Source of the DNA: Pseudomonas quebecensis | GTDB lineage: Bacteria; Pseudomonadota; Gammaproteobacteria; Pseudomonadales; Pseudomonadaceae | Length of the DNA: 64,000 bases | Assembly: GCF_026410085.1 (NCBI RefSeq) | Contig: NZ_CP112866.1 | Location: 1,178,001-1,242,000 of the forward strand | Reading direction: 5' to 3' | In this document: positions 1 to 64,000 of the stretch, piece after piece | How the letters are laid out: each line of letters opens with the position of its first letter | How positions within the stretch are numbered: position 1 is the first letter of the stretch | Made by a program: the position numbers and the translations under genes | The notes under the pieces: generated by a model | Database searches by the model: none | Seen by the model: the letters and a program-made list of their open reading frames with translations, nothing else | Told to the model about the DNA's origin: nothing

Positions 1-13
1 AGAGGTGCCGTTC

Positions 14-1003
14 ATGAAAAAAGCCTTACGTGTGCTTGCTACCGCCGTTGCGCTCAGCGGCCTCAGTTCCTTCGCCCTGGCCGCCGATCCCGTCAAAATC
101 GGTTTTCTGGTCAAACAGGCCGAAGAACCCTGGTTCCAGACCGAGTGGGCCTTCGCCGAAAAAGCCGGCAAGGAGCATGGCTTTACCGTGATCAAGATCG
201 CCGTGCCCGACGGCGAAAAAACCCTCTCGGCCATCGACAGCCTGGCCGCCAACGGCGCCAAGGGTTTTGTGATCTGCCCGCCGGATGTGTCCCTCGGCCC
301 GGCTATCGTGGCTAAGGCCAAAGTCAACGACCTGAAAGTCATGGCGGTGGACGACCGTTTTGTCGATGCCAAGGGCAAGTTCATGGAAGACGTGCCGTAC
401 CTGGGTATGGCGGCCTTTGAAGTGGGCCAGAAGCAGGGCGCGGCCATGGCGGATGAAGCGAAAAAACGCGGCTGGGACTGGAAAGAAACTTACGCGGTGA
501 TTACCACCTACAACGAACTCGATACCGGCAAGAAACGCACCGACGGTTCGATTGATTCGCTGAAAAAAGCCGGCATCCCTGCAGACCATATCCTCACCGC
601 ACCGCTGAAAACCCTCGACGTCCCCGGCAGCATGGACGCCACCAACTCGGCCCTGGTCAAACTGCCCGGCGCGGCGAAAAACCTGATCATCGGCGGCATG
701 AACGACAACACCGTGCTCGGCGGCGTACGCGCCACCGAGGCGGCCGGTTTCAAGGCGGCTAATGTGATCGGTATCGGCATCAACGGCACCGACGCCATCG
801 GCGAGCTGAAAAAACCGAACAGCGGCTTCTTCGGCTCGATGCTGCCAAGCCCGCATATCGAGGGTTACAACACCGCGTTGGCGATGTACGAGTGGGTCAC
901 CACCGGTAAGGAACCGGCCAAGTACACCGCCATGGATGAAGTCACCCTGATCACCCGCGCCAACTTCCAGGAAGAACTGACCAAGATCGGGCTGTGGAAA
1001 TGA
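14..1003 (+). CDS. araF: L-arabinose ABC transporter, periplasmic binding protein
   Basis: Periplasmic receptor that delivers L-arabinose to the AraGH importer. The product (329 aa) closely follows E. coli AraF: after a signal peptide (MKKALRVL... cleaved near ALAADP) come the family segments GFLVKQAEEPWFQTEW, KIAVPDGEKTL, VMAVDDRF, NELDTGKKRT, GMNDNTVLGGVRATE and GIGINGTDA. An in-frame GTG lies at 5, but the ATG at 14 is preferred because it starts the signal peptide and sits 8 nt after AGAGG at the window edge. The stop codon overlaps the araG start (ATGA), so the two genes are translationally coupled. The promoter lies outside the window. Confidence 0.95.
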   Translation: MKKALRVLATAVALSGLSSFALAADPVKIGFLVKQAEEPWFQTEWAFAEKAGKEHGFTVIKIAVPDGEKTLSAIDSLAANGAKGFVICPPDVSLGPAIVAKAKVNDLKVMAVDDRFVDAKGKFMEDVPYLGMAAFEVGQKQGAAMADEAKKRGWDWKETYAVITTYNELDTGKKRTDGSIDSLKKAGIPADHILTAPLKTLDVPGSMDATNSALVKLPGAAKNLIIGGMNDNTVLGGVRATEAAGFKAANVIGIGINGTDAIGELKKPNSGFFGSMLPSPHIEGYNTALAMYEWVTTGKEPAKYTAMDEVTLITRANFQEELTKIGLWK

Positions 1004-2502
1004 CCGCTGCGGCTTTGCGCTTCGACGGTATCGGCAAAACCTTCCCCGGCGTCAAGGCGCTGGACGGTATCTGCTTCACCGCCCACCCGGGGCAGGTACA
1101 CGCCTTGATGGGCGAAAACGGCGCGGGCAAGTCGACGCTGCTGAAGATCCTCGGCGGGGCCTATATCCCGAGCAGCGGCACGGTGCAGATCGGCGCGCAG
1201 ACCATGGCCTTCAAATGCGCCGCCGACAGCATCGCCAGCGGCGTGGCGGTGATTCACCAGGAGCTGCATCTGGTGCCGGAAATGAGCGTGGCCGAGAATC
1301 TGTTCCTCGGCCATTTGCCCACGCGCTGGGGCGTGGTCAACCGTGGCCTGCTGCGCAAGCAGGCCCTGGCGTGCCTCAAGGGCCTGGCCGATGAGATCGA
1401 CCCGGACCAGAAGCTGGGGCGCTTGTCCCTGGGCCAGCGCCAATTGGTGGAAATCGCCAAGGCGTTGTCCCGTGGCGCCCATGTGATCGCCTTCGACGAG
1501 CCGACCAGCAGCCTGTCGGCGCGGGAGATCGACCGCTTGATGGCGATCATCACGCGCCTGCGCGACGAGGGCAAAGTGGTGCTCTACGTGTCGCATCGCA
1601 TGGAAGAAGTGTTCCGCATCTGCGACGCGGTCACGGTGTTCAAGGACGGCCGCTACGTGCGCACGTTCGAGGACATGAGCGCACTGACCCACGACCAGTT
1701 GGTGACCTGCATGGTCGGTCGCGACATTCAGGACATCTACGACTACCGCCCGCGCGAGCAGGGCGAGGTGGCGCTCAAGGTCGACGGTCTGCTTGGGCCA
1801 GGCTTGCGCGAGCCGGTGAGTTTCCAGGTGCGCAAAGGCGAAATCCTCGGCTTGTTCGGCCTGGTCGGGGCAGGGCGTACCGAGCTGTTCCGTCTGCTCA
1901 GCGGCCTGGAGCGTGCCCGCGCCGGCAGCCTTGAGCTCTGTGGTGAGCCATTGCAACTGCGTTCGCCGCGCGACGCCATCGCCGCCGGGGTGCTGCTGTG
2001 CCCCGAAGACCGCAAGAAGGAAGGCATCATCCCGCTGTCCAGCGTGGCCGAGAACATCAACATCAGTGCCCGTGGCGCCCACTCGCGCTTCGGCTGGCTG
2101 CTGCGCGAGGGCTGGGAGAAGGGCAACGCCGCGCAGCAGATCCAGGCGATGAAAGTCAAAACCCCGAACGCCGCGCAAAAGATCCTGTACCTCTCCGGCG
2201 GCAACCAGCAGAAGGCCATTTTGGGCCGCTGGCTGTCGATGCCGATGAAAGTGCTGCTGCTCGACGAGCCGACGCGGGGCATCGATATCGGCGCCAAGGC
2301 CGAGATCTACCAGATCATCCATAACCTCGCGGCCCAGGGCATTGCGGTGATTGTGGTGTCCAGCGACCTGATGGAAGTCATGGGCATTTCCGACCGCATC
2401 CTGGTGCTGTGCGAAGGCGCCCTGCGCGGCGAACAACTGCGCGAACACGCCACTGAATCCAACCTGCTGCAGCTGGCCTTGCCGCGCCGCGTGACGAACT
2501 GA
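1000..2502 (+). CDS. araG: L-arabinose ABC transporter, duplicated ATP-binding subunit
   Basis: ATPase that powers arabinose import. It has two fused ABC domains (500 aa). The first has Walker A GENGAGKST (about residues 38-46), signature LSLGQRQLVEIAKAL and Walker B VIAFDEPTSSLS. The second has the degenerate P-loop GLVGAGRTE, signature LSGGNQQKAILGRWL and VLLLDEPTRGID. This layout is typical of sugar importers of the AraG/RbsA/MglA type. The ATG at 1000 overlaps the araF stop; a GTG at 994 is in frame but inside araF. AraG rather than RbsA is inferred from the araF neighbour and overall similarity. Confidence 0.94.
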   Translation: MTAAALRFDGIGKTFPGVKALDGICFTAHPGQVHALMGENGAGKSTLLKILGGAYIPSSGTVQIGAQTMAFKCAADSIASGVAVIHQELHLVPEMSVAENLFLGHLPTRWGVVNRGLLRKQALACLKGLADEIDPDQKLGRLSLGQRQLVEIAKALSRGAHVIAFDEPTSSLSAREIDRLMAIITRLRDEGKVVLYVSHRMEEVFRICDAVTVFKDGRYVRTFEDMSALTHDQLVTCMVGRDIQDIYDYRPREQGEVALKVDGLLGPGLREPVSFQVRKGEILGLFGLVGAGRTELFRLLSGLERARAGSLELCGEPLQLRSPRDAIAAGVLLCPEDRKKEGIIPLSSVAENINISARGAHSRFGWLLREGWEKGNAAQQIQAMKVKTPNAAQKILYLSGGNQQKAILGRWLSMPMKVLLLDEPTRGIDIGAKAEIYQIIHNLAAQGIAVIVVSSDLMEVMGISDRILVLCEGALRGEQLREHATESNLLQLALPRRVTN

Positions 2503-2511
2503 GAGAAGACC

Positions 2512-3480
2512 ATGACCACTCAAAACAACGCGCTGCCCCGCGCACGCAAACCCCTGGACATGCGCGCCTTGCTCGACAACTGGGCGATGCTGCTGGCGGC
2601 CATCGGCATCTTCGTGCTGTGCGCCTTGCTGATCGACAACTTCCTCTCGCCGCTGAACATGCGTGGCCTGGGCCTGGCGGTGTCGACCGTGGGCATCGCC
2701 GCGTGCACCATGCTGTTCTGCCTGGCGTCGGGGCATTTTGACCTGTCGGTGGGCTCGGTGATCGCCTGTGCCGGCGTGGTCGCGGCCATCGTCATGCGCG
2801 ATACCGACAGCGTGATGCTGGGCATTGGCGCAGCATTGCTGATGGGCCTGGTCGTCGGGCTGATCAATGGCATCGTGATCGCCAAACTGCGGGTCAACGC
2901 GCTGATCACCACGTTGGCGACCATGCAGATCGTGCGCGGCCTGGCCTACATATTTGCCGACGGCAAGGCCGTGGGCGTGTCCCAGGAGCAGTTCTTCATC
3001 TTCGGCAACGGCCAGCTGTTCGGCGTGCCGGTGCCGATTCTGATCACCCTGGTGTGCTTCCTGTTTTTCGGCTGGCTGCTCAACTACACCACCTACGGGC
3101 GCAACACCATGGCCATCGGCGGCAACCCGGAAGCGGCGCTGCTGGCGGGCGTGAACGTGGACCGCACCAAAATCCTGATCTTCGCCGTGCACGGCCTGAT
3201 CGGCGCACTCGCCGGCGTGATCCTCGCCTCACGCATGACCTCGGGCCAACCGATGATCGGCCAGGGTTTTGAACTGACCGTGATCTCCGCCTGCGTACTG
3301 GGCGGCGTGTCGCTGAGCGGCGGCATCGGCATGATCCGCCATGTGATCGCGGGCGTGCTGATCCTGGCGATCATCGAGAACGCGATGAACCTGAAGAACA
3401 TCGACACCTTCTACCAATATGTGATTCGAGGTTCGATCCTGCTGCTGGCCGTGGTCATCGACCGCATGAAACAACGCTGA
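2512..3480 (+). CDS. araH: L-arabinose ABC transporter permease
   Basis: Inner-membrane channel of the arabinose importer (322 aa, BPD_transp_2 family). Many hydrophobic helices are visible, with the family loop DLSVGSVIACAGVVAA, the segment GLINGIVIAKLRVNALITTLATM and the EAA-like region GGNPEAALLAGVNVDRTKI. It starts 9 nt after araG with GAGAAG upstream of the ATG, so it is the third gene of the araFGH operon. The last residues run into a REP-rich intergenic stretch, and no clear T-rich terminator is seen. Confidence 0.94.
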   Translation: MTTQNNALPRARKPLDMRALLDNWAMLLAAIGIFVLCALLIDNFLSPLNMRGLGLAVSTVGIAACTMLFCLASGHFDLSVGSVIACAGVVAAIVMRDTDSVMLGIGAALLMGLVVGLINGIVIAKLRVNALITTLATMQIVRGLAYIFADGKAVGVSQEQFFIFGNGQLFGVPVPILITLVCFLFFGWLLNYTTYGRNTMAIGGNPEAALLAGVNVDRTKILIFAVHGLIGALAGVILASRMTSGQPMIGQGFELTVISACVLGGVSLSGGIGMIRHVIAGVLILAIIENAMNLKNIDTFYQYVIRGSILLLAVVIDRMKQR

Positions 3481-3838
3481 CTCCAGGCCATGTGAGGACT
3501 GAATGTGGGAGGGGGGCTTGCCCCCGATAGCGGTGTATCAGAAGCAAAAATTGCAGCCTGAGACTCCGTAATCGGGGGCAAGCCCCCTCCCACAGTAAGG
3601 CGGTTCGATGTTGTTGCTGGCAGCGGTGATTGAGTCCATGAAACAAAGCTGAGCCCTGGTCATGTGAAATCAAAAGGTGGGAGGGGGCTTGCCCCCGATA
3701 GCGATGTGTCAGACCCGGATGTTCAAACTGACCCACAGCCATCGGGTAAAGCCCCCCGCCACATAGATATCCGCACTGTGTTGCCCTCGGGTATTTGCCA
3801 TAATGGCGCCCGTTTTCGTACTTCCCAATAGGCCCGAT
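3481..3838. repeat. Intergenic region with two tandem REPIN-like inverted repeats
   Basis: Two REP doublets. The first (3505-3593) is GTGGGAGGGGGGCTTGCCCCC followed about 50 nt later by its inverted partner ending CCCCCTCCCAC. The second (3677-3762) has an intact left half and a decayed right half (GTAAAGCCCCCCGCCAC). The short segment between them duplicates the end of araH (ATGAAACAAAGCTGA resembles the araH terminus), suggesting a local duplication. These are non-coding, non-autonomous repeats of the type mobilised by RAYT transposases in pseudomonads. The IclR gene promoter must lie near 3780-3835. Confidence 0.85.
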
Positions 3839-4642
3839 ATGCAGGAAAACGCCCACACCCCCGCCAAAGACGCCGCTCCCACCGGCACCCAGACCCTGTT
3901 GCGTGGCCTGGGGGTGGTGCAAGCGGTGGCGGCGGGTGCGCGGGATCTGAAAGAGATCGCCAGGCGCATCGGCACCACCCGCAGCACCACTCACCGCCTG
4001 GCCAGTTGCCTGGTGGACGAGCGTTACCTGCGTGTGGTGCCGCAAGTCGGTTATCTGCTGGGCCCCAAGTTGATCGAATTGGGGTTCCAGGCACGCGAAG
4101 AGTTGCCGCTGGTCACCCTGGCAGTGCCCTATCTGGACGAGCTCTCGGCGCTGACCGGCGACACCATCCACCTGGCCATCCGTGAACACGACGACGTGCT
4201 TTACCTGCACAAGAACCCAGGCCGCTACGGGCCGGAAATGCGCTCGCGGGTCGGCCACCGCATGCCGTTGGCGCGTACCGGGGTGGGCAAGGCGATGTTG
4301 CTGGATGACTCGGTACAGGAGTGGCAACGCCTGTACGACGCCAGCTTGCCGGCAGGCGGGAAGAATCTGCAGTGGCCCCATCATCCGGAGCAATCCTGGG
4401 CGCAGTTCGAGCAACGCATGCACGAGTACGTAGCGGGTGGTTATGCCTTCGACTTGGAAGACAACGAACCGTCGATCCGTTGCGTGGCTGCACCGGTGCG
4501 CGATGCCAGCCGGCGGATCGTCGCCGGCATCAGCATCGCCAGTACCGTGCCCTACATGCCGCTGGAAAAAATGGCCGAGCTGATCCCTGTGATCAAACAG
4601 GTCGCAGCGCGGCTGTCGGCGGAGTTGGGCGCCAAGGCCTGA
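3839..4642 (+). CDS. IclR family transcriptional regulator
   Basis: Probable DNA-binding regulator (267 aa). An N-terminal winged helix-turn-helix (about residues 17-75, GTQTLLRGLGVVQAVAAGARDLKEIARRIGTT style) is followed by an IclR effector-binding domain with MRSRVGHRMPLARTGVGKAMLL and the C-terminal signature RCVAAPVRDASRRIVAGISIAS. The ATG at 3839 was chosen over the upstream in-frame ATG at 3803 because the IclR fold starts shortly after it. It follows araFGH on the same strand and may control sugar transport or catabolism, but the target is not visible. Its stop abuts that of the convergent alcohol dehydrogenase with no intervening base. Confidence 0.88.
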   Translation: MQENAHTPAKDAAPTGTQTLLRGLGVVQAVAAGARDLKEIARRIGTTRSTTHRLASCLVDERYLRVVPQVGYLLGPKLIELGFQAREELPLVTLAVPYLDELSALTGDTIHLAIREHDDVLYLHKNPGRYGPEMRSRVGHRMPLARTGVGKAMLLDDSVQEWQRLYDASLPAGGKNLQWPHHPEQSWAQFEQRMHEYVAGGYAFDLEDNEPSIRCVAAPVRDASRRIVAGISIASTVPYMPLEKMAELIPVIKQVAARLSAELGAKA

Positions 4643-5695
4643 TCAGACCTTGAGGGTCGCCATGTCGATGACAAAGCGGTACTTCACATCGCCGGCGATC
4701 ATGCGGGTATAAGCCTCGTTGATCTGGCGGATGTCGAGCATTTCGATATCGCAGGTGATGTCATGCTCGGCACAGAAATCCAGGACTTCCTGGGTTTCGG
4801 CAATACCCCCGATCAACGAGCCGGCCAGCACTTTACGGCCCAGCACCAGCTTGGCGGCGTTGACGGGCGGGTCCACTGGCTCGATCAGGCCCACCAGGAT
4901 ATGCACGCCGTCAAAGCGCAGGGTATCGAGGTAGGGGTTCAGGTCGTGCTGCACCGGAATGGTGTCCAACAGGAAGTCGAACTGCCCGGCGGCGGCTTTC
5001 ATTTGCTCGGCATCGGTGGACACGATCACATGATCGGCGCCCTGGCGGCGGCCTTCTTCGGCCTTGCTCGCGGAGCGGGTGAACAGCGTCACTTCGGCGC
5101 CCATGGCCTTGGCGAACTTGATACCCATGTGGCCCAGGCCGCCCATGCCGAGAATCCCGACCTTGTCGCCGGCCTTCACGCCGTAGTGCTTGAGCGGCGA
5201 GTAGGTGGTGATGCCCGCGCACAGGATCGGCGCAGCGCTGGCCAGGTCGAGCTTGGCCGGGATCTTCACCACAAAATGCTCGCTGACCACGATGCTGTCG
5301 GAGTAGCCGCCCATGGTGTTGCTGCCGTCCACGCGGTCGGGGGTGGCGTAGGTCATGGTCGGGCCTTCGAGGCAGTATTGCTCCAGGTCCGCCTGGCAGG
5401 CCTGGCACTGGCGGCACGAATCGACCATGCAGCCCACGCCCACCAGGTCGCCGACTTTGTGCGCGGTGACGCTGGCGCCCACGGCGGTGACTTTGCCGAC
5501 GATCTCATGGCCGGGCATCAGCGGGTAGACGGCGATGCCCCACTCGTTGCGTGCCTGGTGGATGTCGGAGTGGCAGACGCCGCAGTACAGAATCTCGATG
5601 GCCACGTCGTCGGCCCGTGGGCTGCGACGTTGGAAGCTCATGGGGGCGAGGGGAGTGGTAGCCGACTGGGCGGCGTAACCGATGGCGGTGTACAT
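4643..5695 (-). CDS. Zinc-dependent alcohol dehydrogenase, YahK/cinnamyl-type
   Basis: NAD(P)-dependent zinc alcohol/aldehyde reductase of the medium-chain family (350 aa). It has the catalytic zinc motif CGVCHSDIHQARNEWG and GHEIVGKV, a structural zinc site (four Cys in CMVDSCRQCQACQADLEQYC), and the Rossmann motif GILGMGGLGHMGIKFAKAMG. The start MYTAIGYAAQ at 5695 fits YahK/Adh homologues; a further in-frame ATG at 5746 adds an unconserved tail. It is divergent from an AraC-type regulator gene, a common arrangement in which the regulator controls the enzyme. The physiological substrate cannot be told from sequence. Confidence 0.92.
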   Translation of the reverse strand: MYTAIGYAAQSATTPLAPMSFQRRSPRADDVAIEILYCGVCHSDIHQARNEWGIAVYPLMPGHEIVGKVTAVGASVTAHKVGDLVGVGCMVDSCRQCQACQADLEQYCLEGPTMTYATPDRVDGSNTMGGYSDSIVVSEHFVVKIPAKLDLASAAPILCAGITTYSPLKHYGVKAGDKVGILGMGGLGHMGIKFAKAMGAEVTLFTRSASKAEEGRRQGADHVIVSTDAEQMKAAAGQFDFLLDTIPVQHDLNPYLDTLRFDGVHILVGLIEPVDPPVNAAKLVLGRKVLAGSLIGGIAETQEVLDFCAEHDITCDIEMLDIRQINEAYTRMIAGDVKYRFVIDMATLKV

Positions 5696-5816
5696 GGGGA
5701 GAACCTCGCAAAAGCAATGGCAAGTGAGGCGGGCCATTGTCCCCATCGACTTGGTTGGCGGCCATGGCGATTGCTCCGAGTCTTATGCCTAAAGCTCCGG
5801 GGGAGCAGCTAAAAGC

Positions 5817-5881
5817 AGCAAGCTGCAAGCCGCAAGCTATAAACTGCGCGCTCTCTTGCAGCTTGAGGCTTGAAGCTTGCT
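5817..5881. repeat. Imperfect inverted repeat between adh and araC-type gene
   Basis: AGCAAGCTGCAAGC...CAAGCT is mirrored by AGCTTGAGGCTTGAAGCTTGCT across a short GC-rich centre. This is another class of palindromic intergenic repeat common in pseudomonads (AGCTTGCAGCTTG type). It lies in the divergent promoter region and could form a hairpin of about 22 bp arms. No gene is seen here. Confidence 0.6.
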
Positions 5882-5917
5882 GACGCTCAGATCTGAAAAC
5901 TCCCGAGAACTGCTTTT

Positions 5918-6811
5918 ATGCTATTGACCCGCCATCTCGACGCCAACGCCACGCTGGTTTCCTTGATCGAGGGCCTCACGACCCGTGACGGTTTCTCCCC
6001 GACCCACTTGCCTGGCGTACAGGTTTTGCGTGCCAGTTGTGATGTGGCACGCGGCCCGCAGATCTATGAGCCGAGCCTGATGTTCGTGGCTCAGGGCAGT
6101 AAGGTCGCGTACCTGGGACCGCGCACGCTGGAGTATGGTGCCGGGCACTATCTGATCCAGGCGATGCCGGTGCCGTTCGAGTGCGAGACTTTCGCCATGG
6201 CGCCTGGTGCACCGCTGTTGGGCGTGACGGTGGCGATCGACCGCGTGGTGCTTGGCGAGCTGGTCATGGCCATGGGTATTCAGGCCGGTCCGCCGCCCGC
6301 TGCGCAGACGTTGGCATCGATGAGTTCGGTGGTGCTCGACGAAGCGATGCGCGGCTGCGTCGAGCGGCTGTTGCAGTGCCTGCACGATCCGCTGGAAAGC
6401 CGGATCATCGGCCCATCGCGGGTGCGCGAATTGCTGTTTACCGCCTTGCGCGGGCCCCAGGCCGATGTGCTGCGCGCGCTGGTGGAGCAACAGGGGCAAT
6501 TCTCACGCATCGCCACCTCGTTGAATCACCTGCATGCCCATTACGCCGAGCCGCTGAATATCGAGACCCTGGCCGGCTATGCACATATGAGCGCGTCGAC
6601 CTTTCACGAGCATTTCAAGCGTTGCACGTTGTTGTCGCCGGTGCAGTACCTCAAACGGCTGCGCCTGCTCAAGGCCCAGCAATTGCTGCTGGTGGACGGC
6701 ATGGGCGTGGCGCAGGCGGCACACAGCGTGGGGTATCAGAGTACGTCGCAGTTCAGTCGGGAATATAAGCGCTACTTTTTGCGCAATCCGGGTGAAGAAC
6801 GAGCGGCGTAG
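5918..6811 (+). CDS. AraC family transcriptional regulator (AraC_N type)
   Basis: Regulator of 297 aa. The N-terminal half is a cupin-like effector domain of the AraC_N family (VLRASCDVARGPQIYEPSLMFVAQGSKVAYLG). The C-terminal half has two helix-turn-helix motifs: NIETLAGYAHMSASTFHEHFK and GVAQAAHSVGYQSTSQFSREYKRYF. This family usually sits next to alcohol or aldehyde dehydrogenase or oxidoreductase genes, as it does here with the divergent zinc dehydrogenase. Control of that gene is inferred from divergence only. Confidence 0.9.
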   Translation: MLLTRHLDANATLVSLIEGLTTRDGFSPTHLPGVQVLRASCDVARGPQIYEPSLMFVAQGSKVAYLGPRTLEYGAGHYLIQAMPVPFECETFAMAPGAPLLGVTVAIDRVVLGELVMAMGIQAGPPPAAQTLASMSSVVLDEAMRGCVERLLQCLHDPLESRIIGPSRVRELLFTALRGPQADVLRALVEQQGQFSRIATSLNHLHAHYAEPLNIETLAGYAHMSASTFHEHFKRCTLLSPVQYLKRLRLLKAQQLLLVDGMGVAQAAHSVGYQSTSQFSREYKRYFLRNPGEERAA

Positions 6812-6840
6812 GGAGTCCAGGCGAAGACACAAATCCCAAG

Positions 6841-6920
6841 GTGCGAAGGGGCCTCCGATGGCGGTGTGAAGTCAGCATTTCTGCAACTCACCACCGATAT
6901 CGGGGGCAAGCCCCTGCCAC
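6841..6920. repeat. Degenerate REPIN
   Basis: A decayed left half (GTGCGAAGGGGCCTCCGATGGCGGTGTGAAGTCAG is recognisable in pieces) faces a better conserved right half, TATCGGGGGCAAGCCCCTGCCAC. It lies between the araC-type gene and the ETF-QO terminator and contains no gene. Confidence 0.6.
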
Positions 6921-6940
6921 ATTGGATTGATGTTAACTAT

Positions 6941-6966
6941 AAAAAAGGCTCCCATTTGGGAGCCTT
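6941..6966 (-). terminator. Rho-independent terminator of the ETF-QO gene
   Basis: On the minus strand AAGGCTCCC, a short AAAT loop and GGGAGCCTT are followed by a run of T. It begins 8 nt after the ETF-QO stop codon. Confidence 0.9.
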
Positions 6967-6973
6967 GTCTGGC

Positions 6974-8638
6974 TTACATATTCGGGTAAGTCGGCCCGCC
7001 CGCGCCTTCCGGCGTGACCCAGGTGATGTTCTGCGAAGGGTCCTTGATGTCACAGGTCTTGCAGTGCACGCAGTTCTGGGCGTTGATCTGGAAGCGTTTC
7101 TCGCCGTCTTCTTTCGTCACCACTTCATACACCCCGGCCGGGCAGTAGCGCTGCGCCGGTTCATCGTAGAGCGGCAGGTTGGTGCCGATCGGGATGCTTG
7201 GGTCTTTCAATTTCAAGTGGCACGGCTGCTCTTCTTCGTGGTTGGTACCGGAGATGAACACCGAGCTGAGCTTGTCGAAGCTCAATTTGCCGTCGGGCTT
7301 GGGGTAATCGATTTTCTGGCTGTCCTTGGCCAGTTTCAGGCAGGCGTAGTCCGGCTTGGTGTCGTGCAGCGTGAACGGCATCTTGCCGCCCAGAATGTTC
7401 TGGTCGAACCAGTTGAAGCCGGCGCCGAGGATCGGGCCGAACTTGTGCATCGCCGGGCCGAAGTTGCGTGTGGCGAACAGTTCTTCGTAGAGCCAGCTGG
7501 ACTTGAAACTGTCGACGTAGGCGGTCAGTTCATCGCCGCCTTCGGACGCGGCGAACAGGCGATCGGCCACGGCATCGGCGGCGAGCATGCCGGACTTCAT
7601 GGCAGTGTGGCTGCCTTTGATCTTGGCGAAGTTCAGGGTGCCGAGGTCGCAACCGATCAGCGCGCCGCCTTTGAAGACCATCTTCGGCAGTGAGTTCAGG
7701 CCGCCTTTGCAGATGGCGCGGGCGCCGTAGCTGACGCGTTTGCCGCCTTCCAGGTACTGAGCCAGTACCGGGTGATGCTTGAGGCGCTGAAACTCATCGA
7801 ACGGCGACAGGAAAGGGTTGCTGTAGGACAGGTCGACGATCAGACCCACCACCACCTGGTTGTTTTCCAGGTGATACAGGAACGAGCCACCGGTGTTCTC
7901 GGCGCTCATGATGTCCAGCGGCCAACCGGCGGTGTGCACCACCAGGCCTGGCTGGTGCTTGGCCGGGTCGATTTCCCAGATTTCCTTGAGGCCGATGCCG
8001 TAGTGCTGGGCGTCGGCATCGCTGTCCAGGTTGAAACGCTGGATCAGTTGCTTGCCGATATGGCCACGGCAGCCTTCGGCGAACAGCGTGTATTTGCCGC
8101 GCAGCTCCATGCCGGGGGTGTAGAGGCCTTCCTTGGGGTTGCCTTCACGGTCGACGCCGAGGTCGCCGGTGATGATCCCGCGCACCACGCCGTTTTCATC
8201 GAACAGTGCTTCCTGGGCGGCGAAGCCGGGGTAGATTTCCACACCGAGGTTTTCGGCCTGTTGGGCCAGCCAGCGGCACAGGTTGCCCAGGGAAATAATG
8301 TAGTTGCCTTCGTTGTGCATGGTCTTGGGCACAAAGAAGTCAGGCACCTTGGTGGAGGTGTCGCTGCTGCGCAGTACATAGATGTCGTCGCGCACCACCG
8401 GGGTGTTGAGCGGGGCACCGAGTTCTTTCCAGTCCGGGAACAATTCATTCAGGGCGCGTGGTTCGAATACGGCACCGGAGAGGATATGGGCGCCGACTTC
8501 AGAGCCTTTCTCGACCACGCAGACGCTGATTTCCTTACCGGCTTCGGCGGCCTTCTGCTTCAGTCGGCAGGCGGCGGACAGGCCAGCCGGGCCAGCGCCG
8601 ACGATGACCACGTCGAATTCCATGTATTCGCGTTCCAC
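6974..8638 (-). CDS. Electron transfer flavoprotein-ubiquinone oxidoreductase (ETF-QO)
   Basis: Inner-membrane FAD and 4Fe-4S enzyme that passes electrons from reduced ETF to ubiquinone, linking acyl-CoA and amino-acid dehydrogenation to respiration (554 aa). FAD-binding motif VVIVGAGPAGLSAACRL is at residues 9-25, and the C-terminal ferredoxin-like cluster is NCVHCKTCDIKDP with an upstream Cys in YCPAGVYE. The GTG at 8638 is chosen because AGGAGA lies 7 nt upstream; the ATG at 8623 lacks such a site. It is divergent from etfBA, its electron donor, so the complete ETF relay is encoded here. Confidence 0.97.
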   Translation of the reverse strand: MEREYMEFDVVIVGAGPAGLSAACRLKQKAAEAGKEISVCVVEKGSEVGAHILSGAVFEPRALNELFPDWKELGAPLNTPVVRDDIYVLRSSDTSTKVPDFFVPKTMHNEGNYIISLGNLCRWLAQQAENLGVEIYPGFAAQEALFDENGVVRGIITGDLGVDREGNPKEGLYTPGMELRGKYTLFAEGCRGHIGKQLIQRFNLDSDADAQHYGIGLKEIWEIDPAKHQPGLVVHTAGWPLDIMSAENTGGSFLYHLENNQVVVGLIVDLSYSNPFLSPFDEFQRLKHHPVLAQYLEGGKRVSYGARAICKGGLNSLPKMVFKGGALIGCDLGTLNFAKIKGSHTAMKSGMLAADAVADRLFAASEGGDELTAYVDSFKSSWLYEELFATRNFGPAMHKFGPILGAGFNWFDQNILGGKMPFTLHDTKPDYACLKLAKDSQKIDYPKPDGKLSFDKLSSVFISGTNHEEEQPCHLKLKDPSIPIGTNLPLYDEPAQRYCPAGVYEVVTKEDGEKRFQINAQNCVHCKTCDIKDPSQNITWVTPEGAGGPTYPNM

Positions 8639-8742
8639 AGGCTATCTCCTACTCAAGGCTCAACAGGCTTTTTTTCTAATGGGTGGAGGTTCGGTTTCGT
8701 CTTGCAGACAGGGCAAGACCCACCTCTCTCTCTAGGTGGCGC

Positions 8743-8787
8743 ATTATATATAGACCACCGACAGCGTCCAATACAAACGTTTGTTTG
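8743..8787 (-). promoter_or_regulatory. ETF-QO promoter with a PsrA-type operator
   Basis: On the minus strand a -35 TTGGAC (8771-8766) and -10 TATAAT (8748-8743) are separated by 17 nt. Directly upstream of the -35 lies CAAACGTTTGTTTG (8774-8787, plus strand), an exact fit to the published PsrA consensus (C/G)AAAC-N2-4-GTTT(G/C). The first ten bases are also a perfect palindrome. PsrA is a TetR-type fatty-acid-sensing regulator of beta-oxidation genes in Pseudomonas. Binding here is inferred. Confidence 0.75.
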
Positions 8788-9155
8788 AATTGCCCGCAGG
8801 CTAGATAAATCAAAGCAACGCGGCTTATGACTGACCATTTTGCCGTATTGACCAGAATAGGCGTTCCGGTCAAGATACGGTCGGTTTTGCGCTTACCGTA
8901 GGCAGACAGCAGGTTTCAAGAGCACGTCCAAAAGCAATGCAACGGCATGAACGGCGGGTACGCGTGCAGAGGGTGGCGCGCAGTTTACACGCCGCGATAG
9001 AGAATGACCTCCCAGTCACTCCTGACGAACGGTCTGCATTTTACTGTCGATTCGCCGCTGCGGATGTTTTTGGAGGTGCCCTTGTGTGCCGATGAGCATC
9101 AACCGCCAGGTTCGCCTAGGCGACTTTCTTTTCACCGGAGAGTAACGAGGAATCC
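8788..9155. other. Divergent intergenic region upstream of etfBA
   Basis: This gives about 370 bp between the ETF-QO operator and etfB. No ORF of note is seen. AACGAGG before the etfB start is a usable ribosome-binding site. No sigma-70 promoter for etfBA stands out. Confidence 0.5.
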
Positions 9156-9905
9156 ATGAAGGTTCTTGTAGCTGTCAAACGCGTTGTCGATTACAACGTG
9201 AAAGTTCGCGTCAAGGCGGACAATTCCGGCGTCGATCTTGCTAACGTCAAAATGTCGATGAACCCTTTCTGTGAAATCGCTGTTGAAGAAGCGGTGCGCC
9301 TGAAAGAGAAAGGCGTCGCGACTGAAATCGTCGTAGTGTCCATCGGCCCGACCACCGCTCAAGAGCAGTTGCGTACTGCCCTGGCCCTGGGTGCCGACCG
9401 CGCCATCCTGGTCGAGTCCGCCGAAGACCTGACCTCTCTGGCCGTGGCCAAGCTGCTCAAGGCCGTTGTCGACAAGGAACAGCCCCAGTTGGTGATCCTC
9501 GGCAAACAAGCCATCGACAGCGACAACAACCAGACTGGCCAGATGCTGGCTGCACTGACCGGTTACGGCCAGGGCACCTTCGCTTCCAAAGTCGAAGTGA
9601 GCGGCGACAGCGTTGCCGTGACCCGTGAGATCGACGGCGGCGCCCAGACGGTTTCCCTGAAATTGCCGGCCATCGTCACCACCGACCTGCGTTTGAACGA
9701 GCCGCGCTACGCGTCCCTGCCAAACATCATGAAAGCCAAGAAAAAGCCGCTCGAGTCGCTGACTCCGGATGCCTTGGGCGTTTCCACCGCCTCCACCAAC
9801 AAGACCATCAAAGTCGAAGCGCCGGCTGCACGCAGCGCGGGCATCAAGGTCAAGTCGGTGGCTGAACTGGTCGAGAAACTGAAAAACGAAGCGAAGGTAA
9901 TCTGA
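9156..9905 (+). CDS. etfB: Electron transfer flavoprotein beta subunit
   Basis: Small subunit of the soluble heterodimeric ETF that accepts electrons from acyl-CoA dehydrogenases (249 aa). It has [20 protein letters not shown] at the N-terminus, the AMP-binding region [11 protein letters not shown] and the ETF-beta signature segment [42 protein letters not shown] in pieces. GAGAGTAACGAGG precedes the ATG. etfA follows 2 nt later, so they form an operon. Confidence 0.97.
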
Positions 9906-9907
9906 AC

Positions 9908-10837
9908 ATGACTATCTTGGTAATCGCCGAACACGACAACAAGGTGCTGGCTCCGGCCACCCTTAACACCGTGGCTGCCGCCGCTAAGATCGGTGGCGAC
10001 ATTCACGTACTGGTTGCCGGCCAGGGCGCGGGCGCCGTTGCTGAAGCCGCTGCGAAAATCGCCGGTGTGAGCAAGGTTCTGAACGCTGACAACGCGGCCT
10101 ACGCGCATCAGCTGCCGGAAAACGTTGCGCCGCTGGTCGCCGAGTTGGGCAAGGGCTACAGCCACATCCTGGCGGCCGCCACCTCCAACGGTAAAAACAT
10201 CCTGCCGCGCGTAGCCGCGCAGCTGGACGTTGACCAGATCTCCGAGATCATCTCGGTCGAAAGCGCCGACACGTTCAAACGCCCGATCTACGCCGGTAAC
10301 GCCATCGCTACCGTACAGTCGACCGCCGCCATCAAAGTGATCACCGTGCGTGCCACCGGTTTCGACCCGGTTGCTGCAGAAGGCGGTTCGGCTGCTGTTG
10401 AAGCCGTTGCGGCTGCTCATGACGCCGGCATATCCAGCTTCGTAAACGAAGAACTGGCCAAGTCCGATCGTCCTGAACTGACCGCTGCCAAGATCGTCGT
10501 TTCAGGCGGGCGTGGCATGCAGAACGGTGACAACTTCAAACACCTGTACGCCCTGGCCGACAAGCTCGGCGCCGCGGTTGGCGCTTCGCGCGCCGCAGTG
10601 GACGCAGGTTTTGTGCCCAACGATATGCAGGTCGGCCAGACCGGCAAGATCGTTGCGCCACAGCTGTACATCGCCGTCGGTATCTCCGGCGCGATCCAGC
10701 ACCTGGCCGGTATGAAAGACTCCAAAGTGATCGTTGCGATCAACAAGGACGAAGAAGCTCCGATCTTCCAGGTGGCCGATTACGGCCTGGTGGCGGATTT
10801 GTTCGAAGCCGTACCCGAGTTGGAGAAGCTGGTCTAA
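9908..10837 (+). CDS. etfA: Electron transfer flavoprotein alpha subunit
   Basis: FAD-carrying large subunit of ETF (309 aa). N-terminal domain I ([21 protein letters not shown]) is followed by the C-terminal FAD domain with [59 protein letters not shown] (read in pieces) and [23 protein letters not shown]. It is the second gene of the etfBA operon and is followed by a strong terminator. It partners the divergent ETF-QO. Confidence 0.97.
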
Positions 10838-10861
10838 TCCAGTCGCTTCACTTATAAAGAG

Positions 10862-10887
10862 CCCGGTCGTATGACCGGGTTTTTTTT
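10862..10887 (+). terminator. Rho-independent terminator of etfBA
   Basis: CCCGGTC, loop GTAT, GACCGGG followed by eight T. It lies 24 nt after the etfA stop. Confidence 0.95.
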
Positions 10888-10919
10888 GCCCGGCTTTTTG
10901 CCTATCGGAGAAATGCACC

Positions 10920-11738
10920 ATGCAATTGCGTCCCTGGACTGCGCTGCTGGGTTTCACACTGTTGCTGCCGACCTTGTCGCTGGCCGCCGGTAAATGTGAC
11001 CGCCTGGTGATTACCGGCAGCCCGGATGCACCGCCTTTATTGTGGCGCGACCCGCAGGACCCTACGCGCTTGATTGGCGCTACCGCGGATGTGTTGCAGC
11101 AAGTGGCCAAGGACCTGGGCGTAAAGATCGATCTGCTTTATGGCGGCAAGCGCGCCCTGGCCCTGGATGAAGCGCGCAGCGGGCGCATGGATATGTTGGC
11201 CGATGCGCCGCTAAATGTCGGCGAGCTGGAAAACTTTGACTACATTCATCCAGCCCTGATGCAGAACGATTACCTGGTCTGGACGCGCAAAGACTCGACG
11301 CTGGCTTACGCCACGGCTGCGGATCTGCACGGCCATCAGGGCGCGGTGTCGGAACGCGCGCGGCTGAGCCGTGGTTTTGAAACCTTCGCGGGCCAGCAGT
11401 TGAGCCTGCAACGCTTTGCCACCTTGACCCCGGCGTTCCAGAAACTGCTGCTGGGCGAGGTGGATTATGTGCTGGCCGGGCGTTACTCCGGCATGGCCAT
11501 GGCGCAGTCGTTGGGCATGAGCAATGACTTGGTCGCCCGCGATGTACCGGTCGATCAGCCTGGCCTGTACCTGGCGATTTCCCACAACTCGGCCTGTAAT
11601 GATCCGTGGCTGCGCGGACAGCTGGCCAAAAAGATGACAGAATTGCGCGGGTCCGATGGGGTGCAAGCTGCACTGCAGCGCAATATCGAGCGCTGGAAGG
11701 CGCAATTGCAACAACCCGTCGGCACCCCAACAAAGTAG
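10920..11738 (+). CDS. Periplasmic substrate-binding protein, SBP_bac_3 family
   Basis: Secreted solute-binding protein (272 aa) with a signal peptide ending near LSLAAGKCD. Recognisable family segments are LIGATADVLQQVAKDLGVKIDLLYG, RMDMLADAPLN, DYLVWTRKDS and GEVDYVLAGRYSG. There is no permease or ATPase gene nearby, so it is either an orphan receptor or a sensor-like protein. It lies 9 nt upstream of a DUF4398 lipoprotein gene on the same strand and probably shares its transcript. The ligand cannot be predicted; polar amino acids are usual for the family. Confidence 0.85.
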   Translation: MQLRPWTALLGFTLLLPTLSLAAGKCDRLVITGSPDAPPLLWRDPQDPTRLIGATADVLQQVAKDLGVKIDLLYGGKRALALDEARSGRMDMLADAPLNVGELENFDYIHPALMQNDYLVWTRKDSTLAYATAADLHGHQGAVSERARLSRGFETFAGQQLSLQRFATLTPAFQKLLLGEVDYVLAGRYSGMAMAQSLGMSNDLVARDVPVDQPGLYLAISHNSACNDPWLRGQLAKKMTELRGSDGVQAALQRNIERWKAQLQQPVGTPTK

Positions 11739-11747
11739 GGATTTTCA

Positions 11748-12110
11748 GTGACTCTTCGACCTCTTTTCGCGGCCCTCGCCGTTGTCGCTCTGGCGGGATG
11801 TGCAGCCGATCCTGCGCCGAATGAACAAATACGCCTTACTCAGCAGGCTCTCGAACAGGCCAGCGCCGTCGGTGCCAATGCCGATGACTCGCCCGAGCTG
11901 AAGCTGGCCGAGGATAAATTTGCCCGGGCCAGGGCCGACATGGCCGACCAATCCTTCAAACATGCGCGCATGCGCGCTGAGCAGGCCGAGCTGGATGCGC
12001 GTCTGGCCGAGGCCAAGGTGCTGACCCGCAAAAGCCAGGAACAACTGAACGTGCTCAATACCCGCATCACGCGCCTGCGCAAGCAACTGCAATTGGGAGA
12101 TGCCCAATGA
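11748..12110 (+). CDS. DUF4398 lipoprotein
   Basis: Small predicted lipoprotein (120 aa). The signal sequence LFAALAVVALAGC ends in a lipobox with the acylated Cys at about residue 18. The mature part is helical and charged (EQIRLTQQALEQASAVGANADDSPELKLAEDKFARARADMADQSF in pieces), matching the DUF4398 domain. The start is a GTG. The stop overlaps the next gene (ATGA), so it is translationally coupled to the OmpA-like lipoprotein that has a related N-terminal half. Confidence 0.85.
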   Translation: MTLRPLFAALAVVALAGCAADPAPNEQIRLTQQALEQASAVGANADDSPELKLAEDKFARARADMADQSFKHARMRAEQAELDARLAEAKVLTRKSQEQLNVLNTRITRLRKQLQLGDAQ

Positions 12111-12922
12111 GCCTGACGATCCGAGGTCTGGGCTTTGCAACGTTGTTGGCCGGTGCGGTACTGGGCGGGTGTGCCAGCCATCCCAACAGCGAGCAGGCAT
12201 TGCAGCAGGCCGGCAGCGACTTCCAGAAGGTCAAGGAAGATGCCAATGTGCTGCGCATCGCGCCCAAGGACGTGATCCGCGCCGGTGAATCCCTGGCCAG
12301 GGCCGACCGACTGTCCAGCTATTGGGGCAGCGGCAATGACGTCGTGCACTACGCCTACCTGAGCCAGCGCTACAGCGCCATCGCCCGCGAACACACCGAG
12401 CAGGCACTGAATGAAGAACGCGGCGCCAAACTTGAGCTGGAGCGTCAGCGCCTGCAACTGGCCCTGCGCGAAAGCAAATTGAGCAGCGTGCAGCAACAGG
12501 GCAAGTGGCTTGAAGAGCAGATCGCCAGTTTGGCCACTACCCAGACCGATCGCGGCCTGGTGATGACCCTGGGTGACGTGCTGTTCGACACCGGCGAAGC
12601 GGAACTGAAAAACTCGGCCAATCGCACCGTGCTCAAGATCGTGCAATTCCTGCAACTGAACCCCAAGCGCGTGGTACGCATCGAGGGCTACACCGACAGT
12701 ACCGGTGGCGAACAGGAAAACCTCAAACTGTCGCGTGATCGCGCGCAGGCGGTGGCGGACGTTCTGGTAGATCTGGGCATTGATGAAAAACGCATCCAGG
12801 TCGAAGGCTATGGCGACCAGTATCCAGTGGAAGCCAATGCTTCCGAGCGCGGTCGTGCGCAGAACCGCCGGGTAGAAATCGTATTCTCCGACGCCAAGGG
12901 CCAGTTGGGCGCCGCCCGCTGA
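12107..12922 (+). CDS. DUF4398/OmpA-domain outer-membrane lipoprotein
   Basis: Lipoprotein of 271 aa with lipobox VLGGCAS, a helical DUF4398-like N-terminal half (QALQQAGSDFQKVKEDANV..., coiled coil to about residue 140) and a C-terminal OmpA-like peptidoglycan-binding domain. The latter shows LGDVLFDTGEAELKNSANRTV, IEGYTDSTGGEQENLKLSRDRAQAVADVL and GYGDQYPVEANASERGRAQNRRVEI, including the Asp and Arg that contact diaminopimelate. It probably tethers the outer membrane to peptidoglycan. Overlap with the preceding DUF4398 gene suggests the two work together. Confidence 0.9.
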   Translation: MSLTIRGLGFATLLAGAVLGGCASHPNSEQALQQAGSDFQKVKEDANVLRIAPKDVIRAGESLARADRLSSYWGSGNDVVHYAYLSQRYSAIAREHTEQALNEERGAKLELERQRLQLALRESKLSSVQQQGKWLEEQIASLATTQTDRGLVMTLGDVLFDTGEAELKNSANRTVLKIVQFLQLNPKRVVRIEGYTDSTGGEQENLKLSRDRAQAVADVLVDLGIDEKRIQVEGYGDQYPVEANASERGRAQNRRVEIVFSDAKGQLGAAR

Positions 12923-13257
12923 AGCCTTGGGCTGATTGACAAGGTGGGGCTCACCCCAAAAGCCTCAGGCTCGCAGGTGAGGTGTTTACTGAAGAGAAGT
13001 CGATACCCATGCCCCGATCGCGGTGGGTCAGTCAGCCCAGCTGTCACTGACGCACCGCTATCGGGCCAATCGAATCGTCGCACCGCCCCTCCTGCTTTTT
13101 TCTGCATAAGCCTGAAAGCTCTCTCCACCACCCTTACAGTTTTTGCTGTCACTGCCAGCCGCGCTCGACTATTGTGGCAACTGTTCCCGTACACTTCTAA
13201 ACTGTGCCGGTATGTTTCACACAAAAATAAAATGCCCGTGAAATCGAGTGCTGCGAC
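12923..13257. other. Intergenic region with a REP-like inverted repeat
   Basis: CCCGATCGCGGTGGGTCAGT (13015-13034) faces ACTGACGCACCGCTATCGGG (about 13048-13067), an inverted repeat related to the inner part of the REPINs. Downstream, 13130-13257 must hold the MocR promoter. A 105-codon reading frame covering 12944-13261 has no coding character and is not called. Confidence 0.55.
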
Positions 13258-14697
13258 ATGACCAATCTTCTGCTCTACCAACGTATCGCTCAGCAGCTGG
13301 CTGAGGATATCCGGCGTGGTGTCTATCAACCGGGCGAACGGGTGCCTTCTGTACGCAAGATGAGCTCCCAGCTCAATGTGAGTCATGCCACGGTATTGCA
13401 GGCTTATGCCAACCTCGAAGACCAGGGGCTGATCAGGGCGCGACCGCAGTCCGGTTATTACGTACACCAGACCCCCGCGCTCACCGCGCCCACGCCGGAT
13501 ATCGCACGGGTCGAGCGTCCGGGGCTGGTCACGCGCAGCAGCATCATCCAGCAGGTATTGGGCGAGTCGCGCCGCGAAGGGGTATTTCCCCTGGGCGCCG
13601 CAGTCCCGAGCGTCGATTACCTGCCGGTGCGCGCGTTGCATCAGCAACTGGCCAAGGTCACGCGTTTCCAGAGCCCGCGCGCGTTCAGCTACATGTTCAG
13701 TCCCGGCTTCGAGCCGCTGCGCCGCCAGGTCGCTATCCGCATGCGCGATGCCGGGGTGGTGGTGGACCCTTCCGAAGTGGTGATCACCCACGGATGCGTC
13801 GATGCGTTGCAGATGTCACTGCGCGTGCTGACTCGCCCCGGCGATCTGATCGCGGCGGAATCCCCCACCTATTACGGCTTGCTGCAATTGGCGGATCTGC
13901 TGGGCCTCAAAGTCATTGAGATCCCCAGCGACCCGTCCACCGGCATGAGCCTGGAGGCGCTGCAACTGGCCGCGAACCAATGGTCGATCAAGGCGCTGGT
14001 GCTGACCACGCGGCTGAGCAACCCGCTGGGTGGCACCATGCCGGAGGAGCGTCAGAAGCAGTTGCTGCGCCTGGCGTCGGATTTCGATATTCAGATTGTC
14101 GAGGACGACATCTACGGCGAGCTGATGTTCGAGCTGGGCCGCACCAAGGCCCTGAAAGCCTATGATCGCCTGGATCGGGTGATCTATTGTTCGAGCTTCT
14201 CCAAGACGTTGTCGCCGGGGGTGCGTATCGGCTGGATGATCGCCGGCAAGTACCAGCAGGAAATCCAGCGCCTGCAAATGTTCAGCACCCACTCGGCCTG
14301 CAGCGTGACTCAAATGGGCGTGGCTGCGTACCTGGAGAACGGCGGTTACGACCGACATTTGCGCTACATCCGTCAGGAATACCGCAAGAACCTCAGCGCC
14401 TTTCAATTGGCGGTGCAGCAATACTTCCCGGAGGGCACGCAGATGACCCGTCCCACCGGCGGCTTCATCCTGTGGGTCAGTTTGCCAGGACGGGTCAATA
14501 CTCAGGAACTGCACGTACGTGCACTGCAACAGGGCATCAGCATCGCGCCAGGGTTGATCTTCAGTAATACCGAGCAATTCAACCACTGCATCCGCCTTAA
14601 CTGCGGCACGCCGTGGAACCGCGAGGCAGAGCGCGCGCTGATGACGTTGGGCATGCTGGCGAGCCAGCTGTGCCAGGAAACCGCTGCCGGTTTTTGA
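13258..14697 (+). CDS. MocR-type regulator: GntR DNA-binding domain fused to PLP aminotransferase fold
   Basis: Regulator of 479 aa. An N-terminal GntR winged helix (LAEDIRRGVYQPGERVPSVRKM, about residues 10-75) is fused to a fold-type I aminotransferase domain with VEDDIYGELMF and the PLP lysine in SSFSKTLSPGVRIGWM (about residue 318). MocR proteins sense PLP or amino-acid adducts and control vitamin B6, GABA or taurine genes, or are self-regulated. No enzyme gene is adjacent, so the target is unknown. Confidence 0.88.
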   Translation: MTNLLLYQRIAQQLAEDIRRGVYQPGERVPSVRKMSSQLNVSHATVLQAYANLEDQGLIRARPQSGYYVHQTPALTAPTPDIARVERPGLVTRSSIIQQVLGESRREGVFPLGAAVPSVDYLPVRALHQQLAKVTRFQSPRAFSYMFSPGFEPLRRQVAIRMRDAGVVVDPSEVVITHGCVDALQMSLRVLTRPGDLIAAESPTYYGLLQLADLLGLKVIEIPSDPSTGMSLEALQLAANQWSIKALVLTTRLSNPLGGTMPEERQKQLLRLASDFDIQIVEDDIYGELMFELGRTKALKAYDRLDRVIYCSSFSKTLSPGVRIGWMIAGKYQQEIQRLQMFSTHSACSVTQMGVAAYLENGGYDRHLRYIRQEYRKNLSAFQLAVQQYFPEGTQMTRPTGGFILWVSLPGRVNTQELHVRALQQGISIAPGLIFSNTEQFNHCIRLNCGTPWNREAERALMTLGMLASQLCQETAAGF

Positions 14698-14811
14698 GCG
14701 CTGATGAGCGTGCAAAACAGGGCTATGCCGATAGCTGGCTAATCACCGCGCTTGTCATGGCGCGCACAACAAGCGAGCATATGGCCCTCTGCCTTTAATG
14801 CTGTAGGCGAT

Positions 14812-15300
14812 ATGACCTCGATGTTCCGAGCTGTTCTGGTAATTGGCCTGTTAAGCCTGTGCAACGTCCACACCGCGCTGGCGGCGGCGCCTGTGAGCGA
14901 AAACAAGCCGGCCGCCGGCAGTGAGCAGAGCACTCCCGCGAAAACGCCGGCTCCGGCAAAAAAAGCGCCTGCCGTGAAGAAAAACACCACCAACGCCAAG
15001 AAACGTACGGCGGCCAGGAAGGCCAAATCCGCCCATGAAGTGGCCGAGACCAAATTGCCACCGGCCCAATTGGACCTGTCGCTGCCCTCGGACATGGTCC
15101 GGCACCTGCAGCCGCTGGGCACCTTGCCGCAGCCTAAGAGCGTGCCACTGCTGCCGCCGATGTTCGGTGAGAAACCCACCGATAAAAGCGATTTCCAGAT
15201 CAACGGACGTCTGCTCAGTAACGAAATGCGCCTGCAATTGCGCAATGAAGAGCGGCGCGAGGTAGAGGGTGCCGCGCTGGATTTCGAATTCAAACAGTAA
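14812..15300 (+). CDS. Secreted Ala/Lys-rich protein of unknown function
   Basis: Product of 162 aa from the ATG at 14812 (MTSMFRAVLVIGLLSLCN..., signal peptide ending near ALAAAP). After it comes a low-complexity Lys/Ala/Pro segment (about residues 35-80; APAKKAPAVKKNTTNAKKRT) and then a conserved-looking tail with LDLSLPSDMVRHLQPLGTLP. The basic stretch resembles histone-like tails, which has led similar Pseudomonas proteins to be named loosely as initiation-factor-like. I see no support for that. Function unknown. Confidence 0.7.
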   Translation: MTSMFRAVLVIGLLSLCNVHTALAAAPVSENKPAAGSEQSTPAKTPAPAKKAPAVKKNTTNAKKRTAARKAKSAHEVAETKLPPAQLDLSLPSDMVRHLQPLGTLPQPKSVPLLPPMFGEKPTDKSDFQINGRLLSNEMRLQLRNEERREVEGAALDFEFKQ

Positions 15301-15462
15301 GCGCTTCCTACCTTTGCAAGATGACCCTTCGACCATTTGTCGCGGACTGGTCGGTCACTTCGGTTTTCTGCATAAAACCCCTGTTGGACCATTTTAAAAC
15401 GGCTGTTTAAGGGCGTAGTCTAGCCCGGCCATCCCTATTGAGTCGTCGAGGACCCACTGGTC

Positions 15463-15717
15463 ATGAAATGCCGTGAAGGCTGTGGCGCTTGCTGCATCGC
15501 CCCCTCCATCAGTTCGCCGCTGCCCGGCATGCCCAATGGCAAACCGGCGGGCGAACGCTGCGCGCACCTGTCGGTCGAACTGCTGTGCCAACTGTTCGGC
15601 CAACCGGAGCGACCGGCGGTATGCAGTGATTTCAAGGCTGATATCGAGGTGTGCGGCACCGACCAGGCCGATGCGATCCGCCTGATCGGCTGGTGGGAAC
15701 AGATGACGGCGGCTTGA
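15463..15717 (+). CDS. YkgJ-family cysteine-cluster protein
   Basis: Small protein (84 aa) with the N-terminal cluster MKCREGCGACCIAPSISSPLPG and later Cys in GERCAHL, ELLCQLFG, RPAVCSDF and VCGTD, matching the YkgJ/UPF0153 family, proposed to bind zinc or an Fe-S cluster. It is monocistronic or precedes the START-domain gene by 41 bp. Biochemical role unknown. Confidence 0.85.
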   Translation: MKCREGCGACCIAPSISSPLPGMPNGKPAGERCAHLSVELLCQLFGQPERPAVCSDFKADIEVCGTDQADAIRLIGWWEQMTAA

Positions 15718-15758
15718 TGGGCTTTACTATCGGAACTTCAACAATAAGGAATACAACA

Positions 15759-16364
15759 ATGGGTTCGCTGAAACGAATAGCTGTCGTGTGCGGTTTTACG
15801 CTGGTATTTGCCGCCACTGCCCAGGCTGAGGATTGGCAGGTTGCCAAGGATGAAGACGGCATCAAGGTGTCCCTGAGCGAAGTCGCCGGCTCCAAATATA
15901 AGGCGTATCGCGGTGTGACCACGATCAAGGCGCCTGTCGCCAAGGTCCAGGCCCTGCAGGAAGATGTCGCCGGTGCCTGTTCGTGGATTCATGAGTGCAA
16001 GTCCCAGAAGCTGGTCGACAAAAAAGGCGATGAAGCCTGGACCTACACCCAGTTCAAGGCACCGTTCCCGGTGACCGACCGCGATTCTTACATCCATGTC
16101 ACCACCACCAAGGATGCCGACGGCAACGTAACCCGCACGTTGCAGGGCGTGCCGACCTATAAACCCGAAGAAAAAGGCTACGTGCGTGTTGCTCAAGTCG
16201 AGGGCTTCTGGAAACTGGTCCCTAAGGGAGCAAATGAGACCGAAGTGACTTACCAGGTGCACACCGAGCCAGGCGGCAGCGTGCCTTCGTGGCTGGCCAA
16301 CAAGTTCGTGGTCGACGCGCCGTTCAACACCCTCAAGGCGCTTAAAGCGCGCGCGGAAAAATAA
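15759..16364 (+). CDS. Secreted START-domain protein
   Basis: Predicted periplasmic lipid-binding protein (201 aa). The start ATG at 15759 follows AAGGA and begins a signal peptide (MGSLKRIAVVCGFTLVFA... cleaved after AQA). The rest fits a START/SRPBCC fold: WQVAKDEDGIKVSLSEVAGS, YTQFKAPFPVTDRDSYIH and VTYQVHTEPGGSVPSWLANKF, the last being typical of bacterial START proteins. The ligand is unknown. Confidence 0.88.
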   Translation: MGSLKRIAVVCGFTLVFAATAQAEDWQVAKDEDGIKVSLSEVAGSKYKAYRGVTTIKAPVAKVQALQEDVAGACSWIHECKSQKLVDKKGDEAWTYTQFKAPFPVTDRDSYIHVTTTKDADGNVTRTLQGVPTYKPEEKGYVRVAQVEGFWKLVPKGANETEVTYQVHTEPGGSVPSWLANKFVVDAPFNTLKALKARAEK

Positions 16365-16467
16365 GCGCGATTGATCGGGTGCCCCCTGCCTTGGGTGGAA
16401 CGTTTGGCGAACCCCCAAGGTCCAGATAGAAGTGAGCCCACACATGGGTTTTATCGAGGAGGCACCG

Positions 16468-16704
16468 ATGCAAACGTGGCAAATTACCTTCGTTGATGAT
16501 CACGGCGTAAAAACCGTAGAGCTGTTCACCTGCGAACAAGAGCCCAGCCTCGAAGACGCTGCGCACATGATTCGCAGCAAACTGGTGCCGGTCGCCGCCG
16601 AGCTCGACCTCAATGACCTTGAGGGACGCAAGCCGGAGCCGACGGTCAAGATCCTCAAAGACCAGAACAGTATCCAGATCCTCGATATTTCTCCCTCTGC
16701 CTGA
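16468..16704 (+). CDS. Small conserved hypothetical protein
   Basis: 78-aa soluble protein beginning MQTWQITFVDDHGVKTVEL. The ATG at 16468 is 5 nt after GAGGAGG, a much better site than the in-frame ATGs upstream. It is acidic, with no signal peptide or known motif. Function not recognised. Confidence 0.7.
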   Translation: MQTWQITFVDDHGVKTVELFTCEQEPSLEDAAHMIRSKLVPVAAELDLNDLEGRKPEPTVKILKDQNSIQILDISPSA

Positions 16705-16918
16705 ATATTCCCTGTAGGCCTGGCAAGCGCCTCTGGTGGAGGTGATTGCTTCGCGCTACTCTGCAAACGAGATCAGCGAATGAATCGCTAAGGTCTGGTC
16801 TTGTCAGCTACATGCTTGTTTTCCCGCGGTGAGGTCATTGCCGTAGCCTCCGCGCCAGCAGGGCGCGGGCTTCGGGGAGCACGGAAAGTCTATCCATCGG
16901 TCTTGAGGAGCACTTTTC

Positions 16919-17260
16919 ATGAGCACAGCCTATCAAGAAGACATCAGCACCCACGTTCTGCGCCGCATGAAAGAAGGCGGTTTCGATTTCTCGCGTTTCC
17001 ACCCCATCGAGTTCTACGCGATTTTCCCGGATGAAGAACGGGCGCGCAGGGCGGCGGGCGAGTTTCGTGGAGAGTCCCTGAACGCCCAGGTCAGCGCGCG
17101 CGACGATGGCGCGTGGTACCTGGAACTGAGCAAGGTCATGTTTGCAACCTACGACGGCATAGGAGACTTCGAGCAGGACTTTGAAGCAGTGGTCGAGCCC
17201 CTCGGTGGCATTATCGAGGGGTGGGGCGTCAAACAGGAGGTGCGCGGTTTGCCGATGTAG
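16919..17260 (+). CDS. RraB-family ribonuclease E inhibitor-like protein
   Basis: 113-aa protein of the RraB fold, recognised by FHPIEFYAIFPDEERARRAA, LELSKVMFATYDGIGDFEQDF and GIIEGWGVKQEV. In E. coli RraB binds RNase E and remodels the degradosome; the same role is inferred here. The ATG follows GAGGAGCAC. An orphan terminator on the other strand lies about 120 bp downstream. Confidence 0.85.
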   Translation: MSTAYQEDISTHVLRRMKEGGFDFSRFHPIEFYAIFPDEERARRAAGEFRGESLNAQVSARDDGAWYLELSKVMFATYDGIGDFEQDFEAVVEPLGGIIEGWGVKQEVRGLPM

Positions 17261-17670
17261 TTCGACACTGCCCGCACTCGCAACATCACCACGCATCGGC
17301 TGGCCTTCGGGTCGGCCGATGTTGTTTGTGCCGTAGGCAAAGCCCGGCGCATTCTGCGAGCTCTTTTCATGCACCAAAAAAAGCCACCCGAGTAGGGTGG
17401 CCGAAGGGAAGAGCGGAGCGCTGAAGGTCTGTTCAGCAGATGGTGGCGATTATCCGCAAGCTTTGCAGGCCGGTGAAATCAACTCTGACTATGCTCTTGA
17501 TAGTCAAAGCCTGCATTGCGATGAAGCGCGCGACCACACACCGGGCAATCGGCGCACCAGGAAGGTGCGCATGGTGCTTCGTATTTATACAACTCACTGA
17601 TTCTTAAGTGTTTATGCCGATGGCACGGGCCTTGCGATGGTTCTGGCGTCCGAGTGACAAGGAGTACGGC
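17261..17670. other. Intergenic region with nested inverted repeats
   Basis: Non-coding stretch between the RraB gene and the ATP-grasp gene. It holds a minus-strand terminator (17377-17401), nested inverted repeats (TGACTAT / ATAGTCA at 17486-17506 inside TGCAGGC / GCCTGCA at 17465-17515) and the ATP-grasp promoter region. See the ncRNA entry. Confidence 0.6.
17377..17520 (-). ncRNA. Candidate small RNA ending in an orphan rho-independent terminator
   Basis: On the minus strand GGCCACCC, loop TACTC and GGGTGGC are followed by TTTTTTT (17401-17377). No minus-strand gene precedes it: the next gene to the right is plus-strand. Upstream of it on the minus strand lies TTGACT (17507-17502) and nested inverted repeats, so an RNA of about 100-140 nt is plausible. 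No good -10 box was found; the 5' end is a guess. Confidence 0.4.
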
Positions 17671-19080
17671 ATGATCCGCACTTATTACGACGAAATGTAC
17701 GATGGGGCAGGGCAGGTCAGGCCTCACTACCGCGAATTCGCCCGCTGGCTGGCCCGGACCCCCGCTGAACTGCTGGCCCAGCGTCGGCGCGAAGCCGATT
17801 TGCTGTTTCACCGTGCCGGGATCACCTTCACCCTTTACGGGGATGAACAGGGCACCGAGCGCCTGATTCCCTTCGACACCATCCCGCGCAGTATTCCGGC
17901 CAGCGAATGGCGGATTGTCGAGCGCGGCTGCATCCAGCGCGTCAAGGCACTGAACCTGTTCCTTGCCGACCTCTATCATGAACAACGCATTATCAAGGCC
18001 GGAATCATTCCCGCCGAGCAGGTGCTGGCCAACGAGCAATACCAACTGGCCATGCAGGGCCTGGATCTGCACCGCGATGTGTATGCTCACGTCGCCGGGG
18101 TCGATCTCGTCCGTGATGGCGACGGCACTTACTACGTATTGGAAGACAACCTGCGTACACCCAGCGGCGTCAGCTACATGCTCGAAGACCGTAAGATGAT
18201 GATGCGCCTGTTCCCCGAATTGTTCGCTGCCCAGCGTATTGCGCCGATCGACCACTACCCCAACCTGCTGCTCGACACCCTCAAAAGCGCAAGCGCCCTG
18301 GATAACCCCAGCGTGGTGGTGCTGACCCCAGGGCGGTTCAACAGTGCTTTTTTCGAACATGCTTTTCTCGCCCGGGAAATGGGCGTGGAATTGGTGGAAG
18401 GTGCCGACCTGTTCGTGCGCGACGATCACGTGTTCATGCGCACCACCGACGGTCCCAAGGCGGTGGATGTGATCTACCGCCGCCTCGATGACGCGTTCCT
18501 CGACCCGTTGGCCTTTAACCCGGACTCCATGCTCGGGGTGCCGGGCCTGTTGGCCGCCTATCGCTCGGGCAATGTGGTGCTGGCCAACGCCATCGGCACC
18601 GGGGTCGCGGATGACAAGTCGGTGTACCCCTTCGTCACCGACATGATCCGTTTTTACCTGGATGAGGAGCCGATCCTGCAGAATGTTCCGACCTTTCAGT
18701 GCCGCAAGCCCGACGAATTGTCCCACGTGCTCGCCCACCTGCCGCAACTGGTGGTCAAGGAAACCCAAGGGTCCGGCGGCTACGGCATGTTGGTCGGGCC
18801 GGCGTCCACGGCGGCGGAAATCGAAGCCTTCCGCGCCCGTATCAAAGCCAAGCCCCATGCGTATATCGCACAGCCGACGCTGTGTTTATCCACGTGCCCG
18901 ACCTTCGTCGAGAACGGTATCGCCCCGCGCCATATCGACCTGCGCCCGTTCGTGCTGTCCGGCAAGGACACCCGCGTGGTGCCTGGCGGCCTGACGCGCG
19001 TGGCCCTGCGCGAGGGCTCGCTGGTGGTCAATTCGTCCCAGGGCGGCGGCACCAAAGACACTTGGGTCGTGGAGGACTGA
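17671..19080 (+). CDS. Circularly permuted ATP-grasp type 2 family protein
   Basis: 469-aa protein of the DUF404/DUF407 family, a permuted ATP-grasp fold expected to make amide or peptide-like bonds. Visible segments: YVLEDNLRTPSGVSYMLEDR, VIYRRLDDAFLDPL, VVKETQGSGGYGMLVGP and RPFVLSGKDTRVVPGGLTRVAL. The ATG at 17671 is 6 nt after AAGGAG and preferred over the in-frame start at 17608. It forms an operon with an alpha-E protein (gap 4 nt) and a transglutaminase; the trio is conserved in many bacteria, but its product is not established. Confidence 0.9.
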   Translation: MIRTYYDEMYDGAGQVRPHYREFARWLARTPAELLAQRRREADLLFHRAGITFTLYGDEQGTERLIPFDTIPRSIPASEWRIVERGCIQRVKALNLFLADLYHEQRIIKAGIIPAEQVLANEQYQLAMQGLDLHRDVYAHVAGVDLVRDGDGTYYVLEDNLRTPSGVSYMLEDRKMMMRLFPELFAAQRIAPIDHYPNLLLDTLKSASALDNPSVVVLTPGRFNSAFFEHAFLAREMGVELVEGADLFVRDDHVFMRTTDGPKAVDVIYRRLDDAFLDPLAFNPDSMLGVPGLLAAYRSGNVVLANAIGTGVADDKSVYPFVTDMIRFYLDEEPILQNVPTFQCRKPDELSHVLAHLPQLVVKETQGSGGYGMLVGPASTAAEIEAFRARIKAKPHAYIAQPTLCLSTCPTFVENGIAPRHIDLRPFVLSGKDTRVVPGGLTRVALREGSLVVNSSQGGGTKDTWVVED

Positions 19081-19084
19081 TGCC

Positions 19085-20035
19085 ATGTTGAGTCGAACTG
19101 CCTCGGATTTGTACTGGATGTCGCGCTACCTGGAACGCGCGGAAAACCTCGCACGCATGCTCGATGTCAGTTATTCGCTGTCGCTGATGCCCCAGGACGG
19201 GCGCGGCGATGGCCTGCATGAACTGGCGATGCCGCTGCTGATCACCGGCACCCTGGAGGATTACCACGAGCGTCACGGCCAGTTACACGCCGAGCGTCTG
19301 CTGCACTTCTTTGCCCTGGACGCGGCCAACCCCGCGAGCATCTACAGCTGCCTGGGCGCCGCGCGGGCCAGCGCCCATGCGGTGCGTGGGCGAATCACCG
19401 CCGACATGTGGGAAAACATCAATGCCACTTGGCTGGATATTCGTGAAATCGCCCAACAAGGCCTGAGCCGCTATGGCATGAGCCGTTTCTGCGAGTGGGT
19501 CAAGGAGCGCTCCCACCTGTTTCGCGGCGCAACCTACGGCACCATCATGCGCAATGACGCGTTCCGGTTTATTCGCCTGGGCACCTTTATCGAGCGCGCC
19601 GACAACACCTTGCGCCTGCTGGATGCGCGGTATGAAATGGCCGGCGACCATGCCGACACGGTCACCGACGGCACCGCTCACGCGTACTATCAGTGGAGCG
19701 CGTTGCTGCGCGCGCTGTCCTCGTTCGAGGCCTACACCGAAATTTATCGTGACGCTCCCGGCGCCCGGCAAGTGGCCCAGTTGCTGCTGTTGCGCGCCGA
19801 TGTGCCGCGCTCCCTGCGCGCCTGCAGCGAAGAGATCGATCAGATCCTCGCCAGCCTGCCCGGCCTGAACGGCCGCCCGGCACAGCGCCTGGCCGCGGAG
19901 ATGGATGCGCGCCTGCGCTTTACCGCCATTGATGAAATCCTGGAGGAAGGCCTGCACGCCTGGCTGACCGACTTTATTCCCCTGGTCCGCCACTTGGGCG
20001 ATGCCATCTACCATTCCTACCTGGAGGCGGCATGA
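19085..20035 (+). CDS. Alpha-E domain protein
   Basis: 316-aa, almost fully helical protein of the DUF403/alpha-E family, starting MLSRTASDLYWMSRYLERAENLARML. Other family segments are TRYGMSRFCEWVK-like and FIRLGTFIERADNTLRLLDARY. It is always found beside circularly permuted ATP-grasp and transglutaminase genes, as here. It overlaps the next gene by ATGA. The exact activity is unknown. Confidence 0.9.
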   Translation: MLSRTASDLYWMSRYLERAENLARMLDVSYSLSLMPQDGRGDGLHELAMPLLITGTLEDYHERHGQLHAERLLHFFALDAANPASIYSCLGAARASAHAVRGRITADMWENINATWLDIREIAQQGLSRYGMSRFCEWVKERSHLFRGATYGTIMRNDAFRFIRLGTFIERADNTLRLLDARYEMAGDHADTVTDGTAHAYYQWSALLRALSSFEAYTEIYRDAPGARQVAQLLLLRADVPRSLRACSEEIDQILASLPGLNGRPAQRLAAEMDARLRFTAIDEILEEGLHAWLTDFIPLVRHLGDAIYHSYLEAA

Positions 20036-20835
20036 GACTTTCGATCAGCCACGAAACCACCTACCACTACGAAGACCAGGTGCGCGCCAGCATCCAGTAC
20101 CTGCGCCTGACGCCCCACGACAGCGAACGGCAGCAGGTACTCAGTTGGCAGCTCGACCTGCCGCGCCCGGTTCGCGCGCAGATCGACCCGTTCGGCAATA
20201 TCCTGCATGTGTTGACCCTGGATGAGCCCCACGACGCCATCATCATCGGCGCCCGTGGCCAAGTGGAGATCGATGAATTGCGCGAAGCCGAGCATGAGCA
20301 GCAGTCGGCCTATCCGTTCCTGCGCGGTACCCGCCTGACCGAGTCCGATGAAGCCCTGCGCGGCTTCGCGCGGCAGCACTGTCGTCAAGGGCGTGACCGC
20401 AGCGCGCTGATCGACCTCATGCACGCGCTCAACGAGGCCATGGTCTACACGCCCGGCGCCACCGAAGTCGACACTTGTGCCGCCCACGCGTTCGCCGGCC
20501 GCGCGGGCGTGTGCCAGGACCATACCCATGTATTCCTGGCCTGCGCACGCAGCCTCGGTATTCCGGCGCGGTATGTGTCGGGGTATTTGTACAGCGAGGA
20601 CAGCACGCACCTGGCCAGCCATGCCTGGGCCGAAGCCTGGTTGGACAACGCCTGGTACAGCTTCGACGTGACCAACCGTCTGGCCCGGCCGGAACGCCAC
20701 CTCAAGCTGGCGGTGGGCCTGGACTATCTTGACGCCTGCCCGGTTCGCGGCATGCGCCGAGGCGGTGGGCATGAACAAATGCACGCCAAGGTATCGGTGG
20801 CGCCGATGCCCGTGATTTCAATCCAGCAGCAATAA
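20032..20835 (+). CDS. Transglutaminase-like cysteine protease family protein
   Basis: 267-aa transglutaminase-core protein with an N-terminal Bact_transglu_N domain (MRLSISHETTYHYEDQV...). The papain-like triad is visible: Cys in GRAGVCQDHTHVFLA (about residue 161), His in LASHAWAEAWL (about 200) and Asp in WYSFDVTNRL (about 215). It may act as an amidase or ligase on the product of the preceding ATP-grasp protein. No signal peptide, so cytoplasmic. Confidence 0.9.
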   Translation: MRLSISHETTYHYEDQVRASIQYLRLTPHDSERQQVLSWQLDLPRPVRAQIDPFGNILHVLTLDEPHDAIIIGARGQVEIDELREAEHEQQSAYPFLRGTRLTESDEALRGFARQHCRQGRDRSALIDLMHALNEAMVYTPGATEVDTCAAHAFAGRAGVCQDHTHVFLACARSLGIPARYVSGYLYSEDSTHLASHAWAEAWLDNAWYSFDVTNRLARPERHLKLAVGLDYLDACPVRGMRRGGGHEQMHAKVSVAPMPVISIQQQ

Positions 20836-20885
20836 TCGGGCACCGCCGCGAAGCTCACCGGCCAAACGAAGGTCATCGCTGAGAT

Positions 20886-21692
20886 TTACCGCTGCTGCTT
20901 ACGCTCCGCCATGTGCTTCAGATAGCCCACCAGCAGGTCCAGCTCAGGATCCGGCAACACGCTGGCGGCGAACGCCGGCATTTTTGCCTGTGGCCAATGC
21001 CGCAGGCTTTGCGGGTCGCGGATGTAGCGCTTGAGGAAATCCCCGGCGAAATATTCCGTTGGGTTGTAGGGAATATTCAGATCCGGCCCCACCTGCGCAT
21101 CCCCCGCGCCGTTGAGGCGATGGCATGCCAGGCAGTTTTTCTGAAACAGCGTAAAACCCTGATTGACCGGATCGTCGGCCGCCAGCTGCGGGTCGGGCAA
21201 GAGAGCCGGAAAGCGCTCTGCCACGGTTTTTAACTGCTTGATGCTGGAAATCTGGAACGGCCATTGTTCGGGGCTGACAGGCCCGGCCTGCGGGTCGGTC
21301 CACACCAGGTAAAACGGCCCCGCGCTGGGTTTGCCGTCGGCGAGGGCGGGCCAGGGGTGCGCCGGGTCCTCCACCGCCAGCCAGGCGCGGGCGCCGTGGC
21401 TCTGCAGCAATGGGCCAGCGCTTAACTCGGCGGCGAAGCCATCCAGTGCAACGGCTTGCACATGGTGCTCCGGCTTCAAGCCCTGCAGGAGCACCGCCAT
21501 GGGGACTGCGCGATAAGTCATGGCGTGCTTGTAGGAAACGTCATCAGCGATGCGCACCGTCTGTGCATCCGGATGCGTGAGCAAGTCGGCGGTCTGCCAG
21601 GTCTTTCTCTCGTGATCGAGTTCGAGGGTCAAGGATGCCGCCGTAACCGGCAGGGCAATCAGCACGAGGAGAAGAGCGAGGATCGATTTCAA
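20886..21692 (-). CDS. Secreted c-type cytochrome
   Basis: Signal peptide (KSILALLLVLIALPVTAAS) followed by a domain of unknown fold with DDVSYKHAMTYRAVPMAVLLQGL and a C-terminal monohaem cytochrome c domain: haem motif CLACH near NQGFTLFQKNCLACHRLNGAG, distal Met probably in AKMPAF. The start is uncertain: a TTG at 21692 places the signal peptide at the N-terminus, whereas a GTG at 21767 adds 25 residues; neither has a clear ribosome-binding site. It resembles sulfite-oxidase-linked or molybdopterin-domain cytochromes. No partner oxidoreductase is adjacent. Confidence 0.8.
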   Translation of the reverse strand: MKSILALLLVLIALPVTAASLTLELDHERKTWQTADLLTHPDAQTVRIADDVSYKHAMTYRAVPMAVLLQGLKPEHHVQAVALDGFAAELSAGPLLQSHGARAWLAVEDPAHPWPALADGKPSAGPFYLVWTDPQAGPVSPEQWPFQISSIKQLKTVAERFPALLPDPQLAADDPVNQGFTLFQKNCLACHRLNGAGDAQVGPDLNIPYNPTEYFAGDFLKRYIRDPQSLRHWPQAKMPAFAASVLPDPELDLLVGYLKHMAERKQQR

Positions 21693-21854
21693 GAGGAGCG
21701 CTCGGTAAGAAGGGCGACAGCGCTCACGATACCGGAAAAACGCGCGTAAAAAGACAGCCCCTGCCACGGCATCGCTTTACGCGAAGACCCGGCAGGTGCT
21801 GCCAAAAACTGCAATTCTGATGCAATGAGTGCACAGAATACGGGGGCTGAACGA

Positions 21855-21950
21855 TCACCCAATGACCTTGGTCAGGTTGGGCAGGATCAATATCAGTGTG
21901 GTGGCGAACAGAATGAGTCCCGCCTGACGAACTTTCGAATGCTTGAACAT
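21855..21950 (-). CDS. 31-residue hydrophobic small protein
   Basis: Very short ORF starting MFKHSKVRQAGLILFATTLI, with a basic N-terminus and one predicted membrane helix ending in LPNLTKVIG. AAGG lies upstream of the ATG. Longer in-frame extension to 22064 looks unlike coding sequence. The architecture (positive head, single helix, short tail) is that of small membrane peptides. Function unknown. Confidence 0.55.
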   Translation of the reverse strand: MFKHSKVRQAGLILFATTLILILPNLTKVIG

Positions 21951-22337
21951 GGCTGACTGCCTTTTGTTGTTATTCCTGAGCGTCAAATACGTGCCGTGAT
22001 ATTTCAGTATGGCGCAGTGACGTGTCGCTTTTCTTACAACTGCCCCGGCAAAACCCGGCAGCAACTTCTTACTGATTGAACCTTAGAGCCCTCGTTCTTC
22101 CTCGCTTAGATCCATTTCGTATCAGCTAATCAGCATTTCTGCTTAAAAAGGCATGAGGCACAACGCCATCTTGGCGCCAATGCCTTGGCTAGACAGCTAA
22201 AACGATTAATCCGGCAATTAGCTTAGGAACCTACCGTTCGTCCGAGCGTGAGGGTCAAAGGCTGTGAGCGCATCCGTCATTGAAACCGTGTCAATCGGGC
22301 TTAAGGTAAGGGCTCATATGCACGTTTCGAGGATGTC
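21951..22337. other. Intergenic region upstream of the thiolase operon
   Basis: No gene seen. It contains a hairpin with arms AGGCAT / ATGCCT (about 22150-22185) enclosing the palindrome TTGGCGCCAA. The latter could be an operator or transcript terminator. No clear PsrA box was found here. Confidence 0.4.
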
Positions 22338-23543
22338 ATGACCCAAGCTTTGATCTTTGATGCGATACGCACGCCCCGTGGCAAAGGCAAGGCTGATGGC
22401 GCCTTGCACAGTGTCAAACCGGTCAACCTGGCCGCCGGGTTGCTCACGGCGCTGGCGCAACGCAACGACCTCGACACTCGGCAAGTGGATGACATCGTGC
22501 TCGGCTGCGTGACCCCGGTGGGCGACCAGGGGGCCGACATCGCCAAGACTGCCGCACTAGTCGCCGACTGGGCCATCAGCGTCGCCGGCGTACAGGTCAA
22601 TCGCTTCTGTGCCTCGGGCCTGGAGGCGGTCAATCTGGGCGCGATGAAAGTGCGTTCAGGTTTTGAAGACCTGGTGGTGGTCGGCGGTGTCGAATCCATG
22701 TCCCGCGTGCCCATGGGCAGCGACGGCGGCGCCTGGGTGCTCGACCCGCAGACCAACCTGCACAGCCATTTCACCCCCCAAGGTATCGGTGCGGACCTGA
22801 TCGCCACGCTGGAAGGGTTCACCCGTGAGGACGTCGATACCTTTGCCTTACAGTCTCAGCAGAAAGCAGCCAGGGCCCGTGCGGACGGTTCTTTCAGCAA
22901 GTCGCTGATCGCGGTGCAGGACCAGAACGGCATTGTGCTGCTGGATCATGACGAATTTATCCGCGCCGACTCCACCCTGCAGGGGCTCGGCCAGCTCAAA
23001 CCCAGTTTCGAGATGATCGGGCAGATGGGCTTCGACGCCACCGCGTTGCGGATCTACAGCCATGTGGAGCGCATCCACCATGTGCACACGCCGGGTAACA
23101 GTTCCGGCATCGTTGACGGTGCCGCGCTGATGCTGATCGGTTCCGAGTCCAAGGGCCGGGAGCTGGGGCTGCAGCCACGGGCGCGCATTGTCGCCGCAGC
23201 GGTGACCGGCACCGACCCCACCATCATGCTCACCGGCCCCGCTCCGGCCACCCGCAAGGCCTTGGCCAAGGCCGGTTTGCGTGTGGAAGACATCGAATTG
23301 TTTGAGGTCAACGAAGCCTTCGCCTCGGTGGTGCTCAAGTTCATCAAGGACATGGGCATCGACCCGGCGCGGGTCAACGTCAATGGCGGCTCGATCGCCA
23401 TGGGCCACCCGTTGGGCGCCACCGGCTGCGCAATCCTGGGCACCTTGCTCGACGAACTGGAGGCACGCCGACAGCGCTACGGCCTGGCCACTCTGTGTGT
23501 GGGCGGTGGCATGGGTATCGCCACTGTAATCGAACGTCTCTGA
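22338..23543 (+). CDS. Acetyl-CoA C-acetyltransferase (thiolase)
   Basis: Thiolase of 401 aa that cleaves 3-ketoacyl-CoA or condenses acetyl-CoA. Nucleophile Cys in [17 protein letters not shown] (about residue 91), [20 protein letters not shown] (catalytic His) and [15 protein letters not shown] (second Cys) are all present. It is followed after 16 bp by a fused enoyl-CoA hydratase/3-hydroxyacyl-CoA dehydrogenase, so the pair forms a FadAB/FadIJ-like beta-oxidation unit. Chain-length specificity cannot be read. Confidence 0.94.
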
Positions 23544-23559
23544 GCCTTAGGAATTAGTC

Positions 23560-25707
23560 ATGACCGATGCCATTCGTTACGAAATAGGCCAGGACCGGAT
23601 CGTAGTGCTGACCCTCGACCTGCCCGGCCAGAACGCCAACACCATGAACGCTGTATACCGAGAAGCCATGGCCGCCACCGTCACACGGCTGGAAGCGGAA
23701 AAGGACCACATCGCCGGCGTGGTGATGACCTCGGCCAAGAAGACGTTCTTCGCCGGCGGCGACCTCAACGAGTTGATCAAGGTCGAGAAGGCCGACGCCA
23801 AGGCGTTCTACGACGGTGTGCGGGTGCTTAAGGCGCAGTTGCGTCGCCTGGAGACCTTGGGCAGGCCGGTGGTGGCTGCCATCAATGGTGCGGCACTGGG
23901 CGGAGGCTGGGAGATTTGCCTGGCCTGCCATTACCGCATCGCCCTGGACGATCAATCGATACAGCTGGGGTTGCCGGAAGTCACCCTGGGTTTACTGCCC
24001 GGCGGCGGGGGCGTGGTGCGCATGGTGCGCCTGCTGGGCCTGGAAAAAGCCCTGCCGTATTTGCTCGAAGGGAAAAAAGTGCGGCCGCAGCAAGCACTGC
24101 AGGCCGGTTTGGTCCATGCGCTGGCCACGGACCGCGAGGCGATGCTGGCCCTGGCTCGTGCCTGGATTCTTGCCAATCCCGAGGCCAGACAGCCCTGGGA
24201 CAACAAGGGCTACCCGATCCCCGGCGGGACACCATCGCACCCCAAAATCGCGCAAATGCTGGCGATTGCGCCATCGATCCTGCGCAGCAAAACCCACGGC
24301 TGCTTCCCGGCGCCGGAGAAAATCCTCTGCGCCGCCGTCGAAGGCGCCCAGGTGGACGTCGAGACCGCCCATCTGATCGAAACCCGCTATTTCACCGAAC
24401 TGGTCACCGGGCAAGTGGCTAAAAATATGATCGGCACCTTCTGGTTCCAGCTCAATGACATCAACGCCGGCCGTTCACGCCCGCAGGGTATTGCGCCTTG
24501 TGTGACGCGCAAGCTCGGCGTGCTCGGCGCGGGCATGATGGGCGCGGGTATCGCTTATGTCAGCGCCAGTGCCGGGATCGACGTGGTGCTCAAGGACATC
24601 AACCTGGCGGCGGCCGAGAAGGGCAAGGCGCATTCGGCGGCGCTGCTCGACAAGAAGCTCGGCCGTGGGCAATTGAGCACTGAACAACGCGAAAGCATCC
24701 TGGCGCGGATCCATCCTACTCAAGATGACAGCGACCTGGCCGGCTGTGACCTGATCATTGAAGCGGTGTTTGAAGACCGCGAACTCAAGGCGACTGTGTC
24801 AGCCGCCGCCCGACGTGTGGTGGGGGCCGACGCGGTGATCGCATCCAATACCTCCACCTTACCCATCAGTGGCCTGGCCACGGCGGTGCCGGACCCGGCC
24901 AGGTTTATTGGTCTGCATTTCTTCAGCCCGGTGCACAAGATGGCGCTGGTGGAAATCATCAAGGGCGCGCGCACCTCGGATGAAACCCTGGCCCGCAGCT
25001 TTGATTTCGTACGCCAGATCAAAAAAACTCCTATCGTGGTCAACGACAGTCGCGGCTTCTTCACCTCAAGGGTGTTTGGCACGTTCACCAGCGAAGGTAT
25101 CGCCATGCTGGGCGAGGGCGTGGCCGCGCCGTTGATCGAGATGCAAGCGCGCAAGGCGGGCATGCCGGTAGGGCCGCTGGCGGTGTCCGATGAAGTCTCC
25201 CTCAGCCTGATGAACCATATCCGACAGCAAACCGCCAAGGACCTGCAGGCCGAAGGTAAGGCGATGCGGGCCCATCCAGCCACAGCGCTGATCGACCTGT
25301 TCGTCAATCAATTCAAACGGCCAGGCAAGGCCGCCGGCGGCGGTTTTTATGAATACCCCAGTGGCGCGCAGAAATACCTCTGGCCTGAGCTTAAACAACG
25401 TTTCGAGCGGCCCGAACAACGGATTGCATCCCAGGACGTGCGCGACCGGTTGCTGTTTATCCAGGCCATCGAAACCGTGCGCTGCGTGGAGGAGGGCGTG
25501 TTGATGTCCACGGCGGACGCCAATGTGGGCTCGATCCTGGGCATCGGCTTTGCCGCGTGGAGCGGCGGCGCGCTGCAATTTATCAATCAGTACGGCCTGA
25601 ACGACTTTATCGCCCGCGCCCGCTATCTGGCCGAACAGTATGGCGAGCGGTTCACACCGCCGGCGTTGTTGCTGGAGAAGGCCGCGCGCGGGCAGCGCTT
25701 TGTATAG
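23560..25707 (+). CDS. Bifunctional enoyl-CoA hydratase / 3-hydroxyacyl-CoA dehydrogenase
   Basis: FadB/FadJ-like multifunctional beta-oxidation enzyme (715 aa). The N-terminal crotonase domain (1-190) has FFAGGDLNEL, NGAALGGGWEICLACHYR and LPEVTLGLLPGGGG. The NAD-binding domain has GVLGAGMMGAGIAYVSASAG (about 313-332) and the catalytic His in GLHFFSPVHKMALVEIIKG. The C-terminal 3HCDH domain has NDSRGFFTSRVF. It forms an operon with the upstream thiolase. Electrons from the preceding dehydrogenase step would enter the ETF system encoded at 7-11 kb. Confidence 0.94.
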   Translation: MTDAIRYEIGQDRIVVLTLDLPGQNANTMNAVYREAMAATVTRLEAEKDHIAGVVMTSAKKTFFAGGDLNELIKVEKADAKAFYDGVRVLKAQLRRLETLGRPVVAAINGAALGGGWEICLACHYRIALDDQSIQLGLPEVTLGLLPGGGGVVRMVRLLGLEKALPYLLEGKKVRPQQALQAGLVHALATDREAMLALARAWILANPEARQPWDNKGYPIPGGTPSHPKIAQMLAIAPSILRSKTHGCFPAPEKILCAAVEGAQVDVETAHLIETRYFTELVTGQVAKNMIGTFWFQLNDINAGRSRPQGIAPCVTRKLGVLGAGMMGAGIAYVSASAGIDVVLKDINLAAAEKGKAHSAALLDKKLGRGQLSTEQRESILARIHPTQDDSDLAGCDLIIEAVFEDRELKATVSAAARRVVGADAVIASNTSTLPISGLATAVPDPARFIGLHFFSPVHKMALVEIIKGARTSDETLARSFDFVRQIKKTPIVVNDSRGFFTSRVFGTFTSEGIAMLGEGVAAPLIEMQARKAGMPVGPLAVSDEVSLSLMNHIRQQTAKDLQAEGKAMRAHPATALIDLFVNQFKRPGKAAGGGFYEYPSGAQKYLWPELKQRFERPEQRIASQDVRDRLLFIQAIETVRCVEEGVLMSTADANVGSILGIGFAAWSGGALQFINQYGLNDFIARARYLAEQYGERFTPPALLLEKAARGQRFV

Positions 25708-25791
25708 GTGCGGCGGGGGCTTGCTTTGCAGGTAGGTTTGCAGGCAGGCTTGAGGTGTTCAATATTCCCATCGCCGTGTCAGGTATTTTTT

Positions 25792-26535
25792 ATGTCGCTA
25801 CGCGTCTGCATCCTGGAAACCGATATCCTGCGTCCAGGCCTGATCGATCAGTACCAAGGTTACGGACAGATGTTCAAGCGCCTGTTCGCCAAGCAGCCGA
25901 TCCCTGCCGAGTTTGTCGTGTACAACGTGGTGAACGGAGAATACCCGTCGGACGATGAGCGGTTTGACGCCTACCTGGTTACCGGCAGCAAGGCCGATTC
26001 CTTCGGTACCGACCCGTGGATCCAGACGCTCAAAACCTACCTGCTTGAGCGTTACAAGCGCGGCGACAAATTGCTGGGCATCTGTTTCGGTCACCAGTTG
26101 CTGGCACTGCTGCTGGGTGGCAAAGCCGAGCGCGCCACTCAAGGCTGGGGCATGGGCATCCATGATTACACGCTGGATGCCAAGACCCCCTGGATGAGCC
26201 CCGAGGTGCCGGAACTGACCCTGCTGATCAGCCATCAGGACCAGGTGACCACCTTGCCGGAGGGCGCCAAGGTCATTGCCTCCAGCGAGTTTTGCCCGTT
26301 CGCCGCATACCACATCGGCGATCAGGTGCTGTGCTTTCAGGGCCACCCGGAATTTATCCAGGACTATTCGCGCGAGTTGCTGGAGATTCTTCAGACAACC
26401 TTGGGTGAAAAGGTCTACTCAAACGGTGTGGCCAGCCTGGCACGCGAGCACCACGGCGTCACCGTGGCGGAATGGATGATGCGCTTCGTGGCGCACACGC
26501 CCGAGGCCGAGGTTAAAGCCATCCCGAGCGCTTGA
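25792..26535 (+). CDS. Class I glutamine amidotransferase-like protein
   Basis: 247-aa GATase1 domain protein similar to the stand-alone GMP-synthase-like amidotransferases. The nucleophile elbow is GICFGHQLLALLLGG (Cys about 97), with catalytic His/Glu in CFQGHPEFIQDYS. The ATG at 25792 is preferred; an upstream frame to 25708 is not coding-like. The 3' end overlaps the convergent corA gene by 23 bp. Substrate unknown. Confidence 0.87.
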   Translation: MSLRVCILETDILRPGLIDQYQGYGQMFKRLFAKQPIPAEFVVYNVVNGEYPSDDERFDAYLVTGSKADSFGTDPWIQTLKTYLLERYKRGDKLLGICFGHQLLALLLGGKAERATQGWGMGIHDYTLDAKTPWMSPEVPELTLLISHQDQVTTLPEGAKVIASSEFCPFAAYHIGDQVLCFQGHPEFIQDYSRELLEILQTTLGEKVYSNGVASLAREHHGVTVAEWMMRFVAHTPEAEVKAIPSA

Positions 26536-27484
26536 AACTGGCCCATAGGCTGGTGCATCCCACCGCAATCAGCCCGAGCACCGCAAAGTAGCCGTAGTGC
26601 CATTGCAGCTCGGGCATGTTCTGGAAATTCATCCCGTAAATCCCTGCCACCGCAGTGGGGAACGCCAGGATCGCCGCCCAGGCGGCGAATTTGCGCTGCA
26701 CCACGCTCTGGCGCGACGCCTCCAGCAACACCCCGATCTCGATGGTCTGGCTGGCGATGTCGCGCAGGGTGGTCAGGTCTTCCATCTGACGTGTGACATG
26801 AATCTGCACATCACGGAAGTACGGGCGCATGTTTTTGTCGATAAACGGGAAGCTCAGCTTTTGCAGTTCCTGGCTGATCTCCACCATCGGCGCCACGTGA
26901 CGTTTGAGCCGCAGCACGTCGCGCCGCAGGCTGTGCAGGTTCTGGATATCGCGTTCGCTCAACGAACTGCACAGCACATTGCGCTCCAGCTCATCGATCT
27001 CGGCGTGAATCGCCTCGCTGACCGGCTGGTAGTTTTCCGTGACGAAATCCAGCAGCGCATACAGTACGAAATCTTCCCCATGCTCCAGCAACAGCGGCCG
27101 CGCCTCACAGCGCTGGCGCACAAAACCGTAGGACGCCGAATGACCGTTGCGCGCGGTGATCACGTAACCGTTGCCGGCGAAAATATGGGTTTCAATAAAT
27201 ATCAGTTTGCCGTTCTCGCGCACCGGCGAGTAAGTGACGATAAACAGCGCGTCGCCAAAGGTTTCCAGCTTGGGACGGCTGTGTTTTTCCAGGGCATCTT
27301 CGATGGCCAGTTCATGCAGGTTGAACTGGCGTTGCAGGTTGGCCAATTCCTGGGCGTTGGGCTCTTCCAGGCCGATCCATACAAAATGGCCGGGTTTGGC
27401 GGCCCATGCCGCGCCTTCGTCAAGGGTGATATCGGTGACTTTCTTTCCGGCGCTGTACACGGCGGCCGCAACAACTCTACCCAT
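26513..27484 (-). CDS. CorA-family divalent metal channel
   Basis: Magnesium/cobalt channel or zinc exporter of the CorA superfamily (323 aa). A large cytoplasmic N-terminal domain is followed by two C-terminal membrane helices; the GMN selectivity motif is in FPTAVAGIYGMNFQNMPEL between them. The start is either ATG 27484 (used) or GTG 27496. The last 23 bp overlap the convergent amidotransferase gene, so sense transcripts of the two can base pair. Confidence 0.92.
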   Translation of the reverse strand: MGRVVAAAVYSAGKKVTDITLDEGAAWAAKPGHFVWIGLEEPNAQELANLQRQFNLHELAIEDALEKHSRPKLETFGDALFIVTYSPVRENGKLIFIETHIFAGNGYVITARNGHSASYGFVRQRCEARPLLLEHGEDFVLYALLDFVTENYQPVSEAIHAEIDELERNVLCSSLSERDIQNLHSLRRDVLRLKRHVAPMVEISQELQKLSFPFIDKNMRPYFRDVQIHVTRQMEDLTTLRDIASQTIEIGVLLEASRQSVVQRKFAAWAAILAFPTAVAGIYGMNFQNMPELQWHYGYFAVLGLIAVGCTSLWASFKRSGWL

Positions 27485-27588
27485 GGTGCTGATCACTTCT
27501 TATAGGAGGGGACAGATGTTGGGCAGCTTAGCCTGAATGGCGTTCCGTTGGAGCAGCGAGCAACCCCAGCCCTGCAAAGGAGACGGGA

Positions 27589-28317
27589 TTACACGCTGTT
27601 CAGTTGCCCATCCATTGCCTTGATGCACGCATCCATCTGCGCCTGACAGGCTTGCATCAAGGCTGGGATATCCTCCGAGGTCATGCCAACGGTAGGAATA
27701 GGTGGCAACGAGCGTATGAGCACATCACCGCTGTTCCAGCGATTGAGTTGCATATGGGTGACGTAATTGCTGACACATACCTGCACGATGGGCACGCCGG
27801 CGGCAATCGCCATATGAAACGCGCCTTTCTTGAAGGGCAGCAGGCCCTTGCCCAGGTTGCGCGTACCTTCCGGGAATACCCAGATTGACGTGTCTTCGTG
27901 TTGCAGTGTGCGTGTGGTGGTAAGCATCGCCCGGCGCGCCTTGTGCGCATTGCCCCGGTCGATCAACACATTGCCCGCCAGCCAGAACAACTGGCCGAAC
28001 AAGGGCACCCATTTCAGGCTCTTCTTGGCGATGCACACGGTACGGTGGGGCACCACGGTGCCGAACACGAACAAGTCATAGTTGGACTGATGGTTGGCGA
28101 TAATCACGCAGGTGCCCGGTTTATGGCGCAGCGAGTCGACATCGGCCTTCACCTTCAGCCCCAGCAACCACATGGCAGGCACCGCATAGAGACGGGCGCA
28201 CAGGCGGCTGTTGTCCGGGTTGAACGGACGGCAGACGCCGATCAGCACGCCCAGCACCCCGGCAACTATAAAGTGCAGGCTCATCAGCACCATCCGTAAC
28301 AGAAAAAGCATCCACAT
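27589..28317 (-). CDS. 1-acyl-sn-glycerol-3-phosphate acyltransferase (PlsC family)
   Basis: Membrane-associated lysophosphatidate acyltransferase (242 aa). An N-terminal hydrophobic helix (FLLRMVLMSLHFIVAGVLGV) precedes the acyltransferase boxes NHQSNYDLF (HX4D-like), PEGTRNLGKG and VPIVQVCVSNY. It produces phosphatidic acid for phospholipid synthesis. Pseudomonads usually carry several such enzymes and which one this is cannot be said. Confidence 0.9.
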   Translation of the reverse strand: MWMLFLLRMVLMSLHFIVAGVLGVLIGVCRPFNPDNSRLCARLYAVPAMWLLGLKVKADVDSLRHKPGTCVIIANHQSNYDLFVFGTVVPHRTVCIAKKSLKWVPLFGQLFWLAGNVLIDRGNAHKARRAMLTTTRTLQHEDTSIWVFPEGTRNLGKGLLPFKKGAFHMAIAAGVPIVQVCVSNYVTHMQLNRWNSGDVLIRSLPPIPTVGMTSEDIPALMQACQAQMDACIKAMDGQLNSV

Positions 28318-28480
28318 GGCCTATCGAAACAAAAGGGGGCGCAGTGTACGGATGTGCACTGTATTCGGCAATTGGCGCTATAGAGTGAGGAGATGGGCGA
28401 TGTTTGAGGGCATGTTTCTGTATCTGTCAGAGACTCCAGCCTAGAGCGGCGGGAGTTTTTTCAGATATGGCTGTAAGACA

Positions 28481-28503
28481 AAGCCCGACGCAAGGTCGGG
28501 CTT
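28481..28503 (-). terminator. Terminator of the crotonase gene
   Basis: On the minus strand AAGCCCGAC, loop CTTGC and GTCGGGCTT, followed by TGTCTT. It is 20 nt past the stop of the crotonase gene. Confidence 0.8.
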
Positions 28504-28523
28504 AGACGCACGCAACGAAGGAC

Positions 28524-29216
28524 TTAGCTCAGAATATGGCCCTGATCCTGGATAATCGCCTCGTCCAGCGCTTCCAGCAGCGCTTTGCGCACTTTCAATT
28601 TGGTGTGCTTGTGGGCGTTCATGTTGATCTTCTTCAATTGCCGTGCAGCTTCCAGGGCTGCTGCGTGCAGTTCTTCGGGGGCGACCACCTTGTCGAGGAA
28701 GCCGGCCTGCAATGCGCCCTGCGGGTCGAACATCTCGGCGTTGATCACCGAGCGATGAAACGCCGATTTGCGCAGACGGTCCCGCGCCAGCTCGATGCCG
28801 GCGTGGTGCATGGTCATGCCGATCATCACTTCGTTGAGGCCGATGCTGAACGGACCTTCGACACCGATCCGATAATCCGCCGACAACAACAGAAATGCGC
28901 CCTTGGCCACCGCATGCCCAGGGCACGCCACAATCACCGGGAAGGGGTGCGACAACAGGCGCCGCGCCAATGTGGAGCCCGACGTCACCAGGCCGATTGC
29001 TTCTTTAGGGCCGGCGGTCATCACCTTCAAATCGTAACCCCCGGACAGAATTCCCGGCGTGCCGGTGATCACCACCACCGCCCGATCCTTCTCGGCCTGG
29101 TCCAGCGCTTCGTTAAACGCACTGACCACCGCAGGGGAAATGGCGTTGACCTTGCCGTTGCTCAAGGTCAGGGTCGCGATACCGTCTTCGAGGTGGTAGG
29201 CAATCAGCTCACTCAT
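28524..29216 (-). CDS. Enoyl-CoA hydratase/isomerase (crotonase) family protein
   Basis: 229-230-aa crotonase-fold protein. It shows ITGTPGILSGGYDLKVM for the first oxyanion-hole segment and VACPGHAVAKGAFLLLSADYRIG for the second. The usual catalytic Glu positions are not obvious: the second segment has FSIGLNEVMIGMTMHHAG with a Glu at the first position only. So the reaction (hydration, isomerisation or other) is open. It is monocistronic, with its own terminator. Confidence 0.88.
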   Translation of the reverse strand: MSELIAYHLEDGIATLTLSNGKVNAISPAVVSAFNEALDQAEKDRAVVVITGTPGILSGGYDLKVMTAGPKEAIGLVTSGSTLARRLLSHPFPVIVACPGHAVAKGAFLLLSADYRIGVEGPFSIGLNEVMIGMTMHHAGIELARDRLRKSAFHRSVINAEMFDPQGALQAGFLDKVVAPEELHAAALEAARQLKKINMNAHKHTKLKVRKALLEALDEAIIQDQGHILS

Positions 29217-29536
29217 GACGCGGTTCCTTGTAGGGCTTGTTATAGAAGAATGCAGCAGACGTTACCCACCGCGCCCGCCCGGGTAAAGCGCCATGACTGA
29301 CTGCCCAGTCAGGCTTTTCTTGCATGCCCAAGCGTAGACGGCCTGCGGCGTGGCGCGGCAAAGCCTTAAGACCGGCATCAGCAGTGCCCGAGAATGGCAC
29401 AATCGCCACCCCGCGCCGGGCAGGCTCCGGCATAGCCGGCTAACCGCATGAATATTCTGAAAAAAACCTTTGCCATCAGAAAGGCTTTCGACTACATTAG
29501 CGCGCCTCGACAGACTGAACTGGTTTGACGAGATAC
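29217..29536. other. Intergenic region carrying the tRNA-Ser promoter
   Basis: No protein gene seen. A promoter for the tRNA is visible at 29470-29498: TTGCCA, 17-nt spacer, TACATT, followed by a GC-rich discriminator (GCGCGCC), the usual layout of stable-RNA promoters. Confidence 0.7.
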
Positions 29537-29626
29537 GGTGAAGTGTCCGAGTGGCTTAAGGAGCACGCCTGGAAAGTGTGTATACAAGAAATTGTATCGA
29601 GAGTTCGAATCTCTCCTTCACCGCCA
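29537..29626 (+). tRNA. tRNA-Ser (anticodon GGA)
   Basis: 90-nt class II tRNA. The acceptor stem GGTGAAG pairs with CTTCACC, the discriminator is G and CCA is encoded. The anticodon loop CTGGAAA carries GGA at 29571-29573, and a long variable arm (GTGTATACAAGAAATTGTATC region) and T-arm GAGTTCGAATCTC follow. The 3' 22 nt are the attachment site of the mobile element, which leaves the gene intact. Confidence 0.97.
29605..29626 (+). other. attL (22-bp core, tRNA-Ser 3' end)
   Basis: The 22 bp ending in the encoded CCA (TCGAATCTCTCC...CCGCCA) recur exactly at 41509-41530. The flanking base differs on each side, which fixes the limits of identity. Confidence 0.95.
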
Positions 29627-29632
29627 AATTAA

Positions 29633-29668
29633 AAAACGCCTGTAACTTCAACGAGTTACGGGCGTTTT
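29633..29668 (+). terminator. Element-borne terminator directly after the tRNA
   Basis: AAAACGCCTGTAACT pairs with AGTTACGGGCGTTTT across loop TCAACG (one G-T wobble). It sits 7 nt inside the element, replacing the host tRNA terminator, which is displaced to 41543-41580. It would also insulate the element from tRNA transcription. Confidence 0.85.
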
Positions 29669-29678
29669 GCATTCTGGG

Positions 29679-29701
29679 TTGTACTACTCAATTGTACTAC
29701 T
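29679..29701 (+). promoter_or_regulatory. Left integrase arm-type sites (two TTGTACTACT repeats)
   Basis: TTGTACTACT occurs at 29679-29688 and 29692-29701, a 13-bp period. The same pair with the same period occurs at 41431-41453. The left pair begins 52 bp from the attL core and the right pair ends 55 bp from attR, as expected for integrase arm-binding sites. Confidence 0.8.
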
Positions 29702-29864
29702 CGTCCTCAGCTTTCTCAGTCCGATACCGCCTTCTAATATCCGCCCCTCCAACAACACCAAAGCCCTCCAGTTATTCAGCAATCGCCACGCGCACTTTTC
29801 AATACCAAGCCATCCCGCCCTACCAACTATTTTGTCACTAGTCAAGCAAAAATGAAGATTTATA

Positions 29865-29893
29865 TTGACAGATAATCATTCTCATGGGATAAT
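29865..29893 (+). promoter_or_regulatory. Rightward sigma-70 promoter overlapping a Fur-box-like palindrome
   Basis: TTGACA (29865-29870), 17-nt spacer and GATAAT (29888-29893). AGATAATCATTCTCA at 29870-29884 matches the 7-1-7 Fur box TGATAATCATTATCA at 13 of 15 positions and fills the spacer, where a repressor would block RNA polymerase. The promoter is strong by sequence. Iron control is inferred. Confidence 0.7.
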
Positions 29894-29899
29894 AACTTA

Positions 29900-30049
29900 A
29901 TGAGAGAACAAAAGTTTTCTTGTCCAGTCGCAAGGTATTCGGGATGCCTTTCCACGGTATTTGCAGTTACTGGCGGCGCCAACTGCTCCACTTTCCTCTT
30001 GTATGCCGACGCTCCTTCCTCCCTGTTTGGCATTCAATCAGCCCGTTAA
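29900..30049 (+). CDS. Possible leaderless 49-residue ORF
   Basis: ATG lies at 29900, 7 nt after the -10 box and so at the expected transcription start; there is no room for a ribosome-binding site. The product would be 49 aa starting MREQKFSCPVARYSGCLSTV, with three Cys and no known motif. It ends in a small hairpin (CCCG...CGGG) followed by TTCTTTCTT. Either a leaderless leader peptide or chance; weak. Confidence 0.25.
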   Translation: MREQKFSCPVARYSGCLSTVFAVTGGANCSTFLLYADAPSSLFGIQSAR

Positions 30050-30334
30050 CGCGGGTTCTTTCTTCGATCACGCCATAGATGCTTAGCCGCTAGTGTCGTA
30101 ATCAAGCACAGGTTGATCGTTTACGCGAATGGACGATGCAACTTACCCACAACTCTAAGCTTGGGTCAGGACTTCGACGGTAGTCTGTGGGGATATACCG
30201 TCAATAATTTCCTTCATCAGAGTCCTTAAGTCGTAGGGGCTTCCTCCATGGCCTGATGACGGTTCCGCCAGTAACTGCTACGACAACTGGCACCCATTAT
30301 TCAATGCACTTGAGGCATCCAGTTGCATCCCTTT

Positions 30335-30362
30335 AGGCCAGCTCTTTTGCTGGCCTCTTTTT
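30335..30362 (+). terminator. Rho-independent terminator upstream of the element's first gene
   Basis: AGGCCAGC and GCTGGCCT form an 8-bp stem around TCTTTT, followed by CTTTTT. It lies 42 nt before the ATG at 30405, so it is positioned as an attenuator for the downstream genes. Confidence 0.85.
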
Positions 30363-30404
30363 GCTCGCTCACCAATCTTTCACACATTCACAAAAGGAAC
30401 ATAT

Positions 30405-30584
30405 ATGTCCAAACCTGCATCTCTTTTCACCCGTTGTGCTGCTTGTGGCACGTCTGTAGTAACTTCCTACATCACCAATGGCCCCCGGTACTGTAGCCAC
30501 CGCTGCTATATGCGAGTGTGGCGCATGACACAGAAAGCCAAAACATTCGAACAAGCTCCACAGTCGCTTACTGAACAGTTCTAA
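30405..30584 (+). CDS. 59-residue zinc-ribbon protein (element)
   Basis: Small ORF missed by length cut-offs. It starts MSKPASLFTRCAACG, with C11-x2-C14 and C30-S-H-R-C34 after Tyr29 (RYCSHRC). This is the same pattern (C-x2-4-C, then aromatic-C-S-x2-C) as the proteins at 35032 and 35186. AAAAGGA precedes the ATG. It is probably a treble-clef/zinc-ribbon nucleic-acid or protein binder. Function unknown. Confidence 0.7.
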   Translation: MSKPASLFTRCAACGTSVVTSYITNGPRYCSHRCYMRVWRMTQKAKTFEQAPQSLTEQF

Positions 30585-30630
30585 TAACTCGCAACCCCTA
30601 TTCCCAAACTCATCAATAAGGAAAACAAGC

Positions 30631-30888
30631 ATGAACATCAACATCGAACACCTGACAATCAACATCATCCAGCCTCTTGAGGCTTTGCAGGAAAAGCCAG
30701 TTACCCAAGTTAGACACGGGCACCGCACCCAAGAGGTGGCTCAGTTGAAGCTTGAAGATGCCAGACTTAAACAGGTCGCTGCTCAGAAACGTGCAGACCG
30801 TCTTCAATACAAACTCCGTATTGCTGAAAGGCTTCGCACACTCTTTGGTGACGACGTTGCTAATAGCGTGATGGCAGGTGGTTTCTGA
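30631..30888 (+). CDS. Small charged helical protein (element)
   Basis: 85-aa product starting MNINIEHLTINIIQPLEALQ. Residues 30-70 are strongly helical and charged (VAQLKLEDARLKQVAAQKRAD), ending in LFGDDVANSVMAGGF. AAGGAAAAC precedes the ATG. Its stop overlaps the following 39-codon ORF (TGATG). No known family recognised. Confidence 0.65.
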   Translation: MNINIEHLTINIIQPLEALQEKPVTQVRHGHRTQEVAQLKLEDARLKQVAAQKRADRLQYKLRIAERLRTLFGDDVANSVMAGGF

Positions 30889-31007
30889 TGCTTGCTATCT
30901 ATTGTATGTGTACATCCGCTGGAGCACTAGCTTGTGCTTGCCAAGCCTTTAATACTGCCATCATGGCTCTCAAACAAAACATCAAAAACAATGGAGACTC
31001 CAAATGA
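30888..31007 (+). CDS. 39-residue Cys-rich hydrophobic peptide (element)
   Basis: A very short ORF whose ATG overlaps the stop of the previous gene and whose TGA overlaps the ATG of the next (ATGA). It is therefore translationally coupled at both ends, the main reason to believe it. It begins MLAIYCMCTSAGALACACQA, with four Cys in the first 18 residues, then a short polar tail. It could be a membrane or zinc-binding peptide. Function unknown. Confidence 0.5.
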   Translation: MLAIYCMCTSAGALACACQAFNTAIMALKQNIKNNGDSK

Positions 31008-31531
31008 CTACAACATACGACCCAAAGGTAAACCGCCGTCACCTCAAAGCTGAACTAGCCGAATACATCAAAACTGCTATTGAAGCTGCGAAGAACGGGC
31101 TTCCTCAACATGAAGGGAGTCTAAACCCAACTGCAAGAGTCATCTTCTATGTAAGAACTACCCACGAAGCCATGACTCGCTTTGCCACGCTTGCAACTGA
31201 AGGCTGGACTCTCGACGAAGACGATTTGTGTCTGGTGCAGAAAGTAGGCGTACCACTATCGTTCACGGCTATTGCTCCAGAAGATGTGTTCAACGAACAG
31301 TTTCTTGAAAAAATCGTTAAACGTGCAGAGTACGACTACCAGAAAGAGATTGACGACCACAACAAGCAAGCTCAAAAGTTGCGGGATCGTGATGACTTCA
31401 TTGAAGCCGAGTTCAAACGCATGGAAGAAGAGCGTCTTGCCCAATTGAGGGCACAGCTTGCGAAAGAATACGACTCTAAAATCAACCCTAGATACGTCAA
31501 CTCTGAAGCAACACAGCTTCACGCTCGTTAA
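31004..31531 (+). CDS. Unknown protein with C-terminal coiled coil (element)
   Basis: 175-aa product starting MTTTYDPKVNRRHLKAELAE. The middle has FYVRTTHEAMTRFATLATEG. Residues 105-165 are a highly charged coiled coil (KRAEYDYQKEIDDHNKQAQK, KRMEEERLAQLRAQLAKEYD). It lies immediately upstream of the tape measure-like gene and could be its chaperone or partner, as such proteins flank tape-measure genes in phages. That is positional inference only. Confidence 0.65.
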   Translation: MTTTYDPKVNRRHLKAELAEYIKTAIEAAKNGLPQHEGSLNPTARVIFYVRTTHEAMTRFATLATEGWTLDEDDLCLVQKVGVPLSFTAIAPEDVFNEQFLEKIVKRAEYDYQKEIDDHNKQAQKLRDRDDFIEAEFKRMEEERLAQLRAQLAKEYDSKINPRYVNSEATQLHAR

Positions 31532-31573
31532 CAAGAGGGGCGTTTGTCCCTCTCCCTATAAGGATAAACAACC

Positions 31574-33805
31574 ATGTCGATGCACGAGGAAATCGCCCGA
31601 CTTACAGGCACATTGAGACTTAATGTTGAAGGTGCAGCAGGCTTCCAACGTTTCAACAGAATGATGCAAAACGCGAGCAAGCAGCTTCTTCAGTTGGGCG
31701 CTGATTATGCAAAGCTCTCTGCTCAAATGTCGAAGGGCTTAAAACTGAAGATGGACACATCAGCCATCACCAAAGCCAAAGCCTCTCTTGATAGTGCTAT
31801 TAAGCGTCAGGCACGAGCTGAAGCAGCTTTGAGTAACCAGCAACGCAAGACTTTCACCGCAGAACTGACTCAGCACAAACTAAAGTATGCTGGCACCAAA
31901 GCGCAGAACCAGCTCAACAGTGCTTCTCTGCAAAGCCAGAAGGACGCCGCTGTTGTCGCAGCCAAGGCAGCAGCAAGCCAAGCTGCCGGTGGTGCAGCGT
32001 CTAAGGCTCAATTGGCGACTCAGAATGCGCTCGTGGCCTCCGTCGCTAAGCAAACCCGACTACAGGCTATTCAGCAGAAACTAGCAGCGAACACTCAGAA
32101 GGCAGCCAACAACCATTTGATGAGCCAAGGCAAGTTGCAACGTATTCAACAGCAGATGAATCACGCCCAACAGCAAGCCCATATTCGTGCTCAACGCGCA
32201 GCAACTCAACAGGCAGCAGCAGCCCAGACAGCAGCCAACAAGGCCCAGAACAGCACCCAGAGCGCCGCTAGATTCCAGATGACCCAGCAACGCCATCAAG
32301 CTTGGCAAGCACGCCAGAACGCACCAGCACCCGCTAATAACGGCATGTTCGGCTCGGGTATCGGCGGAGTCCTGGCCCTTGGCGGAATGATTGGCGGTAT
32401 CGGGATTGCAGTGTCTTCTCTGAATGCCCTTATTGGCAGACTTGGAGAACGTATTGAAGAGCGTAAAGAGAGCGTCAAGGGTGCAGAGGCATTCAACTCT
32501 AACTTCACTGCTATCAGTCGTGACCCAGCCCAGCAGAAAATGTGGCGAGACGAATACATCAAGGCAGCTAACGACAGTGGCACCAGCATTGATGTAGACA
32601 GTGCAAAAGACTTTCGTAACTTTGTGATGGCCCAGCTTGCCTATGGTAAGAAGCCTGACGGGATTATGAAAGACTACAAGCTTCGTCAACAGGTGTTCGC
32701 CATCAGTGGTGCAAGTAAGGACGATGCTAAAGAGCTGAACAAGCAACTTGGACAGATGGCGTCTGACGGCACAGGTAACAAGCAAGACTACGACATTATC
32801 AACGACCGTATGCCAATGATGGCCCCATACCTTGCCCGTGCTTACGGAGAGGAAAAGGGAATCAAAGACCCGATCAAAGCGCGTCAAGCTCTCAACAAGG
32901 GTCTGAAGGGTGGTGATGGTGTTAAGTACAGTTGGTACGAACGTGCCTTCCAACTGATGGCCGAAGAAAATCAAGGCATGCTAGAGGATCGCAAGAAGAC
33001 CGTAACTTTCACTCAGGCTCAAGCTGACAACCAGAAGTATCTAAACGACAACTCGGTTAACACTGACGCCAATTTGAGCGAGGCCATGAAAGACAACGTT
33101 AAGGCTTGGCAAGATGTTAACACTGATCTTGAGTCCACCCGTGCCGCACTCAAGGGATTTGACGAAGGTCTGACAAACGCCCAAACCAGTCTTCTAAGGT
33201 TCATGTTTGGACGCAACCTGGACGGCTCCACGAAATCGCAAGGCGATCAGATGGCAGACCGTATGACCACCGTTGATATGCCTGCCATGTTCAATTGGTT
33301 TAACACTCCAGAGTACGACAAGGTTGACCCACTCGGTAATCGAGACAAAGGATTTTATGACAACTTCCTAGACAAGATTTTTGGTGTAACTGAACGCAAT
33401 GCTCAAGCACGTAAAGATCGTGACATGTCACTTGGCGAATTCAAGCTCCCTGAACTTGACTCATCTACTCTGACGCCAAAGCCTACGATGGATAAGACTT
33501 ACAAGATTCCTAACAGTATGTCGTCGCTTGCTGACACTTTCAGTGCGATGCAGAGTGCAATGTCTGACTCAGGGCAGATGCAGGCCGCTACAACAACAAG
33601 CCAAGTGTTCAATCAGCCTATCACCGTGAACAATCAAGTCGATGTCACAATTGCAGGTAGTGCAACCGAGAAAGACGCTCAAGAGTTCTTGACCAAAGTC
33701 AGGTCTGAGATCGGAACTCTAGAGAGTAAAATTCCTGGCCTGTCTGCTGATGCAGTTCGCAGTATGCTTGGACAGGCTAGGGCGCAACAGGCAGAACGAC
33801 AGTGA
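31574..33805 (+). CDS. Phage tail tape-measure-like protein, stand-alone
   Basis: 743-aa protein. Residues 1-250 are a long Ala/Gln-rich helix (LRLNVEGAAGFQRFNRMMQN at the start), typical of tape-measure rods. A glycine-rich hydrophobic segment follows (about 255-285, GIGGVLALGGMIGGIGIAVS), probably membrane-active. Next comes a region like the tape_meas_nterm domain (RQQVFAISGASKDDAKELNK, QMASDGTGNKQDYDIINDRM). The C-terminal end has QPITVNNQVDVTIAGSATEK, as in many tape measures. In siphophages it sets tail length and helps DNA cross the membrane. No other tail gene is in this element. Its stop overlaps the next start (GTGA). Confidence 0.8.
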   Translation: MSMHEEIARLTGTLRLNVEGAAGFQRFNRMMQNASKQLLQLGADYAKLSAQMSKGLKLKMDTSAITKAKASLDSAIKRQARAEAALSNQQRKTFTAELTQHKLKYAGTKAQNQLNSASLQSQKDAAVVAAKAAASQAAGGAASKAQLATQNALVASVAKQTRLQAIQQKLAANTQKAANNHLMSQGKLQRIQQQMNHAQQQAHIRAQRAATQQAAAAQTAANKAQNSTQSAARFQMTQQRHQAWQARQNAPAPANNGMFGSGIGGVLALGGMIGGIGIAVSSLNALIGRLGERIEERKESVKGAEAFNSNFTAISRDPAQQKMWRDEYIKAANDSGTSIDVDSAKDFRNFVMAQLAYGKKPDGIMKDYKLRQQVFAISGASKDDAKELNKQLGQMASDGTGNKQDYDIINDRMPMMAPYLARAYGEEKGIKDPIKARQALNKGLKGGDGVKYSWYERAFQLMAEENQGMLEDRKKTVTFTQAQADNQKYLNDNSVNTDANLSEAMKDNVKAWQDVNTDLESTRAALKGFDEGLTNAQTSLLRFMFGRNLDGSTKSQGDQMADRMTTVDMPAMFNWFNTPEYDKVDPLGNRDKGFYDNFLDKIFGVTERNAQARKDRDMSLGEFKLPELDSSTLTPKPTMDKTYKIPNSMSSLADTFSAMQSAMSDSGQMQAATTTSQVFNQPITVNNQVDVTIAGSATEKDAQEFLTKVRSEIGTLESKIPGLSADAVRSMLGQARAQQAERQ

Positions 33806-34071
33806 CAGCTTTTCTAAACTTCTTCAGGATGGTGGCCCTGTCACTCATCCTGATCTTCATTTTCTACACATATCAGTCACAGCAAAAACTTGCTAGAGAT
33901 ACGAGCCTCATGATTGACGAATCACGTCGATATGCAGATAACCGTATTCTTGAATCCCAGAACAGAGTGCTCGACACAGTGACGGAAGTATCCAAAGCAA
34001 CCCGACTGCTAGCACTAATCATCTGTAAGCGAGAAAACAATGATCAGTTGTGCAACCTGCCACCTAGATAG
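33802..34071 (+). CDS. Small single-pass membrane protein with coiled coil (element)
   Basis: 89-aa product with a GTG start overlapping the tape-measure stop. An N-terminal helix (FFRMVALSLILIFIFYTY, about residues 6-23) is followed by a charged helix (SLMIDESRRYADNRILESQN) and a C-terminal Cys pair in IICKRENNDQLCNLPP. Coupling to the tape measure-like gene suggests joint production. It may be a spanin-, holin- or tail-associated membrane factor, but no family is recognised. Confidence 0.6.
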   Translation: MTAFLNFFRMVALSLILIFIFYTYQSQQKLARDTSLMIDESRRYADNRILESQNRVLDTVTEVSKATRLLALIICKRENNDQLCNLPPR

Positions 34072-34083
34072 GAGAATCCAACA

Positions 34084-34293
34084 ATGAATATACAGTATAG
34101 CCAGATCAAGAATCACCGTGATCGGTACGAAGCCGCTTACAGCTACATTGCCGACACTTTCGGGCAACACACGCCATACATGATGCCTGATCTTGTTAGT
34201 CGTTTGGTAACGGCCATCACACGCGGCGTCCCTGAACATCAGTTCAGGACGGACGCCGAAACTATGTTCAGTGTGTGGAATGAGTCAGAGTGA
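34084..34293 (+). CDS. Small helical protein, paralogue of 34780-35001 product
   Basis: 69-aa product starting MNIQYSQIKNHRDRYEAAYS. It shares a pattern with the 73-aa product at 34780: AA..Y, G.H.P, L...L, G..E..FR.DA.TM..V at the same spacing over about 55 residues. TAGGAG lies upstream of the ATG. It overlaps the next gene by GTGA. Function unknown; a small all-helical regulator or decoy is possible. Confidence 0.6.
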   Translation: MNIQYSQIKNHRDRYEAAYSYIADTFGQHTPYMMPDLVSRLVTAITRGVPEHQFRTDAETMFSVWNESE

Positions 34294-34502
34294 CCACTCC
34301 ATTTAACCCACTATTACTGGATGACTTGAGGGAAGCCCTTGGCCTAACCGACCTCCGTGCAACCGAACATGTCTGGCTCGCACTTCAAGCTTTAAGTTTG
34401 AGCGGCACCGATATCGAGGTACTTAGAGTCGAAAAGTCCGCCCCAATCACGTCTGCCGAAAGAACTATCCAAATCCTCCAACAGAGGTTTGGCAAGAAAT
34501 AA
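34290..34502 (+). CDS. Small unknown protein (element)
   Basis: 70-aa product, GTG start overlapping the previous stop. It begins MTTPFNPLLLDDLREALGLT and ends QILQQRFGKK. It is mostly helical and acidic then basic. Last gene of the block that starts at 30405. No family recognised. Confidence 0.55.
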   Translation: MTTPFNPLLLDDLREALGLTDLRATEHVWLALQALSLSGTDIEVLRVEKSAPITSAERTIQILQQRFGKK

Positions 34503-34779
34503 ATCTTGACAAAGTTGTCCTAGAGGCTTGACGTGTGAGAGTTTGATGTTAACATTAGATGTGAGGGTTTCATTGCCTTCTAATTTTCAGTTTCATCCCT
34601 TTCTTGCTTTATCGCTACAAGTCCCGACAGTGCATTATGAGAGCTTCTTTGCTCTAAGTGCCACTACAGCACTGCTCAGCCTTTAAACTCTTCCTAGAAC
34701 GTCCCTGACGAGCTTCTGGCTGGCCTGTTGCATCCTGTTTAAACACAAACACCCAACTCATCAAAATGGAGAACATCCT
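34503..34779 (+). promoter_or_regulatory. Intergenic region with a probable second promoter
   Basis: TTGACG (about 34531-34536), a 16-nt spacer and TAACAT form a candidate promoter; another TTGACA lies at 34507. Downstream are small hairpins AGAGC/GCTCT and GTGC/GCAC (about 34641-34675) in an untranslated leader of about 220 nt. The following GTG start at 34780 has GGAG 8 nt upstream. Confidence 0.45.
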
Positions 34780-35001
34780 GTGTCCGATTACAACGATATC
34801 CAATGTGCCCCAGACGAAGCACAAGCCGCTAAACGATACCTTTCATTCTGGTACGGCGAACACGTCCCGGTCCTCTTTAAACCACTGATCGATCACTTGA
34901 TCAGAAGTGTTATCGCAGGCAGAAGCGAGAGAGAGTTCCGTGAAGATGCTTACACCATGTATGCCGTCAGGGAAATTCCCGGCCTACGCTCTCGCCACTG
35001 A
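34780..35001 (+). CDS. Small helical protein, paralogue of 34084-34293 product
   Basis: 73-aa product, GTG start with GGAG at 34768-34771. It reads MSDYNDIQCAPDEAQAAKRY at the start and ...REFREDAYTMYAV near the end, aligning with the 34084 product (FRTDAETMFSV). The two flank a promoter region, suggesting duplication followed by separate expression. Function unknown. Confidence 0.6.
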   Translation: MSDYNDIQCAPDEAQAAKRYLSFWYGEHVPVLFKPLIDHLIRSVIAGRSEREFREDAYTMYAVREIPGLRSRH

Positions 35002-35031
35002 CACATTCATTCATCAAATGGAGAAAGCTTT

Positions 35032-35208
35032 ATGCCCGTTCAAAACAAGCGTGGCGGCATGTTCAAGCAAGTTAACACTTGCCAGCACTGTCTAAAGGAG
35101 TTTGTAGCGAATCGAAGCTACAAGTTCTGCTCGCCGCTCTGCCGCTTCATTCACACATCTAATCCAGCCCAAGAAGGAGCTATACATGACGAAGGCAACA
35201 TCCAGTAA
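35032..35208 (+). CDS. 58-residue zinc-ribbon protein (element)
   Basis: Small ORF starting MPVQNKRGGMFKQVNTCQHC, with C17-x2-C20 and YKFCSPLC (C33, C37). GGAG lies 8 nt upstream of the ATG. The 3' end overlaps the next gene by 23 bp in another frame. It looks like a free-standing version of the N-terminal zinc ribbon of that next protein. Confidence 0.65.
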   Translation: MPVQNKRGGMFKQVNTCQHCLKEFVANRSYKFCSPLCRFIHTSNPAQEGAIHDEGNIQ

Positions 35209-36403
35209 AGCAACACGCCGCCCAACTTGCCAGAACCCAGCCTGTAAAAAGCGTTTCACCACTTCTGTAGCATCTGCAAAGTATTGTTCTGCCAAGTGCG
35301 GTGACGCTAAACGCAACAGCCGTAAGAGGGTTGACCCGCTAGATAAGGCTGCTAAGTCTGCTTTCTTCATGTATCTGGCTAACGAGTGTATTCGTGCTGG
35401 TACAATCGAAATCCTCAGAGGCCATACAGTTGAATCCTTGTGCGAACTCCACAGTCTTTACGTTGCTAACATGAAGTGGAACGGGTTTGGCGATTCCAGT
35501 GCTTACGAACTAAGCCACATCGCACCCGTAAAAGGGCATGACTGCATCGGCGTGTTGTACGCCGAAAATCTCGTATCTGCTCCCAAAAGTCTGAATCGCG
35601 CGCACGGCACCAGACATTACGGACATGGTAAGGCAATCCATCGACTAACCCTCAATCATAAGCTCAACGTAGATAAGCGTTGGAACAGTGTTTCTGAAGT
35701 GCGTCAGATGGTGATTAGCTACCTTGGGCGAGAACTGGTGTGCTCCGTGATTAAGGCTTGCAAGATCAAGCCGACACAACGTCACCAAGTGACAGAATGG
35801 ATTCTCGCTCATTACGACCCATCGAACCCAACTCATACAGCCGCGCTTCCCGATCTGGATCAGGTGCATAACCTCAAGGCCAGAGAGCTGGCCCACGTTA
35901 AAGCAGCCATGCTAGACGAAGAGGCTGGCGTTTACATCTCCACCCCACCAACACATCCAGCCATCGTGCTGCGCGACGAACTCACCAGATTGAGCGCCTA
36001 CCGTCCTGAGCTTGAGGTCTACGCATACGCACTGGACGATGCTCTGGCTACCCAAGGTGACGATTACAGTCTGTTTTCCAAGCACCACGAAAAGATGTTG
36101 TTCGACGTGTTGCATGGAAAGTCGATTGCCGTGATGGCTGACACGCTGGAAATGATTGTTGGCGAGAACACTGCCCACAGCTTCATCACCTACAGCGGCA
36201 AAGCTGCCCGATACAACGTCAAAGCTCTGGACTACTTCGACCTACCTGTCCACTCGGGTGCAAGGCTCCACAAGACGTCTCTGGCAGCTTTCAAAGTTTC
36301 GATTAGTGTCCGTGGTGCGCGTGAAGTTGAGCAAAGCTTCAGCTTCCCATTGCACGAAGTGGTGCTCGATCCTTGGGGAAACGAAGTGGTGGCTCCTTTC
36401 TGA
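35186..36403 (+). CDS. Zinc-ribbon protein with HNH-like motif (element)
   Basis: 405-aa product. An N-terminal zinc ribbon (C15-x4-C20, C34-x3-C38 in KYCSAKC) is followed by a basic stretch. Residues 108-141 read ELSHIAPVKG...YAENLVSAPKSLNRAHG, with E108, H111, N128, N137 and H140 spaced as in HNH/His-Me-finger nucleases. The remaining 260 residues are unassigned. AAGGAGC precedes the ATG. HNH proteins assist terminase in many tailed phages, so a role in DNA processing or packaging is possible but unproved; homing or defence are alternatives. A strong terminator follows. Confidence 0.65.
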   Translation: MTKATSSKATRRPTCQNPACKKRFTTSVASAKYCSAKCGDAKRNSRKRVDPLDKAAKSAFFMYLANECIRAGTIEILRGHTVESLCELHSLYVANMKWNGFGDSSAYELSHIAPVKGHDCIGVLYAENLVSAPKSLNRAHGTRHYGHGKAIHRLTLNHKLNVDKRWNSVSEVRQMVISYLGRELVCSVIKACKIKPTQRHQVTEWILAHYDPSNPTHTAALPDLDQVHNLKARELAHVKAAMLDEEAGVYISTPPTHPAIVLRDELTRLSAYRPELEVYAYALDDALATQGDDYSLFSKHHEKMLFDVLHGKSIAVMADTLEMIVGENTAHSFITYSGKAARYNVKALDYFDLPVHSGARLHKTSLAAFKVSISVRGAREVEQSFSFPLHEVVLDPWGNEVVAPF

Positions 36404-36420
36404 CGTCACTCGTTGTTCCT

Positions 36421-36447
36421 GGCCCGTCTCTCATGACGGGCCTTTCT
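36421..36447 (+). terminator. Terminator after the HNH-like gene
   Basis: GGCCCGTC, loop TCTCAT, GACGGGCC, then TTTCT, 17 nt after the stop codon. It closes the rightward gene block of the element. Confidence 0.9.
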
Positions 36448-36476
36448 ACGTCTTCAGGAACACTCCACGCCCCGCA

Positions 36477-36553
36477 GGTAGGAGAGATTCTACCGGGATC
36501 GAATCCGCTACAGCCCATGTAATACGGGGCTTTCAGCCGGTTTAGGCTGACGC
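36477..36553. repeat. 77-bp structured repeat, copy 1
   Basis: Aligns without gaps to 38189-38265 with 51 of 77 bases identical by hand count. Shared cores are ATTCTACCGG, TACGGGGC, AGCC and TGACGC. Potential hairpins are GGTAG/CTACC, GGAT/ATCC, AGCCC/GGGCT and CAGCC/GGCTG. Lies downstream of a terminator, in non-coding DNA. Confidence 0.7.
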
Positions 36554-37266
36554 ACAATCACTCGAAAGAAGTGTCGTCGATAGCCTGAAGCTATCGAAAG
36601 TGCTTGACAAGAAGGGTGGGTTAATTGACACTGCGTGTCCTCACGCGGTGTATGCTCCAACTGGAATTGCACCTGCGGAGCATCGATCCTCGCACCACCG
36701 CTGTTCTTCCTGACACCCCGCCCATACATACCAACGTCACTACGAAACCAAGCTTCTGCTCTTGATCTTGCTTCTGTCCGTTAGGACACGTGTTATCCCT
36801 CTCAGAACGTCCGTTCTGGATAGCACCCCCTGTCGGTTACGACAGACTAATGTTCTCTCGTGATGTATTTTTATATAAATAAAACATCAATAATACACCA
36901 GTAAAACTACGTTTTGATTATATTTACCCTCAAAACGATCAGCTTTCAGTGTCTCCCTCCCGGACCTCGGTCCAAGTAACTCCCCACCTTCAAGTTTGCC
37001 CACACCCCAAGCGGGCTAAGGCTCACAGCCAAGTGTGAACAATCTTGTATTGCAGAAGCACCAAGTTGTCGTGCGTAGCACATGGCTGGTTCTACTTGAC
37101 TTTTCGCTTTCTCTCTCGCGGCGGCGGCAAAATTTCGCACTTTGGAGGGGCGGTACATCATCCGCAAGGATTTACAATCACATCCTTGTGGAAATAGCAA
37201 GTATTTTATCTTGTTTTTTCGTTTTTCTTCTGTCATGGTTTCTCCACACCCAACAGGAGCGCCCCC
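36554..37266. other. Long non-coding stretch with hairpin cluster and A+T-rich block
   Basis: Hairpins GATAGC/GCTATC (36580-36596), ATGCTCC/GGAGCAT (about 36646-36684), and three in a row between 36776 and 36860: GTCC-GTTA-GGAC, AGAAC-GTCC-GTTCT and CTGTCG-GTTA-CGACAG. Then an A+T-rich block (36862-36930) with inverted repeats GATGT/ACATC, GTATT/AATAC and GTTTTGA/TCAAAAC. Such layouts occur at replication or transfer origins, but no direct iterons were found. Reading frames here look accidental. Confidence 0.45.
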
Positions 37267-37506
37267 ATGACAGACTTCAATGAAACCAATATGCACGCAG
37301 CACTGACCCCTATTGCTAATGGAACCATGACCCAGTGCAAGGAAAGGATTAATCAAAGCGGGCTTTATCGCGCCCTCTATGATCATCGGTACATCACGGG
37401 AGCGGCTTCCGAGTCTCTGAACTTCCTTACCATTGACGATGTGTCGCTGACTCTCTTGGGGTACACGTTCTTGGACTCTTTTACAGCGGCCTGCCGTGTG
37501 CAATAG
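37267..37506 (+). CDS. Small unknown protein (element)
   Basis: 79-aa product starting MTDFNETNMHAALTPIANGT. The ATG is 7 nt after AGGAG (37255-37259), a good site. It has no signal peptide or known motif; sequence includes DHRYITGAASESLNF. It sits between the A+T-rich region and the serine recombinase site. Function unknown. Confidence 0.6.
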   Translation: MTDFNETNMHAALTPIANGTMTQCKERINQSGLYRALYDHRYITGAASESLNFLTIDDVSLTLLGYTFLDSFTAACRVQ

Positions 37507-37519
37507 GGCAGGGTCTAGG

Positions 37520-37602
37520 GCACACGCTCCGTGCATACGCCAGAACTAGCAGAAGCGTGTGCATTAGGGTTGATTCTGGTAGTGCATACAGATAAGATGC
37601 AC
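37520..37602. promoter_or_regulatory. Candidate recombination (res-like) site of the serine recombinase
   Basis: Repeated and inverted copies of GTGCAT/GCACAC: GCACACGC (37520-37527) inverted to GCGTGTGC (37555-37562), GTGCATAC at 37531 and 37582, and GTGCAT / ATGCAC (37582-37602) as an inverted pair. It lies directly upstream of the recombinase gene, where Tn3-type resolvases have their binding sites. It may also autoregulate the gene. Confidence 0.5.
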
Positions 37603-37636
37603 ACATCTAGAGTCATAAGCACACGGGATGCCTGAC

Positions 37637-38182
37637 ATGACCAACATCGCCTACATTCGAGTTTCGACAATTGACCAGAACACTGACCGTCAACTTGATG
37701 GAATGACGTTCGACAAAACATTCACTGACAAGCTGTCTGGTGCGACTACTGATCGTCCTCAACTGCTCGCCATGATCGATTGGGCACGTGCTGGTGATGT
37801 TGTTCACGTGCATTCGATTGACCGTCTGGCTCGCTCCATGTCCGACCTGCTCAAGATCGTTGCTGACATCAACGCCAAGGGTGCACACGTCAAGTTTCAC
37901 AAAGAGAGCCTGACATTCACCGGCGACGACTCGCCCATGCAGAAACTCATGCTGAACATGATGGGCAGCTTCGCCCAGTTCGAACGTGAAGTGATGAAGG
38001 AGCGTCAAAGGGAAGGTATCGCCAAGGCTAAACAGAAGGGTGTCTACAAAGGTCGAGTGAAGTCAGTTGATGATGCTGCGATCCTGGCCCTGCTGGCTTC
38101 TGGCAAGTCTGTACGTGCTGTCGCTGCTGAACTGGATATCAACCCGTCCACTGTGCAACGTGCAAAGAAGAATGCCGCATAA
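37637..38182 (+). CDS. Serine recombinase, resolvase/invertase family
   Basis: Small serine site-specific recombinase (181 aa from ATG 37637; an in-frame ATG at 37628 is also possible). The catalytic Ser is in IAYIRVSTIDQNTDRQ, with the motif VHSIDRLARSMSDL, the E helix QKLMLNMMGSFAQFEREVMK and a C-terminal helix-turn-helix (SVRAVAAELDINPSTVQRAK). It could resolve dimers, invert DNA or act with the tyrosine integrase. No invertible segment was identified. Confidence 0.9.
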   Translation: MTNIAYIRVSTIDQNTDRQLDGMTFDKTFTDKLSGATTDRPQLLAMIDWARAGDVVHVHSIDRLARSMSDLLKIVADINAKGAHVKFHKESLTFTGDDSPMQKLMLNMMGSFAQFEREVMKERQREGIAKAKQKGVYKGRVKSVDDAAILALLASGKSVRAVAAELDINPSTVQRAKKNAA

Positions 38183-38188
38183 CGGGCC

Positions 38189-38265
38189 AGTAGTAGACAT
38201 TCTACCGGAATGGATTCGCCCCTAAGCCACGGTTTACGGGGCCTGTAGCCACTTTTAAGTGACGC
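38189..38265. repeat. 77-bp structured repeat, copy 2
   Basis: Second copy of the element at 36477-36553, same length with no gaps. It begins 7 nt after the recombinase stop. Potential hairpins are AGTAG/CTAC, GAAT/ATTC, GCCCC/GGGGC and CACTT/AAGTG. Several stems differ in sequence from copy 1 but keep pairing. Confidence 0.7.
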
Positions 38266-38458
38266 GATCCCGCCTGCACCACCCCTGGCAAACACCTTCC
38301 ATACGCGTCCACAGCAGCCAGAATAGGCATGAGTGCAGCTAGACCTCGCTGACGATGGTGTCAATTATTTTGAGAAAGCTCAGCTTTCAAAACAGGGTGG
38401 CCGTGTTCGCATTGAGTAGCTCAGGTGATAACCCCGGTTTCGGGATGTCTCGCCCCCA
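38266..38458. other. Non-coding stretch between structured repeat and Rap1a cassette
   Basis: No gene seen. It contains hairpins GAAAGC-TCA-GCTTTC (38374-38388) and CCCGG/CGGG (about 38433-38443), which may act as terminators for convergent transcripts from the recombinase and Rap1a-type genes. Confidence 0.4.
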
Positions 38459-38543
38459 TTATTTTTCCCTGAGCTGAATCGAAGAATGCCTTCAAGTGCA
38501 TGGCTCTCGCGGCGCGGGATTTGGGATTTCGCCTGAAGAATGC
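38459..38543. repeat. Cassette-flanking direct repeat A
   Basis: Starts with TTATTTTTCCCT and ends TTTCGCCTGAAGAATGC. It aligns with 38975-39057 (TTATTTTTCCCT ... TTTCGTCTGGAAAATGC) with shared GTGCA, CTCTC and GGCG blocks between. Lies just past the stop of the Rap1a-type gene. Confidence 0.65.
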
Positions 38544-38547
38544 GATG

Positions 38548-38925
38548 TCACTTGCAGGGGTAAGCATCTTGGATGGCAAACATCGCTAAAGTAGCGTCAT
38601 CTGTGTCTTTGAGTTCGGTAGTCCTTAAGTAATCGACTACTATTTGTACAGCCTCGCCTACCGTCACAGGTCTTTCAGGAAAGCAGGTTTTAAACTCGCT
38701 CGAAAGGTGGCTATTCAAGCTCTGCATTGTTTTTAGAACCCCCTCAACGAGCCCTACGCACATCCCTTCAGCGACAGATGGCCCGCCCTTGATTTGGTCG
38801 CCAGTCACATAAGGAAGTACACCCTGGCACTGCGCAAGCAAAGCATTCCCGCCAGTGAAGTCAGCGACGACCGACCCGCTACACAACATCCCAACCATTG
38901 CCACCGTCATTAACAGTGCTTTCAT
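38548..38925 (-). CDS. Rap1a/Tai-family immunity-like secreted protein
   Basis: 125-aa product with a signal peptide (MKALLMTVAMVGMLCSGSVVA) and a Rap1a/Tai fold signature: GGNALLAQCQGVLPY, EGMCVGLVEGVLKTM, FKTCFPERPVTVGEAVQIVV, VDYLRTTE and a terminal AIQDAYPCK. Four conserved-type Cys are present. Members of this family neutralise type VI amidase toxins in the periplasm. No cognate toxin is nearby, so it may be an orphan immunity or a general anti-toxin cargo. ATG 38925 is used (AAGG 9 nt upstream); ATG 38934 is possible. Confidence 0.75.
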   Translation of the reverse strand: MKALLMTVAMVGMLCSGSVVADFTGGNALLAQCQGVLPYVTGDQIKGGPSVAEGMCVGLVEGVLKTMQSLNSHLSSEFKTCFPERPVTVGEAVQIVVDYLRTTELKDTDDATLAMFAIQDAYPCK

Positions 38926-38974
38926 ACTGCGCATCCTTGACAAGCTGTTGTTCAGACCGGCCACAGCTCGGCCG

Positions 38975-39057
38975 TTATTTTTCCCTACCTGATTTGAGTC
39001 TTGTCGAAAGGTGCAAACTCTCTCTGGGCGGCGGCTGGAGTTTCGTCTGGAAAATGC
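38975..39057. repeat. Cassette-flanking direct repeat B
   Basis: Imperfect direct copy of 38459-38543, located in the upstream region of the Rap1a-type gene. The repeat-to-repeat distance (516 bp) equals one gene cassette. Confidence 0.65.
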
Positions 39058-39136
39058 CTTTGCCATCTGCCTATCAGACAATTGCTGCACCCGAACGGTA
39101 ATGGCAAGATGATACCTTCTGATCAAGGAAGAAAAA

Positions 39137-39817
39137 ATGGCACTTATCGCGTGTTACGAATGCTCGAAGGAAATCAGTGACACCGCCCAGTCGTGTCCGG
39201 GTTGCGGCGCTCCTGTAAAATCGACCATCAATACAGTCGATCCAAGACCGTACCAACCAGCACACCGTATGGTTAGCCTCCAGCTCTTTCTTGGAATGGT
39301 TGTATTCGCCCCAGTCTGTGTATGGTTCCTGCTTCGCAAGGGATACTCAACTCAATCCCGTGTGATCGGATTTGGATGGCTTGTTGTCTACCTATTCCTG
39401 GGGCCGCTGAGCAGTCACACGCCAGACTCCACACGAACGACATCAACGGCGAGTAGCGCCTATTCAACCTCCCGCCCCGTGGAGCAGTATCCTGAAAGCA
39501 CTGCAACATACGCGCAGGTGAATGCTGATATCGGATGCAAAAGCACTTACAGCGACCAGAAAAAAGACGACATTTTCAAAGCTAAGTACAAAGATCACTG
39601 GATGACATGGGGCGGCGAAATCGTCCTGCTAGAATCCGATGAGGCTTCATTGAACGTCGACCACGTAGGAACTCAAGACCTCAAGGTCGATTTCGCGGAC
39701 AAGACTGCTGGGTACAATCTTTCAAAGGGCAGCGAGCTGAAAGTCAGATTCTTGATGAAGAGTGCAGGGGGTTGCTTCCTGCCCTTTAGTGGCGAAAAGG
39801 CCACAGTAGTTCGATAG
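39137..39817 (+). CDS. Zinc-ribbon membrane protein with C-terminal OB-like domain (element)
   Basis: 226-aa product. A rubredoxin-like zinc ribbon at the N-terminus (ACYECSKEISDTAQSCPGCG) is followed by two membrane helices (about residues 46-66 and 75-95), a Ser/Thr-rich linker (TSTASSAYSTSRPVEQYPES) and a C-terminal soluble domain (ADIGCKSTYSDQKKDDIFKA ... LKVRFLMKSAGGCFLPF) that looks like a beta-barrel OB-type fold. Similar proteins occur widely as accessory genes. Role unknown; membrane-linked defence or exclusion is possible. Confidence 0.7.
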   Translation: MALIACYECSKEISDTAQSCPGCGAPVKSTINTVDPRPYQPAHRMVSLQLFLGMVVFAPVCVWFLLRKGYSTQSRVIGFGWLVVYLFLGPLSSHTPDSTRTTSTASSAYSTSRPVEQYPESTATYAQVNADIGCKSTYSDQKKDDIFKAKYKDHWMTWGGEIVLLESDEASLNVDHVGTQDLKVDFADKTAGYNLSKGSELKVRFLMKSAGGCFLPFSGEKATVVR

Positions 39818-39905
39818 CACCGCGTTCATGCTCACAACCCAGACGCTTCCTCATTCTTCTGGGTTGTCGAGTTCGGTAGCGCTGGTATGATTTGAACCTC
39901 TTGAG

Positions 39906-41396
39906 TCATTTGGTGTGCATATTGAGTGCAGGTAGTTTGGTTATTGCCGCAAGCTTCTGTTTTGTGCTCGCGCCCTTTGAATAAACATCGTGCGTCACGG
40001 ACCCAGTTTCGTGCCCAACCAGTTCCTTCGCCAAAGCATCTGGCACATCAGCCCTGATCAGTTCTGTCACCACCGTGTGCCTAAAGCTGTGGAAGACATG
40101 GAGCCTACTGAAGCCTGCCGCCGTGCGTAGCCTGCCAAACGCTTTGGAGATTGCGTGTGACCGCTTGCCATACTTATCGGCTGACTCTGCTGGAATCAGA
40201 AATGTGTCTGTACTGTCCTTGACCAGACGGTCAACCGTTGACAACAGGCTTGGATGAATCGGCACCACACGCTTACTCGCCTTGCTCTTGCTCCTTGGGA
40301 AGTCAAAGCACTGAACACCATCAATAGTGATCACGCTGTCTTTAGTCAGCCTGCATAGCTCTTCAATCCTGGCCCCCGTGTACCAGCCCAACGCGATAAG
40401 GTCGGCAAGCGGTTGATCATCGTTATCCAACGCCGCACGTTGCAGCTTCAGGGTGTCAGCCTTCGTATATATTTCCCTGTCCTTGCCTGCTGTCTCCGCA
40501 CCTCCACCTTGCGGCAGTTCGTGACCAACAAACGGATTCACCTTGTCTTTAAACTGGTCACGCCACCCGGCGTCATACTTCATTGCCCACTTCCAAAACG
40601 CAGTGCCAGCCATCAAATACTGACTCAGTGTCGCAGGTGCCCGGTCTAGGGATTTCAGCCAAACGTCTACGGTGTCAAAGGTCAGAGGCAGGCCGTCTTT
40701 CTTCAGAAACTCCGACAGGCGCTCCATCTTCCCGACCTGTTGATCGATATGTTTCGGAGCACCACCACGACTCTCCCTAAACTCCTTGAACGTCTTCAGG
40801 CGTGCTGTGGTGATCGGCGATCTGACCTTGTGAGAAGTAGGGTCAGCTAAAATGACTTGCATCTCTTCCGCCTCTGACGACGAAAAGTCGTTAGCGTGGG
40901 CAGTCAACCCTCCCCACGTTTCGAGCAGCATTTTATGTACCAGATCATGAATCGCAATCTCGCCCTCCAAGCCGTGCTTGGCATACACAGCGTCTGCTTC
41001 AGCTCGTCGCCGTCTTCCGTCCTCCGTGTCACTGAATACGAATTGCCGCAGCTCTTCTAAGTGAGCCGGATCGATATCGAGATTCGTGGGTTTAGTTTCA
41101 CCAAGGGCTGTGTCGATCTTGAGTTGGCGGGTGATCTGGCTGAAGTCTTGGGCGTCCTGAGCTATTCGCTCTTTCCAAGAATCACCACGATTGGTGCGCT
41201 TATCCCGTGCTGCCTGAAACTGAGCTTTCCACTTAGTGAGGACCGGAAGACGTGCGTCCATCGCTTCCTTACGCAGTCCAGTCTTCAACGACTGAATCAG
41301 CACCTTGCAGCCAATGGCTTTCTGTACATCAGCAGGTACAGCCAGCCTGACGTACCAAGTGGATTCGCCTTTCTTCTGGATTAAATTGTCTGCCAT
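39906..41396 (-). CDS. Tyrosine-type integrase of the island
   Basis: Site-specific recombinase (496 aa) that would integrate and excise the element at tRNA-Ser. The N-terminal arm-binding domain begins MADNLIQKKGESTWYVRLAV, a core-binding SAM-like domain lies near the middle, and the catalytic domain has Arg in TGARIEELCRL, HSFRH (His-x2-Arg), LVGHE and the Tyr nucleophile in HDVYSKG. The ATG at 41396 was chosen; a TTG at 41426 is in frame. The promoter region overlaps the right arm sites, so integrase binding may repress its own gene. Confidence 0.95.
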   Translation of the reverse strand: MADNLIQKKGESTWYVRLAVPADVQKAIGCKVLIQSLKTGLRKEAMDARLPVLTKWKAQFQAARDKRTNRGDSWKERIAQDAQDFSQITRQLKIDTALGETKPTNLDIDPAHLEELRQFVFSDTEDGRRRRAEADAVYAKHGLEGEIAIHDLVHKMLLETWGGLTAHANDFSSSEAEEMQVILADPTSHKVRSPITTARLKTFKEFRESRGGAPKHIDQQVGKMERLSEFLKKDGLPLTFDTVDVWLKSLDRAPATLSQYLMAGTAFWKWAMKYDAGWRDQFKDKVNPFVGHELPQGGGAETAGKDREIYTKADTLKLQRAALDNDDQPLADLIALGWYTGARIEELCRLTKDSVITIDGVQCFDFPRSKSKASKRVVPIHPSLLSTVDRLVKDSTDTFLIPAESADKYGKRSHAISKAFGRLRTAAGFSRLHVFHSFRHTVVTELIRADVPDALAKELVGHETGSVTHDVYSKGASTKQKLAAITKLPALNMHTK

Positions 41397-41430
41397 TGAA
41401 GCGCCATAGAACGGGAAGTGGTACAACGGA

Positions 41431-41453
41431 TTGTACTACTCATTTGTACTACT
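41431..41453 (+). promoter_or_regulatory. Right integrase arm-type sites (two TTGTACTACT repeats)
   Basis: TTGTACTACT at 41431-41440 and 41444-41453, same 13-bp period and orientation as the left pair at 29679-29701. It lies between the integrase start and attR. Confidence 0.8.
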
Positions 41454-41508
41454 ATGCACGCTGAAGGCCCCGTAATACGCGGGGTTGTGGCCCAAACGAC
41501 CATCAAAA

Positions 41509-41530
41509 TCGAATCTCTCCTTCACCGCCA
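41509..41530 (+). other. attR (22-bp core)
   Basis: Exact copy of 29605-29626. It marks the right boundary of the element; no tRNA 5' part is attached. The GTAATAC-containing hairpin CCCCG/CGGGG lies just inside, at about 41468-41484. Confidence 0.95.
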
Positions 41531-41542
41531 CATTCTACAAAC

Positions 41543-41580
41543 ACAAACCCCTGGTTTCTTATAAAGAGCCGGGGGTTTGT
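41543..41580 (+). terminator. Displaced host terminator of the tRNA-Ser gene
   Basis: ACAAACCCC pairs with GGGGTTTGT across a 20-nt loop, 12 nt beyond attR. In the uninterrupted chromosome it would sit directly after the tRNA. The T-tract is weak. Confidence 0.6.
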
Positions 41581-41641
41581 GGTTTCTGGGGTTCGCAAAT
41601 ACAAGGCCCGGCACGGTAGGTAGTGCCCAGCCCCTGTCTCG

Positions 41642-42019
41642 TCACCGACTTTTTACAATCACCCCTCGCATATAGTCATTCAAGTCCCGCAGATCCTGAA
41701 CGCTCCATGCGTGCGCCGGCAGCTTTACACCATTTTCCTGCAAGGTCCTCGGAATCAAGTTGCCATTTGGGCGAAGGATGACTGACGCCACGATAACACC
41801 TGGGTATTCATTTAAACGTTGCTTGAAAGCCGGTGTGGTCAGGTCAGGCGTGGGCGGGGTGCTTTTTCTCGCTAAAGGGCCCGTCGCTTTGAGGTCTGGC
41901 CCGTGGCACATGGCGCATCGCTGTAAAAACAGGGATTTGCCGTTGGCAGTGTCTGCGAAGGCGAGTGATACCTGGGACAGCGACAGCATTCCCAGTGAGG
42001 CGATGACGAGCATTTTCAT
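41642..42019 (-). CDS. Secreted monohaem cytochrome c
   Basis: 125-aa protein with a signal peptide (MKMLVIASLGMLSLSQVSLA) and a class I cytochrome c domain: haem motif CAMCH in FLQRCAMCHGPDLKATG. A distal Met ligand is probably the one in DYMRGVI near the C-terminus. It is single and divergent from a diguanylate cyclase. Redox partner unknown. Confidence 0.88.
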   Translation of the reverse strand: MKMLVIASLGMLSLSQVSLAFADTANGKSLFLQRCAMCHGPDLKATGPLARKSTPPTPDLTTPAFKQRLNEYPGVIVASVILRPNGNLIPRTLQENGVKLPAHAWSVQDLRDLNDYMRGVIVKSR

Positions 42020-42181
42020 GTGGCTGCAGCCCTATTATCCAAAGCAGATCCGAATTCCATTTTCTAACCGCCCGATGGGTGCCAAGCTTGGTGTGAGAAG
42101 CCCGCATTCCTGCCGGTGTACCGGGCGATTCATACTTTAACTTGTTTGTTGTACCTCCTGCGCCTCACCCGGATTGCGTAA

Positions 42182-43747
42182 ATGACCACTCGACCGAAGC
42201 CCACACTCAACCTGCGTAGCCTGATTCTTATTTTTGTCCTGTTTTCTGCCGTTGCGACGCTGGCCAACAGTTTCTGGGTGATGTTCAAGATTCAGAAGCA
42301 AGAGCTGATTGAAAATGCACTGGACGCCAACCAGGCCTATGCCGCCCGTATTGCTCGCAGTGTCGAGCAGGTACTGAACGCCGACCTTGATAAGTTGAAG
42401 TACGGTTCAGCCGGGATTGGCAAAACGTTTGGCGACAACAGTGCGTTGACTCGGGAAGCCAAACGCCTGGTTGAGCAGGATGCCAGTTTCAACTCCGTAC
42501 TGGTCGCCGACGCGAACGGCACCATCGTTGCTTCTGCCCCCGAAAGCCTTCAGCTCAACGGCCGTACGTTGCAGCACAAAGAGCCCCTGAGTCTGCGCAC
42601 GGCGAAAATCAGCAACGCCTTCAGATCCATCACCGGCAACCTGGTGGTCTTTATCTCTCATCCCATATTCGATGTGAAAGGGCAGTACCTGGGCTTGATC
42701 GGCGGCACTATTCGGCTGGAGCAGAGCAATACCCTTCAAGCCCTCATGGACACGAATGTGCGTAAAGACGGCGCGCATTTCTACTTGATCGACGGCGCCC
42801 GCCGGGTGCTCTATCACAATTATCCCGAGCAGATAGGCAGCGTGAGGGGCGCGGATTTGATCGCCGATGCATCGCTCAAAGAGGCCGCGGGCACATTGCA
42901 GGCTGTGGATGAGCACGGTGTGGAAATGCTCGCCGGCTTTGCTCAAGTGCCCAGCAGCGGGTGGGGCGTGATCTCGCAGCAGCCCCTGGAAAATATCCAG
43001 GCAGTCCTGCGCCGGACAATGATCAAAATCGCTCAAGGTATCGCGCCACTGGGGCTGTTCGGGATCATTCTGATCTGGTGGTTGGGGACCAGAATTTCGG
43101 CCCCGTTGTCGCGGCTCGCCGACTGTGCCAAACGCTTGGACACGCCGGACAGTTATGCGCGCATCAGCGCTGTACCTGCGCGCTATTTTGAAAGCTGGCA
43201 GATCCGCAGAGCGTTGTTGCTGGGGGCAACCCTGTTGCAGGAAAAGATCGGCAAGCTCAATCAGCAGGCCCACACGGATACCCTGACAGGGCTGGCCAAT
43301 CGCCGTGCGATGCAGGACGTTCTGTCGCTCTGGCAGGAGGCGGGCAAAGCGTTCGCCGTGGTGTCCATCGACATTGACCATTTCAAGCGCGTCAACGATA
43401 CGTTCGGGCACGGCGTGGGGGATGAAACGCTGCGTGCCGTTGCTCAACTCATGCAACAGAATTCACGCGCCAACGACCTGCCTTGCAGGGTAGGTGGGGA
43501 GGAGTTCGTCCTGTTATTGCCGGGCAGTTCACTGCACACAGCGGCCGACGTTGCTCAGCGGCTGCGCGCCTTGATTGAGGCGGCTAGCATCGAGACCGTC
43601 GGGCATGTTACGGTCTCACTCGGGGTGGCTTTGTGGCGTGCTGATGGCGAGTCGATATCTGCCGTCCTCGAGAGAGCGGATCAATTGCTGTACCAGGCTA
43701 AGCAAGGCGGACGCAATCGCGTGGTGGTTGAGCCGGTGCCGGACTGA
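42182..43747 (+). CDS. Membrane diguanylate cyclase with periplasmic sensor domain
   Basis: Signalling enzyme (521 aa) that makes cyclic di-GMP. An N-terminal membrane helix (about 10-32) and a second (about 280-300, GIAPLGLFGIILIWWLG) enclose a periplasmic dCache-like domain. The cytoplasmic GGDEF domain has TDTLTGLANRRAM, DHFKRVNDTFGHGVGDE and the active site GGEEF (in PCRVGGEEFVLLLPG). The inhibitory RxxD site is not apparent upstream of it. The signal sensed is unknown. Confidence 0.93.
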   Translation: MTTRPKPTLNLRSLILIFVLFSAVATLANSFWVMFKIQKQELIENALDANQAYAARIARSVEQVLNADLDKLKYGSAGIGKTFGDNSALTREAKRLVEQDASFNSVLVADANGTIVASAPESLQLNGRTLQHKEPLSLRTAKISNAFRSITGNLVVFISHPIFDVKGQYLGLIGGTIRLEQSNTLQALMDTNVRKDGAHFYLIDGARRVLYHNYPEQIGSVRGADLIADASLKEAAGTLQAVDEHGVEMLAGFAQVPSSGWGVISQQPLENIQAVLRRTMIKIAQGIAPLGLFGIILIWWLGTRISAPLSRLADCAKRLDTPDSYARISAVPARYFESWQIRRALLLGATLLQEKIGKLNQQAHTDTLTGLANRRAMQDVLSLWQEAGKAFAVVSIDIDHFKRVNDTFGHGVGDETLRAVAQLMQQNSRANDLPCRVGGEEFVLLLPGSSLHTAADVAQRLRALIEAASIETVGHVTVSLGVALWRADGESISAVLERADQLLYQAKQGGRNRVVVEPVPD

Positions 43748-43762
43748 GCTGCGGCCAGGCGC

Positions 43763-44803
43763 TCAATGCCGGTGTCGATGATGCACATCCGGAAAGTGCG
43801 CATGGCTATGCCTGAGCGGGCTGTGCACATGCACATGGCTGTGAGGCTCTTTCGGGTCCCATTCAAAGGCATGTTCATGCTGATGATGTTCGTCATGCAC
43901 ATGCCGATGGCCGTGTTCCGTGGCTTCGTGCTGATGTTCGTGGGCGTGGCGTTCGGTCAGGTGCAGCCACACGCCTGCCGCCATTAATGCCGAGGCGATC
44001 CAGAACGCGTTCGATACCGACTCGCCCAGCGCCAGAACGGCCAGGACCGCTCCGAGGAAGGGGGCGGTGGAGAAGTAGGCCCCCGTGCGCGCGCTGCCCA
44101 GGCCGCGCAACGCCAGTACAAACAGCACCAGGCTGATGCCGTAGCCGAGCAAGCCCACCAGCAGGATCGGCGCCAACTGTGTGGCCGCCGGCCATTGTGC
44201 GCCGAGGTAAACGGCCAGGGCAGTATTCACCAGGCCGGCGATCAGGCCTTTGATGCCGGCGATAAACACCGCATCGGAGGCAGAGACCTTGCGCGTCAGG
44301 TTGTTATCGATGCCCCAGCACAGGCAGGCCAGCGCGACCGCCAGCGGCCCGCTCCAGTCGTGACCGGCGCCGACGCCGTCGGACCACGACAACACCAAGC
44401 CGCCCAGCACAATCGCGATCATCCCCAGCACGATACGGCGGTCGGCGTTCTCTCGGAACACGAGCCAGGCGATCAGGGCGGTAAGTACCGATTCCAGGTT
44501 GAGCAGCAGTGAAGCGGTCGCGCCTGCGGTGCGGATCAAACCATACATGAGGGCAACGGGGCCGAGGATGCCGCCGAAGAGGATGGCGCCCAGCAGCCAG
44601 GGCCATTCAAGGGGCTTCAGCCCGCTGGGCCGCCAGCCGCGATCGCGGATCAGGCGTACCACGCCGAGGCCGAGGCCGCTGCCGAGGTACAGCAAACCGG
44701 CCAGCAGGAGGGGCGAGAGGCCCATGCCGAAATGTTTCGCGAGCGGGGTGCTGGCACCGAACAGGGCGGCGGCGCAGAGGGCGTAAACGATACTGAGGTT
44801 CAT
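43763..44803 (-). CDS. EamA/DMT-family transporter with histidine-rich C-terminal tail
   Basis: 346-aa inner-membrane transporter with about ten helices and two EamA repeats (ALFGASTPLAKHFGMGLSPL; CLCWGIDNNLTRKVSASDAV). The last 65 residues are hydrophilic, with more than 20 His in HXH runs (HEHQHEATEHGHRHVHDEHH, HSHVHVHSPLRHSHAHF), likely a cytoplasmic metal-binding tail. The tail is unusual for DMT exporters and points to nickel, cobalt or zinc. Substrate not known. Confidence 0.88.
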   Translation of the reverse strand: MNLSIVYALCAAALFGASTPLAKHFGMGLSPLLLAGLLYLGSGLGLGVVRLIRDRGWRPSGLKPLEWPWLLGAILFGGILGPVALMYGLIRTAGATASLLLNLESVLTALIAWLVFRENADRRIVLGMIAIVLGGLVLSWSDGVGAGHDWSGPLAVALACLCWGIDNNLTRKVSASDAVFIAGIKGLIAGLVNTALAVYLGAQWPAATQLAPILLVGLLGYGISLVLFVLALRGLGSARTGAYFSTAPFLGAVLAVLALGESVSNAFWIASALMAAGVWLHLTERHAHEHQHEATEHGHRHVHDEHHQHEHAFEWDPKEPHSHVHVHSPLRHSHAHFPDVHHRHRH

Positions 44804-44864
44804 GGGCCATCCTCGAAAGGTCGGCCCATGATACGTCGCGGGCGTGGGCGAGCGCCCGGGCGAT

Positions 44865-45200
44865 TTAGTGCGCGGTTTTCAGCTTGACCACATCACCGGA
44901 GATCTTGGTGGTGTAGCCGCTGAGCACCCAGGCCCAGAACCATTTTTCCTGCACTTGGGTATTGATCAGCGCGTCGCCGCCTTTAGCCTGGATGGCGGCT
45001 TGCTGCGCGCGCACGAAACGGCTGTTCTGACCGATCGGGATCAGGCCGAACAACATGATGCCGGTGGCGCTGGCTTCGCTGTGACCGAGCACGGTGTATT
45101 GGCTGCTGTCGTACTGTGGGGATTTGATGGCGGTGCCGGTGCAGCCGGCCAGGGTGAAACCGAGTACTGCTGCTGCAACCACTTTGCTGACGTACTTCAC
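44865..45200 (-). CDS. TRL-like small lipoprotein
   Basis: 111-aa predicted lipoprotein: MKYVSKVVAAAVLGFTLAGC ends in a lipobox. The mature part with ATGIMLFGLIPIGQNSRFVR and GGDALINTQVQEKWFW resembles TRL-family lipoproteins. Same strand as its neighbours. Function unknown. Confidence 0.8.
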   Translation of the reverse strand: MKYVSKVVAAAVLGFTLAGCTGTAIKSPQYDSSQYTVLGHSEASATGIMLFGLIPIGQNSRFVRAQQAAIQAKGGDALINTQVQEKWFWAWVLSGYTTKISGDVVKLKTAH

Positions 45201-45222
45201 TGTGTAACTCCATGAACTAAAG

Positions 45223-45242
45223 CCCAGGATTCAATTCCTGGG
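45223..45242 (-). terminator. Hairpin between the DUF4337 and TRL-like genes
   Basis: CCCAGGA, loop of six, TCCTGGG, then GCTTTAG on the minus strand. It may end the DUF4337 transcript or attenuate the lipoprotein gene; the T-tract is poor. Confidence 0.4.
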
Positions 45243-45315
45243 GGCGCGTACTGTAATCGCTGCTCTGACGAATTGAAACGAATCTGAACGATTAGGCTCG
45301 CTCACGCCGCGCTGG

Positions 45316-45894
45316 CTAAACATGCAGCCACGCCAACCCGCCCAGCACCATGGCCACGCCTGCGGCCGTATAAGAAAGCCGCTTCAACCATTCCTTCCTC
45401 GTCAACAAAGTAATTGCCGCCAACGAAATCGCGATCTGAATCGCAGTCATCGCCTGGGCCCAGCGGTGGTGCCGATGCAGCGCCTGTTCGGATTTTTCAT
45501 CCCACTCCCGTGAAGTGGCTTCAAGCTTTTCTGCCTGTTGGCGCACGGCCTCCTTCTGGTTTTTGTAGCGTTCGATCTCTTCCCGGTAATGCGCGGCATC
45601 CACGCCGGGGATATGGGTGGCCAGCTCCGCCAGGTTTTGTCGGCTGGACTTGGCCTGGTAGTAATTCCACTGGTTGGCGGCTTCGGTTTTGATGATCGCG
45701 GCGTTGTTCTTGTCCATCGCCGCTTCACTCTCGGTGGAACCGGCCTGGTAGCTGAGCATGGCGCCGAGGGTGGCCATCAACGCGGTCATCACGGCGATGC
45801 GACTGGCGAAACTATCCCCGCGGGCGTGGGCATGTTCGGTGGTGTGTTCGATATGTTTTTCGTGGGGGCTGGGGACTTCGAAGGCTTCGGACAT
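45316..45894 (-). CDS. DUF4337 membrane protein
   Basis: 192-aa protein starting MSEAFEVPSPHEKHIEHTTE. It has one helix near residue 30-50 (RIAVMTALMATLGAMLSYQA), a long charged coiled coil (EIERYKNQKEAVRQQAEKLE) and two C-terminal helices (AMTAIQIAISLAAITLL; LSYTAAGVAMVLGGLAWL). This layout is that of DUF4337. The longer in-frame extension to 46068 lacks coding character and would overlap the divergent HAD gene. Function unknown. Confidence 0.82.
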   Translation of the reverse strand: MSEAFEVPSPHEKHIEHTTEHAHARGDSFASRIAVMTALMATLGAMLSYQAGSTESEAAMDKNNAAIIKTEAANQWNYYQAKSSRQNLAELATHIPGVDAAHYREEIERYKNQKEAVRQQAEKLEATSREWDEKSEQALHRHHRWAQAMTAIQIAISLAAITLLTRKEWLKRLSYTAAGVAMVLGGLAWLHV

Positions 45895-46058
45895 GGCGGC
45901 GTCTGTGAACGGCGTGAGGGATACTGATTCTTCACCAGCCAAGCTGTCGCGATCCTGTACGCGACGCGGGATCAACCGCGCCCTAAAGGTTGCCCGCGTG
46001 TCGGTGTCACCGTTATTGTGCTGAACCCTTTTAGTCGTTCTCCCAAGGATCCGTTGTG

Positions 46059-46745
46059 ATGAATGCACCGCGTACCGCTGTCCCGATCAAGGCCGTGATT
46101 TTCGATATGGACGGGTTATTGCTGGATACCGAAGGCATCTACACCGAAGTGACGCAGATTATCGCCGAACGCTACGGCCGCACCTACGACTGGGGTATCA
46201 AGCAGCACATCATCGGGCGTGGGGCTCAGGACCTGGCTGAATACGTGGTCAAGGCGCTGGAACTGCCGATCACTCCGGCCGAGTTTCTGCAGATCCGCGA
46301 ACCGCTGATGAGCGAGCGTTTCCCCAAGGCCCTTGGCATGCCCGGCGCTGAGGCTTTGGTGCGGCACTTGAAAGCGCACAACATCCCGATTGCCGTGGGC
46401 ACCAGCTCGTCGCGCAATTCGTTCGGCCACAAGACCACCTTGCACCGCGAGTGGTTTGCGTTGTTCGACACCATCGTCACGGCGGACGACCCGGAAGTCG
46501 GCGCGGCCAAGCCCGCGCCGGACATCTTCCTCACTGCCGCGCGCCGCCTGGGTGTCGACCCCAAAGATTGCCTGGTGTTCGAAGATTCGCCGTTCGGCGT
46601 GACCGCTGCCAAGGCCGCCCAGATGACTGCCATCGCCGTGCCCGATGAAGCCATGGCCGACAGCAAGTACCACCACGCCGACCAGATCATCCGCAAGCTC
46701 GCGGACTTTGATCTGGCGGCCTATGGCTTACCGCCGATGACCTGA
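46059..46745 (+). CDS. HAD-family phosphatase
   Basis: Small-molecule phosphatase of HAD subfamily IA (228 aa). Motif I is IFDMDGLLLDTEGIY with both Asp, motif II is AVGTSSSRN (Thr/Ser), then Lys in VGAAKPAPDIFL, and motif IV is CLVFEDSPFGVTAA. It resembles the GS1/HDHD1 pseudouridine-5'-phosphatase or 2-deoxyglucose-6-phosphatase group. AAGGA lies upstream; ATG 46059 is used, GTG 46056 is possible. Substrate unknown. Confidence 0.9.
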   Translation: MNAPRTAVPIKAVIFDMDGLLLDTEGIYTEVTQIIAERYGRTYDWGIKQHIIGRGAQDLAEYVVKALELPITPAEFLQIREPLMSERFPKALGMPGAEALVRHLKAHNIPIAVGTSSSRNSFGHKTTLHREWFALFDTIVTADDPEVGAAKPAPDIFLTAARRLGVDPKDCLVFEDSPFGVTAAKAAQMTAIAVPDEAMADSKYHHADQIIRKLADFDLAAYGLPPMT

Positions 46746-46763
46746 ATCGAACACGGTCAACAG

Positions 46764-46789
46764 GTGAGAGGGGCAAGCCCCTCCTGCAC
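46764..46789. repeat. Single REP element
   Basis: GTGAGAGGGGCAAGCCCCTC plus CTGCAC forms one imperfect palindrome, between the convergent HAD and SDR genes, where it may also act as a transcript end. Confidence 0.6.
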
Positions 46790-46793
46790 TGGG

Positions 46794-47540
46794 TCAGGCG
46801 CTGAAGCCACCGTCGATGGTGAGGCTCGCGCCTGTGATATACCCCGCTTCCGGCCCCGCCAGATACGCCACAAAACTGGCGATCTCCTCCACATGTCCGT
46901 ACCGCCCAATGGCCATCAAGCCGATCAGGCTCTCGGCAAAGTCGCTGTTGGCCGGGTTCATGTCGGTGTCCACCGGCCCAGGCTGCACGTTGTTAATGGT
47001 GATGCCACGCGGCCCCAGGTCTCGTGCCAGGCCCTTGGTCAAACCGACCAGCGCGGCTTTGCTCATGGCATACGGTCCGCCGCCACCGAAGGGCATGCGC
47101 TCGGCGTTGGTGCTGCCGATATTGATCACGCGGCCGCCTTCGCTCATGTGCTTGGCGGCTTCCTGGGTGGCGATGAATACGCTGCGCACGTTGATCGCGA
47201 GGGTCTGGTCGAAGTCTTCCAGCGTGAAGTCTTCCAGCGGGGCGATGGCCAGCACGCCGGCGTTGTTCACCAGAATATCCAGACGGCCGAATGCCTCGAC
47301 GGTGGCGGTGACCGCGTTGCGGATCGCGGCGGCATCGGCGCTGTCGGCGTGAATGGCCAGGGCTTGGCCGCCGGCGTTGATCACGCTGTTCTGCAAAGCC
47401 TCAGCCTTGGCCGCCGAGCTGACGTAAGTAAAGGCCACGGCAGCGCCTTGGGCGGCCAGGCGCTGGACGATCGCGGCGCCGATGCCGCGCGAGCCGCCTT
47501 GGATCAAGGCGACTTTGCCGTTCAGGGTGTGTGCAGTCAT
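46794..47540 (-). CDS. Short-chain dehydrogenase/reductase
   Basis: NAD(P)-dependent oxidoreductase of the classical SDR family (248 aa): cofactor motif GGSRGIGAAIVQ (TGxxxGxG, with Gly replacing Thr), NNAG at about residue 88, catalytic Ser in INIGSTNAERM and YAMSKAALV (Tyr-x3-Lys). The start at 47540 has AGGAGA 6 nt upstream. It is divergent from a LysR regulator gene, which probably controls it. Substrate unknown. Confidence 0.93.
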   Translation of the reverse strand: MTAHTLNGKVALIQGGSRGIGAAIVQRLAAQGAAVAFTYVSSAAKAEALQNSVINAGGQALAIHADSADAAAIRNAVTATVEAFGRLDILVNNAGVLAIAPLEDFTLEDFDQTLAINVRSVFIATQEAAKHMSEGGRVINIGSTNAERMPFGGGGPYAMSKAALVGLTKGLARDLGPRGITINNVQPGPVDTDMNPANSDFAESLIGLMAIGRYGHVEEIASFVAYLAGPEAGYITGASLTIDGGFSA

Positions 47541-47666
47541 GTCGATCTCCTGTCTGTTCAAGGCGGTATGCCTTGTGGTTGCAGCCGAGTATCGACCTCG
47601 CTCGCTCAGGCCGGTAGACCGTGATTGCTATAGTCTGTGTAAACCAGAAGTTTAGAGTGGGGCGAT

Positions 47667-48590
47667 ATGGAAAGCTTTGGCAGTATCGAATGCTTTGTGC
47701 GCAGCGCCGAAGGCGGCAGCTTTGCCGAGGCTGCGCGGCACTTGAGCCTGACCCCTGCGGCGGTGGGCAAAAGCGTGGCCAAGCTTGAAGCGCGCCTCGG
47801 TGTGCGTCTGTTTCAGCGCAGCACGCGGCGCCTGACCCTCACCGAAGCCGGCAAGCTGTTCCTCGATGAAGTCAGCGGCAGCCTTATCACCATCCAGAAC
47901 GCCGTAGCCAACCTGGCCAGCGCCGAAGGGCGGCCGGTGGGCACACTCAAGGTGAGCATGGGCACTGTGTTCGGCAATCGTTATGTGATGCCATTGTTGG
48001 CGCGATTCATCGAACGCTTTCCGGATATCAGCCCTGACTGGCACTTTGATAATCGCCAGGTAGACCTGATCGGCCAGGGCTTCGATGCGGCCATCGGTGG
48101 TGGCTTCGAACTGCCTCAGGGCGTGGTGGCGCGCAAACTGGCGCCAGCCCATCGAGTGTTGGTGGCGTCGCCGGGTTACCTGGCCACACGCCCGCTGGTG
48201 CGAGGGCCAGAAGACCTGGGGCGCTGCCTGGGCATCCTGATCCGCTCGCCGCAAACCGGCCGCGTGCGCACCTGGCAGTTGACCGGTCCCGAGCGTGAAC
48301 AGCGCCCCCTCACACTCAAACCGCGCATGACCCTGAGCGACTCCGAAGCCGCCTGCTGCGCCAGCGCCCAGGGCCTGGGCATTGCGCTGGTGAGCATGCC
48401 CATGGCGGTGCCGTTTCTGGACAGTGGCGCGGTGGTGCGGGTGCTGCCTGAGTGGTATGTGGACGATGGCAATATTTCCATCTACTACGCCGAGCACAAG
48501 CTGCTGCCCGGCAAAACCCGGGCCTTTGTGGATTTCATCATCGAGCAGTTTGCCGAACAGCGTCTGGGGCAGCGGTTCAGCGCGGTTTAA
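47667..48590 (+). CDS. LysR family transcriptional regulator
   Basis: 307-aa regulator with the N-terminal winged helix (MESFGSIECFVRSAEGGSFA, LTPAAVGKSVAKLEARLGVR) and a substrate-binding effector domain (GTLKVSMGTVFGNRYVMPLL). LysR proteins of this CrgA-like group are often encoded divergently from SDR or oxidoreductase targets, as here. The 126-bp intergenic region must contain both promoters. Confidence 0.92.
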   Translation: MESFGSIECFVRSAEGGSFAEAARHLSLTPAAVGKSVAKLEARLGVRLFQRSTRRLTLTEAGKLFLDEVSGSLITIQNAVANLASAEGRPVGTLKVSMGTVFGNRYVMPLLARFIERFPDISPDWHFDNRQVDLIGQGFDAAIGGGFELPQGVVARKLAPAHRVLVASPGYLATRPLVRGPEDLGRCLGILIRSPQTGRVRTWQLTGPEREQRPLTLKPRMTLSDSEAACCASAQGLGIALVSMPMAVPFLDSGAVVRVLPEWYVDDGNISIYYAEHKLLPGKTRAFVDFIIEQFAEQRLGQRFSAV

Positions 48591-48603
48591 TCGAATCGTG
48601 GGC

Positions 48604-49332
48604 CTATCGCCCGAACATCCCCGGCCAGCCGATCACCTTCTTCGGCCTTGGCGTGGCATAGGTCCTGATCTTCGACGTCGACAACCCCAGGCGCACCAGC
48701 GATTCGGCAATAGTCACCGCCGCCGTTACGCCGTCCACCACCGGCACGCCGGTGCGCTGGCGAATCTGCTCATCCAGCCCGGCCATCCCGCCGCAGCCGA
48801 GGCAGATTACCTCGGCCTTGTCGTCGTGGATGGCCCGCTCGGCCTGGCGCACGATGGCCTCCATGGCGGCCAATGGGTCTTCTTCCAGTTCCAGCACGGC
48901 CATGCCGCTGGCGCGTACCGAGGCACAGCGCGCGTACAGGCCGGCCAGTTTCAGGCGGTCTTCGATCAATGGCACGGTGCGGTCCAGGGTGGTCACCACC
49001 GAGTACGCATGGCCAAGAAACATGGCAGTGCTGGCGGCCGCTTCGGTGATGTCCACCACCGGCACGTTGAGCAACTCCTGCAGGCCTTCGCGACCGTGTT
49101 CGCCGTAGCCGGCCTGGATGACCGCATCGAACGGCTGGTCATAGGCCATCACGCGGTCCATCACGGCGATGGCAGCCAGGTAGCTTTCGAAGTTGCCCTC
49201 CACCGATTCGGCGCCGAAATACGGGGTGAGCCCGACAATCTCGGTGCCCGGTGCCGCCACGGCCCGCGCCTGTTGGGCAATGGTTTCGGTGATGGAGGCG
49301 GTAGTGTTGACGTTGACCACGAGGATGCGCAT
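48604..49332 (-). CDS. Asp/Glu/hydantoin racemase family protein
   Basis: Cofactor-independent racemase (242 aa) with two catalytic Cys regions: AVIQAGYGEHGRE at the first position, where Cys is replaced by Tyr/Gly context, and EVICLGCGGMAGLDEQI at the second. N-terminal MRILVVNVNTTASITETIAQ is typical of hydantoin racemases (NPNT-like). ATG 49332 has AAGGA upstream. It follows an NCS1 permease gene by 13 bp, so uptake and racemisation of hydantoin or allantoin-type compounds is inferred. Loss of the first Cys deserves checking. Confidence 0.85.
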   Translation of the reverse strand: MRILVVNVNTTASITETIAQQARAVAAPGTEIVGLTPYFGAESVEGNFESYLAAIAVMDRVMAYDQPFDAVIQAGYGEHGREGLQELLNVPVVDITEAAASTAMFLGHAYSVVTTLDRTVPLIEDRLKLAGLYARCASVRASGMAVLELEEDPLAAMEAIVRQAERAIHDDKAEVICLGCGGMAGLDEQIRQRTGVPVVDGVTAAVTIAESLVRLGLSTSKIRTYATPRPKKVIGWPGMFGR

Positions 49333-49345
49333 GGGGTGTCCTTGA

Positions 49346-50875
49346 TTAATGACTGACGTTATCGACTGCAATGCTTTCGCCGCTGACATCGGCATAGAAA
49401 GGCTGGCGCTTGGCGATCAGCCGGTACAGCAGCCCTGCAATACCGGCGCCAAACAGCCAGGAAAACGGCGAGACACTGGCGAACCCCGGCAGCAAGGCGA
49501 GCAGGATGGCGATCACTGCCGCCGGAATAAACGCCGCCACCGCGCGCAAGTTGACCCCACGGCTGTAGTAATAGGCGCCCAGCGGGTCTTCGCTGTAGAG
49601 CTGCGGCACGTTCACCTGGCTTTTACGGATCAGCCAGTAATCGACCATGATCACGCCATACAGCGGCCCCAGCAGAGCGCCCAGACCCGAGAGGAAGTAC
49701 ACGATCACCAGCGGGCTGTTGTAGAGGTTCCACGGCAGGATCAGCACCGCCACGGTGGCGCTGATCAGCCCGGCGCGGCGGAAATTCAGGTACTTGGGCG
49801 CCAGGTTGCTCAGCACAAAGGCCGGCGCGACGAAGTTGGCCATGATATTCACCGCCACCGTCACGATCATGAAGGCCAGGCAACCGAGCACCAGGAACAG
49901 GGTGTTGGGGATCGCCGCGATGATCTCGGTGGGGCTCTCGATCACTCGACCATTGAGCTGGAACTGCCCGCCGCACAGCAGTACGGTGATGGCGGCGAAC
50001 ACCAGGATATTCACCGGCAGGCCCCAGAAGTTGCCGACCACGATGGTCCTGCGGCACGGCGAGGACCGCGCGAAATCGCAGAAATTGAGAATCAGCGTGC
50101 CGTAGATCGACAGCCACAGTGCGCCGCCGGCAAAGATATTGCGCCACATCTCACCGCCGCTCAGGGGCTCGCGGACCGACCAGGCAATATGGCCGTCCAC
50201 CTGGAAGTACATCCAGCCGGCCAGGGCGGCCATGGTCAGCAGAATCACCGGGCCGGCAAACCCTTCATAGCGCCGCACCATTTCCATGCCATAGGCCAGG
50301 ATCACCAGTTGCACGAACCAGATCGCCACGAAACATACCCAGCCCAGGGTCGACAGGCCGAGGATCGAGTTGTGGTCGTAATCGGCAAAGCCTGGATGAA
50401 TCGCTGTCAGCAGCACGCGGAAAACCACCGAAGCCAGGTAGGTCTGGATACCGAACCAGGCAATCGCGATCACCGCACGGATCAACGCCGGTATCTGCGC
50501 CCCATGGATACCGAAGCTGATGCGGCTGATCACGGGAAACGGCACGCCGGTTTTTTGCCCCATGTACCCCGACAGGTTCATGAAGAAGTACACCAGCGCC
50601 GCACCGATTCCCAGGGACAGCAGTATCTGCCAGCCGCCCAGGCCCAGGGCGTATAGGCCGATGGCGAATGAATAGTTAGCGATGTTGTGCACGTCGTTGG
50701 TCCACAGCGCAAAGATGCTGTAGCGCCCCCAGCGGCGGCCTTCCACCTTGGTCGGCGCCAGGTCCTTGTTGTGCAGGCGCGGGCTCAGCACCAGCGGGCC
50801 AGGGCTCATGGCCTGATGGTTCACGGCGCAGGAGGGCAGATCCAGTGCGATGTCGTTCGAGAGGCTTGTACGCAT
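49346..50875 (-). CDS. NCS1 nucleobase/hydantoin-type cation symporter
   Basis: Permease of the NCS1 family (509 aa, about 12 helices). It has WTNDVHNIANYSFAIGLYAL, ISRISFGIHGAQIPALIRAV and NFCDFARSSP, which match allantoin/hydantoin/uracil transporters. It is in an operon with a hydantoin-type racemase. The start is MRTSLSND with GGAG upstream; the N-terminal 50 residues are cytoplasmic. A GTATAC palindrome sits about 70 bp upstream. Substrate not certain. Confidence 0.92.
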   Translation of the reverse strand: MRTSLSNDIALDLPSCAVNHQAMSPGPLVLSPRLHNKDLAPTKVEGRRWGRYSIFALWTNDVHNIANYSFAIGLYALGLGGWQILLSLGIGAALVYFFMNLSGYMGQKTGVPFPVISRISFGIHGAQIPALIRAVIAIAWFGIQTYLASVVFRVLLTAIHPGFADYDHNSILGLSTLGWVCFVAIWFVQLVILAYGMEMVRRYEGFAGPVILLTMAALAGWMYFQVDGHIAWSVREPLSGGEMWRNIFAGGALWLSIYGTLILNFCDFARSSPCRRTIVVGNFWGLPVNILVFAAITVLLCGGQFQLNGRVIESPTEIIAAIPNTLFLVLGCLAFMIVTVAVNIMANFVAPAFVLSNLAPKYLNFRRAGLISATVAVLILPWNLYNSPLVIVYFLSGLGALLGPLYGVIMVDYWLIRKSQVNVPQLYSEDPLGAYYYSRGVNLRAVAAFIPAAVIAILLALLPGFASVSPFSWLFGAGIAGLLYRLIAKRQPFYADVSGESIAVDNVSH

Positions 50876-51343
50876 TCCGGCAGGCTCCAAGGCATCTGCA
50901 GCAAAGCCGCGGATGGCAAAGTGTATGTAGGTTTTGTATTTATTGTATACAAAGAGCTTTTCACCTTAAGCCACATGCGTGCCAGTTTTGGATCTATCAA
51001 AACTGTGGGTAATTTCGTTTTTATAGGTGGGATAAATAACTATCTGAATTCAAAGCGATATAAATTGACCGTTTGAACAGCTATTTATTTTTCTGTTGAG
51101 GCAGGGCTATTCGCCAGTACGCAGGATGATGCGGAACCGGTGTTACGTTATGGTGCGGATTTCTGAGAATTGCACACATAAATGGCACCTATGGTTACAA
51201 GCATGTGTACATCAAAAAGTTAAACTCAAAACAAATGTGGGAGGGGGCTTGCCCCCGATAGCGCAGTGTCAGACAGCGCTAAGCTGGCTGATCCACCGTT
51301 ATCGGGGGCAAGCCCCCTCCCACCTATTTAACTGCGTCAGCCC
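50876..51343. other. Intergenic region: candidate operator and REPIN
   Basis: TTGTATACAA (50943-50952) is a perfect 10-bp palindrome in the NCS1 promoter region, of the type bound by GntR-family repressors. An A+T-rich stretch follows to about 51100. At 51237-51323 lies a full REPIN (GTGGGAGGGGGCTTGCCCCC ... CCCCCTCCCAC). No gene seen. Confidence 0.6.
51237..51323. repeat. REPIN (complete)
   Basis: Two inverted REP halves of about 24 bp around a 39-bp spacer, the best preserved copy in the window together with 3505-3593. Confidence 0.9.
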
Positions 51344-52078
51344 TTAGGCTTTGCTGATGATATTCCCGGCGTGCAGCCCGCATTCTTTCTGCGTGGCTTC
51401 TTCCCACCACCAACGGCCTTCGCGTTCGTGTTGGTTCGGTAACACCGGGCGGGTGCATGGCTCGCAGCCGATGCTGATAAAGCCGCGTTCGTGCAGGCTG
51501 TTGTAAGGCAGCTCCAGCATGCGGATGTAGCCCCAGATTTCTTCGCTGCTCATCTGCGCCAGCGGGTTGAACTTGTACAAGGTGCGTTCCGGGGTGGAAA
51601 ACGCTGTGTCGATTTCCAGCACCGCCACCTGGCTGCGAGTGCCGGGGCTCTGGTCGCGGCGTTGGCCGGTGGCCCAGGCGCTGACGCCGGCGAGTTTGCG
51701 GCGCAACGGCTCGATCTTGCGGATACCGCAGCACTCGCCGTGACCGTCCTTATAGAAGCTGAACAGCCCCTTTTCCTTGACGAAAGGTTCCAGCTTGGTC
51801 TGGTCGGGCGAGATCAGTTCGATGTCGATCTTGTAGAACTCACGGACCTGTTCGATAAACCGGTAGGTCTCCGGATGGAGGCGACCGGTGTCGAGGCTGA
51901 ACACCTTGACGTTTTTGTTCAGCTTCCAGGCCATGTCCACCAGCACCACATCCTCGGCACCGCTGAAAGAGATCCACAGGTCGTCGCCGAACTGGCTGAA
52001 CGCCAGTTTGAGGATGTCCTGGGCGGATTTGTTGGCGTAAGTCGCGGCGAGTCCAACGACGTCGAAGGCTTGGTTCAT
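51344..52078 (-). CDS. cysH: Assimilatory adenylylsulfate (APS) reductase
   Basis: Reduces APS to sulfite with thioredoxin in cysteine synthesis (244 aa). It has the PAPS-reductase fold ([20 protein letters not shown]), 4Fe-4S ligands in [16 protein letters not shown] and GCEPCTRPV, which distinguish APS from PAPS reductases, and the catalytic Cys in the C-terminal ECGLHAG. ATG 52078 has AGGAA 8 nt upstream; GTG 52084 is alternative. Divergent from thrH, as in other pseudomonads. Confidence 0.95.
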
Positions 52079-52229
52079 CAGCACGGTTCCTGCAGGTCAG
52101 TGGCGCTGAGCGCTCTATAGGTGGGCGATGGTACCAAAAACCGTCCTGCGTTGCGGCCACGGGCTTGAATCGCTAGAGTTCGGCAGCCCTTTTGTTCGCT
52201 CAACCAATAACACCAATATGGAGTGTCTT

Positions 52230-52847
52230 GTGGAAATCGCCTGCCTTGACCTGGAAGGGGTGCTGGTGCCGGAAATCTGGATCGCCTTCGCCGAAAAAAC
52301 CGGCATCGAATCCCTGCGGGCCACCACCCGGGACATTCCCGACTACGATGTGCTGATGAAACAGCGCCTGCGCATTCTCGACGAACACGGCCTGAAACTC
52401 GCCGATATCCAGGCAGTGATCGCCACCCTCAAGCCGCTGGAGGGCGCCGTCGAGTTCGTCAACTGGCTGCGCGAACGCTTCCAGGTGGTGATCCTGTCCG
52501 ACACCTTCTATGAATTTTCCCAGCCGCTGATGCGCCAGCTGGGTTTCCCGACCTTGCTGTGCCACCGCCTCATCACCGACGAGACCGATCGCGTGGTGAG
52601 CTACCAACTGCGCCAGAAAGACCCCAAGCGCCAATCGGTACTGGCCTTCAAGAGCCTGTACTACCGCGTGATCGCCGCCGGCGATTCCTACAATGACACC
52701 ACTATGTTGGGCGAGGCTGACCAGGGGATTTTGTTCCATGCGCCGGACAATGTGATCCGCGAATTCCCGCAGTTTCCGGCGGTGCATACGTTCGAGGCGT
52801 TGAAGCAGGAATTTATCAAGGCGTCGAATCGGTCGTTGAGTCTTTAA
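52230..52847 (+). CDS. thrH: Phosphoserine phosphatase / homoserine phosphotransferase ThrH
   Basis: HAD-fold enzyme (205 aa) that dephosphorylates phosphoserine and can move phosphate to homoserine. It begins VEIACLDLEGVLVPEIWIAF (Asp nucleophile DLEG instead of DxD) and has VILSDTFYEFSQPLMRQLGF and AAGDSYNDTTMLGEA. The GTG at 52230 gives exactly the usual 205-residue length and has GGAGTG 7 nt upstream; the in-frame ATG upstream adds unconserved residues. Confidence 0.95.
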   Translation: MEIACLDLEGVLVPEIWIAFAEKTGIESLRATTRDIPDYDVLMKQRLRILDEHGLKLADIQAVIATLKPLEGAVEFVNWLRERFQVVILSDTFYEFSQPLMRQLGFPTLLCHRLITDETDRVVSYQLRQKDPKRQSVLAFKSLYYRVIAAGDSYNDTTMLGEADQGILFHAPDNVIREFPQFPAVHTFEALKQEFIKASNRSLSL

Positions 52848-52867
52848 AGCTTTCAGCGCTACTGAGG

Positions 52868-52895
52868 GCCCCATCGGTGCAAGCCACGATGGGGC
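52868..52895. terminator. Bidirectional hairpin between thrH and higA
   Basis: GCCCCATCG and CGATGGGGC flank a 10-nt loop in the convergent intergenic space; there is no T-tract, so termination strength is uncertain. Confidence 0.4.
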
Positions 52896-52913
52896 GCAGG
52901 TTAAGCCTGAGCC

Positions 52914-53270
52914 TCAATTGCCTGCCAGCAAGCTTTCATAAGGAATGCGCAGGCCTTCATGTAGGCGTTTGATCATCGACAAACTCAACTTGCGCTTGTG
53001 ATTCAGCACTTCGGAAACACGCCCGCTCGTACCAATGAAAGGCTCAAGATCGCGGGCTGTCATGCCCAACTGCTCCATGCGGAATTTAATCGCTTCCACT
53101 GGATCCGACCCAGGCATCGGGAAGTGTTCGGCCTCGTATTTCTCGATCAAGATGGCCAGGATCTCCAGTTCATCACCTTCGGGCGAGCCGGCTTCTGCGC
53201 CCCATAGCTGCTCGACGCGTGCGAGCGCGGCGGTCAGGTCTTCCTGACTATGAATGGGTTTGATGTTCAT
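52914..53270 (-). CDS. HigA-type antitoxin
   Basis: 118-aa XRE-like antitoxin. The N-terminal part (MNIKPIHSQEDLTAALARVE ... DELEILAILIEKYE) and the helix-turn-helix (MTARDLEPFIGTSGRVSEVLNHKRKLSLSMI in pieces) match the HigA group paired with HigB toxins. Its ATG overlaps the toxin stop by one base (TGATG). It is expected to neutralise the toxin and repress the operon. Confidence 0.9.
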   Translation of the reverse strand: MNIKPIHSQEDLTAALARVEQLWGAEAGSPEGDELEILAILIEKYEAEHFPMPGSDPVEAIKFRMEQLGMTARDLEPFIGTSGRVSEVLNHKRKLSLSMIKRLHEGLRIPYESLLAGN

Positions 53271-53572
53271 CAGATGGCCTCCGCATTGATCTGATCGTAG
53301 TGCGCATGGGTTCCCACGAAACGTATGAAGCCAAGTTGTCGCTGATAATCGATAGCCATGATCACTCGATACTTATTGCCGCCCACGTTAAATACAACTC
53401 TGCCACTCTTCAGAATGCTTGCCGTCCTGAGCTGTGCTTTCAGCGCTTGCGGTGTCGGATAAATGGCCTGTTCCATGTGGCGATACCATTCGGTGAGGGG
53501 GGCTTTTGCATCGGTATGAGCGGGATGGCTTTCCCAGAATGTTCGCAGGGTGGACCGCGCAATTATTCTCAT
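53270..53572 (-). CDS. HigB-type mRNA interferase toxin
   Basis: 100-aa toxin of the HigB (PF09907-like) family: MRIIARSTLRTFWESHPAHT at the start and VFNVGGNKYRVIMAIDYQRQ and RFVGTHAHYDQINAE near the end, with conserved Asn-Lys-Tyr-Arg. The toxin gene comes first and the antitoxin second, the inverse order usual for higBA. The upstream frame to 53647 is not used because the family starts at this Met. Confidence 0.9.
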   Translation of the reverse strand: MRIIARSTLRTFWESHPAHTDAKAPLTEWYRHMEQAIYPTPQALKAQLRTASILKSGRVVFNVGGNKYRVIMAIDYQRQLGFIRFVGTHAHYDQINAEAI

Positions 53573-53758
53573 CGCCGCGTCCTCCCAATTTGGGAGATGA
53601 TAGGTGCGGTCAAGGGGATATGCAAACGAGGAAATGATTTCTGGCAAGCAGACAGTCGCTTCATGTGGTCCTTCACAACCGGCGGTGGATAGTCAGATTT
53701 GGAACCTATCCTCCCCCTCGAACCCAGTCCAGCGCGGTTCTGATTCAGGCTTTTTCCA

Positions 53759-53780
53759 GTGGGAGAGGGCTTGCCCCCAG
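53759..53780. repeat. Solitary REP half
   Basis: GTGGGAGAGGGCTTGCCCCC, a single REP with no inverted partner, 16 bp from the pabB stop. Confidence 0.7.
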
Positions 53781-53795
53781 TCGACTCCCCAGCCT

Positions 53796-55139
53796 CTACA
53801 ACCCTTCCAACGTCCGCAACAACACCGCCACCTTTGTCAACGACTCCTGATACTCCGCCTCCCACTGCGAGTCCGCCACGATCCCGCCCCCGCCCCAGCA
53901 GCACACTTGCCCGTCCTTGACCAACAGGCTGCGGATGGCAATCGAGCTGTCCATCTCGCCGCGTACGTCCAGGTACATCAGCGAGCCGCAGTACAGGCCG
54001 CGCCGGGTCGGTTCCAGTTCATCGATGATCTGCATGGCGCGGATTTTCGGCGCGCCGGTGATGGAGCCGCCGGGGAAGCTGCCGGCGATCAGGTCCAGGG
54101 CGTCCTTGTCGTCGGCGAGGGTGCCGATGACGCTGCTCACCAGGTGGTGCACGTTGGGGTAGCTTTCCAGGCTGAACAGCTGCGGCACGCTGACCGAACC
54201 GGTGCGGCAAGTACGGCCCAGGTCGTTGCGCAGCAGGTCGACGATCATCAGGTTTTCCGCGCGATCCTTGGGGCTGGCCAGCAGCTCCGCGGCGTGGGCG
54301 GCGTCTTCTTCGGGTGTGTGGCCGCGCGGGCGGGTGCCTTTGATCGGGCGGGTTTCGACCCGGCGCTCGCTGATGTGCACGAAACGTTCCGGCGACAGAC
54401 TCAGCACCGCGCCCTGGTCGGGCAGGCTCTGGAACCCGGAAAACGGTGTCGGGCAGGCTTCGCGCAACGCGCAGTAAGCGGCCCAGGGATCGCCGCTGCA
54501 CGGCGCGCGAAAGCGCTGGGAGAAATTGACCTGGTAGCAGTCGCCGGCCTGGATATAGTCCTGGATGCGCACGATGGCCTGGCGGTACGCCTGCGCTGTG
54601 ATATCCGGCGTCATCGGCCCCTGGAGCCCGAAGGTGGCCGAAGTGGCGACGGGCGCTTGAGTGAACTGCGCCATTAACCGTTGCCGTTCGCTGTCGATCA
54701 GGGCCGGATGAAACACCAATTGGCTGGTCTGCGCCTGGTGATCACTGACCAGCGCCCAGGCATACAGGCCCAAGCGTGCATCCGGCAGATGCAGATCGTC
54801 TACCGCCAGGGTCGGCATCTGCTCCAGATGCCGGCCGAAGTCGTAACTCAAATAGCCGATCAAACCGCCGGCAAACGGCAGGTCATATCCTGCCGGCAGG
54901 TCGGCCTTACCCAACTGCGTAAGGTTTTCCCGCAGGCGTTGCAGGAAATGCTCACCACTTTCGTCAGGCGATACCGTCAACGTGGTTTCCGGCCAGGCGC
55001 TGAGCAGGTCATAGCGGCCGCGGTCGGCCGTCGGGCGGCCGCTGTCGAGCAGCACTGCGCCGGGGGCGTGGCGAATCGCCGCGAAATACTCAGCGGGGTT
55101 GGCCCGGTAGGGCAGCGGATAAACGGTGCAGGTCGACAT
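53796..55139 (-). CDS. pabB: Aminodeoxychorismate synthase component I
   Basis: Makes 4-amino-4-deoxychorismate from chorismate and ammonia for folate synthesis (447 aa). The N-terminal domain has FAGGLIGYLSYDFGRHLEQM. The catalytic chorismate-binding domain has YQVNFSQRF, FSGFQSLPDQGAVLSLSPER, ETRPIKGTRPRG (PIKGT lysine), NLMIVDLLRNDLGRTC and PGGSITGAPKIRAM. The motif set favours PabB over TrpE. It needs a glutaminase partner (PabA/TrpG) encoded elsewhere. Confidence 0.93.
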   Translation of the reverse strand: MSTCTVYPLPYRANPAEYFAAIRHAPGAVLLDSGRPTADRGRYDLLSAWPETTLTVSPDESGEHFLQRLRENLTQLGKADLPAGYDLPFAGGLIGYLSYDFGRHLEQMPTLAVDDLHLPDARLGLYAWALVSDHQAQTSQLVFHPALIDSERQRLMAQFTQAPVATSATFGLQGPMTPDITAQAYRQAIVRIQDYIQAGDCYQVNFSQRFRAPCSGDPWAAYCALREACPTPFSGFQSLPDQGAVLSLSPERFVHISERRVETRPIKGTRPRGHTPEEDAAHAAELLASPKDRAENLMIVDLLRNDLGRTCRTGSVSVPQLFSLESYPNVHHLVSSVIGTLADDKDALDLIAGSFPGGSITGAPKIRAMQIIDELEPTRRGLYCGSLMYLDVRGEMDSSIAIRSLLVKDGQVCCWGGGGIVADSQWEAEYQESLTKVAVLLRTLEGL

Positions 55140-55237
55140 GCGGGGTGGATCAGCCAGGACGCGGGGGAGGGGATTGTAGTCCCCTGTAGGATTTGCTCCT
55201 AGAGGGGATGTCGGGGATAGACAGTTCGAAGGCCGGA

Positions 55238-56224
55238 TCAGCCTTCAACGGGCGGAATATGGCCGAACATCGCCTGCACGAACTTCACCCGCTCTTCCAC
55301 GGTTTCCGTCACGCCGGCAGCCTTCAGTTCTTCCAGCCGCGCCTCTACCGCATGGGTACGCAAGGTCAGGCCGCAGTCGTTGGCGATCTGGATATTCAGC
55401 CCCGGCCTTGCATTCAGCTCCAGGATCAGCGGGCCTTTTTCCTGGTCGAGCACCATGTCCACGCCGATATAGCCCAGCCCGCACAGTTCATAGCAGCCCG
55501 CCGCGAGCTTCATGAAGCCGTCCCAGTTGGGCAGTTGCACGCCGTCCACCGCGTTGGTGGTGTCGGGGTGTTTGGTAATGATGTTGTTCAGCCAGGTGCC
55601 GCGCAGGGTCAGGCCGGTGGCCAGGTCGACGCCCACGCCGATTGCGCCTTGGTGCAGGTTGGCCTTGCCGCCGGACTGCCGGGTCGGCAGGCGCAGCATG
55701 GCCATCACCGGGTAACCCATCAGCACGATGATGCGGATGTCCGGCACGCCTTCGTAACTGATGCTTTTGAAGATCTGGTCGGGCACCACGCGGTATTCGA
55801 TCAGCGCGCGGTCGCGGTGGCCGCCCAGGGAGTACAGCCCGGTGAGAATGCTGGAAATCTGATGTTCGATCTCCTCGTGGCTGATGATCTTGCCGGACAC
55901 CGTGCGGTAGCGCCCTTCAAAGCGGTCGGCCACCACCAGGATGCCGTCACCGCCGGCGCCCTGGGCCGGCTTGATCACGAAATCGCTGCGCCCGCCGATG
56001 ATCTCGTCGAGCTTGTCGATTTCCTTTTCGGTGGAGATCACCCCGTACATTTCCGGCACATGGATGCCGGCCGCCAGCGCCCGTTCCTTGGTGATGATCT
56101 TGTCATCCACGATCGGGTAGAGGCTGCGCTTGTTGTACTTGAGCACGTAGTCGGCATTACGCCGGTTGATGCCCATGATCCCCCGCGCCTCCAGGGCTTT
56201 CCAGGTCTTCCAGAAGCCGAACAT
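55238..56224 (-). CDS. Alpha-L-glutamate ligase-like ATP-grasp protein
   Basis: 328-aa ATP-grasp ligase of the RimK-like group: MGINRRNADYVLKYNKRSLY, KPAQGAGGDGILVV for nucleotide binding, and IGVDMVLDQEKGPLILELNA (metal-binding Glu/Asn). Members add an amino acid such as glutamate to a carboxylate. Third gene of the operon with the transglutaminase-7TM protein and the retropepsin-like protease; it overlaps the former by 1 nt. Substrate unknown. Confidence 0.9.
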   Translation of the reverse strand: MFGFWKTWKALEARGIMGINRRNADYVLKYNKRSLYPIVDDKIITKERALAAGIHVPEMYGVISTEKEIDKLDEIIGGRSDFVIKPAQGAGGDGILVVADRFEGRYRTVSGKIISHEEIEHQISSILTGLYSLGGHRDRALIEYRVVPDQIFKSISYEGVPDIRIIVLMGYPVMAMLRLPTRQSGGKANLHQGAIGVGVDLATGLTLRGTWLNNIITKHPDTTNAVDGVQLPNWDGFMKLAAGCYELCGLGYIGVDMVLDQEKGPLILELNARPGLNIQIANDCGLTLRTHAVEARLEELKAAGVTETVEERVKFVQAMFGHIPPVEG

Positions 56225-57756
56225 TACGAATCAGCCTTGAGGAAGGCCTTGAACCGCACCAGTTCGGTCAGGCGATAGCCGCGATAACGACCCATGGCCA
56301 GCATGAAGCCCACCAGGATCAGCAGGATCGCCGGGAAGGTGAACACAAAGTAGATCAGCTCCGGCACGCTCATGATGATGTGTGCCAGGGACGCAGCGAA
56401 CAGCGTACCGATCGCCACTTTCAGGGCATGGCTGGCGCCGCGTTCTTCCCAGGTAATCGACAGGCGTTCAATGGTCATGGTCAGGATCACCATCGGGAAC
56501 AGCGCCACCGACAAGCCGCGCTCCAGCCCCAACTTATGACTGAACAGGCTGATCGCGGCGATCAACACCACCACAAACGTCAGCACCACCGACAGCCTCG
56601 GCAGCATCTGCAGTTTCAAGTGTTCCAGGTACGAGCGCAGGGACAGCCCCAGCGCGGTGATGATGGTGAACAACACAATTCCGAAGCCCAGCTGTGTTTC
56701 ACGGAACGCCAGGGCGATCAGCACCGGGGTGAAGGTGCCCAGGGTCTGCAGGCCGATCAGGTTGCGCAGGATCAGGATCACCAGCACGCCGATCGGGATC
56801 ATCACCATGATCATGAAGGTCTGCTGGGTCTGCAGCGGCAGGCCGTACAGCGAGTATTCGAGGAAATTGGCGTCGGTGTTTTCGTCGGTCAGCTTGGCCA
56901 GGCGAATCGCGTTCATTTCGCTGTTGTTGAGGCTGAAGGTGACCATGGCTTTCTTGCCGCCATCGACGGTGATCAGGTTTTCATCGCCGGTCCACCACAG
57001 CAGGCGGTCGGCGGGCAGGCCCGGTTCGCCGGTTTCCGGGTTGAAGTACAGCCAGTCGTTGCCATTGAAGCTGCGCAGCCACAGTTCCGGGGTTTGCGGT
57101 TGGTCGGCGACCAGGCGGATGGTGTGGACTTTTTCCACCGGCACGTGGGCGATGGACAGCAGCAACTCGACGATCTTGGCTTTGTGCGGCGTCGAGGGGT
57201 CGCCCGCCAGCAGCAGCTTCACATTGTCATCGTTGAGGTTATTGGTGCGCTTGATGGCTTCGGTGATAAAGGTCTCGACGTCGGCCGAGTGCTGGCGGAT
57301 CGGCGCCAGCAGGGCTTCGGCGGCGATTTTTTCCGGGCCTTCCACGGCGATGCTGTCACGGAAGGTCGGGCCTTTGATCTTGGCTTTTTCGCCGCTGTAG
57401 CGCTTGGTCAGCACCAGGCGGTAATACAGGGTCTGGTTGCCCTTGGCCCGGCGCGCCGACCAGGTGACCTTGCGATTGCCGTCGATGCGGTTGACGCTCA
57501 CCCCGTAGTTATTGGAGATGAAGCTCTCATTGAGACTGACGAAGTCACGGCTCAACGGCGGCACGAACATCTGGATCTTGACCGGGTCCTTGGGGCTGGC
57601 GACGAACTCGACCTTGGCGTCGATGTTCCACAGGTCATCCGTGGCGTCCTCGGTCACGGGGATCCCCAGCACGAAGATCTGGTAGGCGGTGACCGAAATG
57701 CCCAGCACCACCAGAAGGGTGATGAGGATTTTCAGGTGCAGGGTCAGAGAGCGCAT
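56224..57756 (-). CDS. Inactive-transglutaminase/7TM membrane protein (UUP1 family)
   Basis: 510-aa protein. An N-terminal helix (ILITLLVVLGISVTAYQIFV), a periplasmic region ending in a transglutaminase-like domain (residues about 150-280, lacking the Cys-His-Asp triad: Cys is absent) and seven C-terminal helices (MIMVMIPIGVLVILILRNLI, GIVLFTIITALGLSLRSYLE, and others). It joins an ATP-grasp ligase and a protease into a conserved operon and probably senses periplasmic material. Role not established. Confidence 0.9.
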   Translation of the reverse strand: MRSLTLHLKILITLLVVLGISVTAYQIFVLGIPVTEDATDDLWNIDAKVEFVASPKDPVKIQMFVPPLSRDFVSLNESFISNNYGVSVNRIDGNRKVTWSARRAKGNQTLYYRLVLTKRYSGEKAKIKGPTFRDSIAVEGPEKIAAEALLAPIRQHSADVETFITEAIKRTNNLNDDNVKLLLAGDPSTPHKAKIVELLLSIAHVPVEKVHTIRLVADQPQTPELWLRSFNGNDWLYFNPETGEPGLPADRLLWWTGDENLITVDGGKKAMVTFSLNNSEMNAIRLAKLTDENTDANFLEYSLYGLPLQTQQTFMIMVMIPIGVLVILILRNLIGLQTLGTFTPVLIALAFRETQLGFGIVLFTIITALGLSLRSYLEHLKLQMLPRLSVVLTFVVVLIAAISLFSHKLGLERGLSVALFPMVILTMTIERLSITWEERGASHALKVAIGTLFAASLAHIIMSVPELIYFVFTFPAILLILVGFMLAMGRYRGYRLTELVRFKAFLKADS

Positions 57757-57761
57757 TCGGT

Positions 57762-58298
57762 TTACTCGGCGGTATGAGCGTCGGCGGCGCAGGCAGGTTT
57801 GCCTGCTGCATATTTAAGACTGGGGTCGACCAGCGCATCAAAGCGTTTGAGCGCTTCGGAGCCGATCAGCAGCGGATATTGGAAAGCGCTGCGGTCAGTC
57901 AAGTTCACTTCTATGCTGCGTAAAGCGGTGCCCATGCAGATATCCAGGGCAATCACCGGGCGGGCGGTGTAGTTCTTGTCCTCATCGGGGTCGTAGTCAC
58001 CGGCGCGGCGCTTGATCTTGCTGACGCGGGCCAGGGGGCGTTCGATGGGGTGGGAATGGGCGGTGTCGATGGCCAGGTAGAAGCGCACCCAGGATTCGCC
58101 GTTGCGTTTGAAACGCTTGATATCGCGGGCGCTGAGGGAGGCGGTCTTGGCACCGGTGTCCAATTTGGCGGCGACTTCCAGGTCGATACCGGCCAATTGG
58201 GCATATTCGTTGAGGCCATACACGGTCTTCTCGGCGGCGGCGCCAAGGCTCGGGATGGACAACAGGCAAAACATTAGGGGGAGGGGCTTGAGTCTCAT
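57762..58298 (-). CDS. Retropepsin-like / ATP-dependent zinc protease family protein
   Basis: 178-aa secreted protein with a signal peptide (MRLKPLPLMFCLLSIPSLGA). The retropepsin-type motif is KLDTGAKTASLSA (Asp-Thr-Gly), with RVSKIKRRAGDYDPDEDK and LNLTDRSAFQYPLLIGSEAL-like segments later. The family (PF05618) was named a zinc protease but has a pepsin-like fold. First gene of the three-gene operon, 5 bp before the 7TM gene. Acts in the periplasm. Confidence 0.88.
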   Translation of the reverse strand: MRLKPLPLMFCLLSIPSLGAAAEKTVYGLNEYAQLAGIDLEVAAKLDTGAKTASLSARDIKRFKRNGESWVRFYLAIDTAHSHPIERPLARVSKIKRRAGDYDPDEDKNYTARPVIALDICMGTALRSIEVNLTDRSAFQYPLLIGSEALKRFDALVDPSLKYAAGKPACAADAHTAE

Positions 58299-58481
58299 AG
58301 ATCCTGACGCGGTGCAGTGCGATGTTCATTCATGGCGACTGGCATGACTGCGCAATCTCTGGTGCGCCGTTTCATCAAGCGATGTCAGGCAAAGGCGGCG
58401 GGCATTCTAGCATGATGCTTTTCTGGCGCCAGCGCTGGCAGCCGGCCATGCTCCTAAGCGACGCGTCGAGGTTATTAGACG

Positions 58482-58570
58482 ATTGTCGACAATATGCATT
58501 TATTCTTTGACTAAACGTGATTGATTGGCTAGTTTTTGCCGCATTGGTTTTCAAGGTGTCGACAATATGC
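58482..58570 (+). promoter_or_regulatory. Two operators flanking the promoter of the methylcitrate regulator gene
   Basis: TGTCGACAATATGC occurs at 58484-58497 and 58557-58570, 73 bp apart (about seven helical turns). The first is part of the palindrome ATTGTCGACAAT (58482-58493); the second runs into the start codon (the ATG is in the repeat). Between them are TTGACT (58507-58512) and TAGTTT (58530-58535), a 17-nt spaced candidate promoter. The arrangement suggests autoregulation by looping or blocking. Confidence 0.75.
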
Positions 58571-59277
58571 CGGTTCAATCAGAACTTCCGACGGTGGCGT
58601 CAGACGAGTCCCAAACGATGTCGGAGAACGTCTTTCGGCGGATCCAGGCAGCCATCGTCAAAGGTGAGATCGCCCCCGGCAGCAAGATTTCCGAACCGGA
58701 GCTGGCGCGCACCTACGGCATCAGCCGTGGCCCGCTGCGTGAAGCGATCCACCGCCTGGAAGGCCAGCGCCTGCTGGTGCGGGTGCCGCACGTAGGCGCG
58801 CGGGTGGTTTCGCTCAGCCATGCCGAGCTGATCGAACTGTACGAAATCCGCGAATCCCTGGAAGGCATGGCCTGTCGCCTGGCCGCCGAGCGCATGACCG
58901 ATGCCGAGATTGAAGAGCTGCGCCAGGTGCTGCACACCCATGAGCGGGACGCGGCGTTCCAGGCCGGTGTCGGCTACTACCAGCAGGAAGGCGACTTCGA
59001 CTTTCATTACCGCATCATTCAAGGCGCGGGCAACCGCACGCTTACCCAGATGCTCTGCGGCGAGCTGTACCAGTTGGTGCGCATGTACCGCATCCAGTTC
59101 TCCACCACGCCCAACCGCCCCCGCCAGGCGTTTGCCGAGCATCACCGCATTCTTGATGCGATTGCCGATCGCGACGGCGAACTGGCCGAGTTATTGATGC
59201 GCCGGCATATCGGCGCTTCCAAACGCAATATTGCCCGTCATTTCCCAGGCGGCGCCCCTGATAGAGGTGAGTCATGA
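58567..59277 (+). CDS. GntR family regulator of the methylcitrate operon
   Basis: 236-aa regulator of the FadR/FCD subfamily: helix-turn-helix [20 protein letters not shown] plus [13 protein letters not shown], then an FCD effector domain ([34 protein letters not shown]). The ATG at 58567 lies inside an operator repeat. It overlaps prpB by ATGA, so it is the first gene of the propionate catabolic operon. The likely effector is a 2-methylcitrate-cycle intermediate. It differs from the sigma-54 PrpR of enterics. Confidence 0.9.
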
Positions 59278-60167
59278 GTTCGAACAACAAAAGCACACCC
59301 GGCCAGCGCTTCCGTGACGCGGTGGCCAGCGAGCACCCGTTGCAGGTCGTCGGCGCGATCAACGCCAACCATGCGCTGTTGGCCAAGCGCGCCGGCTTCA
59401 AGGCCATCTATCTCTCGGGTGGCGGGGTGGCCGCCGGTTCCCTGGGCGTGCCGGACCTGGGTATCACCGGGCTGGACGACGTACTGACCGACGTGCGGCG
59501 CATCACCGACGTGTGCGATTTGCCGCTGTTGGTGGATGTGGACACCGGCTTCGGTTCCTCGGCCTTCAACGTGGCGCGCACGGTCAAGTCGATGATTAAG
59601 TTCGGCGCGGCCGCCATTCATATCGAAGACCAGGTGGGCGCCAAGCGCTGCGGCCATCGTCCGAACAAAGAAATCGTATCCCAGCAGGAAATGGTCGACC
59701 GCATCAAGGCCGCCGTGGACGCGCGCACCGATGACAGTTTCGTGATCATGGCGCGCACCGATGCCCTCGCCGTCGAAGGCCTGGAGTCCGCGCTGGAGCG
59801 TGCCGCCGCGTGCATCGAAGCCGGTGCCGACATGGTGTTCCCGGAAGCGATCACCGAGCTTGAGATGTACAAACTGTTCGCTGCGCGGGTAAAAGCGCCG
59901 ATCCTGGCCAATATCACCGAATTCGGCTCGACCCCGTTGTACACCACCGAACAGTTGAAATCTGCGAATGTTTCCCTGGTGCTGTACCCGCTCTCGGCCT
60001 TTCGCGCCATGAACAAGGCCGCCGAAAACGTGTACACCGCGATCCGTCGCGACGGCACCCAACAGAACGTGATCGACACCATGCAAACGCGCATGGAGCT
60101 TTACGATCGCATCGACTACCACACCTTCGAGCAGAAGCTCGACGCGCTGTTCGCCGCCAAGAAATAA
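59274..60167 (+). CDS. prpB: 2-methylisocitrate lyase
   Basis: Cleaves 2-methylisocitrate to pyruvate and succinate in propionate use (297 aa). It has [54 protein letters not shown] (catalytic KRCGH) and [16 protein letters not shown]. This is the PrpB version of the PEP mutase/isocitrate lyase family. It is the second gene of the operon. Confidence 0.96.
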
Positions 60168-60208
60168 GCGCAGCGCCTCCCTGATAATTACAAAATTGGA
60201 GAAGAACC

Positions 60209-61336
60209 ATGGCTGAAGCAAAAGTATTGAGTGGCGCCGGCCTGCGTGGCCAGGTGGCCGGGCAGACTGCACTGTCCACCGTGGGCCAGGCCGGTGCCGG
60301 CCTGACCTATCGCGGCTACGACGTGCGTGAATTGGCCGCCGACGCGCAATTCGAAGAAGTCGCCTACCTGCTGTTGTACGGCGAGTTGCCGAGCAAAACC
60401 GAATTGGCGGCCTACAGTGCCAAGCTGAGCACGTTGCGCGACCTGCCGCAGGCGCTCAAAGAAGTGCTCGAACGTATCCCCGCCGACGCCCACCCGATGG
60501 ACGTGATGCGCACCGGTTGCTCGTTTCTGGGCAATATCGAGCCGGAAAAAGACTTCGGCGCCCAGCGCGATGTCACCGACCGCCTGCTCGCCGCATTCCC
60601 GGCGATCATGTGCTACTGGTATCGCTTCAGCCACGACGGTAAGCGCATCGACTGCGTGAGCGACGAGCCGAGCATCGGCGCTCACTTCCTGCATCTGCTG
60701 CACGGCAAGAAACCGAGCGAGTTGCATGAAAAAGTCATGAACGTATCGCTGATTCTCTACGCCGAACATGAATTCAACGCCTCGACGTTCACCGCGCGGG
60801 TCTGTGCCTCGACCTTGTCGGACCTGTATTCCTGCGTCACCGCCGCCATCGGTTCCCTGCGCGGCCCGCTGCACGGCGGCGCCAACGAAGCGGCGATGGA
60901 GATGATCGAGCGCTTCGCCTCGGCCGAAGAAGCGGTGGAAGGCACCCTCGGCATGCTGGCGCGCAAGGACAAAATCATGGGCTTCGGCCACGCGATCTAC
61001 AAAGACAGCGACCCGCGCAACGAAGTGATCAAGGGTTGGGCGAAAAAACTCGCCGATGAAGTAGGCGACACCGTGCTGTTCCCGGTCTCCGAAGCCATCG
61101 ACAAAACCATGTGGGAACAGAAGAAACTGTTCCCCAACGCCGACTTCTACCATGCCTCGGCGTACCACTTCATGGGCATCCCGACCAAGCTGTTCACGCC
61201 GATCTTCGTGTGCTCGCGGCTTACAGGATGGGCGGCCCACGTATTTGAGCAGCGCGCCAACAACCGCATCATCCGTCCAAGCGCCGAGTACATCGGCGTG
61301 GAGCAGCGCAAGTTCGTGCCAATCGAACGTCGCTGA
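60209..61336 (+). CDS. prpC: 2-methylcitrate synthase
   Basis: Condenses propionyl-CoA with oxaloacetate (375 aa, shorter than housekeeping citrate synthase). It has YRGYDVRELA, LYAEHEFNASTFTARVCAST (catalytic His), GPLHGGANEAAMEMIERF (His) and MGFGHAIYKDSDPR (His/Asp region). ATG follows GGAGAAGAACC. It lies 41 bp after prpB, with a REP in the gap to acnD. Confidence 0.95.
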   Translation: MAEAKVLSGAGLRGQVAGQTALSTVGQAGAGLTYRGYDVRELAADAQFEEVAYLLLYGELPSKTELAAYSAKLSTLRDLPQALKEVLERIPADAHPMDVMRTGCSFLGNIEPEKDFGAQRDVTDRLLAAFPAIMCYWYRFSHDGKRIDCVSDEPSIGAHFLHLLHGKKPSELHEKVMNVSLILYAEHEFNASTFTARVCASTLSDLYSCVTAAIGSLRGPLHGGANEAAMEMIERFASAEEAVEGTLGMLARKDKIMGFGHAIYKDSDPRNEVIKGWAKKLADEVGDTVLFPVSEAIDKTMWEQKKLFPNADFYHASAYHFMGIPTKLFTPIFVCSRLTGWAAHVFEQRANNRIIRPSAEYIGVEQRKFVPIERR

Positions 61337-61377
61337 ATGGGAATACCGACGATCCCGAAGTGGAAACCGGACCCAGT

Positions 61378-61402
61378 GTGGGAGGGGCAAGCCCCCTCCC
61401 AC
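61378..61402. repeat. Short REP palindrome inside the prp operon
   Basis: GTGGGAGGGGCAAGCCCCCTCCCAC forms one palindrome between prpC and acnD. An intra-operon REP could stabilise the upstream mRNA segment. Confidence 0.75.
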
Positions 61403-61472
61403 ATTAAGTCGCATTTCAATTTTGGATCGGAGCAGGTCCTCCTTTTGCAATCACCGTGACCGAGTCCTGACG

Positions 61473-64000
61473 ATGAACACTGAATTTCGCAAACCGCTCC
61501 CCGGCAGTCGCCTGGATTACTTCGACGCCCGTGCGGCGGTCGACGCCATCCGTCCCGGCGCCTATGCCACGCTGCCTTATACCTCTCGTGTACTCGCCGA
61601 GAACCTGGTGCGCCGTTGCGAGCCTGCCACCCTCAACGCCTCCCTGAGCCAGTTGATCGAGCGCAGGCGCGATCTGGATTTTCCGTGGTTTCCGGCGCGT
61701 GTGGTGTGTCATGACATTCTCGGTCAGACCGCACTGGTCGACCTCGCCGGCCTGCGCGATGCCATCGCCCTGCAAGGCGGTGATCCGGCGCAGGTCAATC
61801 CGGTGGTGCCGACACAGCTGATCGTCGACCACTCCCTGGCCGTCGAAGCCGGTGGTTCCGACCCGGACGCGTTCGAGAAAAACCGCGCCATCGAAGACCG
61901 TCGCAACGAAGACCGTTTCCACTTTATCGAATGGACCAAGAAAGCCTTCAAGAATGTCGACGTGATCCCACCGGGCAACGGCATCATGCACCAGATCAAC
62001 CTGGAGAAAATGTCCCCGGTGATCCAGGTGCGCGACGGCGTGGCGTTCCCCGATACCTGCGTCGGCACCGACAGCCATACCCCGCATGTGGATGCCCTGG
62101 GCGTGATCGCCATCGGCGTCGGCGGCCTGGAAGCCGAAAGCGTGATGCTCGGCCGCGCGTCGTGGATGCGCCTGCCGGAAAGCGTGGGTGTGGAACTGAC
62201 CGGAGAACTGCAGCCTGGCATCACCGCCACCGATATGGTGCTGGCGCTGACCGAGTTTCTGCGTCAACAAAAAGTGGTCGGCGCCTGGCTGGAATTCTTC
62301 GGTGAGGGCGCGTCCAAACTGACCCTCGGCGACCGCGCAACCATCTCCAACATGGCCCCGGAATACGGCGCCACGGCGGCGATGTTCTACATCGACCCAC
62401 AGACCATTGCCTACCTCAAACTCACCGGCCGCGAAGACCAGCAGGTCGCGCTGGTCGAGCAATATGCTCGCCATACCGGGTTGTGGGCCGACGATCTCAA
62501 GGGCGCGCAATACGAGCGCGGCCTGACCTTCGACCTGTCCAGCGTGGTGCGCAACATGGCCGGCCCGAGCAACCCGCACGCCCGCGTCGCCACCCGCGAC
62601 CTGGCCGCCAAAGGCATCAGCGGCCAATGGGACGAAGTGCCCGGCCAAATGCCCGACGGTGCGGTGATCATTGCCGCCATCACCAGCTGCACCAACACCA
62701 GCAACCCGCGCAACGTAATTGCCGCAGGCCTGTTGGCGCGCAACGCCAACAAACTGGGGCTCACGCGCAAGCCGTGGGTCAAGTCGTCCCTGGCGCCAGG
62801 CTCGAAAACCGTGGCGATGTACTTGGAAGAAGCCGGCCTGGGCCATGAACTGGAAAAACTCGGTTTTGGCGTGGTGGCGTTTGCCTGCACCACGTGCAAT
62901 GGCATGTCCGGCGCGCTCGACCCAGCGATCCAGCAGGAAATCATCGACCGCGACCTGTATGCCACCGCCGTATTGTCGGGCAATCGTAACTTCGATGGGC
63001 GCATCCACCCGTACGCCAAGCAAGCCTTTCTCGCCTCGCCGCCGCTGGTGGTGGCGTATGCGATTGCCGGCACCATCCGTTTCGATATCGAGAAAGACGT
63101 GCTGGGCTTCGACGCCGACGGCAAGGAGATCCGCCTGCAGGACATCTGGCCGAGCGACGCAGAAATCGACGCGGTGGTCCAGGCGTCGGTCAAGCCGGAG
63201 CAGTTTCGCGCGGTGTATATCCCGATGTTCGCGATCCACGAGGACACCGGCCCGAAAGTCGCGCCGCTGTACGACTGGCGTCCGCAGAGCACCTATATCC
63301 GTCGTCCGCCGTACTGGGAAGGCGCGCTGGCCGGGGCGCGGCCGCTCAAGGGCATGCGGCCGCTGGCGGTGCTGCCGGACAACATCACCACCGACCACCT
63401 GTCGCCATCCAATGCGATCATGCTCGACAGCGCCGCCGGTGAGTACCTGGCGAAAATGGGCCTGCCGGAGGTCGACTTCAACTCCTATGCCACTCACCGT
63501 GGCGACCACCTGACCGCGCAGCGCGCCACCTTCGCCAACCCGAAACTGTTCAACGAAATGGTGGTGGAAAACGGCAAGGTCAAGCAGGGTTCCCTGGCGC
63601 GCATCGAGCCGGAAGGCAAGGTCACGCGGATGTGGGAAGCCATCGAAACCTACATGGAGCGCAAACAGCCGCTGATCATCATCGCCGGCGCCGACTACGG
63701 CCAGGGCTCGTCCCGTGACTGGGCGGCCAAGGGCGTGCGCCTGGCCGGCGTGGAAGCAATTGCCGCCGAAGGGTTCGAGCGTATCCACCGCACCAATCTG
63801 GTGGGCATGGGTGTGTTGCCGCTGGAGTTCCTGCCGGGTACCAACCGGCACACCCTGCAGATCGACGGCAGTGAAACCTATGATGTGGTCGGCGAACGCA
63901 CCCCGCGCGCGCAACTGACGTTGGTGATCAACCGCAAGAATGGCGCCCGTGTCGAAGTGCCGGTCACCTGCCGCCTGGACACCGCCGAAGAAGTGTCGAT
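61473..64000 (+). CDS. acnD: Fe-S dependent 2-methylcitrate dehydratase AcnD (partial, cut at window end)
   Basis: Aconitase-family dehydratase that converts 2-methylcitrate to 2-methyl-cis-aconitate together with PrpF. 842 codons are visible, and the usual length is about 865, so only the last 20-odd residues are missing. It begins MNTEFRKPLPGSRLDYFDAR. Fe-S ligands are visible in TSCTNTSNP and ACTTCNGMSG, with GTDSHTPHVDALGVIAIGVG, and the swivelling C-terminal domain GADYGQGSSRDWAAKGVRLA. prpF is expected just downstream. A long reading frame on the opposite strand over the same DNA is an artefact. Confidence 0.96.
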   Translation, partial: MNTEFRKPLPGSRLDYFDARAAVDAIRPGAYATLPYTSRVLAENLVRRCEPATLNASLSQLIERRRDLDFPWFPARVVCHDILGQTALVDLAGLRDAIALQGGDPAQVNPVVPTQLIVDHSLAVEAGGSDPDAFEKNRAIEDRRNEDRFHFIEWTKKAFKNVDVIPPGNGIMHQINLEKMSPVIQVRDGVAFPDTCVGTDSHTPHVDALGVIAIGVGGLEAESVMLGRASWMRLPESVGVELTGELQPGITATDMVLALTEFLRQQKVVGAWLEFFGEGASKLTLGDRATISNMAPEYGATAAMFYIDPQTIAYLKLTGREDQQVALVEQYARHTGLWADDLKGAQYERGLTFDLSSVVRNMAGPSNPHARVATRDLAAKGISGQWDEVPGQMPDGAVIIAAITSCTNTSNPRNVIAAGLLARNANKLGLTRKPWVKSSLAPGSKTVAMYLEEAGLGHELEKLGFGVVAFACTTCNGMSGALDPAIQQEIIDRDLYATAVLSGNRNFDGRIHPYAKQAFLASPPLVVAYAIAGTIRFDIEKDVLGFDADGKEIRLQDIWPSDAEIDAVVQASVKPEQFRAVYIPMFAIHEDTGPKVAPLYDWRPQSTYIRRPPYWEGALAGARPLKGMRPLAVLPDNITTDHLSPSNAIMLDSAAGEYLAKMGLPEVDFNSYATHRGDHLTAQRATFANPKLFNEMVVENGKVKQGSLARIEPEGKVTRMWEAIETYMERKQPLIIIAGADYGQGSSRDWAAKGVRLAGVEAIAAEGFERIHRTNLVGMGVLPLEFLPGTNRHTLQIDGSETYDVVGERTPRAQLTLVINRKNGARVEVPVTCRLDTAEEVS

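Follow-up and report, generated by a model that had tools for sequence, protein, structure and literature searches.

A candidate phage satellite in Pseudomonas quebecensis encodes a tape measure protein whose ends resemble those of Otagovirus-type myophages

The window analysed was a 64,000-nt stretch of Pseudomonas quebecensis (GCF_026410085.1, NZ_CP112866.1, forward positions 1,178,001-1,242,000), and all coordinates below are positions within it. A tRNA-Ser(GGA) gene at 29537..29626 (+), called by ARAGORN and by Rfam tRNA, was found to be the integration target of an island. The att core was a direct repeat at 29605..29630 (left) and 41509..41534 (right), in which 25/26 positions were identical and the first 22 exact, giving 11,904 bp from repeat to repeat. 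A second, arm-type pair was located at 29676..29701 and 41428..41453 (24/26 identical), and a tyrosine integrase gene (DUF6538 plus Phage_integrase; PF00589, 6e-16; 51% identity to the integrase of related island L010) occupied 39906..41426 (-) at the right end. In a genome of the same species (G040), the flanks matched at 99.4% over 631 bp (left) and 99.0% over 692 bp (right) and overlapped at the repeat, and element-internal sequences found no match there except the 22-bp repeat. The repeats are therefore not a chance pairing, since G040 carries the uninterrupted site. The G+C content per 1-kb bin was 47-54% within the island vs 55-66% outside, and in the Rfam scan of the island only the tRNA reached the gathering score. 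These results confirmed an 11.9-kb island with defined borders in tRNA-Ser(GGA), and they bore out the exact 22-bp repeats (extendable to 26 bp with one mismatch), matched arm sites, A+T-rich composition and end-placed integrase that the earlier note had read from the DNA.

The left half of the island encodes small plus-strand products around one large protein. A 59-aa zinc-finger-like protein (30405..30584) with homologues in related islands L018 and L040 and weak PHROG matches is followed by an 85-aa protein (30631..30888; homologue in L019) and by a 175-aa protein (31004..31531), a candidate assembly or chaperone protein in which an N-terminal domain precedes a long charged stretch. The family of the latter sits upstream of the tape measure protein (TMP) gene in 17 mapped islands. 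The 743-aa TMP (31574..33805) has a TMP_3 domain at about residues 305-443 and a hydrophobic stretch at about 261-287. Its stop is overlapped by the gene of an 89-aa protein with a single N-terminal hydrophobic segment (33802..34071), whose position is conserved. Downstream are a 69-aa protein (34084..34293) and a 73-aa protein (34780..35001) of the same cluster, a 70-aa protein between them (34290..34502; homologues in L017 and L040), and a 58-aa zinc-finger-like protein (35032..35208; cluster of n=10 among mapped islands).

The right half begins with a 405-aa protein (35186..36403, +), present in 12 mapped islands. It has a Cys motif at its N-terminus, and its conserved H..N..N/H pattern was read by eye as HNH-nuclease-like. 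Its family profile had no convincing relative in the PDB, and the protein had no match in phage records at E 0.01. When the 175-aa, 405-aa and TMP family profiles were compared with the PDB, the tail assembly chaperone structure 5IR0 was absent among the matches, as was 2OB9. A 1.2-kb stretch at 36404..37627 contains several short hairpins by eye and no ORF conserved in other mapped islands; it holds one 73-aa minus-strand ORF with a weak partner in L045, and it is a possible candidate for an origin and recombination site. It is followed by a conserved 184-aa small serine recombinase of the resolvase/invertase type (37628..38182, +; PF00239, 1.6e-37), the second recombinase of the island. The cargo includes a Rap1a-family protein (38548..39126, -; PF18602, 5.2e-9), which likely starts near 38925 with a putative signal peptide, and probably a 226-aa zinc-ribbon protein (39137..39817, +) with weak Pfam matches below cut-off.

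A tape measure protein is the ruler that sets phage tail length. Plain Pfam and PHROG scans of the 743-aa protein named no tape-measure family, and PF20155 (TMP_3) matched it at 1.4e-6 in a six-frame search of its own genome, below the curated cut-off. Among its homologues, those of L011, L046 and L047 passed the cut-off, those of P0011, P0021 and L013 matched below it, and those of L010 and L014 had no match in the PF20155 search. Comparison with six phage TMPs by hhalign gave 97.4% for A1, 99.3% for A9 and 95.2% for A2. By tblastn, the L046 TMP matched 303 phage records and the L047 TMP 254; among the matches listed, 14/20 and 28/40, respectively, were annotated as tape measure. Judged by these sequence profiles, the tape-measure features noticed earlier in the 743-aa product are confirmed as membership of the tape-measure family.

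The search for other virion genes covered 135 of 162 listed ORFs from seven att-bounded islands (that of the window and six relatives) with Pfam and PHROG at E up to 1e-5, and all 13 Pfam families and 25 of 27 PHROG families were inspected. In these lists, capsid, portal, terminase, tube and baseplate families were absent, as were AlpA, P4-type primase, sid/psu, small terminase (TerS) and the HK97-type capsid and packaging genes of cf-PICIs. TMP_3 was the sole phage-structural Pfam family among the 135 ORFs, found in 3/7 TMPs at E 1e-5. The scans of the window island's own ORFs named none of the capsid, portal, terminase, tube or baseplate families, in agreement with the earlier note, and genes for capsid size, packaging or a response to phage were not recognised either. 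A filamentous or other non-tailed virus was not supported, because the only hallmark found was that of tailed phages. The island is an integrated, bounded, mobile element without recognised genes for autonomous virion production, as the general definition of a satellite has it.

The same block was sought in other Pseudomonas genomes, as had been advised, and the TMP profile matched 17/398 of them, own genome counted. A TMP-family gene was present in 18/19 mapped loci, of which one, L045, had it in fragments only, and a comparable gene set recurred in 17 mapped loci, with a common gene order and varied integrases. Genome matches in these searches were confined to Pseudomonadaceae, including one in another genus. 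One faecal record, with no host named, also matched. Pattern-based IMG/VR scans found no relative of the island, nor did a plasmid search at E 1e-3. The seven att-bounded islands measured 11.8-12.4 kb and an eighth, L040, perhaps 13.7 kb; size constancy was thus based on 7/17 islands, and nine others lacked an obvious pair of repeats. Contigs with matches to the 405-aa protein (best 120 of 186 hits) peaked at 12-13 kb, with 16 of 186 distinct sizes in that bin; the six bins flanking it averaged 4.7, which gives a Poisson tail of 3e-5. This peak is suggestive only, because bins were picked post hoc, the longest contig per protein cluster was used and the 8-kb bin also held 12.

The recurrence of the family bears on whether the island was once a tailed prophage, since stripped of its head genes and most of its tail genes. 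Prophages, too, have an integrase at one end, target tRNA genes and carry a TMP gene, and the related locus L045 looks decayed. However, the similar gene set in 17 mapped loci, and the lack of recognised head genes in the seven that were scanned, argue against a remnant. The earlier note had held that related islands with a full tail/head module would speak for decay, and in none of the six att-bounded relatives was a head module or a complete tail module recognised. The scored gene pairs from relatives were under purifying selection, with dN/dS of 0.14 and 0.07 for two TMP pairs (the window TMP being in no scored pair). The whole window TMP, searched against 50,697 phage records at E 0.01, returned MT836130 alone; this search thus brought up no intact phage from which the island could derive. 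Recurrence, size and selection make a decayed prophage very improbable. The record MT836130 was also considered as packaging evidence; it had no terminal overlap and is no proof of packaging, because its flanking DNA appears chromosomal.

The two ends of the TMP gave a different picture from the whole protein. By tblastn against the same 50,697 records, the first 36 residues had 34 matches, 33 of them Pseudomonas phages of 90-102 kb (Otagovirus and kin), and the last 35 residues had 41 matches, 36 of them Pseudomonas phages of 90-102 kb; E-values were individually weak (0.07-10), and GenBank/RefSeq doubles were included, so that about 23 (N) and 27 (C) distinct phages were represented. P. putida KT2440 was the listed host for five of the phage records with a TMP-end match. 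Identity to the TMP of phage 16Q, chosen for comparison because of its match, was 13/15 N-terminal and 11/14 C-terminal residues, with rank 1 of 715 ORFs at each end, and 16Q TMP was matched by the TMPs of 9/17 islands at E <=0.01. The middle had diverged from Otagovirus-type TMPs, and the window TMP was 34-45 residues shorter than these; 76 homologues had a median length of 746 (sd 19) vs 777-788 in six phage TMPs. What is new is that the TMP ends are near copies of those in 90-102-kb Pseudomonas myophages. Since near-identity was found only at the ends and the middle was far more diverged, functional constraint on the ends is indicated. The close likeness to large Pseudomonas myophages suggests that the island rides in their particles with its own ruler.

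The C-terminal likeness was limited to a subset, with AR[A/S]QQAE at this end in 38/76 homologues. The C-termini of the L009, L011, L012 and L014 TMPs had no match in the six phages, and 4/7 of the A1 TMPs had other C-termini. Among the matches listed for the L046 and L047 TMPs, E-values placed the TMP_3 region of this branch nearer to siphophages of 55-61 kb (2e-11) than to myophages of Pseudomonas (best 2e-7). These data, and the presence in the same genome, at about 2.40-2.43 Mb, of a contractile prophage whose genes include terminase, portal, sheath and TMP, would fit a satellite with another helper, temperate or outside the Vandenendeviridae, the like ends reflecting old TMP ancestry instead of a present partnership. 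Near-identity restricted to both ends argues against this reading through functional constraint, and neither end of the siphophage TMP (1454 aa) or the co-resident prophage TMP (995 aa) was shared with the island TMP. In addition, L019 carries DNA of the Otagovirus-type group: a segment of about 330 bp has matches in 146 phage records, 145 of them from Pseudomonas phages. We therefore consider another helper unlikely. The prophage, located with PF10145 (PF04860 gave no portal, and PHROGs named one), is a possible yet disfavoured helper, because the likely helpers are not prophages and its TMP ends differ. The earlier advice to induce co-resident prophages thus pointed to an existing element, which is not the best candidate.

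Beyond the TMPs, little sequence was shared with the phages. Among the 329 satellite proteins, matches to phage 16Q were limited to the TMPs and the L019 fragment, apart from two of marginal strength, and window DNA at 34490-39900 had no match in Otagovirus-type phages. Short DNA matches of 19-47 nt (E 5e-5 to 0.03) between the islands and Otagovirus-type phages were also recorded.

Taken together, the borders, the family recurrence and the scans without a head or full tail module support the earlier proposal of a phage satellite. It is probably helped by an Otagovirus (Vandenendeviridae)-type myophage, the tail of which it would rebuild around its own TMP. Upon infection by such a large phage, the island would most likely excise and replicate, its DNA would be packaged in helper-made particles and transferred, and the satellite TMP would substitute for that of the helper. 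The near-copied N- and C-ends would presumably fit the helper components that grip the ruler at either end. The middle, comprising the ruler and the TMP_3 domain, would be the satellite's own in a protein 34-45 residues shorter. The result would be chimeric tails, as in Vibrio PLEs with ICP1. Likely benefits include selective assembly of satellite virions, evasion of tail-assembly defences that recognise the helper TMP, and a weakened helper. Replacement of a helper tape measure, already put forward in the earlier note, is strengthened by termini that nearly copy those of one phage group.

Like ends with a diverged middle would also fit a dominant-negative decoy, in which the TMP occupies docking sites of the helper and poisons tail assembly, the element being mainly a defence island whose TMP never enters infectious particles. 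AbiJ_NTD4 proteins occur in two related islands, PDC-S32 defence models match 2/135 ORFs (possibly the same two), and both prophages and satellites are known to carry blockers of tail assembly, as described in PMC11364771 and PMC10884400. A decoy, however, would not require a full-length TMP of constant length with a hydrophobic segment, and the islands are mobile and retain two recombinases. Moreover, in PLEs, tmp deletion cuts transduction by 96 to ~99.9% according to PMC12987554. A decoy is accordingly improbable, and the satellite that builds its own ruler into the helper tail is preferred.

The earlier note knew of no described satellite built on a single TMP gene. This no longer holds in general, since Vibrio PLE satellites are now reported to encode their own TMP (Nature, March 2026, PMC12987554); in our search of open-licence PMC literature (preprints excluded), neither this island family nor a satellite of Otagovirus-type phages was found described. 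According to PMC12987554, this first report of satellite manipulation of helper tails concerns one Vibrio system, the PLE11 TMP is 20% identical overall to that of ICP1, the ICP1 TMP transcript is spliced, and putative tmp genes occur in cf-PICIs (Extended Data Fig. 10 legend). The island resembles the PLE of Vibrio cholerae, whose helper is the lytic myophage ICP1, in being chromosomal, in its own TMP being shorter than that of the helper and in its likely myophage helper; one related island also has a group I intron within its TMP gene, recalling the spliced ICP1 transcript. It differs in size (about 12 kb vs about 18 kb for PLEs), and neither a tail chaperone nor a baseplate hub was recognised in it. 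The host belongs to another genus and the likely helper to another family, its matches lying in Pseudomonadaceae and its TMP ends matching Pseudomonas phages, and these ends are near copies, in contrast to the low overall identity of the PLE11 TMP; the comparison with PLEs draws on their published description.

Other satellites share fewer traits. Cf-PICIs have a putative tmp in common with the island and are capsid-forming, whereas the island lists hold no capsid, portal or terminase. Size class, end-placed integrase and a presumed helper dependence for virions are shared with P4-like satellites, PICIs and AH14b, whereas the AlpA, P4-type primase, sid/psu and small terminase of P4-like satellites and PICIs are absent from the island Pfam list. 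AH14b, a putative satellite of Pseudomonas with a size of 16.8 kb, has a homologue of tail assembly protein I, and no head-neck-tail protein was identified in it according to PMC4936722. For the tmRNA-linked islands of PMC12595487, transfer of one by a jumbo phage (I55) has been demonstrated; these are also from Pseudomonas, but they have a tmRNA target, larger size and AlpA, and 'tape measure' is absent from the main text of that source. The best reading is that the island family is a Pseudomonas counterpart of Vibrio PLE-ICP1.

A wider proposal, which we hold in even balance, is that these are genus-wide 12-kb Pseudomonas satellites in which the one virion gene common to all codes for a ruler, its middle their own and its ends borrowed and matched to a particular Vandenendeviridae helper. 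Because satellite lineages differ in end types, the ends could serve as a helper-specificity tag that the sequence reveals; the stretch of helper DNA in L019 could be a captured packaging signal; and the system could amount to another arms race between myophage and satellite, the second known, independent of ICP1-PLE and parallel to it. The island family would represent an independent case of tail manipulation in an experimentally amenable genus. Natural variants of its TMP are many, the candidate helper group has members cultured on laboratory hosts, and the simple prediction is that satellite tails would be a few nanometres shorter. With the 10-15 nm per 95 residues given in PMC12987554, or 0.105-0.158 nm per residue, a TMP with 40 residues fewer would shorten the tail by 4-6 nm. 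The like ends hint at how a satellite TMP fits a foreign tail, and they could help to pair satellites with helpers from sequence. If the reading is true, Otagovirus-type phages may encounter resident parasites in Pseudomonas.

The island integrated at tRNA-Ser(GGA) encodes a 743-aa protein which, judged from its sequence, is a tape measure protein (TMP). Plain Pfam and PHROG scans of this protein named no tape-measure family; in the own-genome search it matched Pfam TMP_3 (PF20155) at 1.4e-6, under the curated cut-off. The cut-off was exceeded by the homologues in three related islands (L011, L046, and L047), and those in L010 and L014 gave no match. A homologue search, which scored the 8000 candidates with the most shared words, yielded 76 homologues, 18 of them with a precomputed PF20155 assignment. 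When compared by profile with six annotated phage TMPs, family profile A1 scored 97.4% (E 1.4e-11), A2 95.2% (E 2.9e-8), and the L046/L047 branch 99.3% (E 3e-20). By tblastn, the L046 TMP reached 303 phage records and the L047 TMP 254, with a tape measure annotation in 14 of 20 and 28 of 40 of the rows listed, respectively. The TMP N-terminus also matched the solved protein 9zd7 gp88 (788 aa; E 2e-4), a close homologue of the TMP of phage phiPsa374 (E 4.7e-110). The tape-measure call, made in the earlier note from sequence features, is upheld by the PF20155 matches and the profile comparison.

The window lies at G000:C1:1178001-1242000 within the 5.6-Mb Pseudomonas chromosome. The integration target is tRNA-Ser(GGA) (29537-29626), whose 3' end is copied at 41509 (22 bp exact, 25/26 identical); a second repeat pair (24/26) lies immediately internal to the outer repeats. 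In a same-species genome both flanks were joined at 99% identity in an uninterrupted site, and element-internal queries found no match there beyond the 22-bp repeat, indicating that the element comprises 11,904 bp and was recently mobile. The G+C content was 47-54% within the island and 55-66% in outside bins. These results confirmed the exact flanking repeats and A+T-rich composition claimed earlier, as well as the integrase at one end, a tyrosine integrase that is the rightmost gene. From the left end, two small ORFs are followed by a 175-aa protein, the TMP, an 89-aa probable membrane protein, hydrophobic at its N-terminus, three proteins of 69-73 aa, a 58-aa zinc-finger-like protein, and a 405-aa protein whose N-terminus bears a Cys motif and whose H..N..N/H pattern appears HNH-like by eye. 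Then come 1.2 kb in which no ORF is conserved among the other mapped islands except for a weak partner in L045. A small serine recombinase follows, then a Rap1a-family protein (38548-39126) that likely carries a signal peptide, a zinc-ribbon protein, and the integrase. Relatives of the Rap1a cluster occur in islands L012, L014, L020, and L044, and in L011 one lies outside the island.

The TMP profile was matched in 17 of 398 Pseudomonas genomes (own included). At class level the own genome was the single match among 369, and at order level 2 of 293 genomes matched, the own one and one from another genus of the same family. Weak matches in G164 and G078 turned out to be islands of this kind with a rearranged gene order (L046 and L047), and the G752 locus (L045) was fragmentary. 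The G721 locus (L048) is a candidate island only; its weak match is a 1346-aa open frame that may encode a phage TMP. A TMP-family gene was found in 18 of the 19 mapped loci, with fragments only in L045 and an intron-split gene in L015. The recurring order is approximate, some loci being without single genes or having these unclustered: a zinc-finger-like protein, a 156-250-aa protein, optional 74-122- and 121-175-aa proteins, the TMP, an 88-119-aa protein that is hydrophobic at its N-terminus, a 57-83-aa protein, a zinc-finger-like protein, a 376-446-aa or ~210-aa protein, and a small serine recombinase. The integrase is either a tyrosine or a large serine enzyme and lies at one end or the other. 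Seven islands bounded by direct repeats measured 11,905, 12,119, 12,057, 12,215, 11,788, 12,078, and 12,384 bp, the repeats of L009 and L044 being just 13 and 15 bp with a core common to both. L040 may be an eighth (13.7 kb), and no clear repeat pair was found in nine other intact islands. Targets include tRNA-Ser(GGA) and tRNA-Ser(CGA), and others which we take to be the end of ychJ and the 4.5S RNA gene. Island L009 is the human faecal 'Bacteriophage sp.' record MT836130; its flanking DNA looks chromosomal, and we rejected its reading as a free phage. Three IMG/VR scans found no relatives. In L015 (G095), the gap in the TMP gene holds a group I intron (8411-8630; RF00028, 64.9 bits, gathering 50, E 3.7e-16); thus this TMP, split at first sight, is probably restored by splicing, and the ICP1 TMP transcript is spliced as well (PMC12987554). 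L011 and L012 shared 82% identity in the TMP and 74% in the protein after it, against 22-39% in other neighbours, and the L015 TMP halves resembled different islands (L013/L015/L009 comparison). The TMP and the following gene seem, by these identities, to move together as a cassette.

We scanned 135 of the 162 listed ORFs of eight islands, that is, seven islands, with 23 L040 ORFs and four tiny ones excluded. The 13 Pfam families included integrase, resolvase, and recombinase domains, helix-turn-helix, and minor ones, with three members of TMP_3, three of Rap1a, and two of AbiJ_NTD4; the PHROG families (25 of 27 listed) were integrases, invertases, a transposase, replication initiators, antirepressors, a regulator, and unknowns. 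None of these was a capsid, portal, terminase, tube, sheath, or baseplate family, so that the absence of capsid, portal, terminase, tube, and baseplate genes noted for the window island extends to the families listed for seven islands. No size-redirecting or packaging gene was recognised in the islands. The dN/dS of two TMP pairs of relatives was 0.14 and 0.07, and values of 0.07-0.17 were obtained across the seven scorable gene pairs out of nine; the other two were saturated, one a TMP pair, and the window TMP was in no pair. A decayed prophage does not fit, given that the TMP is the one virion gene recognised among the families listed and that dN/dS is low in relatives. PADLOC reported two PDC-S32 models with two members each, and AbiJ_NTD4 proteins occur as cargo at L009:6661-7509 and L044:5651-6520.

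Large Pseudomonas myophages of the Otagovirus (Vandenendeviridae) type are the likely helpers. Among the phage TMPs matched by the L046/L047 branch are some from Pseudomonas myophages of 93-98 kb, and sheath and baseplate genes are annotated beside the phiPsa374 TMP. Counting against this helper assignment, the TMP_3 region of L046/L047 was nearer by E-value to 55-61-kb siphophages. The records of 16Q, Psxphi15, and phiPsa374 are labelled Otagovirus, a lytic genus; by size and match, the remaining matched phages would belong to the same group. Otagovirus and Pakpunavirus are genera of Vandenendeviridae, and the related Pakpunavirus Adele is termed a lytic myovirus in PMC12846349. Six of these phage TMPs measured 777-788 aa, compared with a median of 746 for the satellite homologues (sd 19, n=76). 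At the N-terminus, the window TMP (EEIARLTGTLRLNVE) and the 16Q TMP (EEIARLTGTLKFNVE) were identical at 13 of 15 positions, and at the C-terminus (SMLGQARAQQAERQ and QALGTARAQQAERQ) at 11 of 14. Among 715 16Q ORFs, the TMP ranked first at both ends (scores 64 and 50; runners-up 25 and 10), 16Q having been picked as the reference because of its matching ends. Each end was also searched by itself in 50,697 phage records: the N-terminal 36 residues matched 34 (33 Pseudomonas phages of 90-102 kb and satellite MT836130) and the C-terminal 35 residues matched 41 (36 Pseudomonas phages of 90-102 kb, three Acinetobacter, and two Gordonia). Without GenBank/RefSeq doubles, the Pseudomonas matches come to about 23-27 distinct phages per end. 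The matched gene was annotated tape measure in 26 of the 33 and 25 of the 36, the others being hypothetical, membrane protein, or unannotated. Single E-values were weak (0.07-10), but two independent ends converging by sequence on one phage group are not. Neither end was shared by the TMPs of three controls: the prophage of the own genome, a siphophage, and an Ounavirinae-labelled phage. The N-terminal motif occurred in 72 of the 76 homologues and AR[A/S]QQAE at the C-terminal end in 38, with C-termini of another type in L009, L011, L012, and L014. By eye, the L046/L047 ends (..ETKR/..QTKK) resemble phage Y1-MI (..KETK), and the L013/L041 end (..QTEVE) resembles phage GesM_254 (..QKEVE), a lead that other satellite TMP ends may follow other members of the group. 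The same chromosome also carries a contractile-tail prophage (G000:C1 ~2404000-2425000; L053 and L054) with terminase, portal, protease, sheath, a 995-aa TMP, and endolysin.

Shared DNA and proteins were also compared. At E 0.01, 329 satellite proteins were searched against 16Q. The TMPs of 9 of 17 islands matched the 16Q TMP (E 0.001-2e-7); the other matches were a 62-aa ORF of L019, 71% identical at 3e-22, and a pair of marginal stretches at E 0.005 and 0.006. The L019 DNA matched 16Q over 123 nt at 80%, and ~330 nt (L019:15038-15374) matched 146 phage records, of which 145 belong to Pseudomonas phages, the 30 listed all being of 90-102 kb; the match falls mostly in a hypothetical or lysis gene adjoining an RNA ligase gene. 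By this similarity, the stretch is DNA captured from the same 90-102-kb group, possibly as a packaging signal, an antisense source, or by chance. No equivalent phage-derived piece was found in the window island at 34490-39900.

The earlier note knew of no described satellite built on a single tape-measure gene. The idea of a satellite-encoded TMP is already published; searches of open-licence PMC turned up neither the Pseudomonas family nor its lack of further recognised virion genes, and neither the likeness at the TMP ends nor the predicted helper. PMC12987554 reports that PLE satellites of Vibrio cholerae encode a TMP and a tail chaperone, PLE11 also a baseplate hub, that the PLE11 TMP is present in PLE11 virions, whose tails are 10 nm shorter, and that tmp deletion lowers transduction by 96 to about 99.9%. 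In PMC10884400, the P. aeruginosa prophage protein Tab recognises the TMP and blocks tail assembly, with sensitivity tied to the TMP C-terminus, and a phage bearing a foreign phage TMP still made infectious particles, which indicates that TMPs are exchangeable between related phages. The Pseudomonas islands would fit the PLE picture with a simpler kit: a ruler whose ends match those of the likely helper, a probable membrane protein, and a few proteins of no named function. The island would excise and replicate, with a recombinase, a possible origin, and, in some islands, initiator-like proteins; its DNA would then be packaged, and the satellite TMP would be substituted into the helper tail.
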